A DNA stretch of 64,000 bases from positions 4,257,147 through 4,321,146 of the forward strand of contig OX442429.1 of the NCBI GenBank assembly GCA_949361645.1. Direction: 5' to 3'. The number at the start of each line of letters is the position of its first letter. Position 1 is the stretch's first letter. Below are positions 1 through 64,000 of this stretch, piece after piece. Made by a program: the position numbers and the translations under genes. This stretch comes from Spongilla lacustris (Eukaryota; Porifera; Demospongiae; Spongillida; Spongillidae). The notes beneath the pieces were generated by a model, which worked only from the letters and a program-made list of their open reading frames with translations, made no database searches and was not told where the DNA came from.

Positions 1-2171
1 GGGAGGGAGGGAGGGAGGGAGGGAGGGAGGGAGGGAGGGAGGGAGGGAGGGAGGGAGGGAGGGAGGGAGGGAGGGAGGGAGGGAGGGAGGGAGGGAGGGA
101 GGGAGGGAGGGAGGGAGGGAGGGAGGGAGGGAGGGAGGGAGGGAGGGAGGGAGGGAGGGAGGGAGGGAGGGAGGGAGGGAGGGAGGGAGGGAGGGAGGGA
201 GGGAGGGAGGGAGGGAGGGAGGGAGGGAGGAGGGAGGGAGGGAGGGAGGGAGGGAGGGAGGGAGGGAGGGAGGGAGGGAGGGAGGGAGGGAGGGAGGGAG
301 GGAGGGAGGGAGGGAGGGAGGGAGGGAGGGAGGGAGGGAGGGAGGGAGGGAGGGAGGGAGGGAGGGAGGGAGGGAGGGAGGGAGGGAGGGAGGGAGGGAG
401 GGAGGGAGGGAGGGAGGGAGGGAGGGAGGGGGGGGAGGGAGGGAGGGGGGGGAGGGAGGGAGGGGGGGGGGGGAGGGAGGGAGGGAGGGGGGAGGGAGGG
501 AGGGAGGGAGGGAGGGAGGGAGGGAGGGAGGGAGGGAGGGAGGGAGGGAGGGAGGGAGGGAGGGAGGGAGGGAGGGAGGGAGGGAGGGAGGGAGGGAGGG
601 AGGGAGGGAGGGGAGGGAGGGAGGGAGGGAGGGAGGGAGGGAGGGAGGGAGGGAGGGAGGGAGGGAGGGAGGGAGGGAGGGAGGGAGGGAGGGAGGGAGG
701 GAGGGGGGGAGGGAGGGAGGGAGGGAGGGAGGGAGGGAGGGAGGGAGGGAGGGAGGGAGGGAGGGAGGGAGGGAGGGAGGGAGGGAGGGAGGGAGGGAGG
801 GAGGGAGGGAGGGAGGGAGGGAGGGAGGGAGGGAGGGAGGGAGGGAGGGAGGGAGGGAGGGGGGAGGGAGGGAGGGAGGGAGGGAGGGAGGGAGGGAGGG
901 AGGGAGGGAGGGAGGGAGGGAGGGAGGGAGGGAGGGAGGGAGGGAGGGAGGAGGGAGGGAGGGAGGGAGGGAGGGAGGGAGGGAGGGAGGGAGGGAGGGA
1001 GGGAGGGAGGGAGGAGGGAGGGAGGGAGGGAGGGAGGGAGGGAGGGAGGGAGGGAGGGAGGGAGGGAGGGAGGGAGGGAGGGAGGGAGGGAGGGAGGGAG
1101 GGAGGGAGGGAGGGAGGGAGGGAGGGAGGGAGGGAGGGAGGGAGGGAGGGAGGGAGGGAGGGAGGGAGGGAGGGAGGGAGGGAGGGAGGGAGGGAGGGAG
1201 GGAGGGAGGGAGGGAGGGAGGGAGGGAGGGAGGGAGGGAGGGAGGGAGGGAGGGAGGGAGGGAGGGAGGGAGGGAGGGAGGGAGGGAGGGAGGGAGGGAG
1301 GGAGGGAGGGAGGGAGGGAGGGAGGGAGGGAGGGAGGGAGGGAGGGAGGGAGGGAGGGAGGGAGGGAGGGAGGGAGGGAGGGAGGGAGGGAGGGAGGGAG
1401 GGAGGGAGGGAGGGAGGGAGGGAGGGAGGGAGGAGGGAGGGAGGGAGGGAGGGAGGGAGGGAGGGAGGGAGGGAGGGAGGGAGGGAGGGAGGGAGGGAGG
1501 GAGGGAGGGGGGGAGGGAGGGAGGGGGGGGAGGGAGGGAGGGGGGGGGGGGAGGGAGGGAGGGAGGGGGGAGGGAGGGAGGGAGGGAGGGAGGGAGGGAG
1601 GGAGGGAGGGAGGGAGGGAGGGAGGGAGGGAGGGAGGGAGGGAGGGAGGGAGGGAGGGAGGGAGGGAGGGAGGGAGGAGGGAGGGAGGGAGGGAGGGAGG
1701 GAGGGAGGGAGGGAGGGAGGGAGGGAGGGAGGGAGGGAGGGAGGGAGGGAGGGAGGGAGGGAGGGAGGGAGGGAGGGAGGGAGGGAGGGAGGGAGGGGGG
1801 GAGGGAGGGAGGGAGGGAGGGAGGGAGGGAGGGAGGGAGGGAGGGAGGGAGGGAGGGAGGGAGGGAGGGAGGGAGGGAGGGAGGGAGGGAGGGAGGGAGG
1901 GAGGGAGGGAGGGAGGGAGGGAGGGAGGGAGGGGGGAGGGAGGGAGGGGGGGAGGGAGGGAGGGGGGGGAGGGAGGGAGGGGGGGGGAGGGAGGGAGGGG
2001 GGGGAGGGAGGGAGGGAGGGAGGGAGGGAGGGAGGGAGGGAGGGAGGGAGGGAGGGAGGGAGGAGGGAGGGAGGGAGGGAGGGAGGGAGGGAGGGAGGGA
2101 GGGAGGGAGGAGGGAGGGAGGGAGGGAGGGAGGGAGGGAGGGAGGGAGGGAGGGAGGGAGGGAGGGAGGGA
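1..2171. repeat. (GGGA)n homopurine simple-sequence tract
   Basis: An almost unbroken GGGA tetranucleotide array fills the first 2.17 kb, interrupted only by 3-base-short units and occasional longer G runs. It stops at an assembly gap, so its true length is unknown. G-rich strand composition of this kind can form G-quadruplex or triplex DNA (general knowledge). There is no coding potential. Two clusters of long G runs, near 428-492 and 1508-1571, have almost the same order of run lengths, which suggests a duplication of about 1.08 kb inside the array. Confidence 0.98.
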
Positions 2172-2371
2172 NNNNNNNNNNNNNNNNNNNNNNNNNNNNN
2201 NNNNNNNNNNNNNNNNNNNNNNNNNNNNNNNNNNNNNNNNNNNNNNNNNNNNNNNNNNNNNNNNNNNNNNNNNNNNNNNNNNNNNNNNNNNNNNNNNNNN
2301 NNNNNNNNNNNNNNNNNNNNNNNNNNNNNNNNNNNNNNNNNNNNNNNNNNNNNNNNNNNNNNNNNNNNNNN
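2172..2371. other. Assembly gap (200 N)
   Basis: Exactly 200 N bases, a conventional scaffold gap size, directly after the GGGA tract; the short flank after it (2372-2410) is still purine rich, so the gap lies inside or at the edge of the repeat. Confidence 0.99.
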
Positions 2372-3177
2372 AGGGAGAGGCGAGGAAAGGGAGGGAGAGG
2401 AGAGGAAGGGTACATACATGTATAAGGACTTCACAAGAGTACAGGGACACCAACAAGGTACATGTAATCACATTGCATTTTGGCTACAGCACTACTGTTT
2501 CATTGCAACGACACATGCATGGGTCAAAAAGACCTACATGTGTGCACAGAAATATTGAAATGGCTGTGCATGCTAGTAACAAAACATTGCAATTGAACAA
2601 TGTTGGAATGTGCACTACTCCTTTTGAACACAACACGTGGTAGCACAGTTTTATAGATGAACTATTTGCTACTGCAAGTACCATGATACATGTATCAGCT
2701 GAAGCCACTAGAACACTATGCAGCTTCAAACAGATACACTTCTTGTGATAGGCCTTGTACAAAAATACATTGGCTTGTGTACAAACTCAGAAGAAAGTTT
2801 TCTGTCTCAAAAGCACATAAGGCTGTATTGTCGATGGGATGAGCTTGTTATATCTTGTTTTCAAGGCGGCTCTAATATGCATTTCAAAGTAAACAGTACC
2901 TGTAAAAAGAGACCTAGCAACTTGGTCAAGTTGTTCCTCATGTATGACTGTATGTACATACAAGAAATCTGTTGGCACTTATTACTAGTAGCTTGTTGTA
3001 CATGTATCACACATGGATGGGTCCTGTTCAATTCAATTTGCTAAGTGAGTACATGGAGCCACAACATTCTAAATGCCTCTGGTGTACAGTTAGTGCATGG
3101 TAAATCCTAAATCGATGCTCCTTCTGTAGCCTGCATTTATCCAGATTAGCTGAAACTGTATGGTTGTGGAGCCAGAA

Positions 3178-3305
3178 ACAGAGCTGATTGTGGGGCTGGA
3201 CCAGAGCTGATTGTGGGGCTGAACCAGAGCTGGTTGTAGGCTGGACCAGAGCTGGAGGTGGGCTGGACCAGAGCTTGTTGTAGGCTGGACCAGAGCTGGT
3301 TGTGC
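3178..3305. repeat. Short GCTGGACCAGA minisatellite
   Basis: About five to six imperfect tandem copies of a 21-24 bp unit built around GCTGGACCAGAGCT, with variable TGATTGTGGG or TGTAG filling. The unit resembles the GCTTGGAC words of the minisatellite at 23057-23392, but the similarity is short. No function is evident. Confidence 0.75.
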
Positions 3306-4879
3306 AACTGATGGGCCATTTCAACTGATTGAGTGTAAAAACATCACCTCTTCACAACAATCAATTGTACCCATATTTAACCCAACATAGCAGATGAAAA
3401 GATATATCTATTGGACCTCGATGACGCCCCCCATCGGCTCTGACAGTGCACTTCCACAACATAACTCTTTTTAAGTAACAATGCACACACAAAACATTAA
3501 ATCTATGTATTCTGATGGCACAAATTAAATCATAAGTACCTTTTCTTCTGAGCTAATGCAGGCCAAACTTTAATAAGTTCAACAAAAGAACAGAACAACC
3601 AACCAACTTTATAAAATAACTATTCAGTTTTGCTGCACCAGCCCCAAATGGCAAAACACTGAGATTTTGGATGCAACTACAATTTCATTGCCCAGCTTCC
3701 TATACATGGTGGTAGCATCCTGGTGGTTAAGTGGAAGCAATCCCGCACAACCAAATGGGGAGGGAACCCCCACATTTACATGTTGAGTGTTGTTCCTTAG
3801 TAACCCCTCCCCCCCCCCCCCCCCCCCCGGCTTTTCATAAGCGGCCCTTTAAAATGGAAGCATCCCTAAAAATGGCAGTAGCTGTTATACAGACTTACAT
3901 AGAAACTATCTCTCCCTTCAGACATGCTGTGGAGTCACTCACTCTCCTTCCTACCACATACCAGTTTTGCTAGTGAGGATATCAGACAAACCAACAGCAA
4001 CGTTCTTCAGCCATGTGCTCTCCTTTCTATACAACACCTGTACCAGGAAGGCCAAAACAGAAGTGAACGCAGTCTGCTGGAACACGTCTGCATACATATG
4101 CATACAATGTACATGTACATATACATGTATCAATGTTGGTCAGTTTTATTTTATATTGCAATACCCATAGTATTTTTGATTAGTGGTTGTTAATAGCAAC
4201 CTAAATATATTCATATACCATAACAGCATGATTAGTGATCCAGAATGAGCAAGGTGCTACAACTAGTGATACAGACACAAAATTGGATGCGCTAAAATGA
4301 TGCGCAATTGCTCTCAGTACTCTTCTGAAAAGATTTTGACAAAGAATGTAGCAGTTCTCATGGCTTGATGAAGATACATGTTGTAGGTGTGCCAAACCTG
4401 AAGTGTTGTGTAATCATAATGATTGAGAGCAGGATTGTTGAAAGGAGAACTTTAGCACATGGCTATCTGGACCAGCAGCATGGTGGTACTGATCAACATA
4501 ACCATGCAATGACACTCTTGAAACAAGAACAAGCACAAGAAGGGCCCAATTGCAAAAGTTCTTCTAACAATACTAGATGATGGATTGACTAAGTTGCATA
4601 CTTTGTTGCCATAGAGAAACTTGCATTCTCAAAGTATCAAACTTAAAGCACGGCATGGAATTGGTACTGAATACACTAATAAAAATGCTAGGAAAACCTT
4701 TTGCCACTTTATTGCTGCTTGAACAACTCATGGCTCTAAAAAGAGCCAGTACTAAAAGAACTGATACTAACATCAAACAGTAACTCACCTAATTCCCACA
4801 AACATATATATAGTTCATACAATGTATGTACATAATATAGTCCCATACAGTTGGACACAATTCATATATATGCATGTGA

Positions 4880-4950
4880 TGTCCGGCCAAGACAGGCCAA
4901 TGACCAGTCAATTTACATATTGACTGCCAGCCAAATGAAATGTCCGGCCA
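4880..4950. repeat. MITE-like hairpin with TGTCCGGCCA ends
   Basis: TGTCCGGCCA occurs at both ends of a 70-bp stretch, in direct orientation, and the interior contains short inverted blocks (GACCAGTCAA against TTGACTGCCAG) around an AT-rich centre. It lies in the sequence that follows the last recognised neurochondrin exon, so it would be an intronic insertion. Small palindromic elements like this are common in invertebrate introns; the family assignment is not made. Confidence 0.4.
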
Positions 4951-5017
4951 TTCATGACAAACTGTTTCCAATACTGATGTATATGCATACGTAGTGTGTG
5001 ATGACAATGACACATAC

Positions 5018-6049
5018 CTCCTCTCCTACAGCTATCACAGACAACAGCAGTGAGCCCAGTTCAAACTTCACCTTATCCTACGGGTTCCATTCATACCTTT
5101 AGCACATCACACCCAATATCCAGTAGGCCCTTACCTGCCGACTCTTGAATTCTTGGCCAAGGAATTCAACCACTGGAACCACTGACTGAATATGAGCAGA
5201 TATGGCCTCTTTGGATGACAGCAGACTAAGCAAAAGTGACTTGGACTCCATTTGCCCTTATGGGACAATTAAGTGACTGTTGGAGGCCATGTCCAAATGT
5301 AAAACCCTCTCACATTCCTGATGCAGTGCAAAGCACTGGGCTATAGCCTCCAAGGAGTTACACCTAAAGAGGTGCTCCCGACCCAGATCTGAGCAACTTA
5401 ATGCTTGAAGACACTGGAGGGAGTCTCCAATTAGAACACGGTCCTCCTCACAAGGGTAACTGTGGGAGAGAGCGAGTTATTGAGTTATGTGCTACCAAAC
5501 TCAGCCAACCCACACTGAGGTGATAATTTTGTTCAAGATTGGTAACTTTGCCGTGACCTGTGGGTGCAGGACCTGTCAGGAAGGATAAGTTGCGAGTATT
5601 ATGAATCAAAGGCTTAGGGCCACCAGTCCGAAGGGATCGAGAGAGAGTAGATAACTTACTAGCTCTGGGTCTGTGCAGAAGCAGGCCAGAACTGCTACTG
5701 CGATCTTTTGGTACACTGTCTCCGCGCAACCTTCTGGTGTAATGGCTACAACAAAAAGCAGCCGACAATAATACTAACTTATCTATTAATGTCGCTAAAG
5801 GCGCACGTGTTTCTCACATGTAGACAGCAACCGATTCAAGAACGAAAACCCGATGGCATCAAACACTTTCCTTCGAGTGACCTGGTCGGCCTCGTTGGAT
5901 TTGACGAGCTTCGTTACCTACAAGAGGCACAACGAATTGCAAAATCGGGGTTTGCAATATGCAGGTCGTGTTACCAAAAGAAGTGCGGCCATTCTTTCGT
6001 TGTCCGTCTTCGCGTTCCTAAGAAGTTTAAGGCAACGATTGCAATCCAT
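5018..6049 (-). CDS. NCDN: Neurochondrin (norbin) homologue, first seven exons
   Basis: Neurochondrin is a cytoplasmic armadillo-like protein; in vertebrates it binds receptors and regulates signalling. On the minus strand the exons are 6049-5975, 5917-5818, 5745-5660, 5557-5514, 5459-5314, 5256-5135 and 5077-5018. All junctions are GT/AG and the phases agree throughout (209 residues in total). Introns are 57, 72, 102, 54, 57 and 57 nt. Diagnostic stretches include [32 protein letters not shown] and [10 protein letters not shown], which follow the order known from vertebrate neurochondrin (compared from memory). The start is the first in-frame ATG after an upstream stop. An apparent in-frame TAA at 5258-5260 lies inside the 57-nt intron GTGAGA...CATAAG, so it is not a break. 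The last exon ends at a GTATGT donor; the C-terminal two thirds of the protein were not found, so the gene is partial here, either truncated or with undetected exons. Confidence 0.82.
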
Positions 6050-7773
6050 GTTGGGCCGGTATCGCACTAAACAAGTAGGAACCACGTTCAGCGTTAGTCT
6101 CGGTCCCAGACCCAGTTCACCGTAGCAGAAGATGGATTACGCAACCCCAATTTTTAAAAAATAACTTTGGGACAATTAGTAAGAGAAAATTATTTTTGAC
6201 AGGGATTTTTACCCATAGGTGCTAAACTATACATGGTGTAGAGAGTGTTGTGGTGAACTGGACCGAGACTAGTTCTGCCACTGCTATTTGAAACAGCAAG
6301 CATGATGTAATCCATCTGCAGGCATTGGGTCTGGGAATGACTTACTTTCATCCAGCTGCATAGGTACATGTGAGGTCTGGTATAAGAAGTATTAAAGCAT
6401 CTTTTGGATTCAGCTAGCTTAGTGGCAATGTCACATGACAATGGCAATATAAAATTATAATCATCATGTCTAATATTATAATTATATACATGTATAATTG
6501 CCCTGTGTGAATTGGATTACATGCAACAAAATAAATTAACTACAACAACAATTGGGAATTAACTAGGAGGAGAAAATGTAGTTGAAGAGTATAATCCATG
6601 CATCTAAATAATTCTCATAATTTTCTTTGGTGAAGCTATATACATGTGTGTACATGCATATGCCTTATACACTAATACTTTGCAGCATGTATACATACCA
6701 GGAGCCTAATGGATGCATACTAGGAGCCAGGTAGATGCTTTGCAGTAGTGCATACTGCAAATTTGTCTGTTTCCCAATAGGGATACATACTGGTAAGTGG
6801 CAGTGTGTGTGCCCATTCAGCCTACAAAAAACCTTGTTTTGTTACTTTTAAAAGGACAAATCCAAATAACAGTTATAGCAATGGAGCACATGCTATAGGA
6901 CAGTCCATCATGATTTTTGGTTCCACCGATTTCTGCATACGTAATCATAGTCGACCAATTAGGTAATCATAAATAAACCCAGCTAAATTGAGTTACACAG
7001 GGTATAAACTGCATCCTTGATTTGAATAATTCGGTTCTACTGCTTTTCACTACAAGGGTTTATTTCTTTCCTGGTCGAGGTTATAGCTCCGCAATATTCA
7101 TAAAATCAGACAGAAAGTCAGTTACCTTTTATTTCAGTTTTTCTGTACATATTGGTGCTTATTAGCCCATTTACATACTAGTTCCTTTTATCATTCCAAT
7201 TGGCATGCCGGTGAGTTAAGTTCTTCCACATGTACTTACTTCGAAGTTCTATCTCTACGTAACTGTTGAATAAAAAAATCTCAGTTCTCAATGGATTGGT
7301 GTTAATATGACTCCAGGAAATTTTAGCAATATGCATTTTGGACAGGTTCTAATCTATTGTTTTTGTAGCTATAATGCATGTCAGCAATCACTGTTCAATT
7401 TTAATATTATGAACATATAATCTTTATTCCTGCTTCATGTTCAGGCCAAAATCCAAATGCTATAACAAAGTAGTACAGCCATACAAAAAAAAAACTCACC
7501 AACGTCTGTTAATATCTCATGTAGCTTAGCAACATACATAGCTAGAAATTTAATATGCTATTAATTGTTGTGGATCAGAAAGGAACTCATAGCATGCCAA
7601 AAACCATCATTGATCATGAAGCCTTTAATAATAAGAAGGTTTACAGTCAAAGGCCGAGAGCTACTTCTTTAATGTAGAAAGAGCAGCTGCCAATGGAGAA
7701 TAAGTTATGGGGTTAAAAGATGAGTTCTTATCATGGACCTAGATCCCTAGCTAGGGATATGTTATTATGTAAT
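6050..7773. other. Upstream region of the neurochondrin homologue, no gene seen
   Basis: AT-rich non-coding DNA with scattered TACATGTA words. The stretch 6093-6117 carries a TAGTCTCGGTCCCAGACCC word resembling a motif found several times in elements 2 and 3. The first few hundred bases should hold the neurochondrin promoter; I see no clear TATA box. Confidence 0.4.
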
Positions 7774-7980
7774 TTATTTATTTATTTCCAAAACTTTAAT
7801 AAAATTTATTATCGTACATATGTATATATACAAACAACCATGCACAAAATTACCCCTAACCCTCACACAGGTCCATTGTTGTAGCTTCTGAATTGGAACA
7901 TGCGCTCGAACTAAGACTAGACTTAGCCTGCCATAAATGGAATTCACCATGGTAGTCTTAGTGCAATTGGCTTGCGCCAC
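7774..7980 (-). pseudogene. LINE reverse transcriptase, C-terminal tip fragment
   Basis: The minus-strand reading contains SIYGRLSLVLVRAHVP, which is the same C-terminal block (IYSRLNLHLVRANA) seen more completely at 9091-9665. It is followed in the minus direction by an AT-rich tail with TTTA repeats at 7771-7790, as expected for the 3' end of a retrotransposed LINE copy. This is a short 5'-truncated remnant. Confidence 0.55.
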
Positions 7981-8194
7981 AAGTCATACTGCAAGTTGAG
8001 GGAAAAAAAAAACTGGCCTGCCACTCTTCCCCATGCACCAAATGTTTCTACCACTAGTGGAACACATTTTCAACCCAGTTCAGAGCAGATGGGATCATTA
8101 AATGTGTGATAATGTTATAAAAACAATGTTTGAGATAAAATCTTTAATTATTATATGACGTACTGTACATACAAGTATAGCAAACAAAACCAAA

Positions 8195-8450
8195 CTGAAA
8201 CTAGAACCCAGAGCATGCTGGGTCAACTTCGTGATCGAGGACAAGGCCTGACCTAGCAAGAATGGCTCTTGCATTGGATTGCATAAGGATGAAACTCTGC
8301 CTGCCAAAAAGGTCACCAAGAACTTTGGACTTTGGTGTGTTGGTTATGATGCCTTCACACCTAGCCAAGGAAGAGAGAGCATTACATGCTTCTACTCCCC
8401 AAGGACCATATGATTTCACAGCAAGGGGGACACAAATCCAGCCACGTTCA
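8195..8450 (-). pseudogene. LINE reverse transcriptase, C-terminal fragment
   Basis: The minus strand encodes KSYGPWGVEACNALSSLAR and, further on, QSNARAILARSG, matching the 'ESYGAWGKEA...RANATAILSR' end of the copy at 9091-9665. Only the last part of the protein is present. It is a decayed, 5'-truncated insertion of the same or a sister LINE family. Confidence 0.6.
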
Positions 8451-8459
8451 GTGCATTTA

Positions 8460-8848
8460 GCATCATTTTCGTCTTATGTATTTATTTTTAGTGCATATAT
8501 GATTATATACAAACAACCATGCTTTTGGTTTGGAATGACACATGCTCTGACACCTATGCTCGCTCTAACCTGGCACAGTCCACTATGGCAGCAGGTGCTG
8601 TCACTAGTCAAGCAGAGGATCACAAATACTCATATCTAGAGGCACACCCGGGCATATTTTTCACCCATATTGCCATCGAAACATCAGGAGTACTTGGTCC
8701 ACATTCCCTGATCTTCCTAAGAGAGCTAGGCCACAGGCTCTCAGCCACACCAAAAGCTATAGCTACCTGCTCCAGCACCTTTCAGTGGCTATACAAAGGG
8801 GCAATGCAGCCTCCATCAGAGGAACGCTTTTTCACCTTCCACTACTGA
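8460..8848 (+). pseudogene. LINE C-terminal fragment of a second family
   Basis: The plus strand reads FTHIAIETSGVLGPHSLIFL and RELGHRLSATP followed by a poorly kept 'FQWLYKGAMQ' block. This follows the C-terminal pattern 'vEtlGvlGpeA..fl..lgrri...fL.QrlsvAvqrGNA' of invertebrate LINE reverse-transcriptase proteins (recalled, not searched). The fragment ends with a stop and then an AT-rich tail with TTATT repeats. It is in the opposite orientation to its neighbours. Confidence 0.6.
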
Positions 8849-9090
8849 GTTTTTTGGGTGTTTTTAGGGTTTTAGTGTAAGTGTATTATTTGTTATTATT
8901 GTTGTACACATGTGGTGGTTTGGGATTATTTTATTACCAAAATAAGTAAATAATAATCCATGCACAAAACTTAATTATTATGTATAGGTAGATATAATAA
9001 TAATAATTATTATTATTATAATGCAGAATATCTAGTAAACAGAATATGTAATAAACACAACACTTAAATCACACTACAGTTAATTAAACT

Positions 9091-9665
9091 TTAAGATGGG
9101 AGCCACCTGGAGAGGATCGCTGTTGCATTCGCTCTCACCAAATGCAGGTTGAGCCTACTGTACAGCTCAGACAGCACAGCTGATTTTGTTTTGCCCGATG
9201 TAATGGCAAGACGGGAGGCAAGCATTTTAAATGAATCTATGGCTTCTTTTCCCCAAGCACCATACGACTCTGCAACCAGAGGTATACAACACCACCCCAA
9301 GGCATTGCATTTGGGGTCATTTTCCATGTGTTTGCGCTCTTCAGTGGACAACGCAGCTGCCCCAGCTGACAATCCCGCTACTGATAAAACGTTAGGATTT
9401 AGCGGTGATGTCACTGAGATATCAAAGGCAGCTGGTTTACCAAGGGCCCAATTGGGTAGCAAAATGTCTGCGGGGCGTGAGTGGTCATGGTCTGAAGTAA
9501 GGTTGCTACCCATCTCCACCTTCACACTCAAGTGGGCTCTACGGCAAGTCTCCACCAACACATTGCGCAGATGGTTGTGACGGATGACCACGTCTCCTCC
9601 TTTTTTGCATGTTGTGGCATGGTGACCAAGGGGATCTAATGTGCTGTTTGGGCATATTATTTATT
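9091..9665 (-). pseudogene. LINE reverse transcriptase C-terminal domain, largest copy
   Basis: The minus strand is open from 9665 to 9091. It begins within a zinc-knuckle-like block (CP...LDPLGHHATTC), then GGDVVIRHNHLRNVL, SRPADILLPNWALGKPAAFD and ISVTSPLNP, and ends with a stop after LVRANATAILSRWLPS. The RPADIL...G.PAAFDISV arrangement resembles a PD-(D/E)XK-like core, as in restriction-like endonucleases of some LINEs; that is an inference. No reverse-transcriptase core is attached, so this is a 5'-truncated copy. Downstream on the minus strand (9000-9080) is an ATT/TAA-rich tail. Confidence 0.75.
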
Positions 9666-9765
9666 ATTATTATTTTAAAAGAATAAAGGAATAATCTATA
9701 TTCTAACATAACAGACTAATCAATCACTGATTGGTCTGACATAAAAGCCTTATTGGCTTGGATAA

Positions 9766-10636
9766 TTTCCCAGGTGTTCATCTATTGCAGTTCGGGTAAT
9801 ACCACAGAGAACGCTTTCTAAAGCTGTGGCGATGGCTACTGGTATTGATGTGACTGACCTGTGTGGCATTGACCAACTGTGCTCTGGGTTAAAAGGAAGC
9901 ACTAAAGGAGCAGTACATGTGATGCGGGAAATGTTTTGAAATGGGTATCTTATTAGTAGAAGCAAAAAATGTATTTAATTCTTTGAACAGATATGCTGCC
10001 ATTTGGAATTGCCGTGTTCAGTGGCCATGGTGTTCCAGGTTCATTTTTAACACCTATTGGGAGTACACAGTCTCAACTGCACCTTCTGTCCAAGTATTGC
10101 ATTGGATCCTTTGGGCCACCATGCCATTACTTGCAAGCATGGGGGTGATGTGGTTGCCCGCCACAATAAACTCCGTGATGTTTTTGTGAAGTGTTGTAGG
10201 CGAGCTAATGTATCTGCCCAAGTTGAGGTTGGCAGTGGCTTTGGGCATGACAAACGCTACACCAGACCAGCAGATGTTCTGGTTCTGAACTGGTCTCTTG
10301 GGATGCCAGCTGCATTTGATCTTACCATTACTGCTAAACCCTTCTATTTTGTCTGAAGCGGGAGTGACGGCAGGGTCTGCTGCTTTAGTGGTGGAGTGTC
10401 GCAAACATGATTTGAATGACCCAAAGTACTCTGAGTTGGGCTGGAAATGCACACCACTAGAAGTGGAGACCTATGGCTGTTGGGGTGCTGATGCTGTCGC
10501 ATCTTGCCACTCGTCTGGCCATACCCATGAGGTTCACCCAGTCCCAGGCCACTGCTTCCATTTATGGCAGACTCAGCCTCACTTTGGCGAGGCCCTGTGC
10601 AAGAGCTCTGCTGTCAAGAGCTGTCATCACTGATTG
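9766..10636 (+). pseudogene. LINE reverse transcriptase, internally deleted and frameshifted
   Basis: Parts in order: DVTDLCGIDQLCSGLKG and GAVHVMREMF (about 9830-9940), then after a stop GILLVEAKNVFNSLNR with CRVQWPWCSRFIFNTYW (9941-10060), the reverse-transcriptase block that contains the first catalytic Asp position, here changed (VEAKN instead of VDAKN). The strand then jumps directly to CPSIALDPLGHHAITC and the C-terminal domain (10080-10340), so the YADD half of the polymerase is deleted. A frameshift near 10330 moves the rest (SEAGVTAGSAALVVE, ETYGCWGADAV) to another frame. It cannot encode an active enzyme. Confidence 0.75.
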
Positions 10637-10774
10637 ACAGCATTTTATTTCTTTTGTTGTTTCTTGTGTGTTAATACGAATATGTGTAATAAAAAAATAA
10701 TTAACCTTATACAGTCCAGAAAATGTATTTTAAAAATAATAAGCATAAATGGCAACAATAATGATTAAGAAGTT

Positions 10775-11005
10775 CAGAAAGAGATACTGGGCAGACAGCG
10801 GTTTGTTGAGAATTGCGCATGACAGTCATGCACTAATCCATCCCAATACCTCACTATTTGATTTTTCCCACTTACGAGCAAGTGAGCGAAGTGTTTGATG
10901 AAAAAATTGCTTTTCAACCCAGGTCTCCATCAACTGATACAACAAGAGGTGCGAAGGAGGTTCCTGCTTCAGAGTATTTCTTCCTCGGCTGAAGAGAGAA
11001 TGGCA
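10775..11005 (-). pseudogene. LINE C-terminal remnant of a third type
   Basis: On the minus strand: RKKYSEAGTSFAPLVVSVDG, a stop, then SLARKWEKSNSEVLGWIS and CAILNKPLSA. This follows the recalled pattern 'Y..rv..vE.gtFtPLVfs..Ggmg...f...la..la.kr...y..v..wir.rlsfallrs' at the end of many LINE proteins. Several stops show that it is dead. Confidence 0.6.
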
Positions 11006-11999
11006 GTAACAACTCATGTGTGTGACAGGGTACATTAATTATAACATGAATAATACGTATGCAGCTATCAGAACAAAAAAAGTTTGTCTTGGAAGGAGGG
11101 GTAAGAATAATGAAAAAGACATGAGAGGATTGTGCAGGCATAAAACTAACCATAATGTTGAATGTTTTTACTTAGCACAGATATGTACATGTAAGAAGCA
11201 CTGGGGAGCTGACTGTGCGGAAGACCCCCTCCCGTTGTGTAAATTGACAGATGATGAAAAGAATCACTGAACCTCTGTTGTCAAGACAGCTCCCAGAACT
11301 AGAAAGTGATATAATATTGGTTGTGTGTGAAATCAAACATTAAAGTATGGTTGATGTACTGTATTCTGCAGGCTGCACAAGGCATGCTTACAGCTCTGTA
11401 TGAGGAGAAGCACCTGTGAGCATCCTGATCAAATAGCCAAAGAGCTGGATGAGGTTGCACACAGCAGGATTTCCATCTAGCATGGGCTTAACCATAACAC
11501 TTAAGCTGATGTGAGATTTAATGCAATTTAAAATTCCTTTTTTGGTCCAGTGCTGTTGCAATTGCAATTGGCCTCCATACCTCACATGTATTTCAGTCAG
11601 ATTTCCTTTGATGCTTTCCCAGTCGGAATTCAATACTAATAGTCAAACTGTTTTAACTTGGAAATCCTTTGATATCTCTGTGACCTACTGTTGATCTTAT
11701 CTTGATGGAAGCAGGAGTGTCTGCAGGCTTGGATCAATTACCCTAATCACTGAGGAAAGGAAGCATCGTTCAAATGACGCCAAATTTCATGAGCTTGTTT
11801 GGTTGCATGTTTCCCCCTTTTATGCTACTGCCATCCTCACCAGATCTAGACAATTTATGCTGTTGATTTGCATTGTATTGGGACGGTTTCGAAATAATGT
11901 TAATATTTTTATTGCCTACATATTAATACATCAGTTCATACATACATATAGTACACCAACAATACACATACATACACAAGATCTAACCTACAGTTCTAC
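11006..11999. other. Unassigned host sequence
   Basis: No recognisable gene, RNA or repeat beyond short ORFs. The interval separates two LINE remnants and ends in a TACATA/CATACA-rich stretch (11920-11985). Confidence 0.4.
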
Positions 12000-12185
12000 A
12001 GAGCACCTGCCAACTCCCTTCCTAAAATGGCACTGGCCACCAAACTGGTCCAATCTCACAAGAGATAAGTTGAGATGGCCATAGATCTCTGCAGCCATTT
12101 TTGCTTTAGAGCTGGCCTGGCCTATGGCAAGTAAAGAGGCTAGTCGGGAAAATGCACACTGTGCCTCTTTACCCCTGGGATACAT
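12000..12185 (-). pseudogene. LINE reverse transcriptase, C-terminal fragment
   Basis: The minus strand reads PRGKEAQCAFSRLASLLAI and AAEIYGHLNLSLVR, the same terminal block as in the copies at 8195-8450 and 9091-9665. The plus-strand start of the fragment is bounded by CATACA repeats. A 5'-truncated remnant. Confidence 0.6.
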
Positions 12186-12208
12186 TGCCTACATATGCAT
12201 GTTGATTA

Positions 12209-12260
12209 CAGGGCCGTAGCAGCCACTCCGGCCGGTCAGGCCATGGCCGGACCAGTTTTT
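12209..12260 (+). mobile_element. hAT-like terminus (CAGGGCCGTAG...)
   Basis: The sequence CAGGGCCGTAGC at 12209 matches the form of many hAT terminal inverted repeats (established pattern CAGGG....). It is followed by GGCCGGACCAGTTTTTT. The inverse word CTACGGCCCTG occurs at 59258-59268, beyond the far side of the three large elements. Flanking 8-bp duplications do not match, so pairing of the two ends is not proven. Confidence 0.4.
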
Positions 12261-12403
12261 TACCCGAACGAAAAATTATTAATCGTTAATTAATTAATCT
12301 CATGCATAACGGGCCGCGTACGCGTGCGCGTACCAGTCGCGTCGATCATGAATGTTAGTATCACTGTAGTACTATAACTACACATTAATTAATGCATATG
12401 CGC

Positions 12404-12425
12404 ATATATATATATATAATTATAT
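12404..12425. repeat. (AT)n at the left end of element 1
   Basis: A short ATATAT run with one AATT interruption directly abuts the GGGACAGTT terminus. Every other terminus of this family in the window is also next to (AT)n, so AT-rich DNA is either the preferred target or is made on insertion. Confidence 0.85.
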
Positions 12426-13020
12426 GGGACAGTTTCCGACAAAATGGCCCTTCGTATATATATATAAAATGTTATAAAAATGCTTCTCTTTTGAATTGCT
12501 ATATCTTCCTAACGGTTAATGCTATCAACTTCCTATTTTCAACACTTCATACTACACCATTTCCCTATGGTATAATACATTTTGGAGTCTTGCACTTGCT
12601 CCGTGCCAGTATTGCAACGTTCGATACCCCATCGGGCTCAAATCCGCCATAACTTTAGGTAGGAGTAATCAATTCGCCTCAAATTCGGTTTGTAGGTACA
12701 GAGGTCCTATACCTATCGATTTGTTCTGTTCGTTAATTTTTATGTCATCCGTTATGGAGATACAGCGGCGCAAAGTTGGTACAAGTTTCCCGCTCGAATC
12801 GCGCCGTTGCATGTGCATGAACCGCTTCCATTCACCGAAGTACATGAATATTCAACTATTTCCTGTGGGTTGGGACTTTATTAACCTAGCCACACCTACA
12901 AAGCAGGATACGATTTATTTATCGACAAAAGACGGTGAGTATTGAAATCAGAATGTTTTTAATACAATGTTGCCTATGATAGACAGTTGTTATTCGTTAT
13001 CTTCTGTGTAGATAAACGAT
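12426..13020 (+). promoter_or_regulatory. Left terminal/subterminal region and 5'UTR intron of the transposase
   Basis: Starts at the terminus and runs to the ATG. The first 45 bp include CCTTCGTATATATATATAAAATG, conserved at all termini. A predicted 5'UTR intron runs from 12935 (donor GACG|GTGAGT) to 13011 (TTCTGTGTAG), 77 nt, just before ATAAACGATATGG. The same donor/acceptor pair (GTAAGT...CTATGTAG) is kept in elements 2 and 3. No other promoter element is clear; the TATATATAAAA run at 12458-12473 could act as a TATA box. Confidence 0.55.
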
Positions 13021-15696
13021 ATGGCGAAGTCTGACGACGAGCTCGTCGTGTATCATTCAGCGGACGAGTTCGAATGGTACGATAATTTGGACGTGGATGA
13101 GGAGATTGAGAACGGTGGTGACAATGGCGACGGTGAATATGGAAGTGATGATTTCGACGGCATTTATAGCGATGTCTGTGAAGGTGGAATCAACGATGGT
13201 GAAAGCGACGGAGATGACGGTGATGGTGAAAGTGATGATGGTGGAGGTGATAGCGATAAGGGCAGTGATGATGATAGCAGGAGCGAGTGTGATGGTGATA
13301 GCGGAAGCGACTGTGATGGTGATGGTGATGGTGATGATGTCAGCGAGGGCCCAGGTGGTGTACCAGCTAGAATAGCACGGGGACAGTGTCACCCCTGTCG
13401 CATGCTGAATGCCTACCTCACTAAAGGAGGGTGCTGCAAAGACAGCTGTGTATTGAAGTACGGTGACTTGCCCAAAAGACGAGCACTTACATTATCCAGA
13501 TTGGACAAGAAAACCAGAAAGGCTGTTATTTATGGAATGCTAGCTATGATTCGGAACAAATCTGGTTCTCGAAATACATTCCAGTATCGCCTTGACTGGT
13601 CTAGTCCTGTCTGCAGGGATGCTTTCTGTGCCGTCATTGGCACAAGTTACCGTACATTGAAGCGCTGGCAGCAGCAGGTGTGCTCTGACTCTGATGTTGA
13701 GCCCCATCCCCATGGTAACTGTGGCAGGGCTCCTCGCCATGCCCTCTCTCGTTTGGACAAGACAATGGTGGTCAGATTTATAGAGAACTATGCTGGCATA
13801 AATGCCCTCCCTGACCCTGGTCGTTTGCAAGGGACGATCAGAGACTATGTTCTGGAGAGTGGCAAAACACTAAAGTCTGTGTATGCCGAGTATTGCAAGG
13901 CCATGGAGTCCCTGTCCAGGAGCACACCAGCACCACAGCAACTTTGCCCTTACCGACTTACCAGTCAGCTGAAGCGGCAGTACACCTTGCTCAACGTTCC
14001 TCCGGCTCCTCCAACACCCCCTGCTGCACGTGTGGTGAAGTACGTGTCATTTATTAGACTGTGGCGAAGATACTGTTCTAACATCAAGATCCAACCTGCA
14101 CGCAGCGATCTGTGCGACAAGTGTGATCAGATGTTGGTCACTTTGAGGCACAGCCTTTCTGATGAGCAGCGCAAAACAATAAATGTCAATTACAACCAGC
14201 ACCTCATTAAGGCCAAGGCATTTCGTGACGCCTACAATGCAAACATTGAGGAGGCTGAGAAGGAATGGGGAAGGAAGAGACAGAAGGAGCGTGACCAGAT
14301 CCTGGGTCACTTGGAATCCAGGGCCCTGATGGTTCCCTTCACCTCACAAGCCCTGCACCTGGACATGCAGATGCAGTACTCCTTTGACTACTGCCAGCAG
14401 GTGTCACTGCCCTACAGCTCACAACAAAGGGGCACTTTTTATTTCAGGACACCTCGCAAGGTCCAGGTGTTTGGTGTGTGTTGTGAGCCGCTGTGCCGCC
14501 AGGTGTTCTTCCTAATTGATGAGGCTGAGCAGGCCGGCAAGGGTGCTGTGGTGGTGGTCAGCCTGGTGCATGCATTCTTCCACCTACATGGACTGGGAGA
14601 GAGGCGTGTAACACTTCAGGCCGACAACTGTGTGGGCCAGAACAAGAACACCACCATGATGTGGTACCTGGCCTGGCGGGTGATCACTGGACAACATGAC
14701 ACCATCCAGCTGAACTTCATGCTACCTGGGCACACAAAGTTTCGACCCGATTCCTACTTTGGCCTGTTCAAGAAGTACTACCGAAGACAGGACCATGTAG
14801 ATGATATGGATGACCTAGCTGACTGTGTCCGGCAGTGTGGCCAGAACGTCACTTGTGTGCCACAACTGTACCAGGACTGGCAGTACCATGACTGGAATGC
14901 CTTCTTGGGCCAGTGGTTTGGGCCTCTGGTTGGCTTTGGCCGCTACCATACATTTGAGTTTGACCGAGAACACCCTGGTGTCATGAAAATGAAGACCTTG
15001 CCATCGGACACAAACCCCACCGAGGTAACCATGCTGAGGGCTGGAGTGGCCATAAAGGACATACAGGAGGCTTATCAGAACCAAGTGATGCCACCTGTTA
15101 TTAGCCCCAATGGATTGTCCCTGATGCGGTCACTGTACCTGTATGAGAAGGTGAGGGAATACATTCGTGACCCAAAGAAGAGGGACAGGGTATGTCCAAA
15201 GCCTACACCAGGCACTGCTATCAACTCTTCCGAAACACCTGGAGTTCCAGACAGTGACCAACCAGGTCCTTCTAATGCCATTCCTGACCCACCTACTGTT
15301 GAGGGCCAGGAGTCTGCAGATGACACTCACAGTGATATGCAAGACGAAGGCAATAGCTGTGTTTCTGGCAGGAGGAAACGCAGATCCAGGTCTGAACTAA
15401 TCCTTGCCTTCCAGTGCACTGTATGTGGCAATAAGTATGCCAGTAGCTCAGCCCTGTCCCTGCACAAAAAGAACACAGCTCACAAGCAGCCTGCTGTTCC
15501 AGGTGATGAACACCGTGATGTCACTAAGGCGGACAATGCCAGTGTTGACGAAGGAAGCCAGGGTCCACCCTGCAAGCGCAGGCGTAGGAAAAAATCTGAA
15601 ATTGATAGAAAGTTTTCCTGTTCCCAGTGTCCCTTGAAATATGGCACTCAAACTGCATTGCATACTCACATTAAGCACACCCACAATGGTACATGA
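13021..15696 (+). CDS. Putative transposase, RNase H-like core plus two C2H2 zinc fingers (891 aa)
   Basis: Single-exon protein; probable role is cutting and joining of the GGGACAGTT-ended elements in the nucleus. Order of parts: acidic Asp/Gly/Ser-rich tail (1-112); Cys cluster C123, C126, C138-C139, C143; helix-turn-helix-like GTSYRTLKRWQQQV (207-220); C365-x2-C368; core with HLDMQMQYS (D448), VTLQADNCVGQNKN (D535) and PGHTKFRPDSYFG (D577); basic/Pro-rich linker; zinc fingers C799/C802/H815/H821 and C867/C870/H883/H888 with CKRRRRKK (851-858) between them as a likely nuclear signal. The ADNCxGQNKN and GHTxxxxD blocks are those of a widespread uncharacterised animal family (recalled as DUF7869); reading D448-D535-D577 as a catalytic DDD triad is my inference. 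Start: ATG after an in-frame-independent 5'UTR intron. A satellite begins about 130 bp after the stop. This is the only intact copy of six in the window. Confidence 0.8.
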   Translation: MAKSDDELVVYHSADEFEWYDNLDVDEEIENGGDNGDGEYGSDDFDGIYSDVCEGGINDGESDGDDGDGESDDGGGDSDKGSDDDSRSECDGDSGSDCDGDGDGDDVSEGPGGVPARIARGQCHPCRMLNAYLTKGGCCKDSCVLKYGDLPKRRALTLSRLDKKTRKAVIYGMLAMIRNKSGSRNTFQYRLDWSSPVCRDAFCAVIGTSYRTLKRWQQQVCSDSDVEPHPHGNCGRAPRHALSRLDKTMVVRFIENYAGINALPDPGRLQGTIRDYVLESGKTLKSVYAEYCKAMESLSRSTPAPQQLCPYRLTSQLKRQYTLLNVPPAPPTPPAARVVKYVSFIRLWRRYCSNIKIQPARSDLCDKCDQMLVTLRHSLSDEQRKTINVNYNQHLIKAKAFRDAYNANIEEAEKEWGRKRQKERDQILGHLESRALMVPFTSQALHLDMQMQYSFDYCQQVSLPYSSQQRGTFYFRTPRKVQVFGVCCEPLCRQVFFLIDEAEQAGKGAVVVVSLVHAFFHLHGLGERRVTLQADNCVGQNKNTTMMWYLAWRVITGQHDTIQLNFMLPGHTKFRPDSYFGLFKKYYRRQDHVDDMDDLADCVRQCGQNVTCVPQLYQDWQYHDWNAFLGQWFGPLVGFGRYHTFEFDREHPGVMKMKTLPSDTNPTEVTMLRAGVAIKDIQEAYQNQVMPPVISPNGLSLMRSLYLYEKVREYIRDPKKRDRVCPKPTPGTAINSSETPGVPDSDQPGPSNAIPDPPTVEGQESADDTHSDMQDEGNSCVSGRRKRRSRSELILAFQCTVCGNKYASSSALSLHKKNTAHKQPAVPGDEHRDVTKADNASVDEGSQGPPCKRRRRKKSEIDRKFSCSQCPLKYGTQTALHTHIKHTHNGT

Positions 15697-15828
15697 CTAG
15701 CAATCTAAAGGGACCTCCTCCTCCTGGATCCATGTTCATCACACATGGTGAGGTGCTCTGTGTTTCTATATCTGTTACATCATCACCATGTTCAAAAATT
15801 GGTGTCACCACACACATGTACACCAGTG

Positions 15829-18800
15829 TACCAGTGTCACTATTTACACCGTGCACAGAGTCCCAGTGTACCAGTGTCACTATTTACACTGTGCACAGAG
15901 TCTGTTGTGGTGACATGTACCCAGTGTACCAGTGTCACTATTTACACCGTGCATAGAGTCTGTTGTGGTGACATGTACGCTGCAGTGTACCAGTGTCACT
16001 ATTTACACCGTGCACAGAGTCTGTTGTGGTGACATGTACCCAGTGTACCAGTGTCACTATTTACACTGTGCACAGAGTCTGTTGTGGTGACATGTACGCT
16101 GCAGTGTACCAGTGTCACTATTTACACCGTGCACAGAGTCTGTTGTGGTGACATGTACCCAGTGTAAAAGTGTACCAGTGTCACTATTTACATCCTGCAC
16201 ACAGTCTGTTGTGGTGACATGTACCCAGTGTACCAGTGTCACTATTTACACCGTGCACAGAATCTGTTGTGGTGACATGTACCCAGTGTACCAGTGTCAC
16301 TATTTACACCGTGCATAGAGTCTGTTGTGGTGACATGTACCCAGTGTACCAGTGTCACTATTTACACCGTGCACAGAGTCTGTTGTGGTGACATGTACCC
16401 AGTGTAAAAGTGTACCAGTGTCACTATTTACACCCTGCACACAGTCTGTTGTGGTGACATGTACCCAGTGTACCAGTGTCACTATTTACACCGTGCACAG
16501 AGTCTGTTGTGGTGACATGTACCCAGTGTACCAGTGTCACTATTTACACCATGCACAGAGTCTGTTGTGGTGACATGTACATGTACATGTACCCAGTGTA
16601 CCAGTGTCACTATTTACACCGTGCACAGAGTCTGTTGTGGTGACATGTACCTAGTGTACCAGTGTACCAGTGTCACTATTTACACTGTGCACAGAGTCTG
16701 TTGTGGTGACATGTACCGAGTGTACCAGTGTACCAGTGTCACTATTTACATCGTGCACAGAGTCTGTTGTGGTGACATGTACCCAGTGTACCAGTGTCAC
16801 TATTTACACCGTGCACAGAGTCTGTTGTGGTGACATGTACCTAGTGTACCAGTGTACCAGTGTCACTATTTACACCGTGCATAGAGTCTGTTGTGGTGAC
16901 ATGTACCCAGTGTACCAGTGTACCAGTGTCACTATTTACACTGTGCACAGAGTCTGTTGTGGTGACATGTACCCAGTGTACCAGTGTACCAGTGTCACTA
17001 TTTACACCGTGCACAGAGTCTGTTGTGGTGACATGTACCCAGTGTACCAGTGTCACTATTTACACCATGCACAGAGTCTGTTGTGGTGACATGTACCCAG
17101 TGTACCAGTGTCACTATTTACACCGTGCACAGTCTGTTGTGGTGACATGTACCCAGTGTACCAGTGTCACTATTTACACTGGTCACAGAGTCTGTTGTGG
17201 TGACATGTACCCAGTGTACCAGTGTCACTATTTACACCGTGCATAGAGTCTGTTGTGGTGACATGTACCCAGTGTACCAGTGTCACTATTTACACCGTGC
17301 ACAGAGTCTGTTGTGGTGACATGTACCCAGTGTACCAGTGTCACTATTTACACCGTGCACAGTCTGTTGTGGTGACATGTACCCAGTGTACCAGTGTCAC
17401 TATTTACACTGGTCACAGATTCTGTTGTGGTGACATGTACCCAGTGTACCAGTGTCACTATTTACACCGTGCATAGAGTCTGTTGTGGTGACATGTACCC
17501 AGTGTACCAGTGTCACTATTTACACCGTGCACAGAGTCTGTTGTGGTGACATGTACCCAGTGTACCAGTGTCACTATTTACATCGTGCACAGAGTCTGTT
17601 GTGGTGACATGTACCCAGTGTACCAGTGTCACTATTTACACCGTGCACAGAGTCTGTTGTGGTGACATGTACATGTACATGTACCCAGTGTACCAGTGTC
17701 ACTATTTACACCGTGCACAGAGTCTGTTGTGGTGACATGTACCCAGTGTACCAGTGTCACTATTTACACTGTGCACAGAGTCTGTTGTGGTGACATGTTC
17801 ATGTACCCAGTGTACTAGTGTCACTATTTACACCGTGCACAGAGTCTGTTGTGGTGATATATACCCAGTGTACAAGTGTCACTATTTACACCGTGCACAG
17901 AGTCTGTTGTGCTGACATGTACCCAGTGTACCAGTGTCACTATTTACACCGTGCACAGAGTCTGTTGTGGTGACATGTACCCAGTGTACCTGTGTCACTA
18001 TTTACACCGTGCACAGAGTCTGTTGTGGTGACATGTACCCAGTGCACCTGTGTCACTATTTACACTGTGCACAGAGTCTGTTGTGGTGACATGTACCCAG
18101 TGTACCAGTGTCACTATTTACACCGTGCACACAGTCTGTTGTGGTGACATGTACCCAGTGTACCAGTGTACCAGTTTCACTATTTACACCGTGCACAGAG
18201 TCTGTTGTGGTGACATATACCCAGTGTACCAGTGTCACTATTTACACCGTGCACAGAGTCTGTTGTGGTGACATGTACCCAGTGTACCAGTGTCACTATT
18301 TACACTGTGCACAGGGTCTGTTGTGGTGACATGTACATGTACATGTACCCAGTGTACCAGTGTCACTATTTACACCGTGCACAGAGTCTGTTGTGGTGAC
18401 ATGTACCCAGTGTACCAGTGTCACTATTTACACTGTGCACAGAGTCTGTTGTGGTGACATGTTCATGTACCCAGTGTACTAGTGTCACTATTTACACCGT
18501 GCACAGAGTCTGTTGTGGTGATATATACCCAGTGTACAAGTGTCACTATTTACACCGTGCACAGAGTCTGTTGTGGTGACATGTACCCAGTGTACCAGTG
18601 TCACTATTTACACCGTGCACAGAGTCTGTTGTGGTGACATGTACCCAGTGTACCAGTGTCACTGTTTACACCGTGCACACAGTCTGTTGTGGTGACATGT
18701 ACTCAGTGTACCAGTGTACCAGTGTCACTATTTACACCGTGCACAGAGTCTGTTGTGGTGACATATACCCAGTGTACCAGTGTCACTATTTACACCGTGC

Positions 18801-21800
18801 ACAGAGTCTGTTGTGGTGACATGTACCCAGTGTACCAGTGTCACTATTTACACCATGCACAGAGTCTGTTGTGGTGACATGTACCCAGTGTACCAGTGTC
18901 ACTATTTACACCGTGCACAGAGTCTGTTGTGGTGACATGTACCCAGTGTACCAGTGTCACTATTTACACCATGCACAGAGTCTGTTGTGGTGACATGTAC
19001 CCAGTGTACCAGTGTCACTATTTACACCGTGCACAGAGTCTGTTGTGGTGACATGTACCCAGTGTACCAGTGTCACTATTTACACCGTGCACAGTCTGTT
19101 GTGGTGACATGTACCCAGTGTACCAGTTTCACTATTTACACCGTGCACAGAGTCTGTTGTGGTGACATGTACCCATGTAGTGTACCAGTGTCACTATTTA
19201 CACCGTGCACAGAGTCTGTTGTGGTGACATGTACCCAGTGTACCAGTGTCACTATTTACACCGTGCACAGAGTCTGTTGTGGTGACATGTACCCAGCGTA
19301 CCAGTGTCACTATTTACACCGTGCACAGAGTCTGTTGTGGTGACATGTACCCAGTGTACCAGTGTCACTATTTACACCGTGCACAGAGTCTGTTGTGGTG
19401 ACATGTACCCAGCGTACCAGTGTCACTATTTACACCGTGCACAGAGTCTGTTGTGGTGACATGTACCCAGTGTACCAGTGTCACTATTTACACCGTGCAC
19501 AGAGTCTGTTGTGGTGACATGTACCCAGTGTACCAGTGTCACTATTTACACCGTGCACAGAGTCTGTTGTGGTGACATGTACCCAGTGTACCAGTGTCAC
19601 TATTTACACCGTGCACAGAGTCTGTTGTGGTGACATGTACCCAGTGTACCAGTGTCACTATTTACACCGTGCACAGAGTCTGTTGTGGTGACATGTACCC
19701 AGTGTACCAGTGTCACTATTTACACCGTGCACAGAGTCTGTTGTGGTGACATGTACCCAGTGTACCAGTGTCACTATTTACACCGTGCACAGAGTCTGTT
19801 GTGGTGACATGTACCCAGTGTACCAGTGTCACTATTTACACCGTGCATAGAGTCTGTTGTGGTGACATGTACCCAGTGTACCAGTGTCACTATTTACACC
19901 GTGCACAGAGTCTGTTGTGGTGACATGTACCCAGTGTACCTGTGTCACTATTTACACCGTGCACAGAGTCTGTTGTGGTGACATGTACCCAGTGCACCTG
20001 TGTCACTATTTACACTGTGCACAGAGTCTGTTGTGGTGACATGTACCCAGTGTACCAGTGTCACTATTTACACCGTGCACACAGTCTGTTGTGGTGACAT
20101 GTACCCAGTGTACCAGTGTACCAGTTTCACTATTTACACCGTGCACAGAGTCTGTTGTGGTGACATATACCCAGTGTACCAGTGTCACTATTTACACCGT
20201 GCACAGAGTCTGTTGTGGTGACATGTACCCAGTGTACCAGTGTCACTATTTACACTGTGCACAGGGTCTGTTGTGGTGACATGTACATGTACATGTACCC
20301 AGTGTACCAGTGTCACTATTTACACCGTGCACAGAGTCTGTTGTGGTGACATGTACCCAGTGTACCAGTGTCACTATTTACACTGTGCACAGAGTCTGTT
20401 GTGGTGACATGTTCATGTACCCAGTGTACTAGTGTCACTATTTACACCGTGCACAGAGTCTGTTGTGGTGATATATACCCAGTGTACAAGTGTCACTATT
20501 TACACCGTGCACAGAGTCTGTTGTGGTGACATGTACCCAGTGTACCAGTGTCACTATTTACACCGTGCACAGAGTCTGTTGTGGTGACATGTACCCAGTG
20601 TACCAGTGTCACTGTTTACACCGTGCACACAGTCTGTTGTGGTGACATGTACTCAGTGTACCAGTGTACCAGTGTCACTATTTACACCGTGCACAGAGTC
20701 TGTTGTGGTGACATATACCCAGTGTACCAGTGTCACTATTTACACCGTGCACAGAGTCTGTTGTGGTGACATGTACCCAGTGTACCAGTGTCACTATTTA
20801 CACCATGCACAGAGTCTGTTGTGGTGACATGTACCCAGTGTACCAGTGTCACTATTTACACCGTGCACAGAGTCTGTTGTGGTGACATGTACCCAGTGTA
20901 CCAGTGTCACTATTTACACCATGCACAGAGTCTGTTGTGGTGACATGTACCCAGTGTACCAGTGTCACTATTTACACCGTGCACAGAGTCTGTTGTGGTG
21001 ACATGTACCCAGTGTACCAGTGTCACTATTTACACCGTGCACAGTCTGTTGTGGTGACATGTACCCAGTGTACCAGTTTCACTATTTACACCGTGCACAG
21101 AGTCTGTTGTGGTGACATGTACCCATGTAGTGTACCAGTGTCACTATTTACACCGTGCACAGAGTCTGTTGTGGTGACATGTACCCAGTGTACCAGTGTC
21201 ACTATTTACACCGTGCACAGAGTCTGTTGTGGTGACATGTACCCAGCGTACCAGTGTCACTATTTACACCGTGCACAGAGTCTGTTGTGGTGACATGTAC
21301 CCAGTGTACCAGTGTCACTATTTACACCGTGCACAGAGTCTGTTGTGGTGACATGTACCCAGCGTACCAGTGTCACTATTTACACCGTGCACAGAGTCTG
21401 TTGTGGTGACATGTACCCAGTGTACCAGTGTCACTATTTACACCGTGCACAGAGTCTGTTGTGGTGACATGTACCCAGTGTACCAGTGTCACTATTTACA
21501 CCGTGCACAGAGTCTGTTGTGGTGACATGTACCCAGTGTACCAGTGTCACTATTTACACCGTGCACAGAGTCTGTTGTGGTGACATGTACCCAGTGTACC
21601 AGTGTCACTATTTACACCGTGCACAGAGTCTGTTGTGGTGACATGTACCCAGTGTACCAGTGTCACTATTTACACCGTGCACAGAGTCTGTTGTGGTGAC
21701 ATGTACCCAGTGTACCAGTGTCACTATTTACACCGTGCACAGAGTCTGTTGTGGTGACATGTACCCAGTGTACCAGTGTCACTATTTACACCGTGCATAG

Positions 21801-21980
21801 AGTCTGTTGTGGTGACATGTACCCAGTGTACCAGTGTCACTATTTACACCGTGCACAGAGTCTGTTGTGGTGACATGTACCCAGTGTACCAGTGTCACTA
21901 TTTACACCGTGCATAGAGTCTGTTGTGGTGACATGTACCCAGTGTACCAGTGTCACTATTTACACCGTGCACAGAGTCTG
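15829..21980 (+). repeat. 58-bp satellite (type D), left arm of element 1
   Basis: About one hundred tandem copies of a 58-bp unit with the core ATTTACACCGTGCACAGAGT followed by CTGTTGTGGTGACATGTACC and CAGTGTACCAGTGTCACT. Variants carry an extra CAGTGTAC (66 bp) or extra ATGTAC. A block of about 1950 bp is duplicated (for example 17987 onward recurs at 19937 onward), a higher-order repeat. Long open frames exist in it but follow from unit length and are not evidence of a gene. Confidence 0.97.
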
Positions 21981-22027
21981 GTGTTTTTGTTTTATGGTAT
22001 ACATGTACATGTTGATTCTGTAAAAAA

Positions 22028-22115
22028 GGTTCTTCTAAGAACTCGCCACATAGTTGTGTGGCATTTTACAATTACAAATGATGTCACCTTTATTCTGCAC
22101 TACAAATGAACAGAA
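22028..22115. repeat. Innermost block of the left inverted arm
   Basis: AAGGTTCTTCTAAGAACT...CCACAT and ACAAATGATGTCACCTTT here recur as inverse complement at 25507-25600. It shows that the inverted repeat extends beyond the satellite, so the arms are not simply two satellite arrays in opposite orientation. Confidence 0.75.
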
Positions 22116-22245
22116 TGTATACATGTAAATGGATTTGGGTAATGTGTTTGTAGACCACTGTATAAAAGTGTATAGGATGCTTAGGATTACCTACATGTAG
22201 GACATGCATTGTTGTTTTTTTTAAATGCATGAGATGGTATGAATT

Positions 22246-22521
22246 TTGGATGATAACAATAGGGGGAGGTTGTTGTGGATAGATGTAGAGAAACCTAAGT
22301 TCTATGAATACTATAATATTGGACCATGTACATACATTGTTGGATGTTTAAAAGTGACTCTGATGAATTTTCCCAGCTTATGTGTACATGTACTTATCCT
22401 CCATGGAAAAGAATTGTCAAAATTGCTATTGCTGGGTGATATTATAGCAATAAGATATGAAATGGCTGGATCAATAGTACATGTAGATGTGCAGATGTTT
22501 TTGTCACTGCTATGTATTTAA
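22246..22521 (+). other. Open reading frame in the loop, no recognised product
   Basis: An open frame of about 90 codons without an ATG start (first codon would be TTG). It reads RLLWIDVEKPKFYEYYNIG and CLKVTLMN before becoming low in information. Amino-acid use is protein-like, so it may be an exon, but I see no convincing splice sites on both sides and no family. Confidence 0.2.
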
Positions 22522-23416
22522 GGGTGTGTCTTCAATGTTCTGGAGCTGATCCAACCTTCTGGGTCCCCTCCTCCTTCGCCAACCTCTCCTTGGCTGCTCA
22601 CCCCTTTGTGGCTGAGTCAAAGGCTCACTCCATGGTTGTTCCCATTCAGTCTGGCATCTCCATGACTGAGCACTCTGGGGCTGACAGAGCCACCATGGTG
22701 GATATGTCCACCATGGTGGTGGCTGATAGTTACCTGCTGGCAACAAATTCACGTTAGAAACATAAATTGAGGATGTTGTGTACATGTATTACTTTGTGGT
22801 AGGAAAGAAGGTACATGTAGGCCTGACGGCAGGGGAGGAGGTAGGCCTGACGGCAGGGGAAGAGGTAGGCCTGCAAGCAGGGGAGGAGGTAGGCTTGACG
22901 GCAGGGGAGGAGGTAGGCTTGACGGCAGGGGAGGAGGTAGGCTTGACGGCAGGGGAGGAGGTAGGCCTGACGGCAGGGGAGGAGGTAGGCCTGACGGCAG
23001 GGGAGGAGGTAGGCTTGACGGCAGGGGAGGAGGTAGGCTTGACGGCAGGGGAGGAGCCTGGACCAGTGGCAAGGGAGTAGCTTGGACCACAGGCTGGGTA
23101 GTACATGTACATGTAGCTTGGACTGCAGGCTGGGTAGTACATGTACATGTAGCTTGGACTGCAGGCTGGGTAGTACATGTACATGTAGCTTGGACTGCAG
23201 GCTGGGTAGTACATGTACATGTAGCTTGGACTGCAGGCTGGGTAGTAGCTTGGACTACAGGCTGGGTAGTACATGTACATGTAGCTTGGACTGCAGGCTG
23301 GGTAGTACATGTACATATAGCTTGGACCACAGGCTGGGGAGTAGCTTGGACCGCTGGTAGAGAGGAGCTTGGACCGCTGGCTGGGCCATGGGAGGAAGTA
23401 CATGTACATTGTACAT
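22510..23416 (-). CDS. Candidate Pro-rich repetitive protein, two exons (5' end missing)
   Basis: Exon A is 23416-22793 (preceded by ATAACAG on the minus strand), exon B 22733-22510 ending in TAG; the intron is 59 nt with GTAATA donor and GCCAGCAG acceptor, and the phases fit. Exon A encodes tandem repeats: CTCTTQPAVQAT units (36 bp) and then PPPLPSSL/PPPLPSGL units (24 bp). Exon B continues the Pro/Trp character with NYQPPPWWTYPPWWLCQPQS and ends in an Arg-rich tail (RRGWRRRRGPRR). No start codon lies in exon A, so a first exon further right is needed. No known domain. A second frame of exon A (YYPACSPSY units, 212 codons) is also open, because both unit lengths are multiples of three, so the frame choice rests on the splice phase. 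Confidence 0.4.
22817..23056. repeat. 24-bp minisatellite, ten copies
   Basis: Ten copies of a unit GTAGGCYTGACGGCAGGGGA plus GGAG, very regular with only C/T variation and one CAAGC variant. The length is a multiple of three, and all copies stay open in several frames; on the minus strand they encode PPPLPSGL-type repeats of the candidate gene at 22510-23416. Confidence 0.95.
23057..23392. repeat. 36/24-bp minisatellite with TACATGTACATGTA
   Basis: Units of AGCTTGGACTGCAGGCTGGG plus TAGT, mostly with an added ACATGTACATGT (36 bp), sometimes without (24 bp). All length steps are multiples of 12, so reading frames are preserved. On the minus strand it encodes the Gln/Thr/Cys repeats of the candidate Pro-rich gene. 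Confidence 0.93.
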
Positions 23417-23469
23417 GCTGTTATCATAGTAGGAAAAGAGCCTATATTATAATGAAGCTATTGGTTTGC

Positions 23470-24152
23470 ATGCTCAACTTGGGAGGGGTGCTCGGTTCGC
23501 CGATTTCGCCTAAATCTCTGTCGATAATAACACGAAATTAACAATGCATTCTATATTGCGTACGTGGTATTGAAAGTGCGCTTACTCTTTGACGTCGGCG
23601 GCTTCCCCATCCACGCCGTTGTCGCGCTCGAGACCGACTAGTAGTAAAAGATGCACATATACTCTTTGCAGCATCGCAACTGAATACCGGCATTATTGTA
23701 ACTGCATGACAGCGCAACGCCTGGGCAAAACTATGCCTGGCTCTACTATCGCAATAGCGTACGCGTGTGGAAATCAAACACTTTTCAAAATTACCTTTGA
23801 TCGGTCGCATCGCTCTGATTCGATCGTTCCATTGCATTTGAAGAGGGGGTAGGAGTTTGACTCCTAAATGTACATGTACATAAAAGGTACATGTTTAATA
23901 CGAATTGAATTTAGACAAACTGCATGCACGTCTTACGATGAATTCGAAGCTCCCATTTGAAGTATTACCGGCTGGCAATTACATGTACGGTAGTTACATG
24001 CAGAGAGTGACAGCAATCTGAATTTATATAGGCCTATGAGCATCCGGAAATTATCGCCGACGTAAGAACTAATTTCTAAAGCGCGCTAGCTAGCTGTGTC
24101 CGTTATGTGTGTGTTCGCTACACTAAATGAAGTTAAACTGCACCTTTGATAG
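23470..24152. promoter_or_regulatory. CpG-rich interval between two divergent gene models
   Basis: Compared with its AT-rich neighbours this stretch has many CpG dinucleotides (TCGGTTCGCCGATTTCGCC, GACGTCGGCGGC, CGTACGCG). It lies between the minus-strand Pro-rich model and the plus-strand small gene, and no ORF in it looks protein-like. It is therefore a candidate bidirectional promoter. No defined factor sites are claimed. Confidence 0.3.
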
Positions 24153-24330
24153 CAATTGAGCAGGCAGAACATGAAAACGAGAGTAAGTTGATTTACATTG
24201 TGTATGCCCATGTATTCTTGGATCATCAATCGGAACGTTAGCCCTCAAGAAAGATCTACTCAAAGAGAAGAGCAGAAACGGAGAGCTGGAGGATAAAATA
24301 GCCCAATTATTGCTCAGTTTAGTTTACTAA
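24153..24330 (+). CDS. Candidate coiled-coil exons
   Basis: Exon 24153-24182 (acceptor TTTGATAG, donor GTAAGT) joins in phase to 24242-24330 (acceptor CGTTAG) across a 59-nt intron. The joined reading is IEQAEHENETLKKDLLKEK then SRNGELEDKIAQLLLSLVY and stop, a highly charged heptad-like helix such as a leucine-zipper tail. Upstream exons are unknown: the frame is closed by a TAA just before the first acceptor. It may be the end of a separate gene or a 5' part of the gene at 24375. Confidence 0.35.
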
Positions 24331-24374
24331 TATTTAATAAATGTATAGGATTTTGTTTCTTGCATAGGCAAAAC

Positions 24375-24950
24375 ATGGAAACAATACACGGTGCAAAGCC
24401 TAAGGAAGCAACAGCTGTTTTGTCGGTAAGTAACAAAAACAGCATTTAATTGGCATACACATGATATCCTGCATGTTGGTCACTAAGACAACTGTACTGG
24501 AATCAACACCTTTACATGTACATGTACATCCAAAGGTCACTGATATAGTTTTGTACCATTATGTACAGTATTCCTATAGTGAGTGTCCCACGCAGGCCAG
24601 ATCGCCAGAAGAGCTCGTCACAGACAGTGATGACGAATGTGACCCAGAGGTGACCAAAGTGGAGGAGATGGATCTGGAAGACGAGGTCATATTAAAAGAT
24701 GAAAACCGAAAGGTGGTACACATGACTACAAAGTAAGGTGCATTTCTTGAGTTACATGTACATTGTATACACTTATTCCATGCAGTGGTTTGCATGTGGA
24801 GTTGGTGGTATCCATAAGGATACAAGGGAACATATAAGAAGCACGTGCAGGCATAAACATCTTCATCTACCACCAGACAGTGACCCTCGCATTTGGGACA
24901 TAAGTTTCCCTGACACACAGGAATGTGAACGGATTATGGCACCAAAGTGA
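24375..24950 (+). CDS. Candidate small acidic protein, three exons (110 aa)
   Basis: Exons 24375-24425, 24596-24712 and 24786-24950; introns 170 and 73 nt with GTAAGT/CACGCAG and GTGGTA/CATGCAG sites, all in phase 0. The middle exon is acidic (SPEELVTDSDDECDPEVT, VEEMDLEDEVILKDE). The last exon reads WFACGVGGIHKDTREHIRS then TCRHKHLHLPPDSDPRIWD and ends in TGA; its Cys/His residues (C-G-V...C-R-H-K-H) could bind metal, but no family is recognised. If the second donor is not used, the middle exon would end at TAA (24733) instead. It lies in the loop of element 1 and is a candidate for transposon-carried cargo. Confidence 0.45.
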
Positions 24951-25506
24951 ATTATTATAATAAACCATTCAGATTTAAAGTAATGATCTTCAGATATACA
25001 TATATACAGTGAAGATGGATGCATAGTGAAGACAGTACTCTTGAAATGACTGTACATGTAATACAAAAAAATCACAAAAACACTAAGTTACATTAGCTAA
25101 AGTCATTGCAGCCTTACCTACTACCTTAGATCATTACATTGAGCATCAGATACATTCTATCTACACACATGTACATTGTACTATCCCTCTTTAAATATGC
25201 GTTCAACAATAGTCTAGCCATGAGTAGTAAAAATGAATTTCATGCAACAAAAACAACCTAAGGAAAATGTAAACTCCTTTGATGCTGGTGCAATACAACC
25301 ACAGGGTAAGTGACTGGGTGTAGCTCATCAAGATATGCAGTGCTTAATTAGCTTATCAAAGTAAACAAATGTGAACCAAGGAATCCTTATTACTCTTAGG
25401 CCATGTTAAACACATGGGAGGATAGAAAACAAAACCTTATACCTCTGCACCATTATGAGACATATATGTACATGTAGCATGGACAAATCAATTGTCGTCA
25501 ACCAAC
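24951..25506. other. Loop sequence of element 1, no gene seen
   Basis: AT-rich non-coding DNA with TACATGTA words; nothing assignable up to the start of the inverted arm at about 25507. Confidence 0.4.
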
Positions 25507-25740
25507 TGAACCAAGGTAGTGCAGAACAAAGGTGACATCATTTGTAATAGTACATGTAAATTCCACACACATGTGGAAGTTCTTAAAAGAACCTTTTAAG
25601 TTCATTTGCAGATGAATACACATGTACAAGTACAAATGAAGAACAACTTTAACCAGCAGATAATAATACATGTAATGGTGACACTGACAGAGGAGTGGAG
25701 TGGACAAGAGGGAGGACTGGAGTGACATATACCAGTGTTA

Positions 25741-28700
25741 CTGTTCACACTGTGCACTAAGTCTGTTGTGGTACATGTAACATGTCGTCACTTCAAACTA
25801 GTGACACAGGTACATGTACATGCACATGTACACTTGTACACTGGGTACATGTCACCACAACAGACTCTGTGCACGGTGTGAATAGTGACACTGGTACACA
25901 GGGTACATGTCACCACAACAGACTCTGTGCACGGTGTAAATAGTGACACTGGTACACTGGGTACATGTCACCACAACAGACTCTGTGCACGGTGTGAATA
26001 GTGACACTGGTACACTGGGTACATGTCACCACAACAGACTCTGTGCACGGTGTGAATAGTGACACTGGTACACTGGGTACATGTCACCACAACAGACTCT
26101 GTGCACGGTGTAAATAGTGACACTGGTACACTGGGTACATGTCACCACAACAGACTCTGTGCACGGTGTGAATAGTGACACTGGTACACTGGTACACTGG
26201 GTACATGTCACCACAACAGACTCTGTGCACAGTGTAAATAGTGACACTGGTACACAGGGTACATGTCACCACAACAGACTCTGTGCACGGTGTAAATAGT
26301 GACACTGGTACACTGGGTACATGTCACCACAACAGACTCGGTGCACGGTGTGAATAGTGACACTGGTACACAGGGTACATGTCACCACAACAGACTCTGT
26401 GCACGGTGTAAATAGTGACACTGGTACACTGGGTACATGTCACCACAACAGACTCTGTGCACGGTGTGAATAGTGACACTGGTACACTGGGTACATGTCA
26501 CCACAACAGACTCTGTGCACGGTGTAAATAGTGACACTGGTACACTAGTACACTGGGAACATGTCACCACAACAGACTCTGTGCACGGTGTGAATAGTGA
26601 CACTGGTACACTGGTACACTGGGTACATGTCACCACAACAGACTCTGTGCACAGTGTAAATAGTGACACTGGTACACAGGGTACATGTCACCACAACAGA
26701 CTCTGTGCACGGTGTAAATAGTGACACTGGTACACTGGGTACATGTCACCACAACAGACTCTGTGCACGGTGTGAATAGTGACACTGGTACACTGGGTAC
26801 ATGTCACCACAACAGACTCTGTGCACGGTGTGAATAGTGACACTGGTACACTGGGTACATGTCACCACAACAGACTCTGTGACCAGTGTAAATAGTGACA
26901 CTGGTACACTGGGTACATGACACCACAACAGACTCTATGCACGGTGTAAATAGCGACACTGGTACACTGGGTACATGTCACCACAACAGACTCTGTGCAC
27001 GGTGTAAATAGTGACACTGGTACACTCGGTACATGTCACCACAACAGACTCTGTGCACGGTGTGAATAGTGACACTGGTACACTGGGTACATGTCACCAC
27101 AACAGATACACTGGTACACTGGGTACATGTCACCACAACAGACTCTGTGCACGGTGTGAATAGTGACACTGGTACACTGGGTACATGTCACCACAACAGA
27201 CTCTGTGCACGGTGTAAATAGTGACACTGGTACACTGGGTACATGTCACCACAACAGACTCTGTGCACGGTGTGAATAGTGACACTGGTACACTGGGTAC
27301 ATGTCACCACAACAGACTCTGTGCACGGTGTAAATAGTGACACTGGTACACTGGTACACTGGGTACATGTCACCACAACAGACTCTGTGCACGGTGTGAA
27401 TAGTGACACTGGTACACTGGTACACTGGGTACATGTCACCACAACAGACTCTGTGCACAGTGTAAATAGTGACACTGGTACACTGGTACACTGGGTACAT
27501 GTCACCACAACAGACTCTATGCACGGTGTAAATAGTGACACTGGTACACTGGGTACATGTCACCACAACAGACTCTGTGCACGGTGTAAATAGTGACACT
27601 GGTACACTGGTACACTGGGTACATGTCACCACAACAGACTCTGTGCACGGTGTAAATAGTGACACTGGTACACTGGTACACTGGGTAAATGTCACCACAA
27701 CAGACTCTATGCACGGTGTAAATAGTGACACTGGTACACTGGGTACATGTCACCACAACAGACTCTGTGCACGGTGTAAATAGTGACACTAGTACACTGG
27801 TACACTGGGTACATGTCACCACAACAGACTCTGTGCACAGTGTAAATAGTGACACTAGTACACTGGTACACTGGGTACATGTCACCACAACAGACTCTGT
27901 GCACGGTGTAAATAGTGTAACTAGTACACTGGTACACTGGGTACATGTCACCACAACAGACTCTGTGCACGGTGTAAATAGTGACACTAGTACACTGGTA
28001 CACTGGGTACATGTCACCACAACAGACTCTGTGCACAGTGTAAATAGTGACACTGGTACACTGGTACACTGGGTACATGTCACCACAACAGACTCTGTGC
28101 ACAGTGTAAATAGTGACACTGGTACACTGGTACACTGGGTACATGTCACCACAACAGACTCTGTGCACAGTGTAAATAGTGACACTGGTACACTGGGTAC
28201 ATGTCACCACAACAGACTCTGTGCACGGTGTAAATAGTGACACTGGTACACTGGGTACATGTCACCACAACAGACTCTGTGCACGGTGTGAATAGTGACA
28301 CTGGTACACTGGGTACATGTCACCACAACAGACTCTGTGCACGGTGTAAATAGTGACACTGGTACACTGGTACACTGGGTACATGTCACCACAACAGACT
28401 CTGTGCACGGTGTGAATAGTGACACTGGTACACTGGTACACTGGGTACATGTCACCACAACAGACTCTGTGCACAGTGTAAATAGTGACACTGGTACACT
28501 GGTACACTGGGTACATGTCACCACAACAGACTCTATGCACGGTGTAAATAGTGACACTGGTACACTGGGTACATGTCACCACAACAGACTCTGTGCACGG
28601 TGTAAATAGTGACACTGGTACACTGGTACACTGGGTACATGTCACCACAACAGACTCTGTGCACGGTGTAAATAGTGACACTGGTACACTGGTACACTGG

Positions 28701-31235
28701 GTAAATGTCACCACAACAGACTCTATGCACGGTGTAAATAGTGACACTGGTACACTGGGTACATGTCACCACAACAGACTCTGTGCACGGTGTAAATAGT
28801 GACACTAGTACACTGGTACACTGGGTACATGTCACCACAACAGACTCTGTGCACAGTGTAAATAGTGACACTAGTACACTGGTACACTGGGTACATGTCA
28901 CCACAACAGACTCTGTGCACGGTGTAAATAGTGTAACTAGTACACTGGTACACTGGGTACATGTCACCACAACAGACTCTGTGCACGGTGTAAATAGTGA
29001 CACTAGTACACTGGTACACTGGGTACATGTCACCACAACAGACTCTGTGCACAGTGTAAATAGTGACACTGGTACACTGGTACACTGGGTACATGTCACC
29101 ACAACAGACTCTGTGCACAGTGTAAATAGTGACACTGGTACACTGGTACACTGGGTACATGTCACCACAACAGACTCTGTGCACAGTGTAAATAGTGACA
29201 CTGGTACACTGGGTACATGTCACCACAACAGACTCTGTGCACAGTGTAAATAGTGACACTGGTACACTGGTACATATCACCACAACAGACTCTATGCACG
29301 GTGTAAATAGTGACACTAGTACACAGGTACACTGGGTACATATCACCACAACAGACTCTGTGCACGGTGTAAATAGTGACACTGGTACACTGGGTACATG
29401 TCACCACAACAGACTCTGTGACCAGTGTAAATAGTGACACTGGTACACTGGGTACATGACACCACAACAGACTCTATGCACGGTGTAAATAGTGACACTG
29501 GTACACTGGGTACATGTCACCACAACAGACTCTGTGCACGGTGTAAATAGTGACACTGGTACACTGGGTACATGTCACCACAACAGACTCTGGGCACGGT
29601 GTAAATAGTGACACTGGTACACTGGGTACATGTCACCACAACAGACTCTGTGACCAGTGTAAATAGTGACACTGGTACACTGGGTACATGACACCACAAC
29701 ACACTCTATGCACGGTGTAAATAGTGACACTGGTACACTGGGTACATGTCACCACAACAGACTCTGTGCACGGTGTGAATAGTGACACTGGTACACTGGT
29801 ACACTGGGTACATGTCACCACAACAGACTCTGTGCACGGTGTAAATAGTGACACTGGTACACTGGGTACATGTCACCACAACAGACTCTGTGACCAGTGT
29901 AAATAGTGACACTGGTACACTGGGTACATGACACCACAACAGACTCTATGCACGGTGTAAATAGTGACACTGGTACACTGGGTACATGTCACCACAACAG
30001 ACTCTGTGCACGGTGTAAATAGTGACACTGGTACACTGGGTACATGTCACCACAACAGACTCTGGGCACGGTGTAAATAGTGACACTGGTACACTGGGTA
30101 CATGTCACCACAACAGACTCTGTGACCAGTGTAAATAGTGACACTGGTACACTGGGTACATGACACCACAACACACTCTATGCACGGTGTAAATAGTGAC
30201 ACTGGTACACTGGGTACATGTCACCACAACAGACTCTGTGCACGGTGTGAATAGTGACACTGGTACACTGGTACACTGGGTACATGTCACCACAACAGAC
30301 CCTATGCACGGTGTAAATAGTGACACTGGTACATTGGTACATGTCACCACAACAGACTCTGTGCACAGTGTAAATAGTGACACTAGTACACAGGTACACT
30401 GGGTACATGTCACCACAACAGACTCTGTGCACAGTGTAAATAGTGACACTGGTACACAGGTACATGTCACCACAACAGACTCTGTGCACGGTGTAAATAG
30501 TGACACTGGTACACTGGGTACATGTACATGTCACCACAACAGACTCTGTGCACAGTGTAAATAGTGACACTGGTACACTGGTACACTGGGTACATGTCAC
30601 TACAACAGACTCTGTGCACGGTGTAAATAGTGACACTGGTACACTGGGTACATGTACATGTCACCACAACAGACTCTGTGCACAGTGTAAATAGTGACAC
30701 TGGTACACTGGTACACTGGGTACATGTCACTACAACAGACTCTGTGCACGGTGTAAATAGTGACACTGGTACACTGGGTACATGTACATGTCACCACAAC
30801 AGACTCTGTGCACAGTGTAAATAGTGACACTGGTACACTGGTACACTGGGTACATGTCACTACAACAGACTCTGTGCACGGTGTAAATAGTGACACTGGT
30901 ACACTGGGTACATGTACATGTCACCACAACAGACTCTGTGCACAGTGTAAATAGTGACACTGGTACACTGGGTACATGTACATGTCACCACAACAGACTC
31001 TGTGCACGGTGTAAATAGCGACACTGGTACACTGGGTACATGTACATGTCACCACAACAGACTCTGTGCACAGTGTAAATAGTGACACTGGTACACTGGG
31101 TACATGTACATGTCACCACAACAGACTCTGTGCACGGTGTAAATAGCGACACTGGTACACTGGGTACATGTCACCACAACAGACTCTGTGCACGGTGTAA
31201 ATAGTGACACTGGTACACTGGTACACTGGTACAGA
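25741..31235 (-). repeat. 58-bp satellite (type D), right arm of element 1, inverted
   Basis: The same unit as at 15829-21980 but on the opposite strand, about 90 copies. It has its own higher-order structure: a block of 1016 bp is duplicated (27188 onward recurs at 28204 onward), one of 472 bp (29517 and 29989) and a run of 130-bp repeats (30467, 30597, 30727). These differ from the 1950-bp pattern of the left arm, so the two arrays evolved separately after they arose. A 66-bp variant (CTGGTACACTGGTACACTGG) is common in 27340-29160. Confidence 0.97.
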
Positions 31236-31337
31236 TGTGTGTGGTGACACGAATTTTTGTACACGAGGTTGACATAACAGACTTAGATACAAAGTGCACC
31301 TTACCATGACATGGATCCAGGATCTTCAGTTTGCTAG

Positions 31338-32320
31338 TCATGTACATGTACCAATGTACTGTTTCTTAATGTAAGCGGTGTGAGTCAAGCTACACTTGGA
31401 ATACGAAAAGTTTCTATCAATTTCTGACTTTGGCCTGTGGGTACGCTTAGGTGGACCCTGGCTACTTTGTTCATCACAGGAAATGTCCACCATCTCTGTG
31501 GCTTTACTTTGTTCATCCCCCTACATAGCAGGCTGCTTGGCTGTGTTCTTTTTGTGCCGGGACAGGGCCGAGCTACTGGCATACTTCTTGTCACAATCTG
31601 TGCACAGGTAGGCAAAGATCAGTTCAGACCTGGGTTGCGTTTTCTCCTGCCAGACACAATGCCTTTATCTTCATCATTTATTGCACTGTTTGTATTATTG
31701 GAAACATGGTCTTCCACAGTAGGTGGGTCAGGAATGGCATTAGAAGGACCTGGTTGGTCACTGTCTGGAACTCCAGGTGTTTCGGAAGAGTTGATAGCAG
31801 TGCCTGGTGTAGGCTTTGGACATACCCTTCCCTCTTCCTTGGGTCACGAATGTATTCCCTCACCTTCTCATACAGGTACAGTGACCGCATCAGGGACAAT
31901 CCATTGGGGCTAATAACAGGTGGCATCACTTGGCTCTGATAAGCCTCCTGTATGTCCTTTATGGCCACTCCAGCCCTCAGCATGGTTACCTCGGTGGGGT
32001 TTGTGTCCGATGGCAAGGTCTTCATTTTCATGACACCAGGGTGTTCTCGGTCAAACTCAAATGTGTGGTAGCAACTAAAGCCAACCAGAGGCCCAAACCA
32101 CTGGCCCAAAAAGGTGTTTCAATCATGGTACTGCCAGTCCTGGTACAGCTGTGGCACACAAGTGACGTCCTGGCCACACTGCCATCGAAATCATAACTTC
32201 CATCGATCGGCATTGGTGCCACCGTCATCACCACCGTTCTCTATCCACGTCCAAATTTTCGTACCATTCAAACTCGTCCGCTGAATGATACACGACGAGC
32301 TCGTCGTCAGACTTCGCCAT
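31338..32320 (-). pseudogene. Transposase copy of element 1 right arm, core deleted
   Basis: The copy starts with the same ATGGCGAAGTCTGACGACGA as the intact gene and keeps the C-terminal part (GQWFGPLVGFSCYHTFEF to the finger region). A deletion corresponding to about 1672 bp of the intact gene (13159-14831) joins the acidic tail directly to the CGQDVT block, and removes all three candidate catalytic aspartates. GGCA is present at both breakpoints (microhomology). A further TGA follows the QYHD block, and the zinc-finger region is frameshifted. Confidence 0.85.
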
Positions 32321-32913
32321 ATCGTTTATCTACACAGAAGATAACGAATAACAACTGTCTATCATAGGCAACATTGTATAAAAACATTCTGATTTCAATA
32401 CTCACCGTCTTTTATCGATAAATAAATCGTATCCTGCTTTGTAGGTGTGGCTAGGTTAATAAAGTCCCAACCCACAGGAAATAGTTGAATATTCATGTCT
32501 TCGGTGAATGGAAGCGGTTCATGCACATGCAACGGCGCGATTCGAGCGGGAAACTTGTACCAACTTTGCGCCGCTGTATCTCCAAAACGGATGACATAAA
32601 AATTAACGAACAGAACAAATCGATAGGTATAGGACCCCTCTACCTATAAACCGAATTCGAGGCTATTTGATTACTCCTACCTAAAGTTATGGCGAATTTG
32701 AACCCGATGGGGTATCGAACGTTGCAATACTGGCACGGAGCAAGTGCAAGACTCCAAAATATATTTTGCCATAGGGAAATGGTGTAGTATGAAGTGTTGA
32801 AAATTGGAAGTTGATAGCGTTAACCGTTCGGAAGATATAGCAATTCAGAAGAGAAGCATTTTTATAACATTTTATATATATATACGAAGGGCCATTTTGT
32901 CGGAAACTGTCCC
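32321..32913 (-). promoter_or_regulatory. Right terminal/subterminal region of element 1
   Basis: Inverse complement of 12426-13020 with few changes, including the 5'UTR intron sites and the terminal GGGACAGTTTCCGACAAAAT. The match of this subtype at both ends, against TTCACGAC in elements 2 and 3, is the main evidence that 12426 and 32913 are two ends of one unit. Confidence 0.8.
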
Positions 32914-32927
32914 ATATATATATATAT
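32914..32927. repeat. (AT)7 junction between elements 1 and 2
   Basis: Fourteen bases of perfect AT alternate between ...CTGTCCC (element 1) and GGGACAG... (element 2). Nothing else separates the two elements. Confidence 0.95.
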
Positions 32928-33071
32928 GGGACAGTTCACGACAAAATGAGCCTTCGTATATATATATAAAATGTTATAAAATTCCCTTATGTTTGAATCG
33001 CTATAACTTCTGAACGGTAAAAGCTATCGACTTCCTATTTTCAACACTTCATACCACACCACTTCTCTATT

Positions 33072-33347
33072 TTAGAATCCATTTTGGAGTCTTGCACTTG
33101 CTCCGTGCCAGTATTGCAATGTTCGATACCCCACCGGGTTCACACCCGCCATAACTTTAGGTAGGAGTAATGAAATCGCTTCAAAATCGGTTTGTAGGTA
33201 GAGAGGTCCTATACCTATCGATTTGTTCTGTTCGTTAATTTTTATGTCATCCGTTACGGAGATACAGCGGCGCAAAGTTGGTACACGTTTCCCGCTCGAA
33301 TCGCGCCGTTGGACGTGCGAGGCCCGCTTCCATTCATCAAAGCACAT
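33072..33347 (-). other. Antisense ORF in the subterminal region (91 codons)
   Basis: A continuous minus-strand ORF (reading RRCISVTDDIKINEQNKSIG and KVMAGVNPVGYRTLQYWHG) opposite the 5'UTR. The same ORF is open in the other three arms of elements 2 and 3 (44150-44425, 44730-45014, 58063-58347), but in element 1 it has a stop. The copies are nearly identical in sequence, so openness alone is weak evidence for coding. Confidence 0.2.
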
Positions 33348-33491
33348 GAATATGCAACTACTTCCTGTGGGCCGAGACTTTGATAACTTATAGCCACACC
33401 CATACTGCGCTAGCTAGATCTGATGGGTAAGTATTTAATGTATCGTCCCTGTCACAGTTGTTATTCGTTATCTCCTATGTAGATAACGGAT

Positions 33492-34878
33492 ATGGCGACG
33501 TCCACTGAAGACAACACACTCGCAAGAGTTTCAATCGGCGGACGAGTTTGAGCGATACGGATACGACGATCGATATTCAAGATACATTCGACGAGGTGGG
33601 GAGATTGAGAACGGTAGTGACGGCGGTTATACTACTGACGATGGTGGTTGTAGGGAGTAAGCAGCCCCTAAATGACTAAGAGCCAGCAGCCCTAGTCTCG
33701 TACCCAGACCCTGATTCCCACAGCTGCGGATGGACACCAGCCCCACCCCCACATATGCCTCGCTACATTGCAAGTCCAGACAGCAGCCCCGCATAACCAA
33801 CAGCAGACGCCACCAACCCGCACTACCTATGGAACCACCTGCCCATATCAGACCCTTATACACACGAGCCACAAACTAACCAATGGGGTCAGCCTCCACA
33901 ATAGTATACCAGTGGAGACACTGCTATCCCTCTTGCTGCAAATGGAGTTGGCAGCCCCCACAATTTCAATCAAGGGAAGCCACACATCCCAATAAATGGA
34001 CTTACAGCAGAACCTAGCTGACTGTGTCCGGCAGTGTGGCCAGGATGTCACTTGTGTGTCACAGCTGTACCAGGACTGGAATGCCTTCTTGGGCCAGTGG
34101 TTTGGTCCTCTGGTTGGCCTAGGACACTACCGCACATTTGAGTTTGATCAAGACCACCCTGGTGTCGTGAGGATGGAGACCTTGCCATGGGACACAAACC
34201 CCACCGAGGTAACCATGCTGAGGGCTGGAGTGGCCATAAAGGACATTAGGCTTATCAGAGCCAAGTGATGCCACCTGTTATTACCCCCAAGTGGATTGTC
34301 CCTGACGCGGTCACTGTACCTGTACGAGAAGGTGAGGGAATACGTTCGTGACCCCAAGAAAAGGGACAAGGTGTGTCCAAAGCCTTCACAAAGCTCAGAG
34401 GCCAACTCTTCCTACACATGCGGTAATGCTTCATCCCATGCAGTAGCAGAAAATGACAAACCAAGACCTTCCTCACTTACCTACTGTTGAGGGTCATAAG
34501 TACATGTATGCAGATGACACTCACAGTGAATTGCAAGGTGAAGGCAATAGCTGTGTTTCTGGCAGGAGGAATTTGCAGACCCAGGTCTGAACTAATCCTT
34601 GCCTACCAATGCACTGTACATGTATGTGGCAAGAAGTATGCCAGTAGCCAGGCCCCCTGTCCCTGCACAAAAAGAACACTCACAAGCAGCCTGCTGTTCC
34701 AGGTGACGAACACGGATTCCAGTGTCGACAAAGGAAGCCAGGGTCCACCCAAGCGCAGGCCGCGAGGCGTACGCTAAAATCTGAAATTGACAGGCCATTT
34801 TCCTGTTCGGTGTGTGGCAAGACGTACGGCACCCCAGCCGCACTGTATACTTACAACAAGACCAACAATGGTTCATGA
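33492..34878 (+). pseudogene. Transposase pseudogene, left arm of element 2
   Basis: Homologous to the 891-aa gene at both ends only. The acidic N-terminal part is frameshifted, and the central region is replaced by about 360 bp of unrelated filler (33650-34011). From CTAGCTGACTGTGTCC onward the C-terminal half is recognisable (NLADCVRQCGQDVTCVS, EKVREYVRDPKKRDKVCPK, SVCGKTYGTPAALY) but frameshifted several times. D448, D535 and D577 are all missing. Confidence 0.88.
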
Positions 34879-34924
34879 CAAATGAACCATATTGTGAGAT
34901 GCATGCTTTTTGTATAGTTTAAGG

Positions 34925-35415
34925 TCACCTCTGCAGTGTACACCATACATCTGTGTTGTTAAGGGGTTAACTCTGTATACCATACATCTGTGTCATCAAG
35001 GGGTTACTTTTACACCATACATCTGTGTCGTTAAGGGGATACCTCTGTACACCTTATGTATGTGTTGTTAAGGGGTCACCTGTACACCATACACCTGTGT
35101 CGTTAAGTCCGGTTACCTCTGTACACTTTGTGTATGTGTTGTTAAGGTATCACCTGTACACCATACATCTGTGTCATCGAGGGGTTACCTGTACACCATA
35201 CATCTGTGTCGTACCTCTGTATACCTTATTTATGTGTTGTTAAGGGGTCACCTGTACACTGTACATCTGTGTCGTTAAGGGGATACCTCTGTACACCTTT
35301 TGTATGTGTTGCTAAGGGGTCACCTGTACACCATACATCTGTGTCGTTAAGGGGTTACCTCTGTACATCTTATGTATGTGTCATTAAGGGGTACACCATA
35401 CATCTGTGTCGTTAA
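34925..35415 (+). repeat. Satellite A, element 2 left arm
   Basis: Imperfect 35-37 bp units of the type TGTGTCGTTAAGGGGTTACC plus TCTGTACACCATACATC, alternating with a CATCAAG and a TTGTTAAG variant and with CACCTTATGTATG. About 14 units. Confidence 0.93.
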
Positions 35416-35504
35416 GGATTTTTTACTTTTCACGTAGTGGTGATGTAATCCATCCGATGCTGTGAAAATCTAAGTCTGGGTACGAGACTAGTAACGACAG
35501 TGGT
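35416..35504 (+). repeat. Conserved spacer between satellites A and B
   Basis: Found between A and B in all four arms of elements 2 and 3: TTTTACTTTTCACGTAGTGG, then GATGTAATCCATC and AAGTCTGGGTACGAGACTAG. The last word also occurs inverted inside the pseudogene filler (33692-33709). Confidence 0.85.
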
Positions 35505-36458
35505 CCCATTTACACCCTGTACTAGTGTCTGCTGTGGGATCAAATCCATGGTCCCATTTACATCCTGTACGTGTGTATTTTGGGGTCAAATCCATGGTCC
35601 CATTTACACACTGTACTTGTGATCAAATCCATGGTCCCATTTACACCCTGTACTTGTGTCTGTTGTGGGGTCAAATGCATGATCCCATTTACACCCTGTA
35701 CTTGAGTCTGTTTTAGGGTCAAATCCATGCTCCCATTTACACCCTGTACTTGTGTCTGTTGTAATGACTCAAATCCATGGTTCTATTTACACCCTGTACT
35801 TGTGATCAAATCCATGGTCTCATTTACACCCTGTTCTTGTGTCTGTTGTGGGGTCAATTCATTGGTCCCATTTACACCCTGTACTTGTGTCTGTTGTGGG
35901 GTCAAATCCATGGTTCCATTTACACCCTGTACTTGTGTCTGTTGTGGGGTCAATTCATTGGTCCCATTTACACCCTGTACATTTGTCTGTTGTGGGGTCA
36001 TATCCATGGTCCCATTTACACCCTGTACTTGTATCTGTTGTGGGGTAAAATCCATGGTCCCATTTACACCCTGTTCTTGTGTCTGTTGTGGGGTCAAATC
36101 CATGGTTCCATTTACACCCTGTACTTGTGTCTGTTGTGGGGTCAATTCATTGGTCCCATTTACACCCTGTACTTTTGTCTGTTGTGGGGTCAATTCATTG
36201 GTCCCATTTACACCCTGTACTTTTGTCTGTTGTGGGATGAAATTCATGGTCTGATTTACACCCTGTACTTGTGATCAAATCCATGTTCCCATTTACACCC
36301 TGTACTTGAGTCTGTTGTGGGGTCACATCTTTGATCCCATTTATACCCTGTACTTGAGTCTGTTTTAGGATCAAATCTATTGTCTCATTTACACTCTGTA
36401 CATGTATGTGTGTCGGTTGTGCGGTCAATGCATTGGTCCCATTTACACCCTGTAATCG
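35505..36458 (+). repeat. Satellite B, element 2 left arm
   Basis: About twenty units of 48 bp: TGGTCCCATTTACACCCTGT followed by ACTTGTGTCTGTTGTGGGGT and CAAATCCA. The 48-bp length is a multiple of three, hence long open frames on both strands that I do not regard as genes. The core ATTTACACC.TG.AC plus GTCTGTTGTGG is shared with the 58-bp satellite of element 1. Confidence 0.95.
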
Positions 36459-36949
36459 CCCAGGGTCCAATCAGGTCAGCTCCCTCTCTGCTAGCGGACA
36501 GAACCATTAATGCAAGTTGACTTAATAGCCCCACACTACATATCCAGACAGTTAGCACTAGTGCATGGAGCAATTGCAGGTGGAGTTATCAGACTGTCAG
36601 CAAGGGAGCAATCAGGTGCTAAAAAATCCTACAGGGTCATTGGGGGTCCCCACAATAATGCAGCTCTCACACTGCGATAGGAATCGGCACCCCCCACAAT
36701 ATTAGAGGAGCCATCAACTGGATTCACACATGCCCCATTCATCCCCATGGCCCTATCTCCCACTACCTATCCTCCTCTACTGCAAGTTGTATCCGAGGCC
36801 CAGGCCATCCCCTACTCAATAGCACTCTCAGTCCCCACACGACCAGCCCTCCCACCCACCCCTAAACACCCCTCTTACATATGGTGTAATCATACTACCA
36901 ACAGGCCGGAGAGCTGCCAGCTGCCACATTACCAGGGTTGAATGGGGTC
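36459..36949 (+). other. Unique segment U1 of element 2
   Basis: C-rich non-coding sequence that also occurs inverted at 53393-53892 in element 3. It reads in short ORFs rich in Pro and Thr but has no recognisable domain. Confidence 0.5.
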
Positions 36950-38338
36950 GAGACAGCTAGACCTCAGCATGTGGAGTGGAACCTTGAACTGCAGCCAGCC
37001 CCAAACACTGGGGCCAGCCACAATGGCCTTCTATCCTAGCCCCACATAGCTCCTCACTGCAAATGCAAATGAAGCCACTACATATGAAACCATTATCCCC
37101 CACACTACAAGAGGACTTACTGGTAGGGGAACCATCGTGGAGCTACCAGCCCGCATTGGACAAATGGGGATACCACCACTGGAGCAGCCTCCATTTGTAG
37201 AGTGTACATGCCTACGTTTTTCTCTTCACACATTTTGTGTTGTACATGTAGATCTGAACTACTGTAGACATGTAGATCTACGTGTTTTGTGTAAATCTTA
37301 TCTGGTGTGAAGCCATGTTGTTAGTGGTGAATACGGTTACCTGCCCTATCGGTACTGATTGCGGTGGGTCTGCACCCGTGGTTGGTGTAATAGACAACCA
37401 AGGCTTGCAGAGGGCGTTTTGCCTAGATGTACTGAGAACTAGTAGCAAAACATGTAAGTGCCATTTTGAATGTCACATAAATTGCATGCACAGTCACAGC
37501 TACAATGTGGCACGATGAAGACATCAGAATTCATGATCACACAAGTGAAGTTAGCAGACCCTACACTGTCAGAGATGTCACCAGACATTACCAGTGTAAC
37601 CCAGTTTCACCTGTGCCCCACGGCCACTATACACTACCCGCGCACATACATTTTTGCAGAAACACCAGCCTAGGGCTAGGTATAACGTAGTTGATGAATC
37701 CATTAAATTTGTAGGGTCTATTAACTCCACTTGTGTGGTCATGAATTCTGATGTCTTCATCGTGCCACATTGTAGCTGTGACTGTGCATGCAATTTAAAA
37801 TGGCACTTCCATATTTTGCTACTCGCGTACAGTACAGTAGACCTATGTAGTTCCCAGTAGGCAAAACGCCCTCTGCAAGCCTTGGTTGTCTATATACACC
37901 AACCACGGGTGCAGACCCACCGCAATCAGTACTGATAGGGCAGGTAACCATATTCACCACTAACAGCATGGCTTCACACCAGATAAATTTTACTCTGTAC
38001 ATGTACATGTCTATAGTAGTTCAGATCTACATGTAGATCTACAACACAAAATGTGTGAAGAGAAAAACGTAGGCAGGTACACTCTACAAATGGAGGCTGC
38101 TCCAGTGGTGGTATCCCCATTTGTCCAATGCGAGATGGTAGCTCCACGATGGTTCCCCTACCAGTAAGTCCTCTTGTAGTGTGGGGGATAATGGTTTCAT
38201 AGGTAGTGGCTTCATTTGCATTTGCAGTGAGGAGCTGTGTGGGGCTAGGATAGAAGGCCATTGTGGCTGGCCCCAGTATTTGGGGTCGGCTCCAGTTGAA
38301 GGTTCCACTCCACATGCATGCTGAGGTCTAGCTGTCTC
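36950..38338. mobile_element. Inner palindromic element P in element 2
   Basis: A 1.39-kb inverted repeat with ends GAGACAGCTAGACCTCAGCA and inverse complement. Arms of about 620 bp surround a loop of about 140 bp (37568-37708). Arms differ by indels and substitutions. This has the form of a small foldback or MITE element nested in the larger one. The same unit lies at 51993-53392. Confidence 0.75.
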
Positions 38339-39330
38339 CTCTACATTATTCTATCCTTCCATGCATCTCTCTGTACCTAATCCACATTACTCCTACACTT
38401 TTGAGTTCTTTGATATGCCCATGCACAGATTGCTAATACACAATACCTGACACCATTCCATAAGAGTGTGCATTCCAATAGGACTATAGTGAATCAATCA
38501 CTAGACATTGCCTTTTGATTACAAGTTGAGTTAAAAATCGGTAGACATGGGGGTGAGTGTTACGTATGAGTAACTGTTGAGGGCTTATAACACACTAGCA
38601 TGCATGGCTAACCCTTGTTTCATAGACTAGCACAGGCTTTCTTCCTTTCCTACCCTGTCCCTACTCAATCCTTCAATCATTCCATGCACCTCTCTGTACC
38701 TAATCACTCATGCACTTTAAAATTTGTAGGAGCATTGCTATACCATGCACATACACAAATACCTAATACTCGACAGCAATCCACATACATGTGTGCTTCT
38801 AATGAATCGATCACAAGACTATAGACAATTGTCTTTTCATAACAAGTTCAGTTTTTAAAGATCAGAACACATGAGATGTATACGTGATTCAGAGTTATCT
38901 GTCAGTGTTACTAACGCTCCAGTATGCATAGCTAAATCACCCTGCTATAACACAGGCTACCTTCTAAAGCTACCCCTTCCTGTCCTACCGTGCAACCTTG
39001 TGTGTTTGATGTGTGGGCTGAGGGCCCAGTACCTCTTTTCATTGCTTAACACAGGCTACCTTCTAAACCTACCCCTTCCTGTCCTCTCTCGATCCTTTAA
39101 CCTTACCATACAATTCTCTGTGTTTGATGTGTGAGTTTTGCTTATGAGAACTACCTGTTGGGGGCCCAGCGTGTCCCCTCTTGATTGTTCAATCCTAACA
39201 TGGAATTCTCTGTGTTTCATGTGTAAGTGTTGCTTATGAGTACCACCTGTTGAGGGAACCCTCTTTTCATGCTTAACACAGGCTTCCTTCTTTCCTACCC
39301 CTTCCCCTCTCGATCTTTCAATATCCTATC
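38339..39330 (+). repeat. Repeat C, element 2
   Basis: Loose tandem units of roughly 120-170 bp containing GCTTAACACAGGCTACCTTC, CCTACCCCTTCCTGTCC, TTCTCTGTGTTTGATGTGTG and GCTTATGAGTACTACCTGTTG. It recurs inverted at 40150-41030. Confidence 0.8.
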
Positions 39331-39335
39331 ATGCA

Positions 39336-39507
39336 ACTCACTCACTCACTCACTCACTCACTCACTCACTCACTCACTCACTCACTCACTCACTCACTCA
39401 CTCACTCACTCACTCACTCACTCACTCACTCACTCACTCACTCACTCACTCACTCACTCACTCACTCACTCACTCACTCACTCACTCACTCACTCACTCA
39501 CTCACTC
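39336..39507 (+). repeat. (CACT)n microsatellite
   Basis: About 43 perfect CACT tetranucleotides, followed by a short CCCT run. The corresponding array in element 3 (50820-50991, as GAGT) is interrupted by a GGGA block. Confidence 0.98.
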
Positions 39508-39619
39508 CCCCTCCCTCCCTCTTTCTGTTATGTGTGCTTTTGGAAAGCATTCTTTCATCACTGAAATATAGCTATGTAATATTCCAGTTACAGTCCATAA
39601 TTGCCATTGAGTTTTTAGT

Positions 39620-39880
39620 TCCAAATCTATGATGTTGCTCTCCTGATCATGGCTGGGTTGGTGATAACCAGCTGCAGGTCTTGCAGGGTCATTGACTTGA
39701 GAGTTGGGTCACAGCCAAAAAAAAATCTACGGGCATCAGATCGGTACTTCATGCTGGCTACTGCTCTTCATCCTCTTACTCCTATAAACAGTGGGCAGGT
39801 GCTCCATCTTCCAAATATTGGTCTTGCAGCATCCAGCATAAATCAAGATCAATTCCTTTTAGCAATGAGTATGCCATGGT
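39620..39880 (-). pseudogene. Decayed Tc1/mariner-type transposase fragment
   Basis: Inverse copy of the fragment at 50450-50705. On the minus strand the motif EDGAPAH and, about 25 codons later, LMPVDFFL are readable between stops; these correspond to the 'DGAPAH' and 'SPDLxPxDFFLW' blocks around the last catalytic residues of Tc1/mariner-like and related DDE transposases. Only this part remains, and it has several stops. It is a nested relic, not part of the large element's own machinery. Confidence 0.5.
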
Positions 39881-40149
39881 CCATGCACCAATATTTAATT
39901 AGTTACCTAAACTGTTGGTTTAGGAATGAAAAATTAGCTACACTAAACAATGAGATGCATTATTCATGCACATGGTCCTAGGGTTTACATGTAAATGTAT
40001 TCAAGAACAAACAGTGCACCCCCTACATTCTGTCTCTCTTATTCAGACCTTGGTCAAACTGTGGATGAAGGCAAATCCACATACTGCAGTCCAGAACAAA
40101 CTCTACTAGGTGTATGATAGTAATGCTGCCATGTTCATGGGCAGTTTAT

Positions 40150-41030
40150 GTGGTGCATGCATGAAAGGACTGAAGGATTGAGAGGAGTACGGAAGAAAGA
40201 GGCCTGGGTTAAGCAATGAAAAGAGGGTTGACTCTACTGGGCCTTCAACAAGTACTAGAACATTCACACATCAAACACAGCGAACTGTATGGAGGATTGA
40301 GAGGGGATAGGAAGAGATAGGAAAGAAGGAAGCCTGTACGTGTTAAGCAACCAAAAGAGGGTTACCCATACTGGGCCCTCAACATGAAGTACTCATAAGC
40401 AACACTCACACAGCAAACATAGAGAGTTGCATGGTAGGATATTTAAAGATTGAGAGGGGACAGCGAGGAGGAAGAAAGAAGCTCGGGTTAAGCAATGAAA
40501 AGAGGGTTACCTACATTGGGCCCTCAACAGGTAGTACTCATAAGCACCACTCACAGAGAATTGCATGGTAGGATATTGAAAGATCGAGAGGGGAAGGGGT
40601 AGCAAAGAAGGAAGCATGAAAAGAGGGTTCCCTCAACAGGTGATACTCATAAGCCACACTTACACATCAAACACAGAGAATTCCATGTTAAGATTGAACA
40701 ATCGTGAGGGGACACGCTGGGCCCCCAACAGGTAGTACTCATAAGCAAAACTCGCACATCGAACACAGAATTGTATGGTAAGATTCAAGGATTCAGAGGG
40801 GACACGAAGGGGTAGGAATGAAGGAAGCCTGTGTTAAGCAATGAAAAGAGTGTTAGCTATTCTGGGCCCTCAACAGGTAGTACTCATAAGCAACACTGAG
40901 TGTTAGGATATTTAAAGATCGCGAGGGGAAGGGGTAGGAAAGAAGGTAGCCTAGCTGGGTTAAGCAATGGGTTATTTAGCTATGCATACTGGCATGTTAG
41001 TCACTGGCAGATAAATCGCGTATACATCTC
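40150..41030 (-). repeat. Repeat C inverted, element 2
   Basis: About eight units of the same C repeat as at 38339-39330, on the opposite strand (GATTGAGAGGGGACAG, AAGCAATGAAAAGAGGGTTA, GGGCCCTCAACAGGTAGTAC). Confidence 0.8.
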
Positions 41031-41047
41031 ATGTGTTCTGATCTTAC

Positions 41048-41398
41048 AGGGTGTAAATGAGACCATGGATTTGATCACAAGTACATGCAGGGTGTAAATA
41101 GAACCATGGATTTGATCTCACAACAGACACAAGTTTAGGGTGTAAATGGGACCATAGATTTGACTCTAAAACAGACTCAAGTACAGGGTGTAAATAGGAT
41201 CATGCATTTGACCCCACAACAGACACAAGTACAGGGTGTAAATGGGACCATGGATTTGACCACACAATAGATACACCTACAGTGTGTAAATGGGACCATG
41301 GATTTGACCCCAAAATACACACATACAGGATGTAAATGGGACCATGGATTTGATCCCACAGCAGACGCAAGTACATGATGTAAATGGAACCACTGTCG
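41048..41398 (-). repeat. Satellite B, element 2 right arm
   Basis: About seven to eight 48-bp units in inverse orientation, far fewer than in the left arm. Confidence 0.93.
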
Positions 41399-41477
41399 TT
41401 ACTAGTCTCGTACCCAGACTTAGATTTTCACAGCATCAGATGGGTTACATCACTACTACGTGAAAAGTAAAAAACCC

Positions 41478-42572
41478 TTAACGACACAGATGTATGGTGT
41501 AAAGGTAACCCCTTAACGACACATACATAAGGTATACAGAGGTACCACACCGATGTATGGTGTACAGGTAACCCCTTAATGACACATACATAAGATGTAC
41601 AGAGGTAACCCCTTAACGACACAGATGTATGGTGTACAGGTGACCCCTTAACAACACATACATAAGGTGTACAGAGGTAACATTTAACGACACAGATGTA
41701 TGGTGTACAGGTAACCCCTTAATGACACATACATAAGATGTACAGAGGTAACCCCTTAACGACACAGATGTATGGTGTACAGGTGACCCCTTAACAACAC
41801 ATACATAAGGTGTACAGAGGTAACATTTAACGACACAGATGTATGGTGTACAGGTAACCCCTTGATGACACAGATGTATGGTGTACAGAGGTAACCCCTT
41901 AACGACACAGATGTATGGTGTACAGGTAACCCCTTGATGACACAGATGTATGGTGTACAGAGGTAACCCCTTAACGACACAGATGTACAGTGTACAGGTG
42001 ACCCCTTAACAACACATACATAAGGCATACAGAATTAACCCCTTAACGACACAGATGTATGGTGTACAGGTAACCCCTTAACGACACATACATAAGGTAT
42101 ACAGAGGTACCACACCGATGTATGGTGTACAGGTAACCCCTTGATGACACAGATGTATGGGGTACACACAAGAGGTAACCCCTTAACAACACATACATAA
42201 GGTGTATAGAGGTAACCCCTTAACAACACATACATAAGGTGTACAGAGGTAACCCCTTAACGACACAGATGTATGGTGTACAGGTAACCCCTTGATGACA
42301 CAGATGTATGGTGTACAGAGGTAATCCCTTAACGACACATACATAAGGTTTACAGAGGTATCCCCTTAACGACACAGATGTACAGTGTACAGGTGACCCC
42401 TTAACAACACATACATAAGGTATACAGAGGTACGACACAGATGTATGGTGTACAGGTAACCGCTTGATGACACAGATGTATGGAACAGGTGATACCTTAA
42501 CAACACATACACAAAGTGTACAGAGTTAACCCCTTAACAACACAGATGTATGGTGTACACTGTAGAGGTGAC
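41478..42572 (-). repeat. Satellite A, element 2 right arm
   Basis: About 30 units of the 35-37 bp satellite, inverse orientation; twice the length of the left-arm array. Confidence 0.93.
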
Positions 42573-42617
42573 CTTAAACTATACAAAAAGCATGCATCTC
42601 ACAATATGGTTCATTTG

Positions 42618-44005
42618 TCATGAACCATTGTTGGTCTTGTTGTAAGTATACAGTGCGGCTGGGGTGCCGTACGTCTTGCCACACACCGAACAGGAAAATG
42701 GCCTGTCAATTTCAGATTTTAGCGTACGCCTCGCGGCCTGCGCTTGGGTGGACCCTGGCTTCCTTTGTCGACACTGGAATCCGTGTTCGTCACCTGGAAC
42801 AGCAGGCTGCTTGTGAGTGTTCTTTTTGTGCAGGGACAGGGGGCCTGGCTACTGGCATACTTCTTGCCACATACATGTACAGTGCATTGGTAGGCAAGGA
42901 TTAGTTCAGACCTGGGTCTGCAAATTCCTCCTGCCAGAAACACAGCTATTGCCTTCACCTTGCAATTCACTGTGAGTGTCATCTGCATACATGTACTTAT
43001 GACCCTCAACAGTAGGTAAGTGAGGAAGGTCTTGGTTTGTCATTTTCTGCTACTGCATGGGATGAAGCATTACCGCATGTGTAGGAAGAGTTGGCCTCTG
43101 AGCTTTGTGAAGGCTTTGGACACACCTTGTCCCTTTTCTTGGGGTCACGAACGTATTCCCTCACCTTCTCGTACAGGTACAGTGACCGCGTCAGGGACAA
43201 TCCACTTGGGGGTTAATAACAGGTGGCATCACTTGGCTCTGATAAGCCTAATGTCCTTTATGGCCACTCCAGCCCTCAGCATGGTTACCTCGGTGGGGTT
43301 TGTGTCCCATGGCAAGGTCTCCATCCTCACGACACCAGGGTGGTCTTGATCAAACTCAAATGTGCGGTAGTGTCCTAGGCCAACCAGAGGACCAAACCAC
43401 TGGCCCAAGAAGGCATTCCAGTCCTGGTACAGCTGTGACACACAAGTGACATCCTGGCCACACTGCCGGACACAGTCAGCTAGGTTCTGCTGTAAGTCCA
43501 TTTATTGGGATGTGTGGCTTCCCTTGATTGAAATTGTGGGGGCTGCCAACTCCATTTGCAGCAAGAGGGATAGCAGTGTCTCCACTGGTATACTATTGTG
43601 GAGGCTGACCCCATTGGTTAGTTTGTGGCTCGTGTGTATAAGGGTCTGATATGGGCAGGTGGTTCCATAGGTAGTGCGGGTTGGTGGCGTCTGCTGTTGG
43701 TTATGCGGGGCTGCTGTCTGGACTTGCAATGTAGCGAGGCATATGTGGGGGTGGGGCTGGTGTCCATCCGCAGCTGTGGGAATCAGGGTCTGGGTACGAG
43801 ACTAGGGCTGCTGGCTCTTAGTCATTTAGGGGCTGCTTACTCCCTACAACCACCATCGTCAGTAGTATAACCGCCGTCACTACCGTTCTCAATCTCCCCA
43901 CCTCGTCGAATGTATCTTGAATATCGATCGTCGTATCCGTATCGCTCAAACTCGTCCGCCGATTGAAACTCTTGCGAGTGTGTTGTCTTCAGTGGACGTC
44001 GCCAT
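42618..44005 (-). pseudogene. Transposase pseudogene, right arm of element 2
   Basis: Near-identical inverse copy of 33492-34878, with the same filler in place of the catalytic core and the same frameshifts. The filler was therefore present before the arms were duplicated, or the arms have been homogenised since. Confidence 0.88.
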
Positions 44006-44569
44006 ATCCGTTATCTACATAGGAGATAACGAATAACAACTGTGACAGGGACGATACATTAAATACTTACCCATCAGATCTAGCTAGCGCAGTATGGGTG
44101 TGGCTATAAGTTATCAAAGTCTCGGCCCACAGGAAGTAGTTGCATATTCATGTGCTTTGATGAATGGAAGCGGGCCTCGCACGTCCAACGGCGCGATTCG
44201 AGCGGGAAACGTGTACCAACTTTGCGCCGCTGTATCTCCGTAACGGATGACATAAAAATTAACGAACAGAACAAATCGATAGGTATAGGACCTCTCTACC
44301 TACAAACCGATTTTGAAGCGATTTCATTACTCCTACCTAAAGTTATGGCGGGTGTGAACCCGGTGGGGTATCGAACATTGCAATACTGGCACGGAGCAAG
44401 TGCAAGACTCCAAAATGGATTCTAAAATAGAGAAATGGTGTGGTATGAAGCGTTGAAAATAGGAAGTTGATAGCTTTTACCGTTCAGAAGTTATAGCGAT
44501 TCAAACATAAGGGAATTTTATAACATTTTATATATATATACGAAGGCTCATTTTGTCGTGAACTGTCCC

Positions 44570-44585
44570 ATATATATATATATAT
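44570..44585. repeat. (AT)8 junction between elements 2 and 3
   Basis: Sixteen bases of perfect AT alternate between the end of element 2 and the start of element 3. The sequence is a continuous palindrome outward from this point on both sides for about 2 kb. Confidence 0.95.
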
Positions 44586-45148
44586 GGGACAGTTCACGAC
44601 AAAATGAGCCTTCGTATATATATATAAAATGTTATAAAATTCCCTTATGTTTGAATCGCTATAACTTCTGAACGGTAAAAGCTATCGACTTCCTATTTTC
44701 AACACTTCATACTACACCGTTTCTCTATTTTAAAATCCATTTTGGAGTCTTGCACTTGCTCCGTGCCAGTATTGCAATGTTCGATACCCCACCGGGTTCA
44801 CACCCGCCATAACTTTAGGTAGGAGTAATGAAATCGCTTCAAATTCGGTTTGTAGGTAGAGAGGTCCTATACCTATCGATTTGTTCTGTTCGTTAATTTT
44901 TATGTCATCCGTTACGGAGATACAGCGGCGCAAAGTTGGTACACGTTTCCCGCTCGAATCGCGCCGTTGGACGTGCGAGGCCCGCTTCCATTCATCAAAG
45001 CACATGAAATGCAACTACTTCCTGTGGGCCGAGACTTTGATAACTTATAGCCACACCCATACTGCGCTAGCTAGATCTGATGGGTAAGTATTTAATGTAT
45101 CGTCCCTGTCACAGTTGTTATTCGTTATCTCCTATGTAGATAACGGAT

Positions 45149-46528
45149 ATGGCGACGTCCACTGAAGACAACACACTCGCAAGAGTTTCAATCGGCGGAC
45201 GAGTTTGAGCGATACGGATACGACGATCGATATTCAAGATACATTCGACGAGGTGGGGAGATTGAGAACGGTAGTGACGGCGGTTATACTACTGACGATG
45301 GTGGTTGTAGGGAGTAAGCAGCCCCTAAATGACTAAGAGCCAGCAGCCCTAGTCTCGTACCCAGACCCTGATTCCCACAGCTGCGGATGGACACCAGCCC
45401 CACCCCCACATATTCCTCGCTACATTGCAAGTCCAGACAGCAGCCCCGCATAACCAACAGCAGACGCCACCAACCCGCACTACCTATGGAACCACCTGCC
45501 CATATCAGACCCTTATACACACGAGCCACAAACTAACCAATGGGGTCAGCCTCCACAATAGTATACCAGTGGAGACACTGCTATCCCTCTTGCTGCAAAT
45601 GGAGTTGGCAGCCCCCACAATTTCAATCAAGGGAAGCCACACATCCCAATGAATGGACTTACAGCAGAACCTAGCTGACTGTGTCCGGCAGTGTGGCCAG
45701 GATGTCACTTGTGTGTCACAGCTGTACCAGGACTGGAATGCCTTCTTGGGCCAGTGGTTTGGTCCTCTGGTTGGCCTAGGACACTACCGCACATTTGAGT
45801 TTGATCAAGACCACCCTGGTGTCGTGAGGATGGAGACCTTGCCATGGGACACAAACCCCACCGAGGTAACCATGCTGAGGGCTGGAGTGGCCATAAAGGA
45901 CATTAGGCTTATCAGAGCCAAGTGATGCCACCTGTTATTACCCCCAAGTGGATTGTCCCTGACACGGTCACTGTACCTGTACGAGAAGGTGAGGGAATAC
46001 GTTCGTGACCCCAAGAAAAGGGACAAGGTGTGTCCAAAGCCTTCACAAAGCTCAGAGGCCAACTCTTCCTATACATGCGGTAATGCTTCATCCCATGCAG
46101 TAGCAAAAAATGACAAACCAAGACCTTCCTCACTTACCTACTGTTGAGGGTCATAAGTATGCAGATGACACTCACAGTGAATTGCAAGGTGAAGGCAATA
46201 GCTGTGTTTCTGGCAGGAGGAAATGCAGACCCAGGTCTGAACTAATCCTTGCCTACCAATGCACTGTACATGTATGTGGCAAGAAGTATGCCAGTAGCCA
46301 GGCCCCCTGTCCCTGCACAAAAAGAACACTCACAAGCAGCCTGCTGTTCCAGGTGACGAACACGGATTCCAGTGTCGACAAAGGAAGCCAGGGTCCACCC
46401 AAGCGCAGGCCGCGAGGCGTACGCTAAAATCTGAAATTGACAGGCCATTTTCCTGTTCGGTGTGTGGCAAGACGTACAGCACCCCAGCCGCACTGTATAC
46501 TTACAACAAGACCAACAATGGTTCATGA
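45149..46528 (+). pseudogene. Transposase pseudogene, left arm of element 3
   Basis: Same structure as 33492-34878: frameshifted acidic part, about 360 bp of filler instead of the core, and C-terminal half with finger remnants (CGKKYASSQAPC). It differs from the element 2 copies by a few substitutions and short indels; for example it lacks the inserted ACATGT before the second finger region. Confidence 0.88.
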
Positions 46529-46572
46529 CAAATGAACCATATTGTGAGATGCATGCTTTTTATATAGTTTAA

Positions 46573-48645
46573 GGTCACCTCTGCAGTGTACACCATACAT
46601 CTGTGTCGTTAAGGGGTTAACTCTGTATACCATACATCTGTGTCATCAAGGGGTTACCTGTACACCATGCATCTGTGTTGTTAAGGGGTTACCTCTGTAC
46701 ACTTTGTGTATGTGTTGTTAAGGTATCACCTGTACACCATACATCTGTGTCATCAAGCGGTTACCTGTACACCATGCATCTGTGTCGTACCTCTGTATAC
46801 CTTATGTATGTGTTGTTAAGGGGTCACCTGTACACTGTACATCTGTGTTGTTAAGGGGTTACCTCTGTAAACCTTATGTATGTGTCGTTAAGGGATTACC
46901 TCTGTACACCATACATCTGTGTCATCAAGCGGTTACCTGTACACCATACATCTGTGTCGTACCTCTGTATACCTTATGTATGTGTTGTTAAGGGGTCACC
47001 TGTACACTGTACATCTGTGTTGTTAAGGGGTTACCTCTGTAAACCTTATGTGTGTCGTTAAGGGATTACCTCTGTACACCATACATCTGTGTCATCAAGG
47101 GGTTACCTGTACACCATACATCTGTGTCGTTAAGGGGTTACCTTTATACACCTTATGTATGTGTTGTTAAGGGGTTACCTCTTGTGTGTACCCCATACAT
47201 CTGCGTCATCAAGGGGGTACCTGTACACCATACATCGGTGTGGTACCTCTGTATACCTTATGTATGTGTTGTTAAGGGGTTACCTGTACACCATACATCT
47301 GTGTCGTTAAGGGGTTAATTCTGTATACCTTATGTATGTGTTGTTAAGGGGTCACCTGTACACCATACATCTGTGTCATCAAGGGGTTACCTGTACACCA
47401 TACATCTGTGTCGTTAAGGGGTTACCTTTATACACCTTATGTATGTGTTGTTAAGGGGTTACCTCTTGTGTGTACCCCATACATCTGCGTCATCAAGGGG
47501 TTACCTGTACACCATACATCTGTGTCATCAAGGGGGTACCTGTACACCATACATCTGTGTCGTACCTCTGTATACCTTATGTATGTGTTGTTAAGGGGTC
47601 ACCTGTACACTGTACATCTGTGTCGTTAAGGGGTTACCTCTGTAAACCTTATGTATGTGTCGTTAAGGGATTACCTCTGTACACCATACATCTGTGTCAT
47701 CAAGGGGTTACCTGTACACCATACATCTGTGTCGTTAAGGGGTTACCTTTATACACCTTATGTATGTGTTGTTAAGGGGTTACCTCTTGTGTGTACCCTA
47801 TACATCTGCGTCATCAAGGGGGTACCTGTACACCATACATCTGTGTCGTTAAGAGGATACCTCTGTAAACCTTATGTATGTGTCGTTAAGGGGTTACCTC
47901 TGTACACCATACATCTGTGTCATCAAGGGGTTACCTGTACACCATACATCTGTGTCGTTAAAGGGTTACCTCTGTACACCTTATGTATGTGTTGTTAAGG
48001 GGTTACCTCTTGTGTGTACCCCATACATCTGTGTCATCAAGGGGTTACCTGTACACCATACATTGGTGTGGTACCTCTGTATACCTTATGTATGTGTCGT
48101 TAAGGGGTTACTTGTACACCATACATCTGTGTCGTTGAGGGGTTAATTCTGTATACCTTATGTATGTGTTGTTAAGGGGTCACCTGTACACTGTACATCT
48201 GTGTCGTTAAGGGGTTACCTCTGTACACCATACATCTTTGTCATCAAGGGGTTACCTGTACACCATACATCTGTGTCGTTAAGGGGTTACCTCTGTAAAC
48301 CTTATGTATGTGTCGTTAAGGGATTACCTCTGTACACCATACATCTGTGTCATCAAGGGGTTACCTGTACACCATACATCTGTGTCGTTAAGGGGTTACC
48401 TCTGTACACTTTGTGTATGTGTTGTTAAGGTATCACCTGTACTCCATACATCTGTGTCATCAAGGGGTTACCTGTACACCATACATCTGTGTCGTTAAGG
48501 GGATACCTCTGTACACCTTATGTATGTGTTATTAAGGGGTCACCTGTACACCATACATCTGTGTCGTTAAGGGGTTACCTCTGTACATCTTATGTATGTG
48601 TCATTAAGGGGTAACCTGTACACCATACATCTGTGTCGTTAAGGG
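46573..48645 (+). repeat. Satellite A, element 3 left arm (longest array)
   Basis: About 55 units of the 35-37 bp satellite, with superimposed blocks of several units recurring (for example 47408-47650 resembles 47700-47880). Contains TTGTGTGTACCCCATACATC variants at intervals, which mark a higher-order repeat of roughly 300 bp. Confidence 0.93.
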
Positions 48646-48727
48646 TTTTTTACTTTTCACGTAGTGGTGATGTAATCCATCTGATGCTGTGAAAATCTAA
48701 GTCTGGGTACGAGACTAGTAATGACAG

Positions 48728-49275
48728 TGGTCCCATTTACATCCTGTACTTGTGTCTGCTGTGGGATCAAATCCATGGTCCCATTTACATCCTGTATGTG
48801 TATCTATTGTGTGGTCAAATCCATGGTCCCATTTACACCTTGTACTTGTGTCTGTTGTGGGGTCAAATGCATGATCCTATTTACACCCTGTACTTGAGTC
48901 TGTTTTAGGGTCAAATCTATGGTCCCATTTACACCCTAAACTTGTGTCTGTTGTGAAATCAAATCCATGGTTCCATTTACACCCTGCATGTACTTGTGAT
49001 CAAATCCATGGTCTCATTTACACCGTGTTCTTGTGTCTATTGTGGGATATTTGTGGGATCAAATCCATCGTCCGATTTACACCCTGTACTTGTGTCTGTT
49101 ATGGGGTCAAACGCATGATCCTATTTACACCCTGTACTTGAGTCTGTTTTAGAGTCAAATCTATGGTCCCATTTACACCCTAAACTTGTGCCTGTTGTGA
49201 GATCAAATCCATGGTTCCATTTACACCCTGCATGTACTTGTGATCAAATCCATGATCTCATTTACACCCTGTAAG
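48728..49275 (+). repeat. Satellite B, element 3 left arm
   Basis: About eleven 48-bp units, with a few variant units (CCTGCATGTACTTGTGATC). Ends directly at repeat C. Confidence 0.93.
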
Positions 49276-50190
49276 ATCAGAACACATGAGATGTATACGC
49301 GATTTATCTGCCAGTGACTAACATGCCAGTATGCATAGCTAAATAACCCATTGCTTAACCCAGCTAGCTACCTTCTTTCCTACCCCTTCCCCTCGCGATC
49401 TTTAAATATCCTAACACTCAGTGTTGCTTATGAGTACTACCTATTGAGGGCCCAGAATAGCTAACACTCTTTTCATTGCTTAACACAGGCTTCCTTCATT
49501 CCTACCCCTTCCTGTCCCCTCTGAATCCTTGAATCTTACCATACAATTCTGTGTTCGATGTGCGAGTTTTGCTTATGAGTACTACCTGTTGGGGGCCAAG
49601 CGTGTCCCCTCTCGATTGTTCAATCTTAACATGAAATTCTCTGTGTTTGATGTGTAAGTGTGGCTTATGAGTATCACCTGTTGAGGGAACCCTCTTTTCA
49701 CGCTTCCTTCTTTGCTACCCCTTCCCCTCTCGATCTTTCAATATCCTACCATGCAATTCTCTGTGAGTGGTGCTTATGAGTACTACCTGTTGAGGGCCCA
49801 ATGTAGGTAACCCTCTTTTCATTGCTTAACCCGAGCTTCTTTCTTCCTCCTCGCTGTCCCCTCTCAATCTTTAAATATCCTACCATGCAACTCTCTATGT
49901 TTGCTGTGTGAGTGTTGCTTATGAGTACTTCATGTTGAGGGCCCAGTATGGCTAACCCTCTTTTGGTTGCTTAACATGTACAGGCTTCCTTCTTTCCTAT
50001 CTCTTCCTGTCCCCTCTCAATCCTCCATACAGTTCGCTGTGTTTGATGTGTGAATGTTGCTTATAAGTACTAGTACTTGTTGAAGGCCCAGTAGAGTCAA
50101 CCCTCTTTTCATTGCTTAACCCAGGCCTCTTTCTTCCGTACTCCTCTCAATCCTTCAGTCCTTTCATGCATGCACCACATAAACTGCCCA
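49276..50190 (+). repeat. Repeat C, element 3
   Basis: Inverse counterpart of 40150-41030; about eight loose units. Confidence 0.78.
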
Positions 50191-50449
50191 TGAACATGGC
50201 AGCATTACTATCATACACCTAGTAGAGTTTGTTCTGGACTGCAGTATGTGGATTTGCCTTCATCCACAGTTTGACCAAGGTCTGAATAAGAGAGACAGAA
50301 TGTAGGGGGTGCACTGTTTGTTCTTGAATACATTTACATGTAAACCCTAGGACCATGTGCATGAATAATGCATCTCATTGTTTAGTGTAGCTAATTTTTC
50401 ATTCCTAAACCAACAGTTTAGGTAACTAATTAAATATTGGTGCATGGAC

Positions 50450-50705
50450 CATGGCATACTCATTGCTAAAAGGAATTGATCTTGATTTATGCTGGATGCT
50501 GCAAGACCAATATTTGGAAGATGGAGCACCTGCCCACTGTTTATAGGAGTAAGAGGACGAAGAGCAGTAGCCAGCATGAAGTACCGATCTGATGCCCGTA
50601 GATTTTTTTTTGGCTGTGACCCAACTCTCAAGTCAATGACCCTGCAAGACCTGCAGCTGGTTATCACCAACCCAGCCATGATCAGGAGAGCAACATCATA
50701 GATCT
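50450..50705 (+). pseudogene. Decayed Tc1/mariner-type transposase fragment
   Basis: Reading ...LEDGAPAHCL (about 50514-50543), then after stops DLMPVDFFLA (about 50586-50615), then QDLQLVITNPAM in a shifted frame. DGAPAH and PxDFFL with this spacing are hallmarks of the region near the last catalytic Asp/Glu of Tc1/mariner-like transposases. The fragment lacks the rest of the enzyme. The mirrored copy is at 39620-39880. Confidence 0.5.
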
Positions 50706-50819
50706 GGAACTAAAAACTCAATGGCAATTATGGACTGTAACTGGAATATTACATAGCTATATTTTAGTGATGAAAGAATGCTTTCCAAAAGCACACATAA
50801 CAGAAAGAGGAAGGGAGGG

Positions 50820-50991
50820 GGAGTGAGTGAGTGAGTGAGTGAATGAGTGAGTGAGTGAGTTAGTGAGTGAGTGAGTGAGTGAGTGAGTGAGTGAGTGAGT
50901 GAGTGAGTGAGTGAGTGAGTGAGTGAGTGAGTGAGGGAGGGAGGGAGGGAGGGAGGGAGGGAGGGAGGGAGGGGGAGTGAGTGAGTGAGTT
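50820..50991 (+). repeat. (GAGT)n array with internal (GGGA)n block
   Basis: GAGT tetranucleotides with a 40-bp GGGA stretch at about 50934-50975 and GAGT again afterwards. The GGGA block is the same motif as the tract at 1-2171. Confidence 0.95.
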
Positions 50992-51992
50992 GCATGGTAG
51001 GATATTGAAAGATCGAGAGGGGAAGGGGTAGGAAAGAAGGAAGCCTGAGTTAAGCATGAAAAGAGGGTTCCCTCAACAGGTGGTACTCATAAGCAACACT
51101 TACACATGAAACACAGAAAATTCCATGTTAGGATTGAACAATCAAGAGGGGACACGCTGGGCCCCCAACAGGTAGTTCTCATAAGCAAAATTCACACATC
51201 AAACACAGAGAATTGTATGGTAAGGTTAAAGGATCGAGAGGGGACAGGAAGGGGTAGGTTTAGAAGTTAGCCTGTGTTAGGCAATGAAAAGAGGGTTAGC
51301 TATACTGGGCCCTCAGCCCACACATCAAACACACAAGGTTGCACGGTAGGACAGGAAGGGGTAGCTTTAGAAGGTAGCCTGTGTTATAGCAGGGTGATTT
51401 AGCTATGCATACTGGAGCATTAGTAACACTGACAGATAACTCTGAATCACGTATACATCTCATGTGTTCTGATCTTTAAAAACTGAACTTGTTATGAAAA
51501 GACAATTGTCTAGTCTTGTGATCGATTCATTAGAAGCACACATGTATGTGGATTGCTGTCGAGTATTAGGTATTTGTGTATGTGCATGGTATAGCAATGC
51601 TCCTACAAATTTTAAAGAGCATGAGTGATTAGGTACAGAGAGGTGCATGGAATGATTGAAGGATTGAGAGGGGACAGGGTAGGAAAGGATAAAAGCCTGG
51701 CTAGTCTATGAAACAAGGGTTAGCCATGCATGCTAGTGTGTTATAAGCCCTCAACAGTTACTCATACGTAACACTCACCCCCATCTCTACCGATTTTTAA
51801 CTCAACTTGTAATCAAAAGGCAATGTCTAGTGATTGATTCACTATAGTCCTATTGGAATGCACACTCTTATGGAATGGTGTCAGGTATTGTGTATTAGCA
51901 ATCTGTGCATGGGCATATCAAAGAACTCAAAAGTGTAGGAGTAATGTGGATTAGGTACAGAGAGATGCATGGAAGGATAGAATAATGTAGAG
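50992..51992 (-). repeat. Repeat C inverted, element 3
   Basis: Inverse counterpart of 38339-39330, including the less repetitive part next to P (51470-51990). Confidence 0.78.
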
Positions 51993-53392
51993 GAGACAGC
52001 TAGACCTCAGCATGCATGTGGAGTGGAACCTTCAACTGGAGCCGACCCCAAATACTGGGGCCAGCCACAATGGCCTTCTATCCTAGCCCCACACAGCTCC
52101 TCACTGCAAATGCAAATGAAGCCACTACCTATGAAACCATTATCCCCCACACTACAAGAGGACTTACTGGTAGGGGAACCATCGTGGAGCTACCATCTCG
52201 CATTGGACAAATGGGGATACCACCACTGGAGCAGCCTCCATTTGTAGAGTGTACCTGCCTACATTTTTCTCTTCACACATTTTGTGTTGTAGATCTACAT
52301 GTAGATCTGAACTACTATAGACATGTACATGTACAGAGTAAAATTTATCTGGTGTGAAGCCATGCTGTTAGTGGTGAATATGGTTACCTGCCCTATCGGT
52401 ACTGATTGCGGTGGGTCTGCACCCGTGGTTGGTGTATTTAGACAACCAAGGCTTGCAGAGGGCGTTTTGCCTACTGGGAACTACATAGGCCTACTGTACT
52501 GTACGCGAGTAGCAAAATATGGAAGTGCCATTTTAAATTGCATGCACAGTCACAGCTACAATGTGGCACGATGAAGACATCAGAATTCATGACCACACAA
52601 GTGGAGTTAATAGACCCTACAAATTTAATGGATTCATCAACTACGTTATACCTAGCCCTAGGCTGGTGTTTCTGCAAAAATGTATGTGCGCGGGTAGTGT
52701 ATAGTGGCCGTGGGGCACAGGTGAAACTGGGTTACACTGGTAATGTCTGGTGACATCTCTGAAAGTGTAGGGTCTACTAACTCCACTTGTGTGATCATGA
52801 ATTCTGATGTCTTCATCGTGCCACATTGTAGCTGTGACTGTGCATGCAATTTATGTGACATTCAAAATGGCACTTACATGTTTTGCTACTAGTTCTCAGT
52901 ACATGTAGGCAAAACGCCCTCTGCAAGCCTTGGTTGTCTATTACACCAACCACGGGTGCAGACCCACCGCAATCAGTACCGATAGGGCAGGTAACCATAT
53001 TCACCACTAACAACATGGCTTCACACCAGATAAGATTTACTCTGTACATGCACAAAACACGTAGATCTACATGTCTACAGTAGTTCAGATCTACATGTAC
53101 AACACAAAATGTGTGAAGAGAAAAACGTAGGCATGTACACTCTACAAATGGAGGCTGCTCCAGTGGTGGTATCCCCATTTGTCCAATGCGGGCTGGTAGC
53201 TCCACGATGGTTCCCCTACCAGTAAGTCCTCTTGTAGTGTGGGGGATAATGGTTTCATATGTAGTGGCTTCATTTGCATTTGCAGTGAGGAGCTATGTGG
53301 GGCTAGGATAGAAGGCCATTGTGGTTGGCCCCAGTGTTTGGGGCTGGCTGCAGTTCAAGGTTCCACTCCACATGCTGAGGTCTAGCTGTCTC
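51993..53392. mobile_element. Inner palindromic element P in element 3
   Basis: Same 1.4-kb inverted repeat as 36950-38338, in opposite orientation, with GAGACAGCTAGACCTCAGCA ends. Confidence 0.75.
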
Positions 53393-53892
53393 GACCCCAT
53401 TCAACCCTGGTAATGTGGCAGCTGGCAGCTCTCCGGCCTGTTGGTAGTATGATTACACCATATGTAAGAGGGGTGTTTAGGGGTGGGTGGGAGGGCTGGT
53501 CGTGTGGGGACTGAGAGTGCTATTGAGTAGGGGATGGCCTGGGCCTCGGATACAACTTGCAGTAGAGGAGGATAGGTAGTGGGAGATAGGGCCATGGGGA
53601 TGAATGGGGCATGTGTGAATCCAGTTGATGGCTCCTCTAATATTGTGGGGGGTGCCGATTCCTATCGCAGTGTGAGAGCTGCATTATTGTCGTGGGGACC
53701 CCCAATGACCCTGTAGGATTTTTTAGCACCTGATTGCTCCCTTGCTGACAGTCTGATAACTCCACCTGCAATTGCTCCATGCACTGGTGCTAACTGTCTG
53801 GATATGTAGTGTGGGGCTATTAAGTCAACTTGCATTAATGGTTCTGTCCACTAGCAGTGAGGGAGCTGACCTGATTGGACCCTGGGCCATTA
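53393..53892 (-). other. Unique segment U1, element 3
   Basis: Inverse copy of 36459-36949 with few changes. No gene recognised. Confidence 0.5.
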
Positions 53893-54715
53893 CAGGGTGT
53901 AAATGGGACCAATGCATTGACCGCACAACAGACACACATACATGTACAGAGTGTAAATGAGACAATAGATTTGATCCTAAAACAGACTCAAGTACAGGGT
54001 ATAAATGGGAACATGGATTTGATCACAAGTACAGGGTGTAAATCAGACCATGAATTTCATCCCACAACAGACAAAAGTACAGGGTGTAAATGGGACCAAT
54101 GAATTGACCCCACAACAGACAAAAGTACAGGGTGAAAATGGGACCAATGAATTGACCCCACAACAGACACAAGTACAGGGTGTAAATGGAACCATGGATT
54201 TGACCCCACAACAGACACAAGAACAGGGTGTAAATGGGACCATGGATTTTACCCCACAACAGATACAAGTACAGGGTGTAAATGGGACCATGGATATGAC
54301 CCCACAACAGACAAATGTACAGGGTGTAAATGGGACCAATGAATTGACCCCACAACAGACACAAGAACAGGGTGTAAATGAGACCATGGATTTGATCACA
54401 AGTACAGGGTGTAAATAGAACCATGGATTTGAGTCATTACAACAGACACAAGTACAGGGTGTAAATGGGAGCATGGATTTGACCCTAAAACAGACTCAAG
54501 TGCAGGATGTAAATGGGATCATGCATTTGACCCCACAACAGACACAAGTACAGGGTGTAAATGGGACCATGGATTTGACCCCACAAAGATACACCTACAG
54601 TGTGTAAATGGGACCATGGATTTGACCCCAAAATACACACATACAGGATGTAAATGGGACCATGGATTTGATCCCACAGCAGACACTAGTAAAGGGTATA
54701 AATGGGACCACTGTC
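53893..54715 (-). repeat. Satellite B, element 3 right arm
   Basis: About seventeen 48-bp units, inverse orientation; shares unit variants in order with 35505-36458, but lacks some units, so units were lost or gained in blocks. Confidence 0.93.
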
Positions 54716-54796
54716 GTTACTAGTCTTGTACCCAGACTTAGATTTTCACAGCATCGGATGGATTACATCACCACTACGTGAAAAGTAAAAAATCCT

Positions 54797-56505
54797 TAAC
54801 GACACAGATGTATGGTGTACAGGTAACCCCTTAATGACACATACATAAGATGTACAGAGGTAACCCCTTAACGATACAGATGTATGGTGTACAGGTGACC
54901 CCTAAACAACACATACAAAAGGTGTACAGAGGTATCCCCTTAACGACACAGATGTACAGTGTACAGGTGACCCCTTAACAACACATACATAAGGTATACA
55001 GAGGTACGACACAGATGTATGGTGTACAGGTACCCCCTTGATGACACAGATGTATGGTGTACAGGTGACCCCTAAACAACACATACAAAAGGTGTACAGA
55101 GGTATCCCCTTAACGACACAGATGTACAGTGTACAGGTGACCTCTTAACAACACATACATAAGGTATACAGAGGTACGACACAGATGTATGGTGTACAGG
55201 TACCCCCTTGATGACACAGATGTATGGTGTACAGGTGATACCTTAACAACACATACACAAAGTGTACAGAGGTAACCCCTTAACGACATAGATGCATGGT
55301 GTACAGGTAACCCCTTGATGACACAGATGTATGGTATACAGAGTTAACCACTTAACGACACAGATGTACAGTGTACAGGTAACCCCTTAATGACACATAC
55401 ATAAGATGTACAGAGGTAACCCCTTAACGACACAGGTGTATGGTGTACAGGTGACCCCTTAACAACACATACATAAGGTGTACAGAGGTATCCCCTTAAC
55501 GACACAGATGTATGGTGTACAGAGGTAAACCCTTAACAACACATACATAAGGTTTACAGAGGTATCCCCTTAACGACACAGATGTATGGTGTACAGGTAA
55601 CCCCTTGATGACGCAGATGTATGGGGTACACACAAGAGGTAACCCCTTAACAACACATACATAAGGTGTATAAAGGTAACCCCCTAACGACACAGATGTA
55701 TGGTGTACAGGTAACCCCTTGATGACACAGATGTATGGTGTACAGAGGTAATCCCTTAACGACACATACATAAGGTTTACAGAGGTAACCCCTTAACGAC
55801 ACAGATGTACAGTGTACAGGTGACCCCTTAGCAACACATACATAAGGTATACAGAGGTACGACACAGATGTATGGTGTACAGGTAACCGCTTGATGACAC
55901 AGATGTATGGTGTACAGGTGATACCTTAACAACACATACACAATAGGTACAGAGGTAACCCCTTAAAAACACAGATGCATGGTGTACAGGTAACCTCTTG
56001 ATGACACAGATGTATGGTGTACAGGTGATACCTTAACAACACATACACAAAGTGTACAGAGGTAACCCCTTAACAACACAGATGCATGGTGTACAGGTAA
56101 CCCCTTGATGACACAGATGTATGGTGTACAGGTGATACCTTAACAACACATACACAAAGTGTACAGAGGTAACCCCTTAACAACACAGGTGCATGGTGTA
56201 CAGGTAACCCCTTGATGACACAGATGTATGGTGTACAGGTGATACCTTAACAACACATACACAAAGTGTACAGAGGTAACCCCTTAACAACACAGATGCA
56301 TGGTGTACAGGTAACCACTTGATGACACAGATGTATGGTATACAGAGTTAACCCCTTAACAACACATACACAAAGTGTACAGAGGTAACCCCTTAACAAC
56401 ACAGATGCATGGTGTACAGGTAACCACTTGATGACACAGATGTATGGTATACAGAGTTAACCCCTTAACGACACAGATGTATGGTGTACACTGCAGAGGT
56501 GACCT
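54797..56505 (-). repeat. Satellite A, element 3 right arm
   Basis: About 47 units, inverse orientation, with a run of about 118-bp higher-order repeats near 55960-56440 (GATGCATGGTGTACAGGTAA recurring). Confidence 0.93.
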
Positions 56506-56548
56506 TAAACTATATAAAAAGCATGCATCTCACAATATGGTTCATTTG

Positions 56549-57928
56549 TCATGAACCATTGTTGGTCTTGTTGTAAGTATACAGTGCGGCTGGGGTGCTG
56601 TACGTCATGCCACACACCGAACAGGAAAATGGCCTGTCAATTTCAGATTTTAGCGTACGCCTCGCGGCCTGCGCTTGGGTGGACCCTGGCTTCCTTTGTC
56701 GACACTGGAATCCGTGTTCGTCACCTGGAACAGCAGGCTGCTTGTGAGTGTTCTTTTTGTGCAGGGACAGGGGGCCTGGCTACTGGCATACTTCTTGCCA
56801 CATACATGTACAGTGCATTGGTAGGCAAGGATTAGTTCAGACCTGGGTCTGCATTTCCTCCTGCCAGAAACACAGCTATTGCCTTCACCTTGCAATTCAC
56901 TGTGAGTGTCATCTGCATACTTATGACCCTCAACAGTAGGTAAGTGAGGAAGGTCTTGGTTTGTCATTTTTTGCTACTGCATGGGATGAAGCATTACCGC
57001 ATGTATAGGAAGAGTTGGCCTCTGAGCTTTGTGAAGGCTTTGGACACACCTTGTCCCTTTTCTTGGGGTCACGAACGTATTCCCTCACCTTCTCGTACAG
57101 GTACAGTGACCGTGTCAGGGACAATCCACTTGGGGGTAATAACAGGTGGCATCACTTGGCTCTGATAAGCCTAATGTCCTTTATGGCCACTCCAGCCCTC
57201 AGCATGGTTACCTCGGTGGGGTTTGTGTCCCATGGCAAGGTCTCCATCCTCACGACACCAGGGTGGTCTTGATCAAACTCAAATGTGCGGTAGTGTCCTA
57301 GGCCAACCAGAGGACCAAACCACTGGCCCAAGAAGGCATTCCAGTCCTGGTACAGCTGTGACACACAAGTGACATCCTGGCCACACTGCTGGACACAGTC
57401 AGCTAGGTTCTGCTGTAAGTCCATTCATTGGGATGTGTGGCTTCCCTTGATTGAAATTGTGGGGGCTGCCAACTCCATTTGCAGCAAGAGGGATAGCAGT
57501 GTCTCCACTGGTATACTATTGTGGAGGCTGACCCCATTGGTTAGTTTGTGGCTCGTGTGTATAAGGGTCTGATATGGGCAGGTGGTTCCATAGGTAGTGC
57601 GGGTTGGTGGCGTCTGCTGTTGGTTATGCGGGGCTGCTGTCTGGACTTGCAATGTAGCGAGGAATATGTGGGGGTGGGGCTGGTGTCCATCCGCAGCTGT
57701 GGGAATCAGGGTCTGGGTACGAGACTAGGGCTGCTGGCTCTTAGTCATTTAGGGGCTGCTTACTCCCTACAACCACCATCGTCAGTAGTATAACCGCCGT
57801 CACTACCGTTCTCAATCTCCCCACCTCGTCGAATGTATCTTGAATATCGATCGTCGTATCCGTATCGCTCAAACTCGTCCGCCGATTGAAACTCTTGCGA
57901 GTGTGTTGTCTTCAGTGGACGTCGCCAT
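56549..57928 (-). pseudogene. Transposase pseudogene, right arm of element 3
   Basis: Inverse copy of 45149-46528; same filler and frameshifts, with only scattered substitutions. Confidence 0.88.
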
Positions 57929-58491
57929 ATCCGTTATCTACATAGGAGATAACGAATAACAACTGTGACAGGGACGATACATTAAATACTTACCCATCAG
58001 ATCTAGCTAGCGCAGTATGGGTGTGGCTATAAGTTATCAAAGTCTCGGCCCACAGGAAGTAGTTGCATTTCATGTGCTTTGATGAATGGAAGCGGGCCTC
58101 GCACGTCCAACGGCGCGATTCGAGCGGGAAACGTGTACCAACTTTGCGCCGCTGTATCTCCGTAACGGATGACATAAAAATTAACGAACAGAACAAATCG
58201 ATAGGTATAGGACCTCTCTACCTACAAACCGAATTTGAAGCGATTTCATTACTCCTACCTAAAGTTATGGCGGGTGTGAACCCGGTGGGGTATCGAACAT
58301 TGCAATACTGGCACGGAGCAAGTGCAAGACTCCAAAATGGATTTTAAAATAGAGAAACGGTGTAGTATGAAGTGTTGAAAATAGGAAGTCGATAGCTTTT
58401 ACCGTTCAGAAGTTATAGCGATTCAAACATAAGGGAATTTTATAACATTTTATATATATATACGAAGGCTCATTTTGTCGTGAACTGTCCC

Positions 58492-58503
58492 ATATATATA
58501 TAT
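58492..58503. repeat. (AT)6 at the right end of element 3
   Basis: Twelve bases of AT alternate follow the final GGGACAGTT terminus, then unrelated sequence starts (CATATGGTG). Confidence 0.9.
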
Positions 58504-59184
58504 CATATGGTGTTAATGGCTAATGCATGTGGGTGTTCTGCTCAGTCTCCATATACTTACAGGAAACTATGAAGCCAGTGTGAAATTTGTGAATCTTTGT
58601 TTTGTAATAGTATATAAACTGCCATGCAGACGCGCCGTCATTGAATGCATCAGAGTTATATTCACGAATTCTTGAGCTTCTTGTTCGCATTCTTCTAGCC
58701 CACAAGGTTGCCCAGCTGTTGGAAAAGCAGAGCCTTCTGGCTTCCATCAAGTCTAGCTGGTGAAGAGAGCCTTTAATCATAGGCTACAAAGTAGTCTTGG
58801 TTGCATTACGAGACTGAGTGTACTGCTTTAGTCTTTACCTATATATTAGCACTGATTTTTGTTAGCCCTGCTACCAAAGCTTTTAGTGAGCGCATGCAGT
58901 GCTTCAGTTCTGAGAAGAGTGAAAGCATACCTTAATTCATTCAAGTATATATGTCACAAATGCGATAACCTGCCGGCTAACTCTACATGCTCACAAAGGG
59001 AGAAGTGATGCTCTATCCCTTGCTTCATGCAGTCATGCTTCAACGAGTTCGTCAGGTTTGAAATGTGGCATTTACTGTATATAGTTCTCGCATTTACACA
59101 CTGATCAGATCTGTTTTCGTCAATTCGCAATAGTATAGTCATGCATATTTTGCACCAAATCGTACAAAACAAAACCAAAAAAAA
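58504..59184. other. Flanking sequence between element 3 and the hAT-like end
   Basis: No homologue in the window and no recognised gene. It may be host DNA or the inside of a hAT-like element whose end is at 59268. Confidence 0.4.
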
Positions 59185-59268
59185 AAAGGCTCGGGCTCCG
59201 CCCCAGACCCCGCCCCTACTTACGTATGCATTAGCCGGACCACTTTTTCTTTCGTTCCTACGGCCCTG
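59185..59268 (-). mobile_element. hAT-like terminus (…CTACGGCCCTG)
   Basis: Ends in CTACGGCCCTG, the inverse complement of CAGGGCCGTAG at 12209. Inside it are a GGCTCCGCCCC/CCCCGCCCCT G+C-rich stretch and CCGGACCACTTTTT, a composition typical of hAT subterminal DNA in invertebrates. A transposase was not found. Confidence 0.45.
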
Positions 59269-60404
59269 AATGTAACGAATTGATGCCGGGAGGCGTTTTT
59301 GGTACCATGCGGTGACGTCATAACTGATGACCCTAATTAGGTTTATTGTTCTAGCGTATCTAATTATACGCATTCCCTCCCACACCAATCCACAAGTGCA
59401 AACAACAAGAGATGGCTCAGGCAAGTTAGAACGAAAGCGGTGTGTTTATAATTGTGTGCGTGCACACGCATGTTTTTAGCAGTATGATAAGTTAACCCGA
59501 GTTTATGTACACCTACGTGTGTCACTGTGTATGTGCACGTATTTGTCCTTTAAGATGCAAATGTGCCGCTATTCATAAGCAGTTGTTTATGACATGATGT
59601 GTAAATTTTTCGCGTCCCCTTTCTACGTATAGGCATTGCTAGCGCACAGTTTCGTGGCTTCCAAAATCCCTATCGCCCACGCAGTCTCCCCCGCACATCC
59701 AAAACCAAAAATACCTAGTGCCATGTACAATCGGCAACAGACTGTTTACGAGCTGCAGGGATTAGTAAACCCGATGCATCCCTGTCGGTAACAATCTGCC
59801 TCTGTCAATTTTAGATACTGAATTGAGCCCGAATACGAGTATGGTCTGTTTTACAAACTGATTACTAGTATAGTTGTAAAGCCATTATGGACCCTTTCCA
59901 TAAATATCGCCATTTTTTAAACTGAAAATTAAATTTTGATGATATAAATAAATAAAACTTTATGGATACGTATACGTTACCGCTTTTAGTAGTAGTCTTA
60001 CTAAATTTAGAAGTTTGTGTTATTACATCATGACAAATGATGTAATAACATACGGGGCGACATAAATGCGCAATTTTCCGATTGGATGGCAATTGTTTGT
60101 TTTAACTTATGGAAAGGGGGGGTCTATATTTAAATTCTGGAGATATTAATAGTTAAATATTTATGTGAACAAAAATGTTCTGTTATGACTACTGTGTACA
60201 GTGACATACAGTGACAGTGCAATAGTGTTTATATACACATTTTTTGTTGCGACTATTTCTTCCATTCTCAATGTTCTGAGCCACTTCTGCTGCCTCAAAA
60301 ACACAGCTAGCAGGTAGTACCCCCATTGTGCACCATTGAAACTGGTCTCACAACTGTACTGCTGTCCAGAGACAATTGTTCGTGACAAATTGCACCGTAT
60401 AGGC

Positions 60405-60407
<3 letters not shown>
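59269..60407. other. Unassigned flank
   Basis: AT-rich host sequence with short ORFs only. An inverted repeat TTATTACATCATGACAAATG / ATGATGTAATAA at 60022-60050 forms a small hairpin. Confidence 0.4.

Positions 60408-60468
<61 letters not shown>
60408..60468. repeat. (AT)30 microsatellite
   Basis: About 61 bp of AT alternate, directly followed by a GGGACAGTTTCCGAG terminus. Confidence 0.97.
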
Positions 60469-60470
<2 letters not shown>

Positions 60471-60575
60471 GACAGTTTCCGAGAAAATTGCTCCTCGCAT
60501 ATACGGTATATATATAATGTTATAAAATTTCCTTGCGTTTGAATCACTATAACTTTGGAACAGTAAAATCACGCC
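60469..60575 (+). mobile_element. Solitary GGGACAGTT terminus of a related element
   Basis: GGGACAGTTTCCGAGAAAAT, then CCTCGCATATACGG, TATATATAATGTTATAAAAT and TTTGAATCACTATAACTT follow the order of the elements 1-3 subterminal region for about 100 bp with more divergence. Similarity then stops. It is either an old truncated copy, a MITE-like derivative, or the start of an element whose other end lies outside the window. Confidence 0.7.
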
Positions 60576-61196
60576 TCACACTACTTAGCAATTTCGTGAC
60601 GAACACATTTCACAAGTAATTGCAAGCCAAGACCTTGTTTGGTTGCTTTGAAGAACATTGGGGCCATCTTGGCTCTGGGAAGATACTTTTTTGTAGGGGC
60701 CTTGTGTACATGATATCTGTTGCTGTGGACCTAGAAATCATAATATGAGACTATAGTCACCTGCAGTAAGTCCACAGCTAATTCCAGTATTGGTTTGATT
60801 CATTGCTTATTCCAAACTGTGTCCACAATGCTTCTGTTCATTCTGAGACTTAATGGGTTCAGTTTCATACGTGTGTCATCATCCCGAAATTACCAATACC
60901 CTGGTGACCTGTAGTAACGCCAGTCTTAATGTTAGAAGAACATTAGGCAGCGGATTAGGTGGTGGTGTATACAACATACTGCATTATATACTGTGCAAAT
61001 CTGGCACTGCTGATGCATGTCACAGTGAATTGTGAATACCACCAGTACAGAGATAAACCGACTTGAAGTTCATTCTCCACATCAAATACAGTGTATGTAA
61101 AGAATGAATTTCACGTTGGTTTGTTCCTGTGTATATGAAGACTGCTTACTCACATTGTGAAAGGCATGCAATGTCAAACACTTACTTTGGTTGTAG
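60576..61196. other. Region upstream of a candidate Cys-rich exon
   Basis: Contains an open stretch 60865-61035 on the plus strand (SYVCHHPEITNTLVTCSNAS) that could be a further exon of the same gene, but without convincing splice sites. Otherwise nothing recognised. Confidence 0.25.
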
Positions 61197-61413
61197 GCTA
61201 TGCACTATGAGATGGACCATTGTGAGCAACTTGCTTGTACATTGTGGCGTGTCGACGAGCAGTGTCGAGGAGGTTTATTATCACATTCAAACTTCTACAC
61301 GCCAAAACAAAATTACACAGCCAAAAATGATGCACACCCTTGTCACGCATGCACATCTGGAGACTATTGCTGTTTCTCTCGTTCTCAGCCTATAAGTAGA
61401 GTCGCTACACCAT
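61197..61413 (+). CDS. Candidate exon of a Cys-rich protein
   Basis: Bounded by a good acceptor (TTTGGTTGTAG) and donor (CCAT|GTAAGT); open in the phase AMHYEMDHCEQLACTLW, with seven further Cys including CHACTSGDYCCFS. Cys spacing suggests a disulfide-bonded extracellular module, but I do not recognise the family. It leaves phase 1; a possible next exon begins after CTAGCACAG at 61597 (reading IILVKWVEPDQYIVN), ending at a TGA near 61665. Confidence 0.4.
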
Positions 61414-61636
61414 GTAAGTATTTGCCTCAATTAAATGACTCATAGAACTTCTTATAGTACTTCAGGATACCCAGAAATGCTTGAAGTGCCTGCACATATT
61501 TGGGCTTTACCTTTTCTTCTGTTGGGTGATTGCTGTTTCCTAAGTATTAGTATTTAACACTCAGAATCTCCAGTCTCAATCTTGTGCTCTAGCACAGCAA
61601 TCATATTGGTTAAGTGGGTGGAGCCTGATCAGTACA

Positions 61637-61876
61637 TTGTCAATATACATGGACACCATAGACCATGAAGCACTGCAGCCACACATTGATGTCCGTCACC
61701 TGATTGCGCTTCCAGCTGGAGCCATCTCAACAAACTACGATCGGCCAACTTGGCTAGGACTGGCTGAAGACACCCTCGCCGATGAAGATACCGCCCCCCC
61801 CTCCCCCCCCAGTGAAACTATGTTGTATGGTTTGGTGATGCGACCTTGTGACTGTCAGGCTTGTGTATCCACGTGA
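61637..61876 (+). other. Open frame, possible C-terminal exon
   Basis: Reads HEALQPHIDVRHLIALPAG, then TWLGLAEDTLADEDTAPPS and ends in CDCQACVST plus stop. It has no ATG near its start and no clear acceptor in phase with the exon at 61197. Amino-acid use is protein-like; kept as a possibility only. Confidence 0.25.
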
Positions 61877-62945
61877 CTGAGAGGTCACATACCTTGTGTC
61901 TTAGTTGTTTTGTGTTGCTGTACATCTACATACACGTAATTGCTATTGTGGCTGAGTGTCACTGGGCATCACTAAACAAACAAGCTTTCACATTGATGTA
62001 TACACTCCACATATTAAAAAATAAAAATGTGGGAAGCATTGTAGGGCTACTGCTATCCTATAGCACAAAAGGAGGTCAGTTAATTAATTGTAGTTGTGAA
62101 AAGTATTGGTCAAAAATCCTGACCTTGCCCTTTTACAATAAATGTCCATTAGGTGAAGCGTCTGTTTGTAATTCTTTTTACAAGAGGTTAACGTGTGAAG
62201 TGAGGTTAAGCCTCAGCATTGCGCATGCGCATTCGTTCGCATCAGGCGCATGTTCTGTAGCGAGGTGGCTATCGGTGCGAATTAGGATTATTTTTCGATT
62301 TGTGACCGCCGCCCGCAACATATCTCTCTCTGGCTCCTCGGTAGTTTTGTCAGGAGCCGTGACCAGTGTTGGGCATTCCAGGGTCTTCCCCTGGCTCCCC
62401 CAAGCCATACTCACACCGGACAGTGAGGGGTGTGGCCCCTACGCCCACCTTCGGTCCTGATTCCGGGCAGCTTTACGTGGGGCCCACCGGGCCCGGCACT
62501 TGCTAGATGCGGATATATAGGTCGCGGGCGAAAGCCGATGGAGGGGTGTTGGGGAGGGGCCCTACCCCTCCTGACCTGCCGCCCCGGCGTAGCCCATTAA
62601 CTGTTGTCAATTTACATAAGTTCATTTCTGTATACCTTGTAGCTACTCCAAAAATATAGCATACTGGTGGAATATAAAGGTAGCCTCGAAACTGATAGAT
62701 GAGCAGCTAGAATGTCACAATCTGTATTTTAATTGCAACAATAGCACGAATATCATGTAAAAAATCACCTGCAATTTTTTTTTGTGCAATGCATCTGCAC
62801 TAGCTTTACTAACAGCTGCATGTGCAGATTTAGTACAGATATTTGTTGCTAACCATACCAGGGTGGGTATCATGTATGCTTTTTTTTCCTGCGCTCTTAA
62901 TGGCTTCTGAATTTTGGCTGTAGTGCAGTCTCTTTGCATTCCGTT
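61877..62945. other. Unassigned region with GC-rich structured stretch
   Basis: Mostly AT-rich, but 62320-62600 is strongly GC rich with inverted pairs such as GGAGGGG...CCCCTCC (62540-62572) and GGGCCCACCGGGCCCGGC. No tRNA, 5S or snRNA consensus is recognised there. Could be a SINE, the 5' end of a retroelement or a CpG island. Confidence 0.35.
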
Positions 62946-62948
62946 TTG

Positions 62949-63041
62949 GCTAAGGGTTCTCGTGATACCGTTTTTTTCTCAGCGGTTCGCTTTAGCTGAG
63001 GGTTCTCATGATACCATTCTTTCTCAGCGGTTCGCTTTGAC
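62949..63041 (+). repeat. 46-bp direct repeat, two copies
   Basis: CTAAGGGTTCTCGTGATACC...CTCAGCGGTTCGCTTTAG is repeated at once as CTGAGGGTTCTCATGATACC...CTCAGCGGTTCGCTTTGA. It lies about 100 bp before the 27-bp repeats of the promoter region below. Confidence 0.85.
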
Positions 63042-63147
63042 TCCGCATCTCCCAACTCAGAGGCTAAGTTAGACATAACTTAAATTCAACGCTTCACCAG
63101 TACTAGTGTCGCCCCTATTAAATGTTTATATCGTGAAAGGCCCTTAA

Positions 63148-63398
63148 TCTCCGGTTATGCACAACCTCACTTAACCACCGGTTATGGACAACCTCACTTA
63201 ACCTCCGGTTATGGAGCTTAACCTCTGGTTATGCACAACCTCACTTAACCTCCGGTTATGGACAACATCACTTAACCTCTGGTTATGGACAACCTCACTT
63301 AACCTCCGGTTATGGACAACCTCACTTAACCTCCGGTTATGGACAACCTCACTTAACCTCCGGTTATGGACAACCTCACTTAACCTCCGGTTATGGAC
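63148..63398 (+). repeat. 27-bp tandem repeat upstream of the RGG ORF
   Basis: About nine copies of CTTAACCTCCGGTTATGGAC plus AACCTCA, with one shortened copy at 63201-63220. CCGGTTATGG contains a half-palindrome (AACC...GGTT). Its position 100-350 bp before a TATA box suggests regulatory monomers. Confidence 0.93.
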
Positions 63399-63490
63399 AC
63401 TTCAAAGGTAAAGTCCAGCCCTCCTCGCAACTAGATTATTCGTCCATCACACTTCAAAGAATCAAGTCCAGCCTCTTTTCTTTGTAAGGC

Positions 63491-63500
63491 CTATATAAAG
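63491..63500 (+). promoter_or_regulatory. TATA box
   Basis: CTATATAAAG ends about 30 bp before the ATG at 63531, so transcription would start roughly at 63520-63530 and give an extremely short leader. It is the only good TATA box next to an ORF in the window. Confidence 0.5.
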
Positions 63501-63530
63501 TCATGTTCACATTACTGCTTTACTTGTACT

Positions 63531-63872
63531 ATGGAGGAGTTGACAGAACATGAAAATAACCAATTGATGGAAGGAGGCAGAGGTGGTGGAGGTGAAGCTG
63601 GAGTTCGAGAAGACGATGGTGTCGGGGGAGGTGAAGCTGGCGTTAAAGGCGTAGGACGCGGTGGAAGAGGAAGAGGTCGCGGAGCAGGAGATGTAGAACG
63701 TGGAGGAAGAGGCGGTGCAGGAGGTGTAGAACGCGGAGGAAGAGGCGGTGCAGGAGGTGTAGAACGCGGAGGAAGAGGTGGTGCAGGAGATGTAGAGCGC
63801 GGAGGAAGAGGTGGTGCAGGAGATGTAGAACGCGGAGGAGAACGCGAGGAAGAGGCGATGCAGGAGATGTAG
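63531..63872 (+). CDS. RGG/Gly-Arg-Glu-rich repetitive ORF, runs into a repeat
   Basis: ATG at 63531, first residues MEELTEHENNQLMEGGRGGG, then GRGGAGDVERG/GRGGAGGVERG units encoded by a 33-bp repeat. The frame is lost at 63872, where a unit is shortened (GGAGAACGCGAGGAAGAGGC), but the repeat continues to the window edge in another frame, so the frame break may be a copy or read error. RGG boxes often bind RNA (general knowledge). The full protein lies outside the window; the family is unknown. An ORF1-like protein of a retroelement is one alternative, given the upstream monomers. Confidence 0.5.
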   Translation: MEELTEHENNQLMEGGRGGGGEAGVREDDGVGGGEAGVKGVGRGGRGRGRGAGDVERGGRGGAGGVERGGRGGAGGVERGGRGGAGDVERGGRGGAGDVERGGEREEEAMQEM

Positions 63873-64000
63873 AATGCGGAGGAAGAGGTGGTGCAGGAGA
63901 TGTAGAACGTGGAGGAGAACGCGGGGGAAGAGGCGGTGCAGGAGATGTTGAACGCGGTGGAAGAGGAAGAGGTCGCGGTGGAAGAGGAAAACGCGGAGGA
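63655..64000 (+). repeat. 33-bp minisatellite inside the RGG ORF
   Basis: Units GGAAGAGGCGGTGCAGGAGG plus TGTAGAACGCGGA, about nine copies to the end of the window, some shortened. Confidence 0.9.

Follow-up and report, generated by a model that had tools for sequence, protein, structure and literature searches.

Introduction

The Sola superfamily reportedly goes back to Bao et al. in 2009. In the available portion of one description, its members combine a DDD transposase with a 4-bp duplication, variable termini, bacterial representatives, and terminal inverted repeats (TIRs) of 11–1124 bp, and some elements exceed 15 kb (PMC10741241). A family with its own transposase is already known to include foldback forms, namely Galileo of the P superfamily in Drosophila, for which the accessible text gives a 7-bp duplication and TIRs of up to ~1.25 kb (PMC3573991). 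Tetris and Foldback elements have inverted repeats with internal tandem repeats akin to satellite DNA and an 8–10-bp duplication, no transposase having been found for them as far as the partial account goes (PMC4079207). ATon elements also have TIRs and insert at AT, and in the excerpt of their description they are short and non-autonomous, with an AT dinucleotide as target (PMC3422177).

Here, we describe three consecutive elements, U1 to U3, in a 64-kb stretch of the Spongilla lacustris genome (248.6 Mb, 51 contigs); this whole stretch is referred to as the window. Judged from their sequence, these belong to a set of very large (~11–23 kb), recently active elements whose halves are largely mirror images. 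Like Galileo, as portrayed in the part of the source available, they belong to a family with foldback-like copies and with TIRs lengthened by internal sequence and tandem repeats (PMC3573991). They share the satellite-like inverted repeats of Tetris/Foldback, but have an intact-frame gene as partner, in many copies, and they share TIRs and AT insertion with the short ATon elements. In addition to what the available Sola description mentions (PMC10741241), palindromic derivatives occur here, as do chains within AT repeats. We consider it very probable that the units are cut-and-paste DUF7869 (probably Sola-type) DNA transposons in which arm copying or fusion yields palindromes that spread, and that chains form at their ATAT edges.

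Literature searches found no report of a dozens-strong burst of gene-bearing copies with 7–9.6-kb arms, nor of multi-copy right/right palindromes or chains in AT repeats; a search on sponge transposons returned nothing, and one on palindromes plus microsatellites only an unrelated review. A transposase gene that is intact and was amplified recently is linked here to foldback-type giant palindromes, which occur with less palindromic relatives in one genome, so that the question of how foldback elements arise can be put to the test. In addition, long palindromes are seen spreading within an animal genome.

Three consecutive elements with mirror-image arms

The elements occupy positions 12426–32913 (U1), 32928–44569 (U2), and 44586–58491 (U3) of the window, and both termini of each are GGGACAGTT. 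This motif is found seven times in the window where 0.94 occurrences would be expected, a number beyond chance (reached in 0 of 100 shuffles), and six of the seven occurrences pair up as the termini of the three units. The seventh is an orphan at 60469 (+) within a long (AT)n, with no exact mate in the following 23.5 kb. The first 30 bp are identical between the two ends of each unit, and U2 and U3 have one common terminus. All three units are flanked outside by (AT)n, which also forms the spacers between U1 and U2 (32914–32927, 14 bp) and between U2 and U3 (44570–44585, 16 bp). Colinear inverted coverage is 0.70 in U1, 0.60 in U2, and 0.70 in U3 (0.43, 0.63, and 0.64 with tandem repeats masked), and satellite arrays (58/66, 48, and 35/72 bp) are present in both arms. 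Besides the transposase gene, frames of at least 150 codons inside the units are repetitive-looking, and no host-like gene was recognized among them. Elsewhere in the window, 2.2 kb of (GGGA)n (1–2171) run up to a 200-N assembly gap (2172–2371), and 27-bp and 33-bp minisatellites lie close to the window end (63217–63966).

U1 (20,488 bp, +) is a complete autonomous-type element of the left-end/left-end type, with ATAT on both sides. Its left TIR (12426–13162, +) reaches into the first gene codons and is a 94% inverted match to the right TIR (32180–32913, −). The left arm contains the intact transposase gene (13021–15696, +; 891 codons) and a 6.1-kb array of a 58-bp satellite (15862–21980, +); a 3.8-kb interior without long inverted arms follows (21985–25829). 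The right arm carries a 5.4-kb satellite array in the orientation opposite to that on the left (25830–31233, −) and a frameshifted transposase remnant (31347–32320, −) that retains aa 1–28 and 605–891, with aa 29–604 absent. The arms, of ~7.1 and ~9.6 kb, match in inverted orientation at 94% over 741 bp and then at 89% over 6.5 kb, and U1 looks like a left/left palindrome. In the available text on Galileo, by comparison, the longest TIRs never occur in nearly complete copies (PMC3573991), whereas U1 combines arms of this length with an intact gene.

U2 (11,642 bp) and U3 (13,906 bp) are palindromic gene-less elements of the right-end/right-end type, each composed of a terminal repeat, a transposase fragment (aa 593–891), 35/72-bp and 48-bp satellites, and an interior with a central hairpin, followed by the mirror image. 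The 3′ remnants of U2 lie at 33996–34875 (+) and 42621–43501 (−), its satellites at 34937–36454 (35/72-bp, 48-bp) and 41045–42559 (48-bp, 35/72-bp), and its hairpin at 36950–38338, where 36950–37565 and 37710–38338 form an 88% inverted repeat. The corresponding remnants of U3, which contain stops, lie at 45653–46525 (+) and 56552–57424 (−), and its satellites at 46587–49273 and 53891–56490. Inverted arms match at 95% over 2.5 kb in U2 and at 92% over 3.8 kb in U3; arm identity is 99.75% within U2 and 99.90% within U3, and 98.7–99.0% between the two. Both look like right/right palindromes.

An earlier note on this DNA had placed three GGGACAGTT-ended units at exactly these outer coordinates and had described several-kb inverted arms with satellites, which were found in all three. 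It also gave every unit a transposase gene, present in both arms; gene sequence does occur in both arms, but an intact gene only in one arm of U1, and U2 and U3 retain only 3′ remnants. Its term “head-to-tail” means little for U2 and U3, whose arms are mirror images and whose interiors are inverted relative to each other.

Recently amplified copies across the genome

Genome-wide, GGGACAGTT occurs 2715 times in forward and 2708 times in reverse orientation, whereas its reversed control gives 601 and 590. Among the best 51 of 1354 candidate gene loci, 37, including the window, code for a protein identical to that of U1 over all 891 aa (100%), while 11 belong to a second protein type (90%, 880-aa open frame). 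No two intact convergent genes lie within 25 kb of each other among these 51 loci, the closest convergent pair, on C3, being 42 kb apart. The U1 right-arm remnant (31240–32300) recurs at 100% over all 1061 bp in 34 of the best 40 of 435 candidates, and the U1 interior (23900–25400) recurs at 100% in 38 of the best 40 of 43, with the full score over 1501 bp in 37. The order of gene, interior, and right-arm remnant is complete at 29 of the 39 U1-type gene loci placed (37 with the identical protein, one at 99%, and one truncated; window included); at the other 10, one or both of the interior and the right arm are absent among the matches listed. The 29 complete elements, of which 28 encode the identical protein, measure 17,567–22,955 bp and have 22 different lengths, a variation that naturally documents how satellites change around transposition. 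Satellite gaps vary among these copies, and, taken modulo 58, 22 of the 29 gaps on the left and 17 of the 29 on the right belong to two classes.

The best 40 of 1631 candidate U2/U3-type arms all match at 98% or more, and 32 of them pair as inverted arms, forming 16 palindromes of 7.8–14.7 kb (ends extrapolated from the arms); eight do not pair. Among these pairs, besides U2 and U3 themselves, are eight of 100% U2-type arms (spacing 11.2–11.6 kb) and others of 99% U3-type arms (spacing 13.3–14.7 kb). On these counts, which cover the best 51 of 1354 genes and the best 40 of 1631 arms and do not extend to older copies, U1 to U3 are multi-copy mobile units that were recently amplified.

A palindromic transposon architecture, as proposed in the earlier note, is found in multi-copy units, and single-copy interiors do not prevail among either the gene loci or the arms that were scored; a uniform architecture, in contrast, did not emerge. 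The close relatives B1 (14.3 kb) and B3 (23.3 kb) carry a single gene, which lies at their left end, together with terminal repeats of ~474 bp (~0.47 kb), different satellites on the two sides (71/72-bp left, 48-bp right), and a central hairpin. The B3 gene frame is open, and the B1 transposase match is divided over two frames. Inverted coverage was 0.54–1.00 in 8 of 10 large elements scored (U1–U3, B0–B5, and C2 at C1:4168220–4177665), with 0.20 in B1 and 0.12 in B3; masking of tandem repeats brings B1 (0.37) and B3 (0.39) near U1 (0.43) and B0 (0.49), with the remaining six at 0.63–1.00. B2 (8.3 kb) is palindromic along its entire length (96%), and the long palindromes B4 and B5 yielded no transposase match.

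The transposase and its relatives

The U1 protein matches DUF7869 (PF25273) with 58 bits, against a gathering cutoff of 26, and has a DDD triad (D456/D535/D577). An initial structure model from 24 sequences was poor (pLDDT 51); a later one predicts an integrase-like fold. The protein hence has the three invariant acidic residues and, as predicted, the RNase H-like fold by which DDE/D transposases are recognized, together with weak C2H2 matches at its C-terminus. A literature search for DUF7869 found no paper, and the domain gains a concrete role here. Ephydatia muelleri is the only named source of relatives among the matches listed.

DUF7869 proteins occur in bacteria too, and a clear inverted repeat surrounds the gene at 8 of 12 bacterial loci. 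Three of these eight have matching 4-bp A/T duplications (AATT, AAAT, and ATTT) when judged by eye, the rest being mismatched or unclear. At the bacterial loci L048, L050, and L057, the DUF7869 gene lies between inverted repeats with 4-bp A/T duplications, also by eye.

U1-type elements have both the DDD triad and the 4-bp target site duplication of Sola, and the U1 family, compared by described features and not by sequences, fits Sola feature by feature and is probably Sola-type. The initial idea of a new group is doubtful, since the protein belongs to DUF7869, is also bacterial, and agrees with the Sola features in the available part of their description (PMC10741241).

Subfamilies and the origin of the palindromes

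A second gene-bearing subfamily was read in one copy, D1 (C2:20306440–20320062, 13,623 bp). Its left gene (88% aa) has an open frame, and its right arm contains an inverted aa 593–891 remnant in three frames along with inverted 72- and 48-bp satellites, so that two subfamilies combine a gene-bearing arm with an arm holding a 3′ remnant. The arms of U2 and U3 match the right arm of D1 along 2 kb at 92.5–93%, and the left arm in parts only. In a tree of the first 470 bp, the U2 and U3 ends group with the D1 right end (0.989), and the two ends of U1 group together (0.988) and then with the B1/B3 left ends (0.933); the D1 left end forms a long branch placed weakly (0.439) beside the right-end group. 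The arm matches and the tree can be read as right/right and left/left palindromes. The satellites are partly related: monomers of 58 and 48 bp are alike (score 66, shuffle maximum 32), as are those of 48 and 72 bp (38 versus 24), while 58 and 72 bp are not (26 versus 30), the 58-bp and B1 71-bp monomers are borderline (30 versus 28), and the 19- and 115-bp monomers gave scores not above shuffles.

Because the types share ends, a U1-like transposase may move all of them. Palindromes would be born when one arm overwrites the other through template switching in excision-gap repair or, alternatively, through fusion of inverted neighbors, giving rise to left/left (U1) and right/right (U2, U3, and probably B2 and B4) forms. 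The gene copy that has become superfluous would then decay, and entire palindromes would spread. Frequent arm copying is argued against by 34 right arms that remain distinct from the left arm. Only tentatively would we go further and see a DUF7869 group with palindromization by arm copying as part of its normal life cycle, with left/left autonomous elements bearing a decaying second gene, right/right gene-less palindromes of 8–14 kb spreading as such, satellite length changes in most moves, and self-extending chains created by AT-repeat insertion.

It is rather unlikely that the palindromes are instead two opposite insertions minus their inner ends, formed without arm copying. Neighbors facing opposite ways and separated by 8 bp of (AT)n do exist at C3:837875–837900, but such pairs would account for the birth of a palindrome and not for the later homogenization of arms within U2 and U3, and the explanation overlaps with the arm copying or fusion that we prefer.

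Target sites and chains

In each of the 30 U1-type copies for which both ends were read (the 29 complete elements and C21:2832834), the flanks share at least 4 bp, exactly 4 bp in 13 of them, and the duplicated target is ATAT in 29 and AATT in one. Most copies lie within AT runs, and the duplication length is hence established mainly by the AATT and AGAT copies, in which a 4-bp target duplication is unambiguous. The intact DDD protein, the GGGACAGTT ends, the 4-bp duplications, which are almost always ATAT and frequently lie within AT repeats, and the multi-copy U1, U2, and U3 types can be read directly from the assembly. Joined flanks of a C12 copy returned the two flanks and one 72% match continuous over the joint (C12:8398636), a weak candidate for a pre-insertion relative of this site; those of a 404-bp copy returned no uninterrupted copy among 12 matches.

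Another exact TIR lies within 45 bp in 9 of the 30 U1-type copies. Genome-wide, there are 98 end-to-end junctions that have ATAT on either edge (control, 0). These junctions occupy 196 of ~5,400 sites, and chains are thus a minority. A 130-kb stretch of C1 holds a chain of six elements, B1 to B5 and an 822-bp palindrome, separated by 6–20 bp of AT; one of the six has a one-base variant at one end. Chains would form because each insertion retains the ATAT target at its edge, where it could be re-used. That the chain of U1 to U3 is instead a local duplication or a jointly moved composite appears improbable. A U1-type end does adjoin a U2-/U3-type palindrome at three places (C16, C22, and C15), on C3, two divergent gene pairs resembling each other are separated by 46 kb, and the U1-type copies C5:839995 and C6:7390618 share a 45-bp right flank (C5:857088–857187, C6:7407711–7407810) and all measured gaps, although their left flanks differ. 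However, the spacers at such places are unequal (14, 61, and 53 bp; some ends extrapolated), as are the U1-type lengths where known (20,489 and 18,010), and chain members come from different subfamilies, the two ends matching within each.

Palindromes and satellites are difficult to assemble, and the window contains one 200-N gap, yet an assembly artifact from fold-back chimeric reads or mis-joined repeats is very improbable: the gap is outside the units, the arms diverge by 0.1–17% and in satellite length, which is unexpected of a self-folded read, and the identical order recurs at many loci with flanks mostly different by eye. That the units are ordinary Mutator- or P-type (Galileo) Foldback elements is likewise very improbable: they do have long inverted repeats holding tandem repeats, as in Galileo and Tetris, but differ in their transposase (DUF7869, with no THAP, P, or MULE domain match listed at E ≤ 1) and in a 4-bp duplication instead of the 7 bp (Galileo) or 8–10 bp (Tetris) given in the available parts of those accounts.

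Smaller copies and other elements at AT-rich sites

Small copies are mostly palindromic as well, 10 of 12 (803–841 bp) being inverted throughout (82–92%) and the 404- and 418-bp copies not. These two sizes and a 14.7-kb satellite-filled copy occur at the same AATT site with one repeated flank (C1:1764116, C1:1866497, and C1:2086120). Two further pairs on C1 (1751697–1754653 and 3156203–3169346) were rejected as elements, and so were the places L043, L044, and L046, whose ends face the wrong way. The smallest member of the C1 chain (C1:2175487–2176308) is an 822-bp full palindrome in AT repeats with GGGAAAGTT ends (GGGAAAGTTTACGA), perhaps a sister family with the same target. A repeat starting with GGAACGTTCTATG adjoins AT runs at insertion sites (C22:2620222–2620321, C3:9235271–9235370, and C1:4168120) and may be a mobile element too, one that shares this target.
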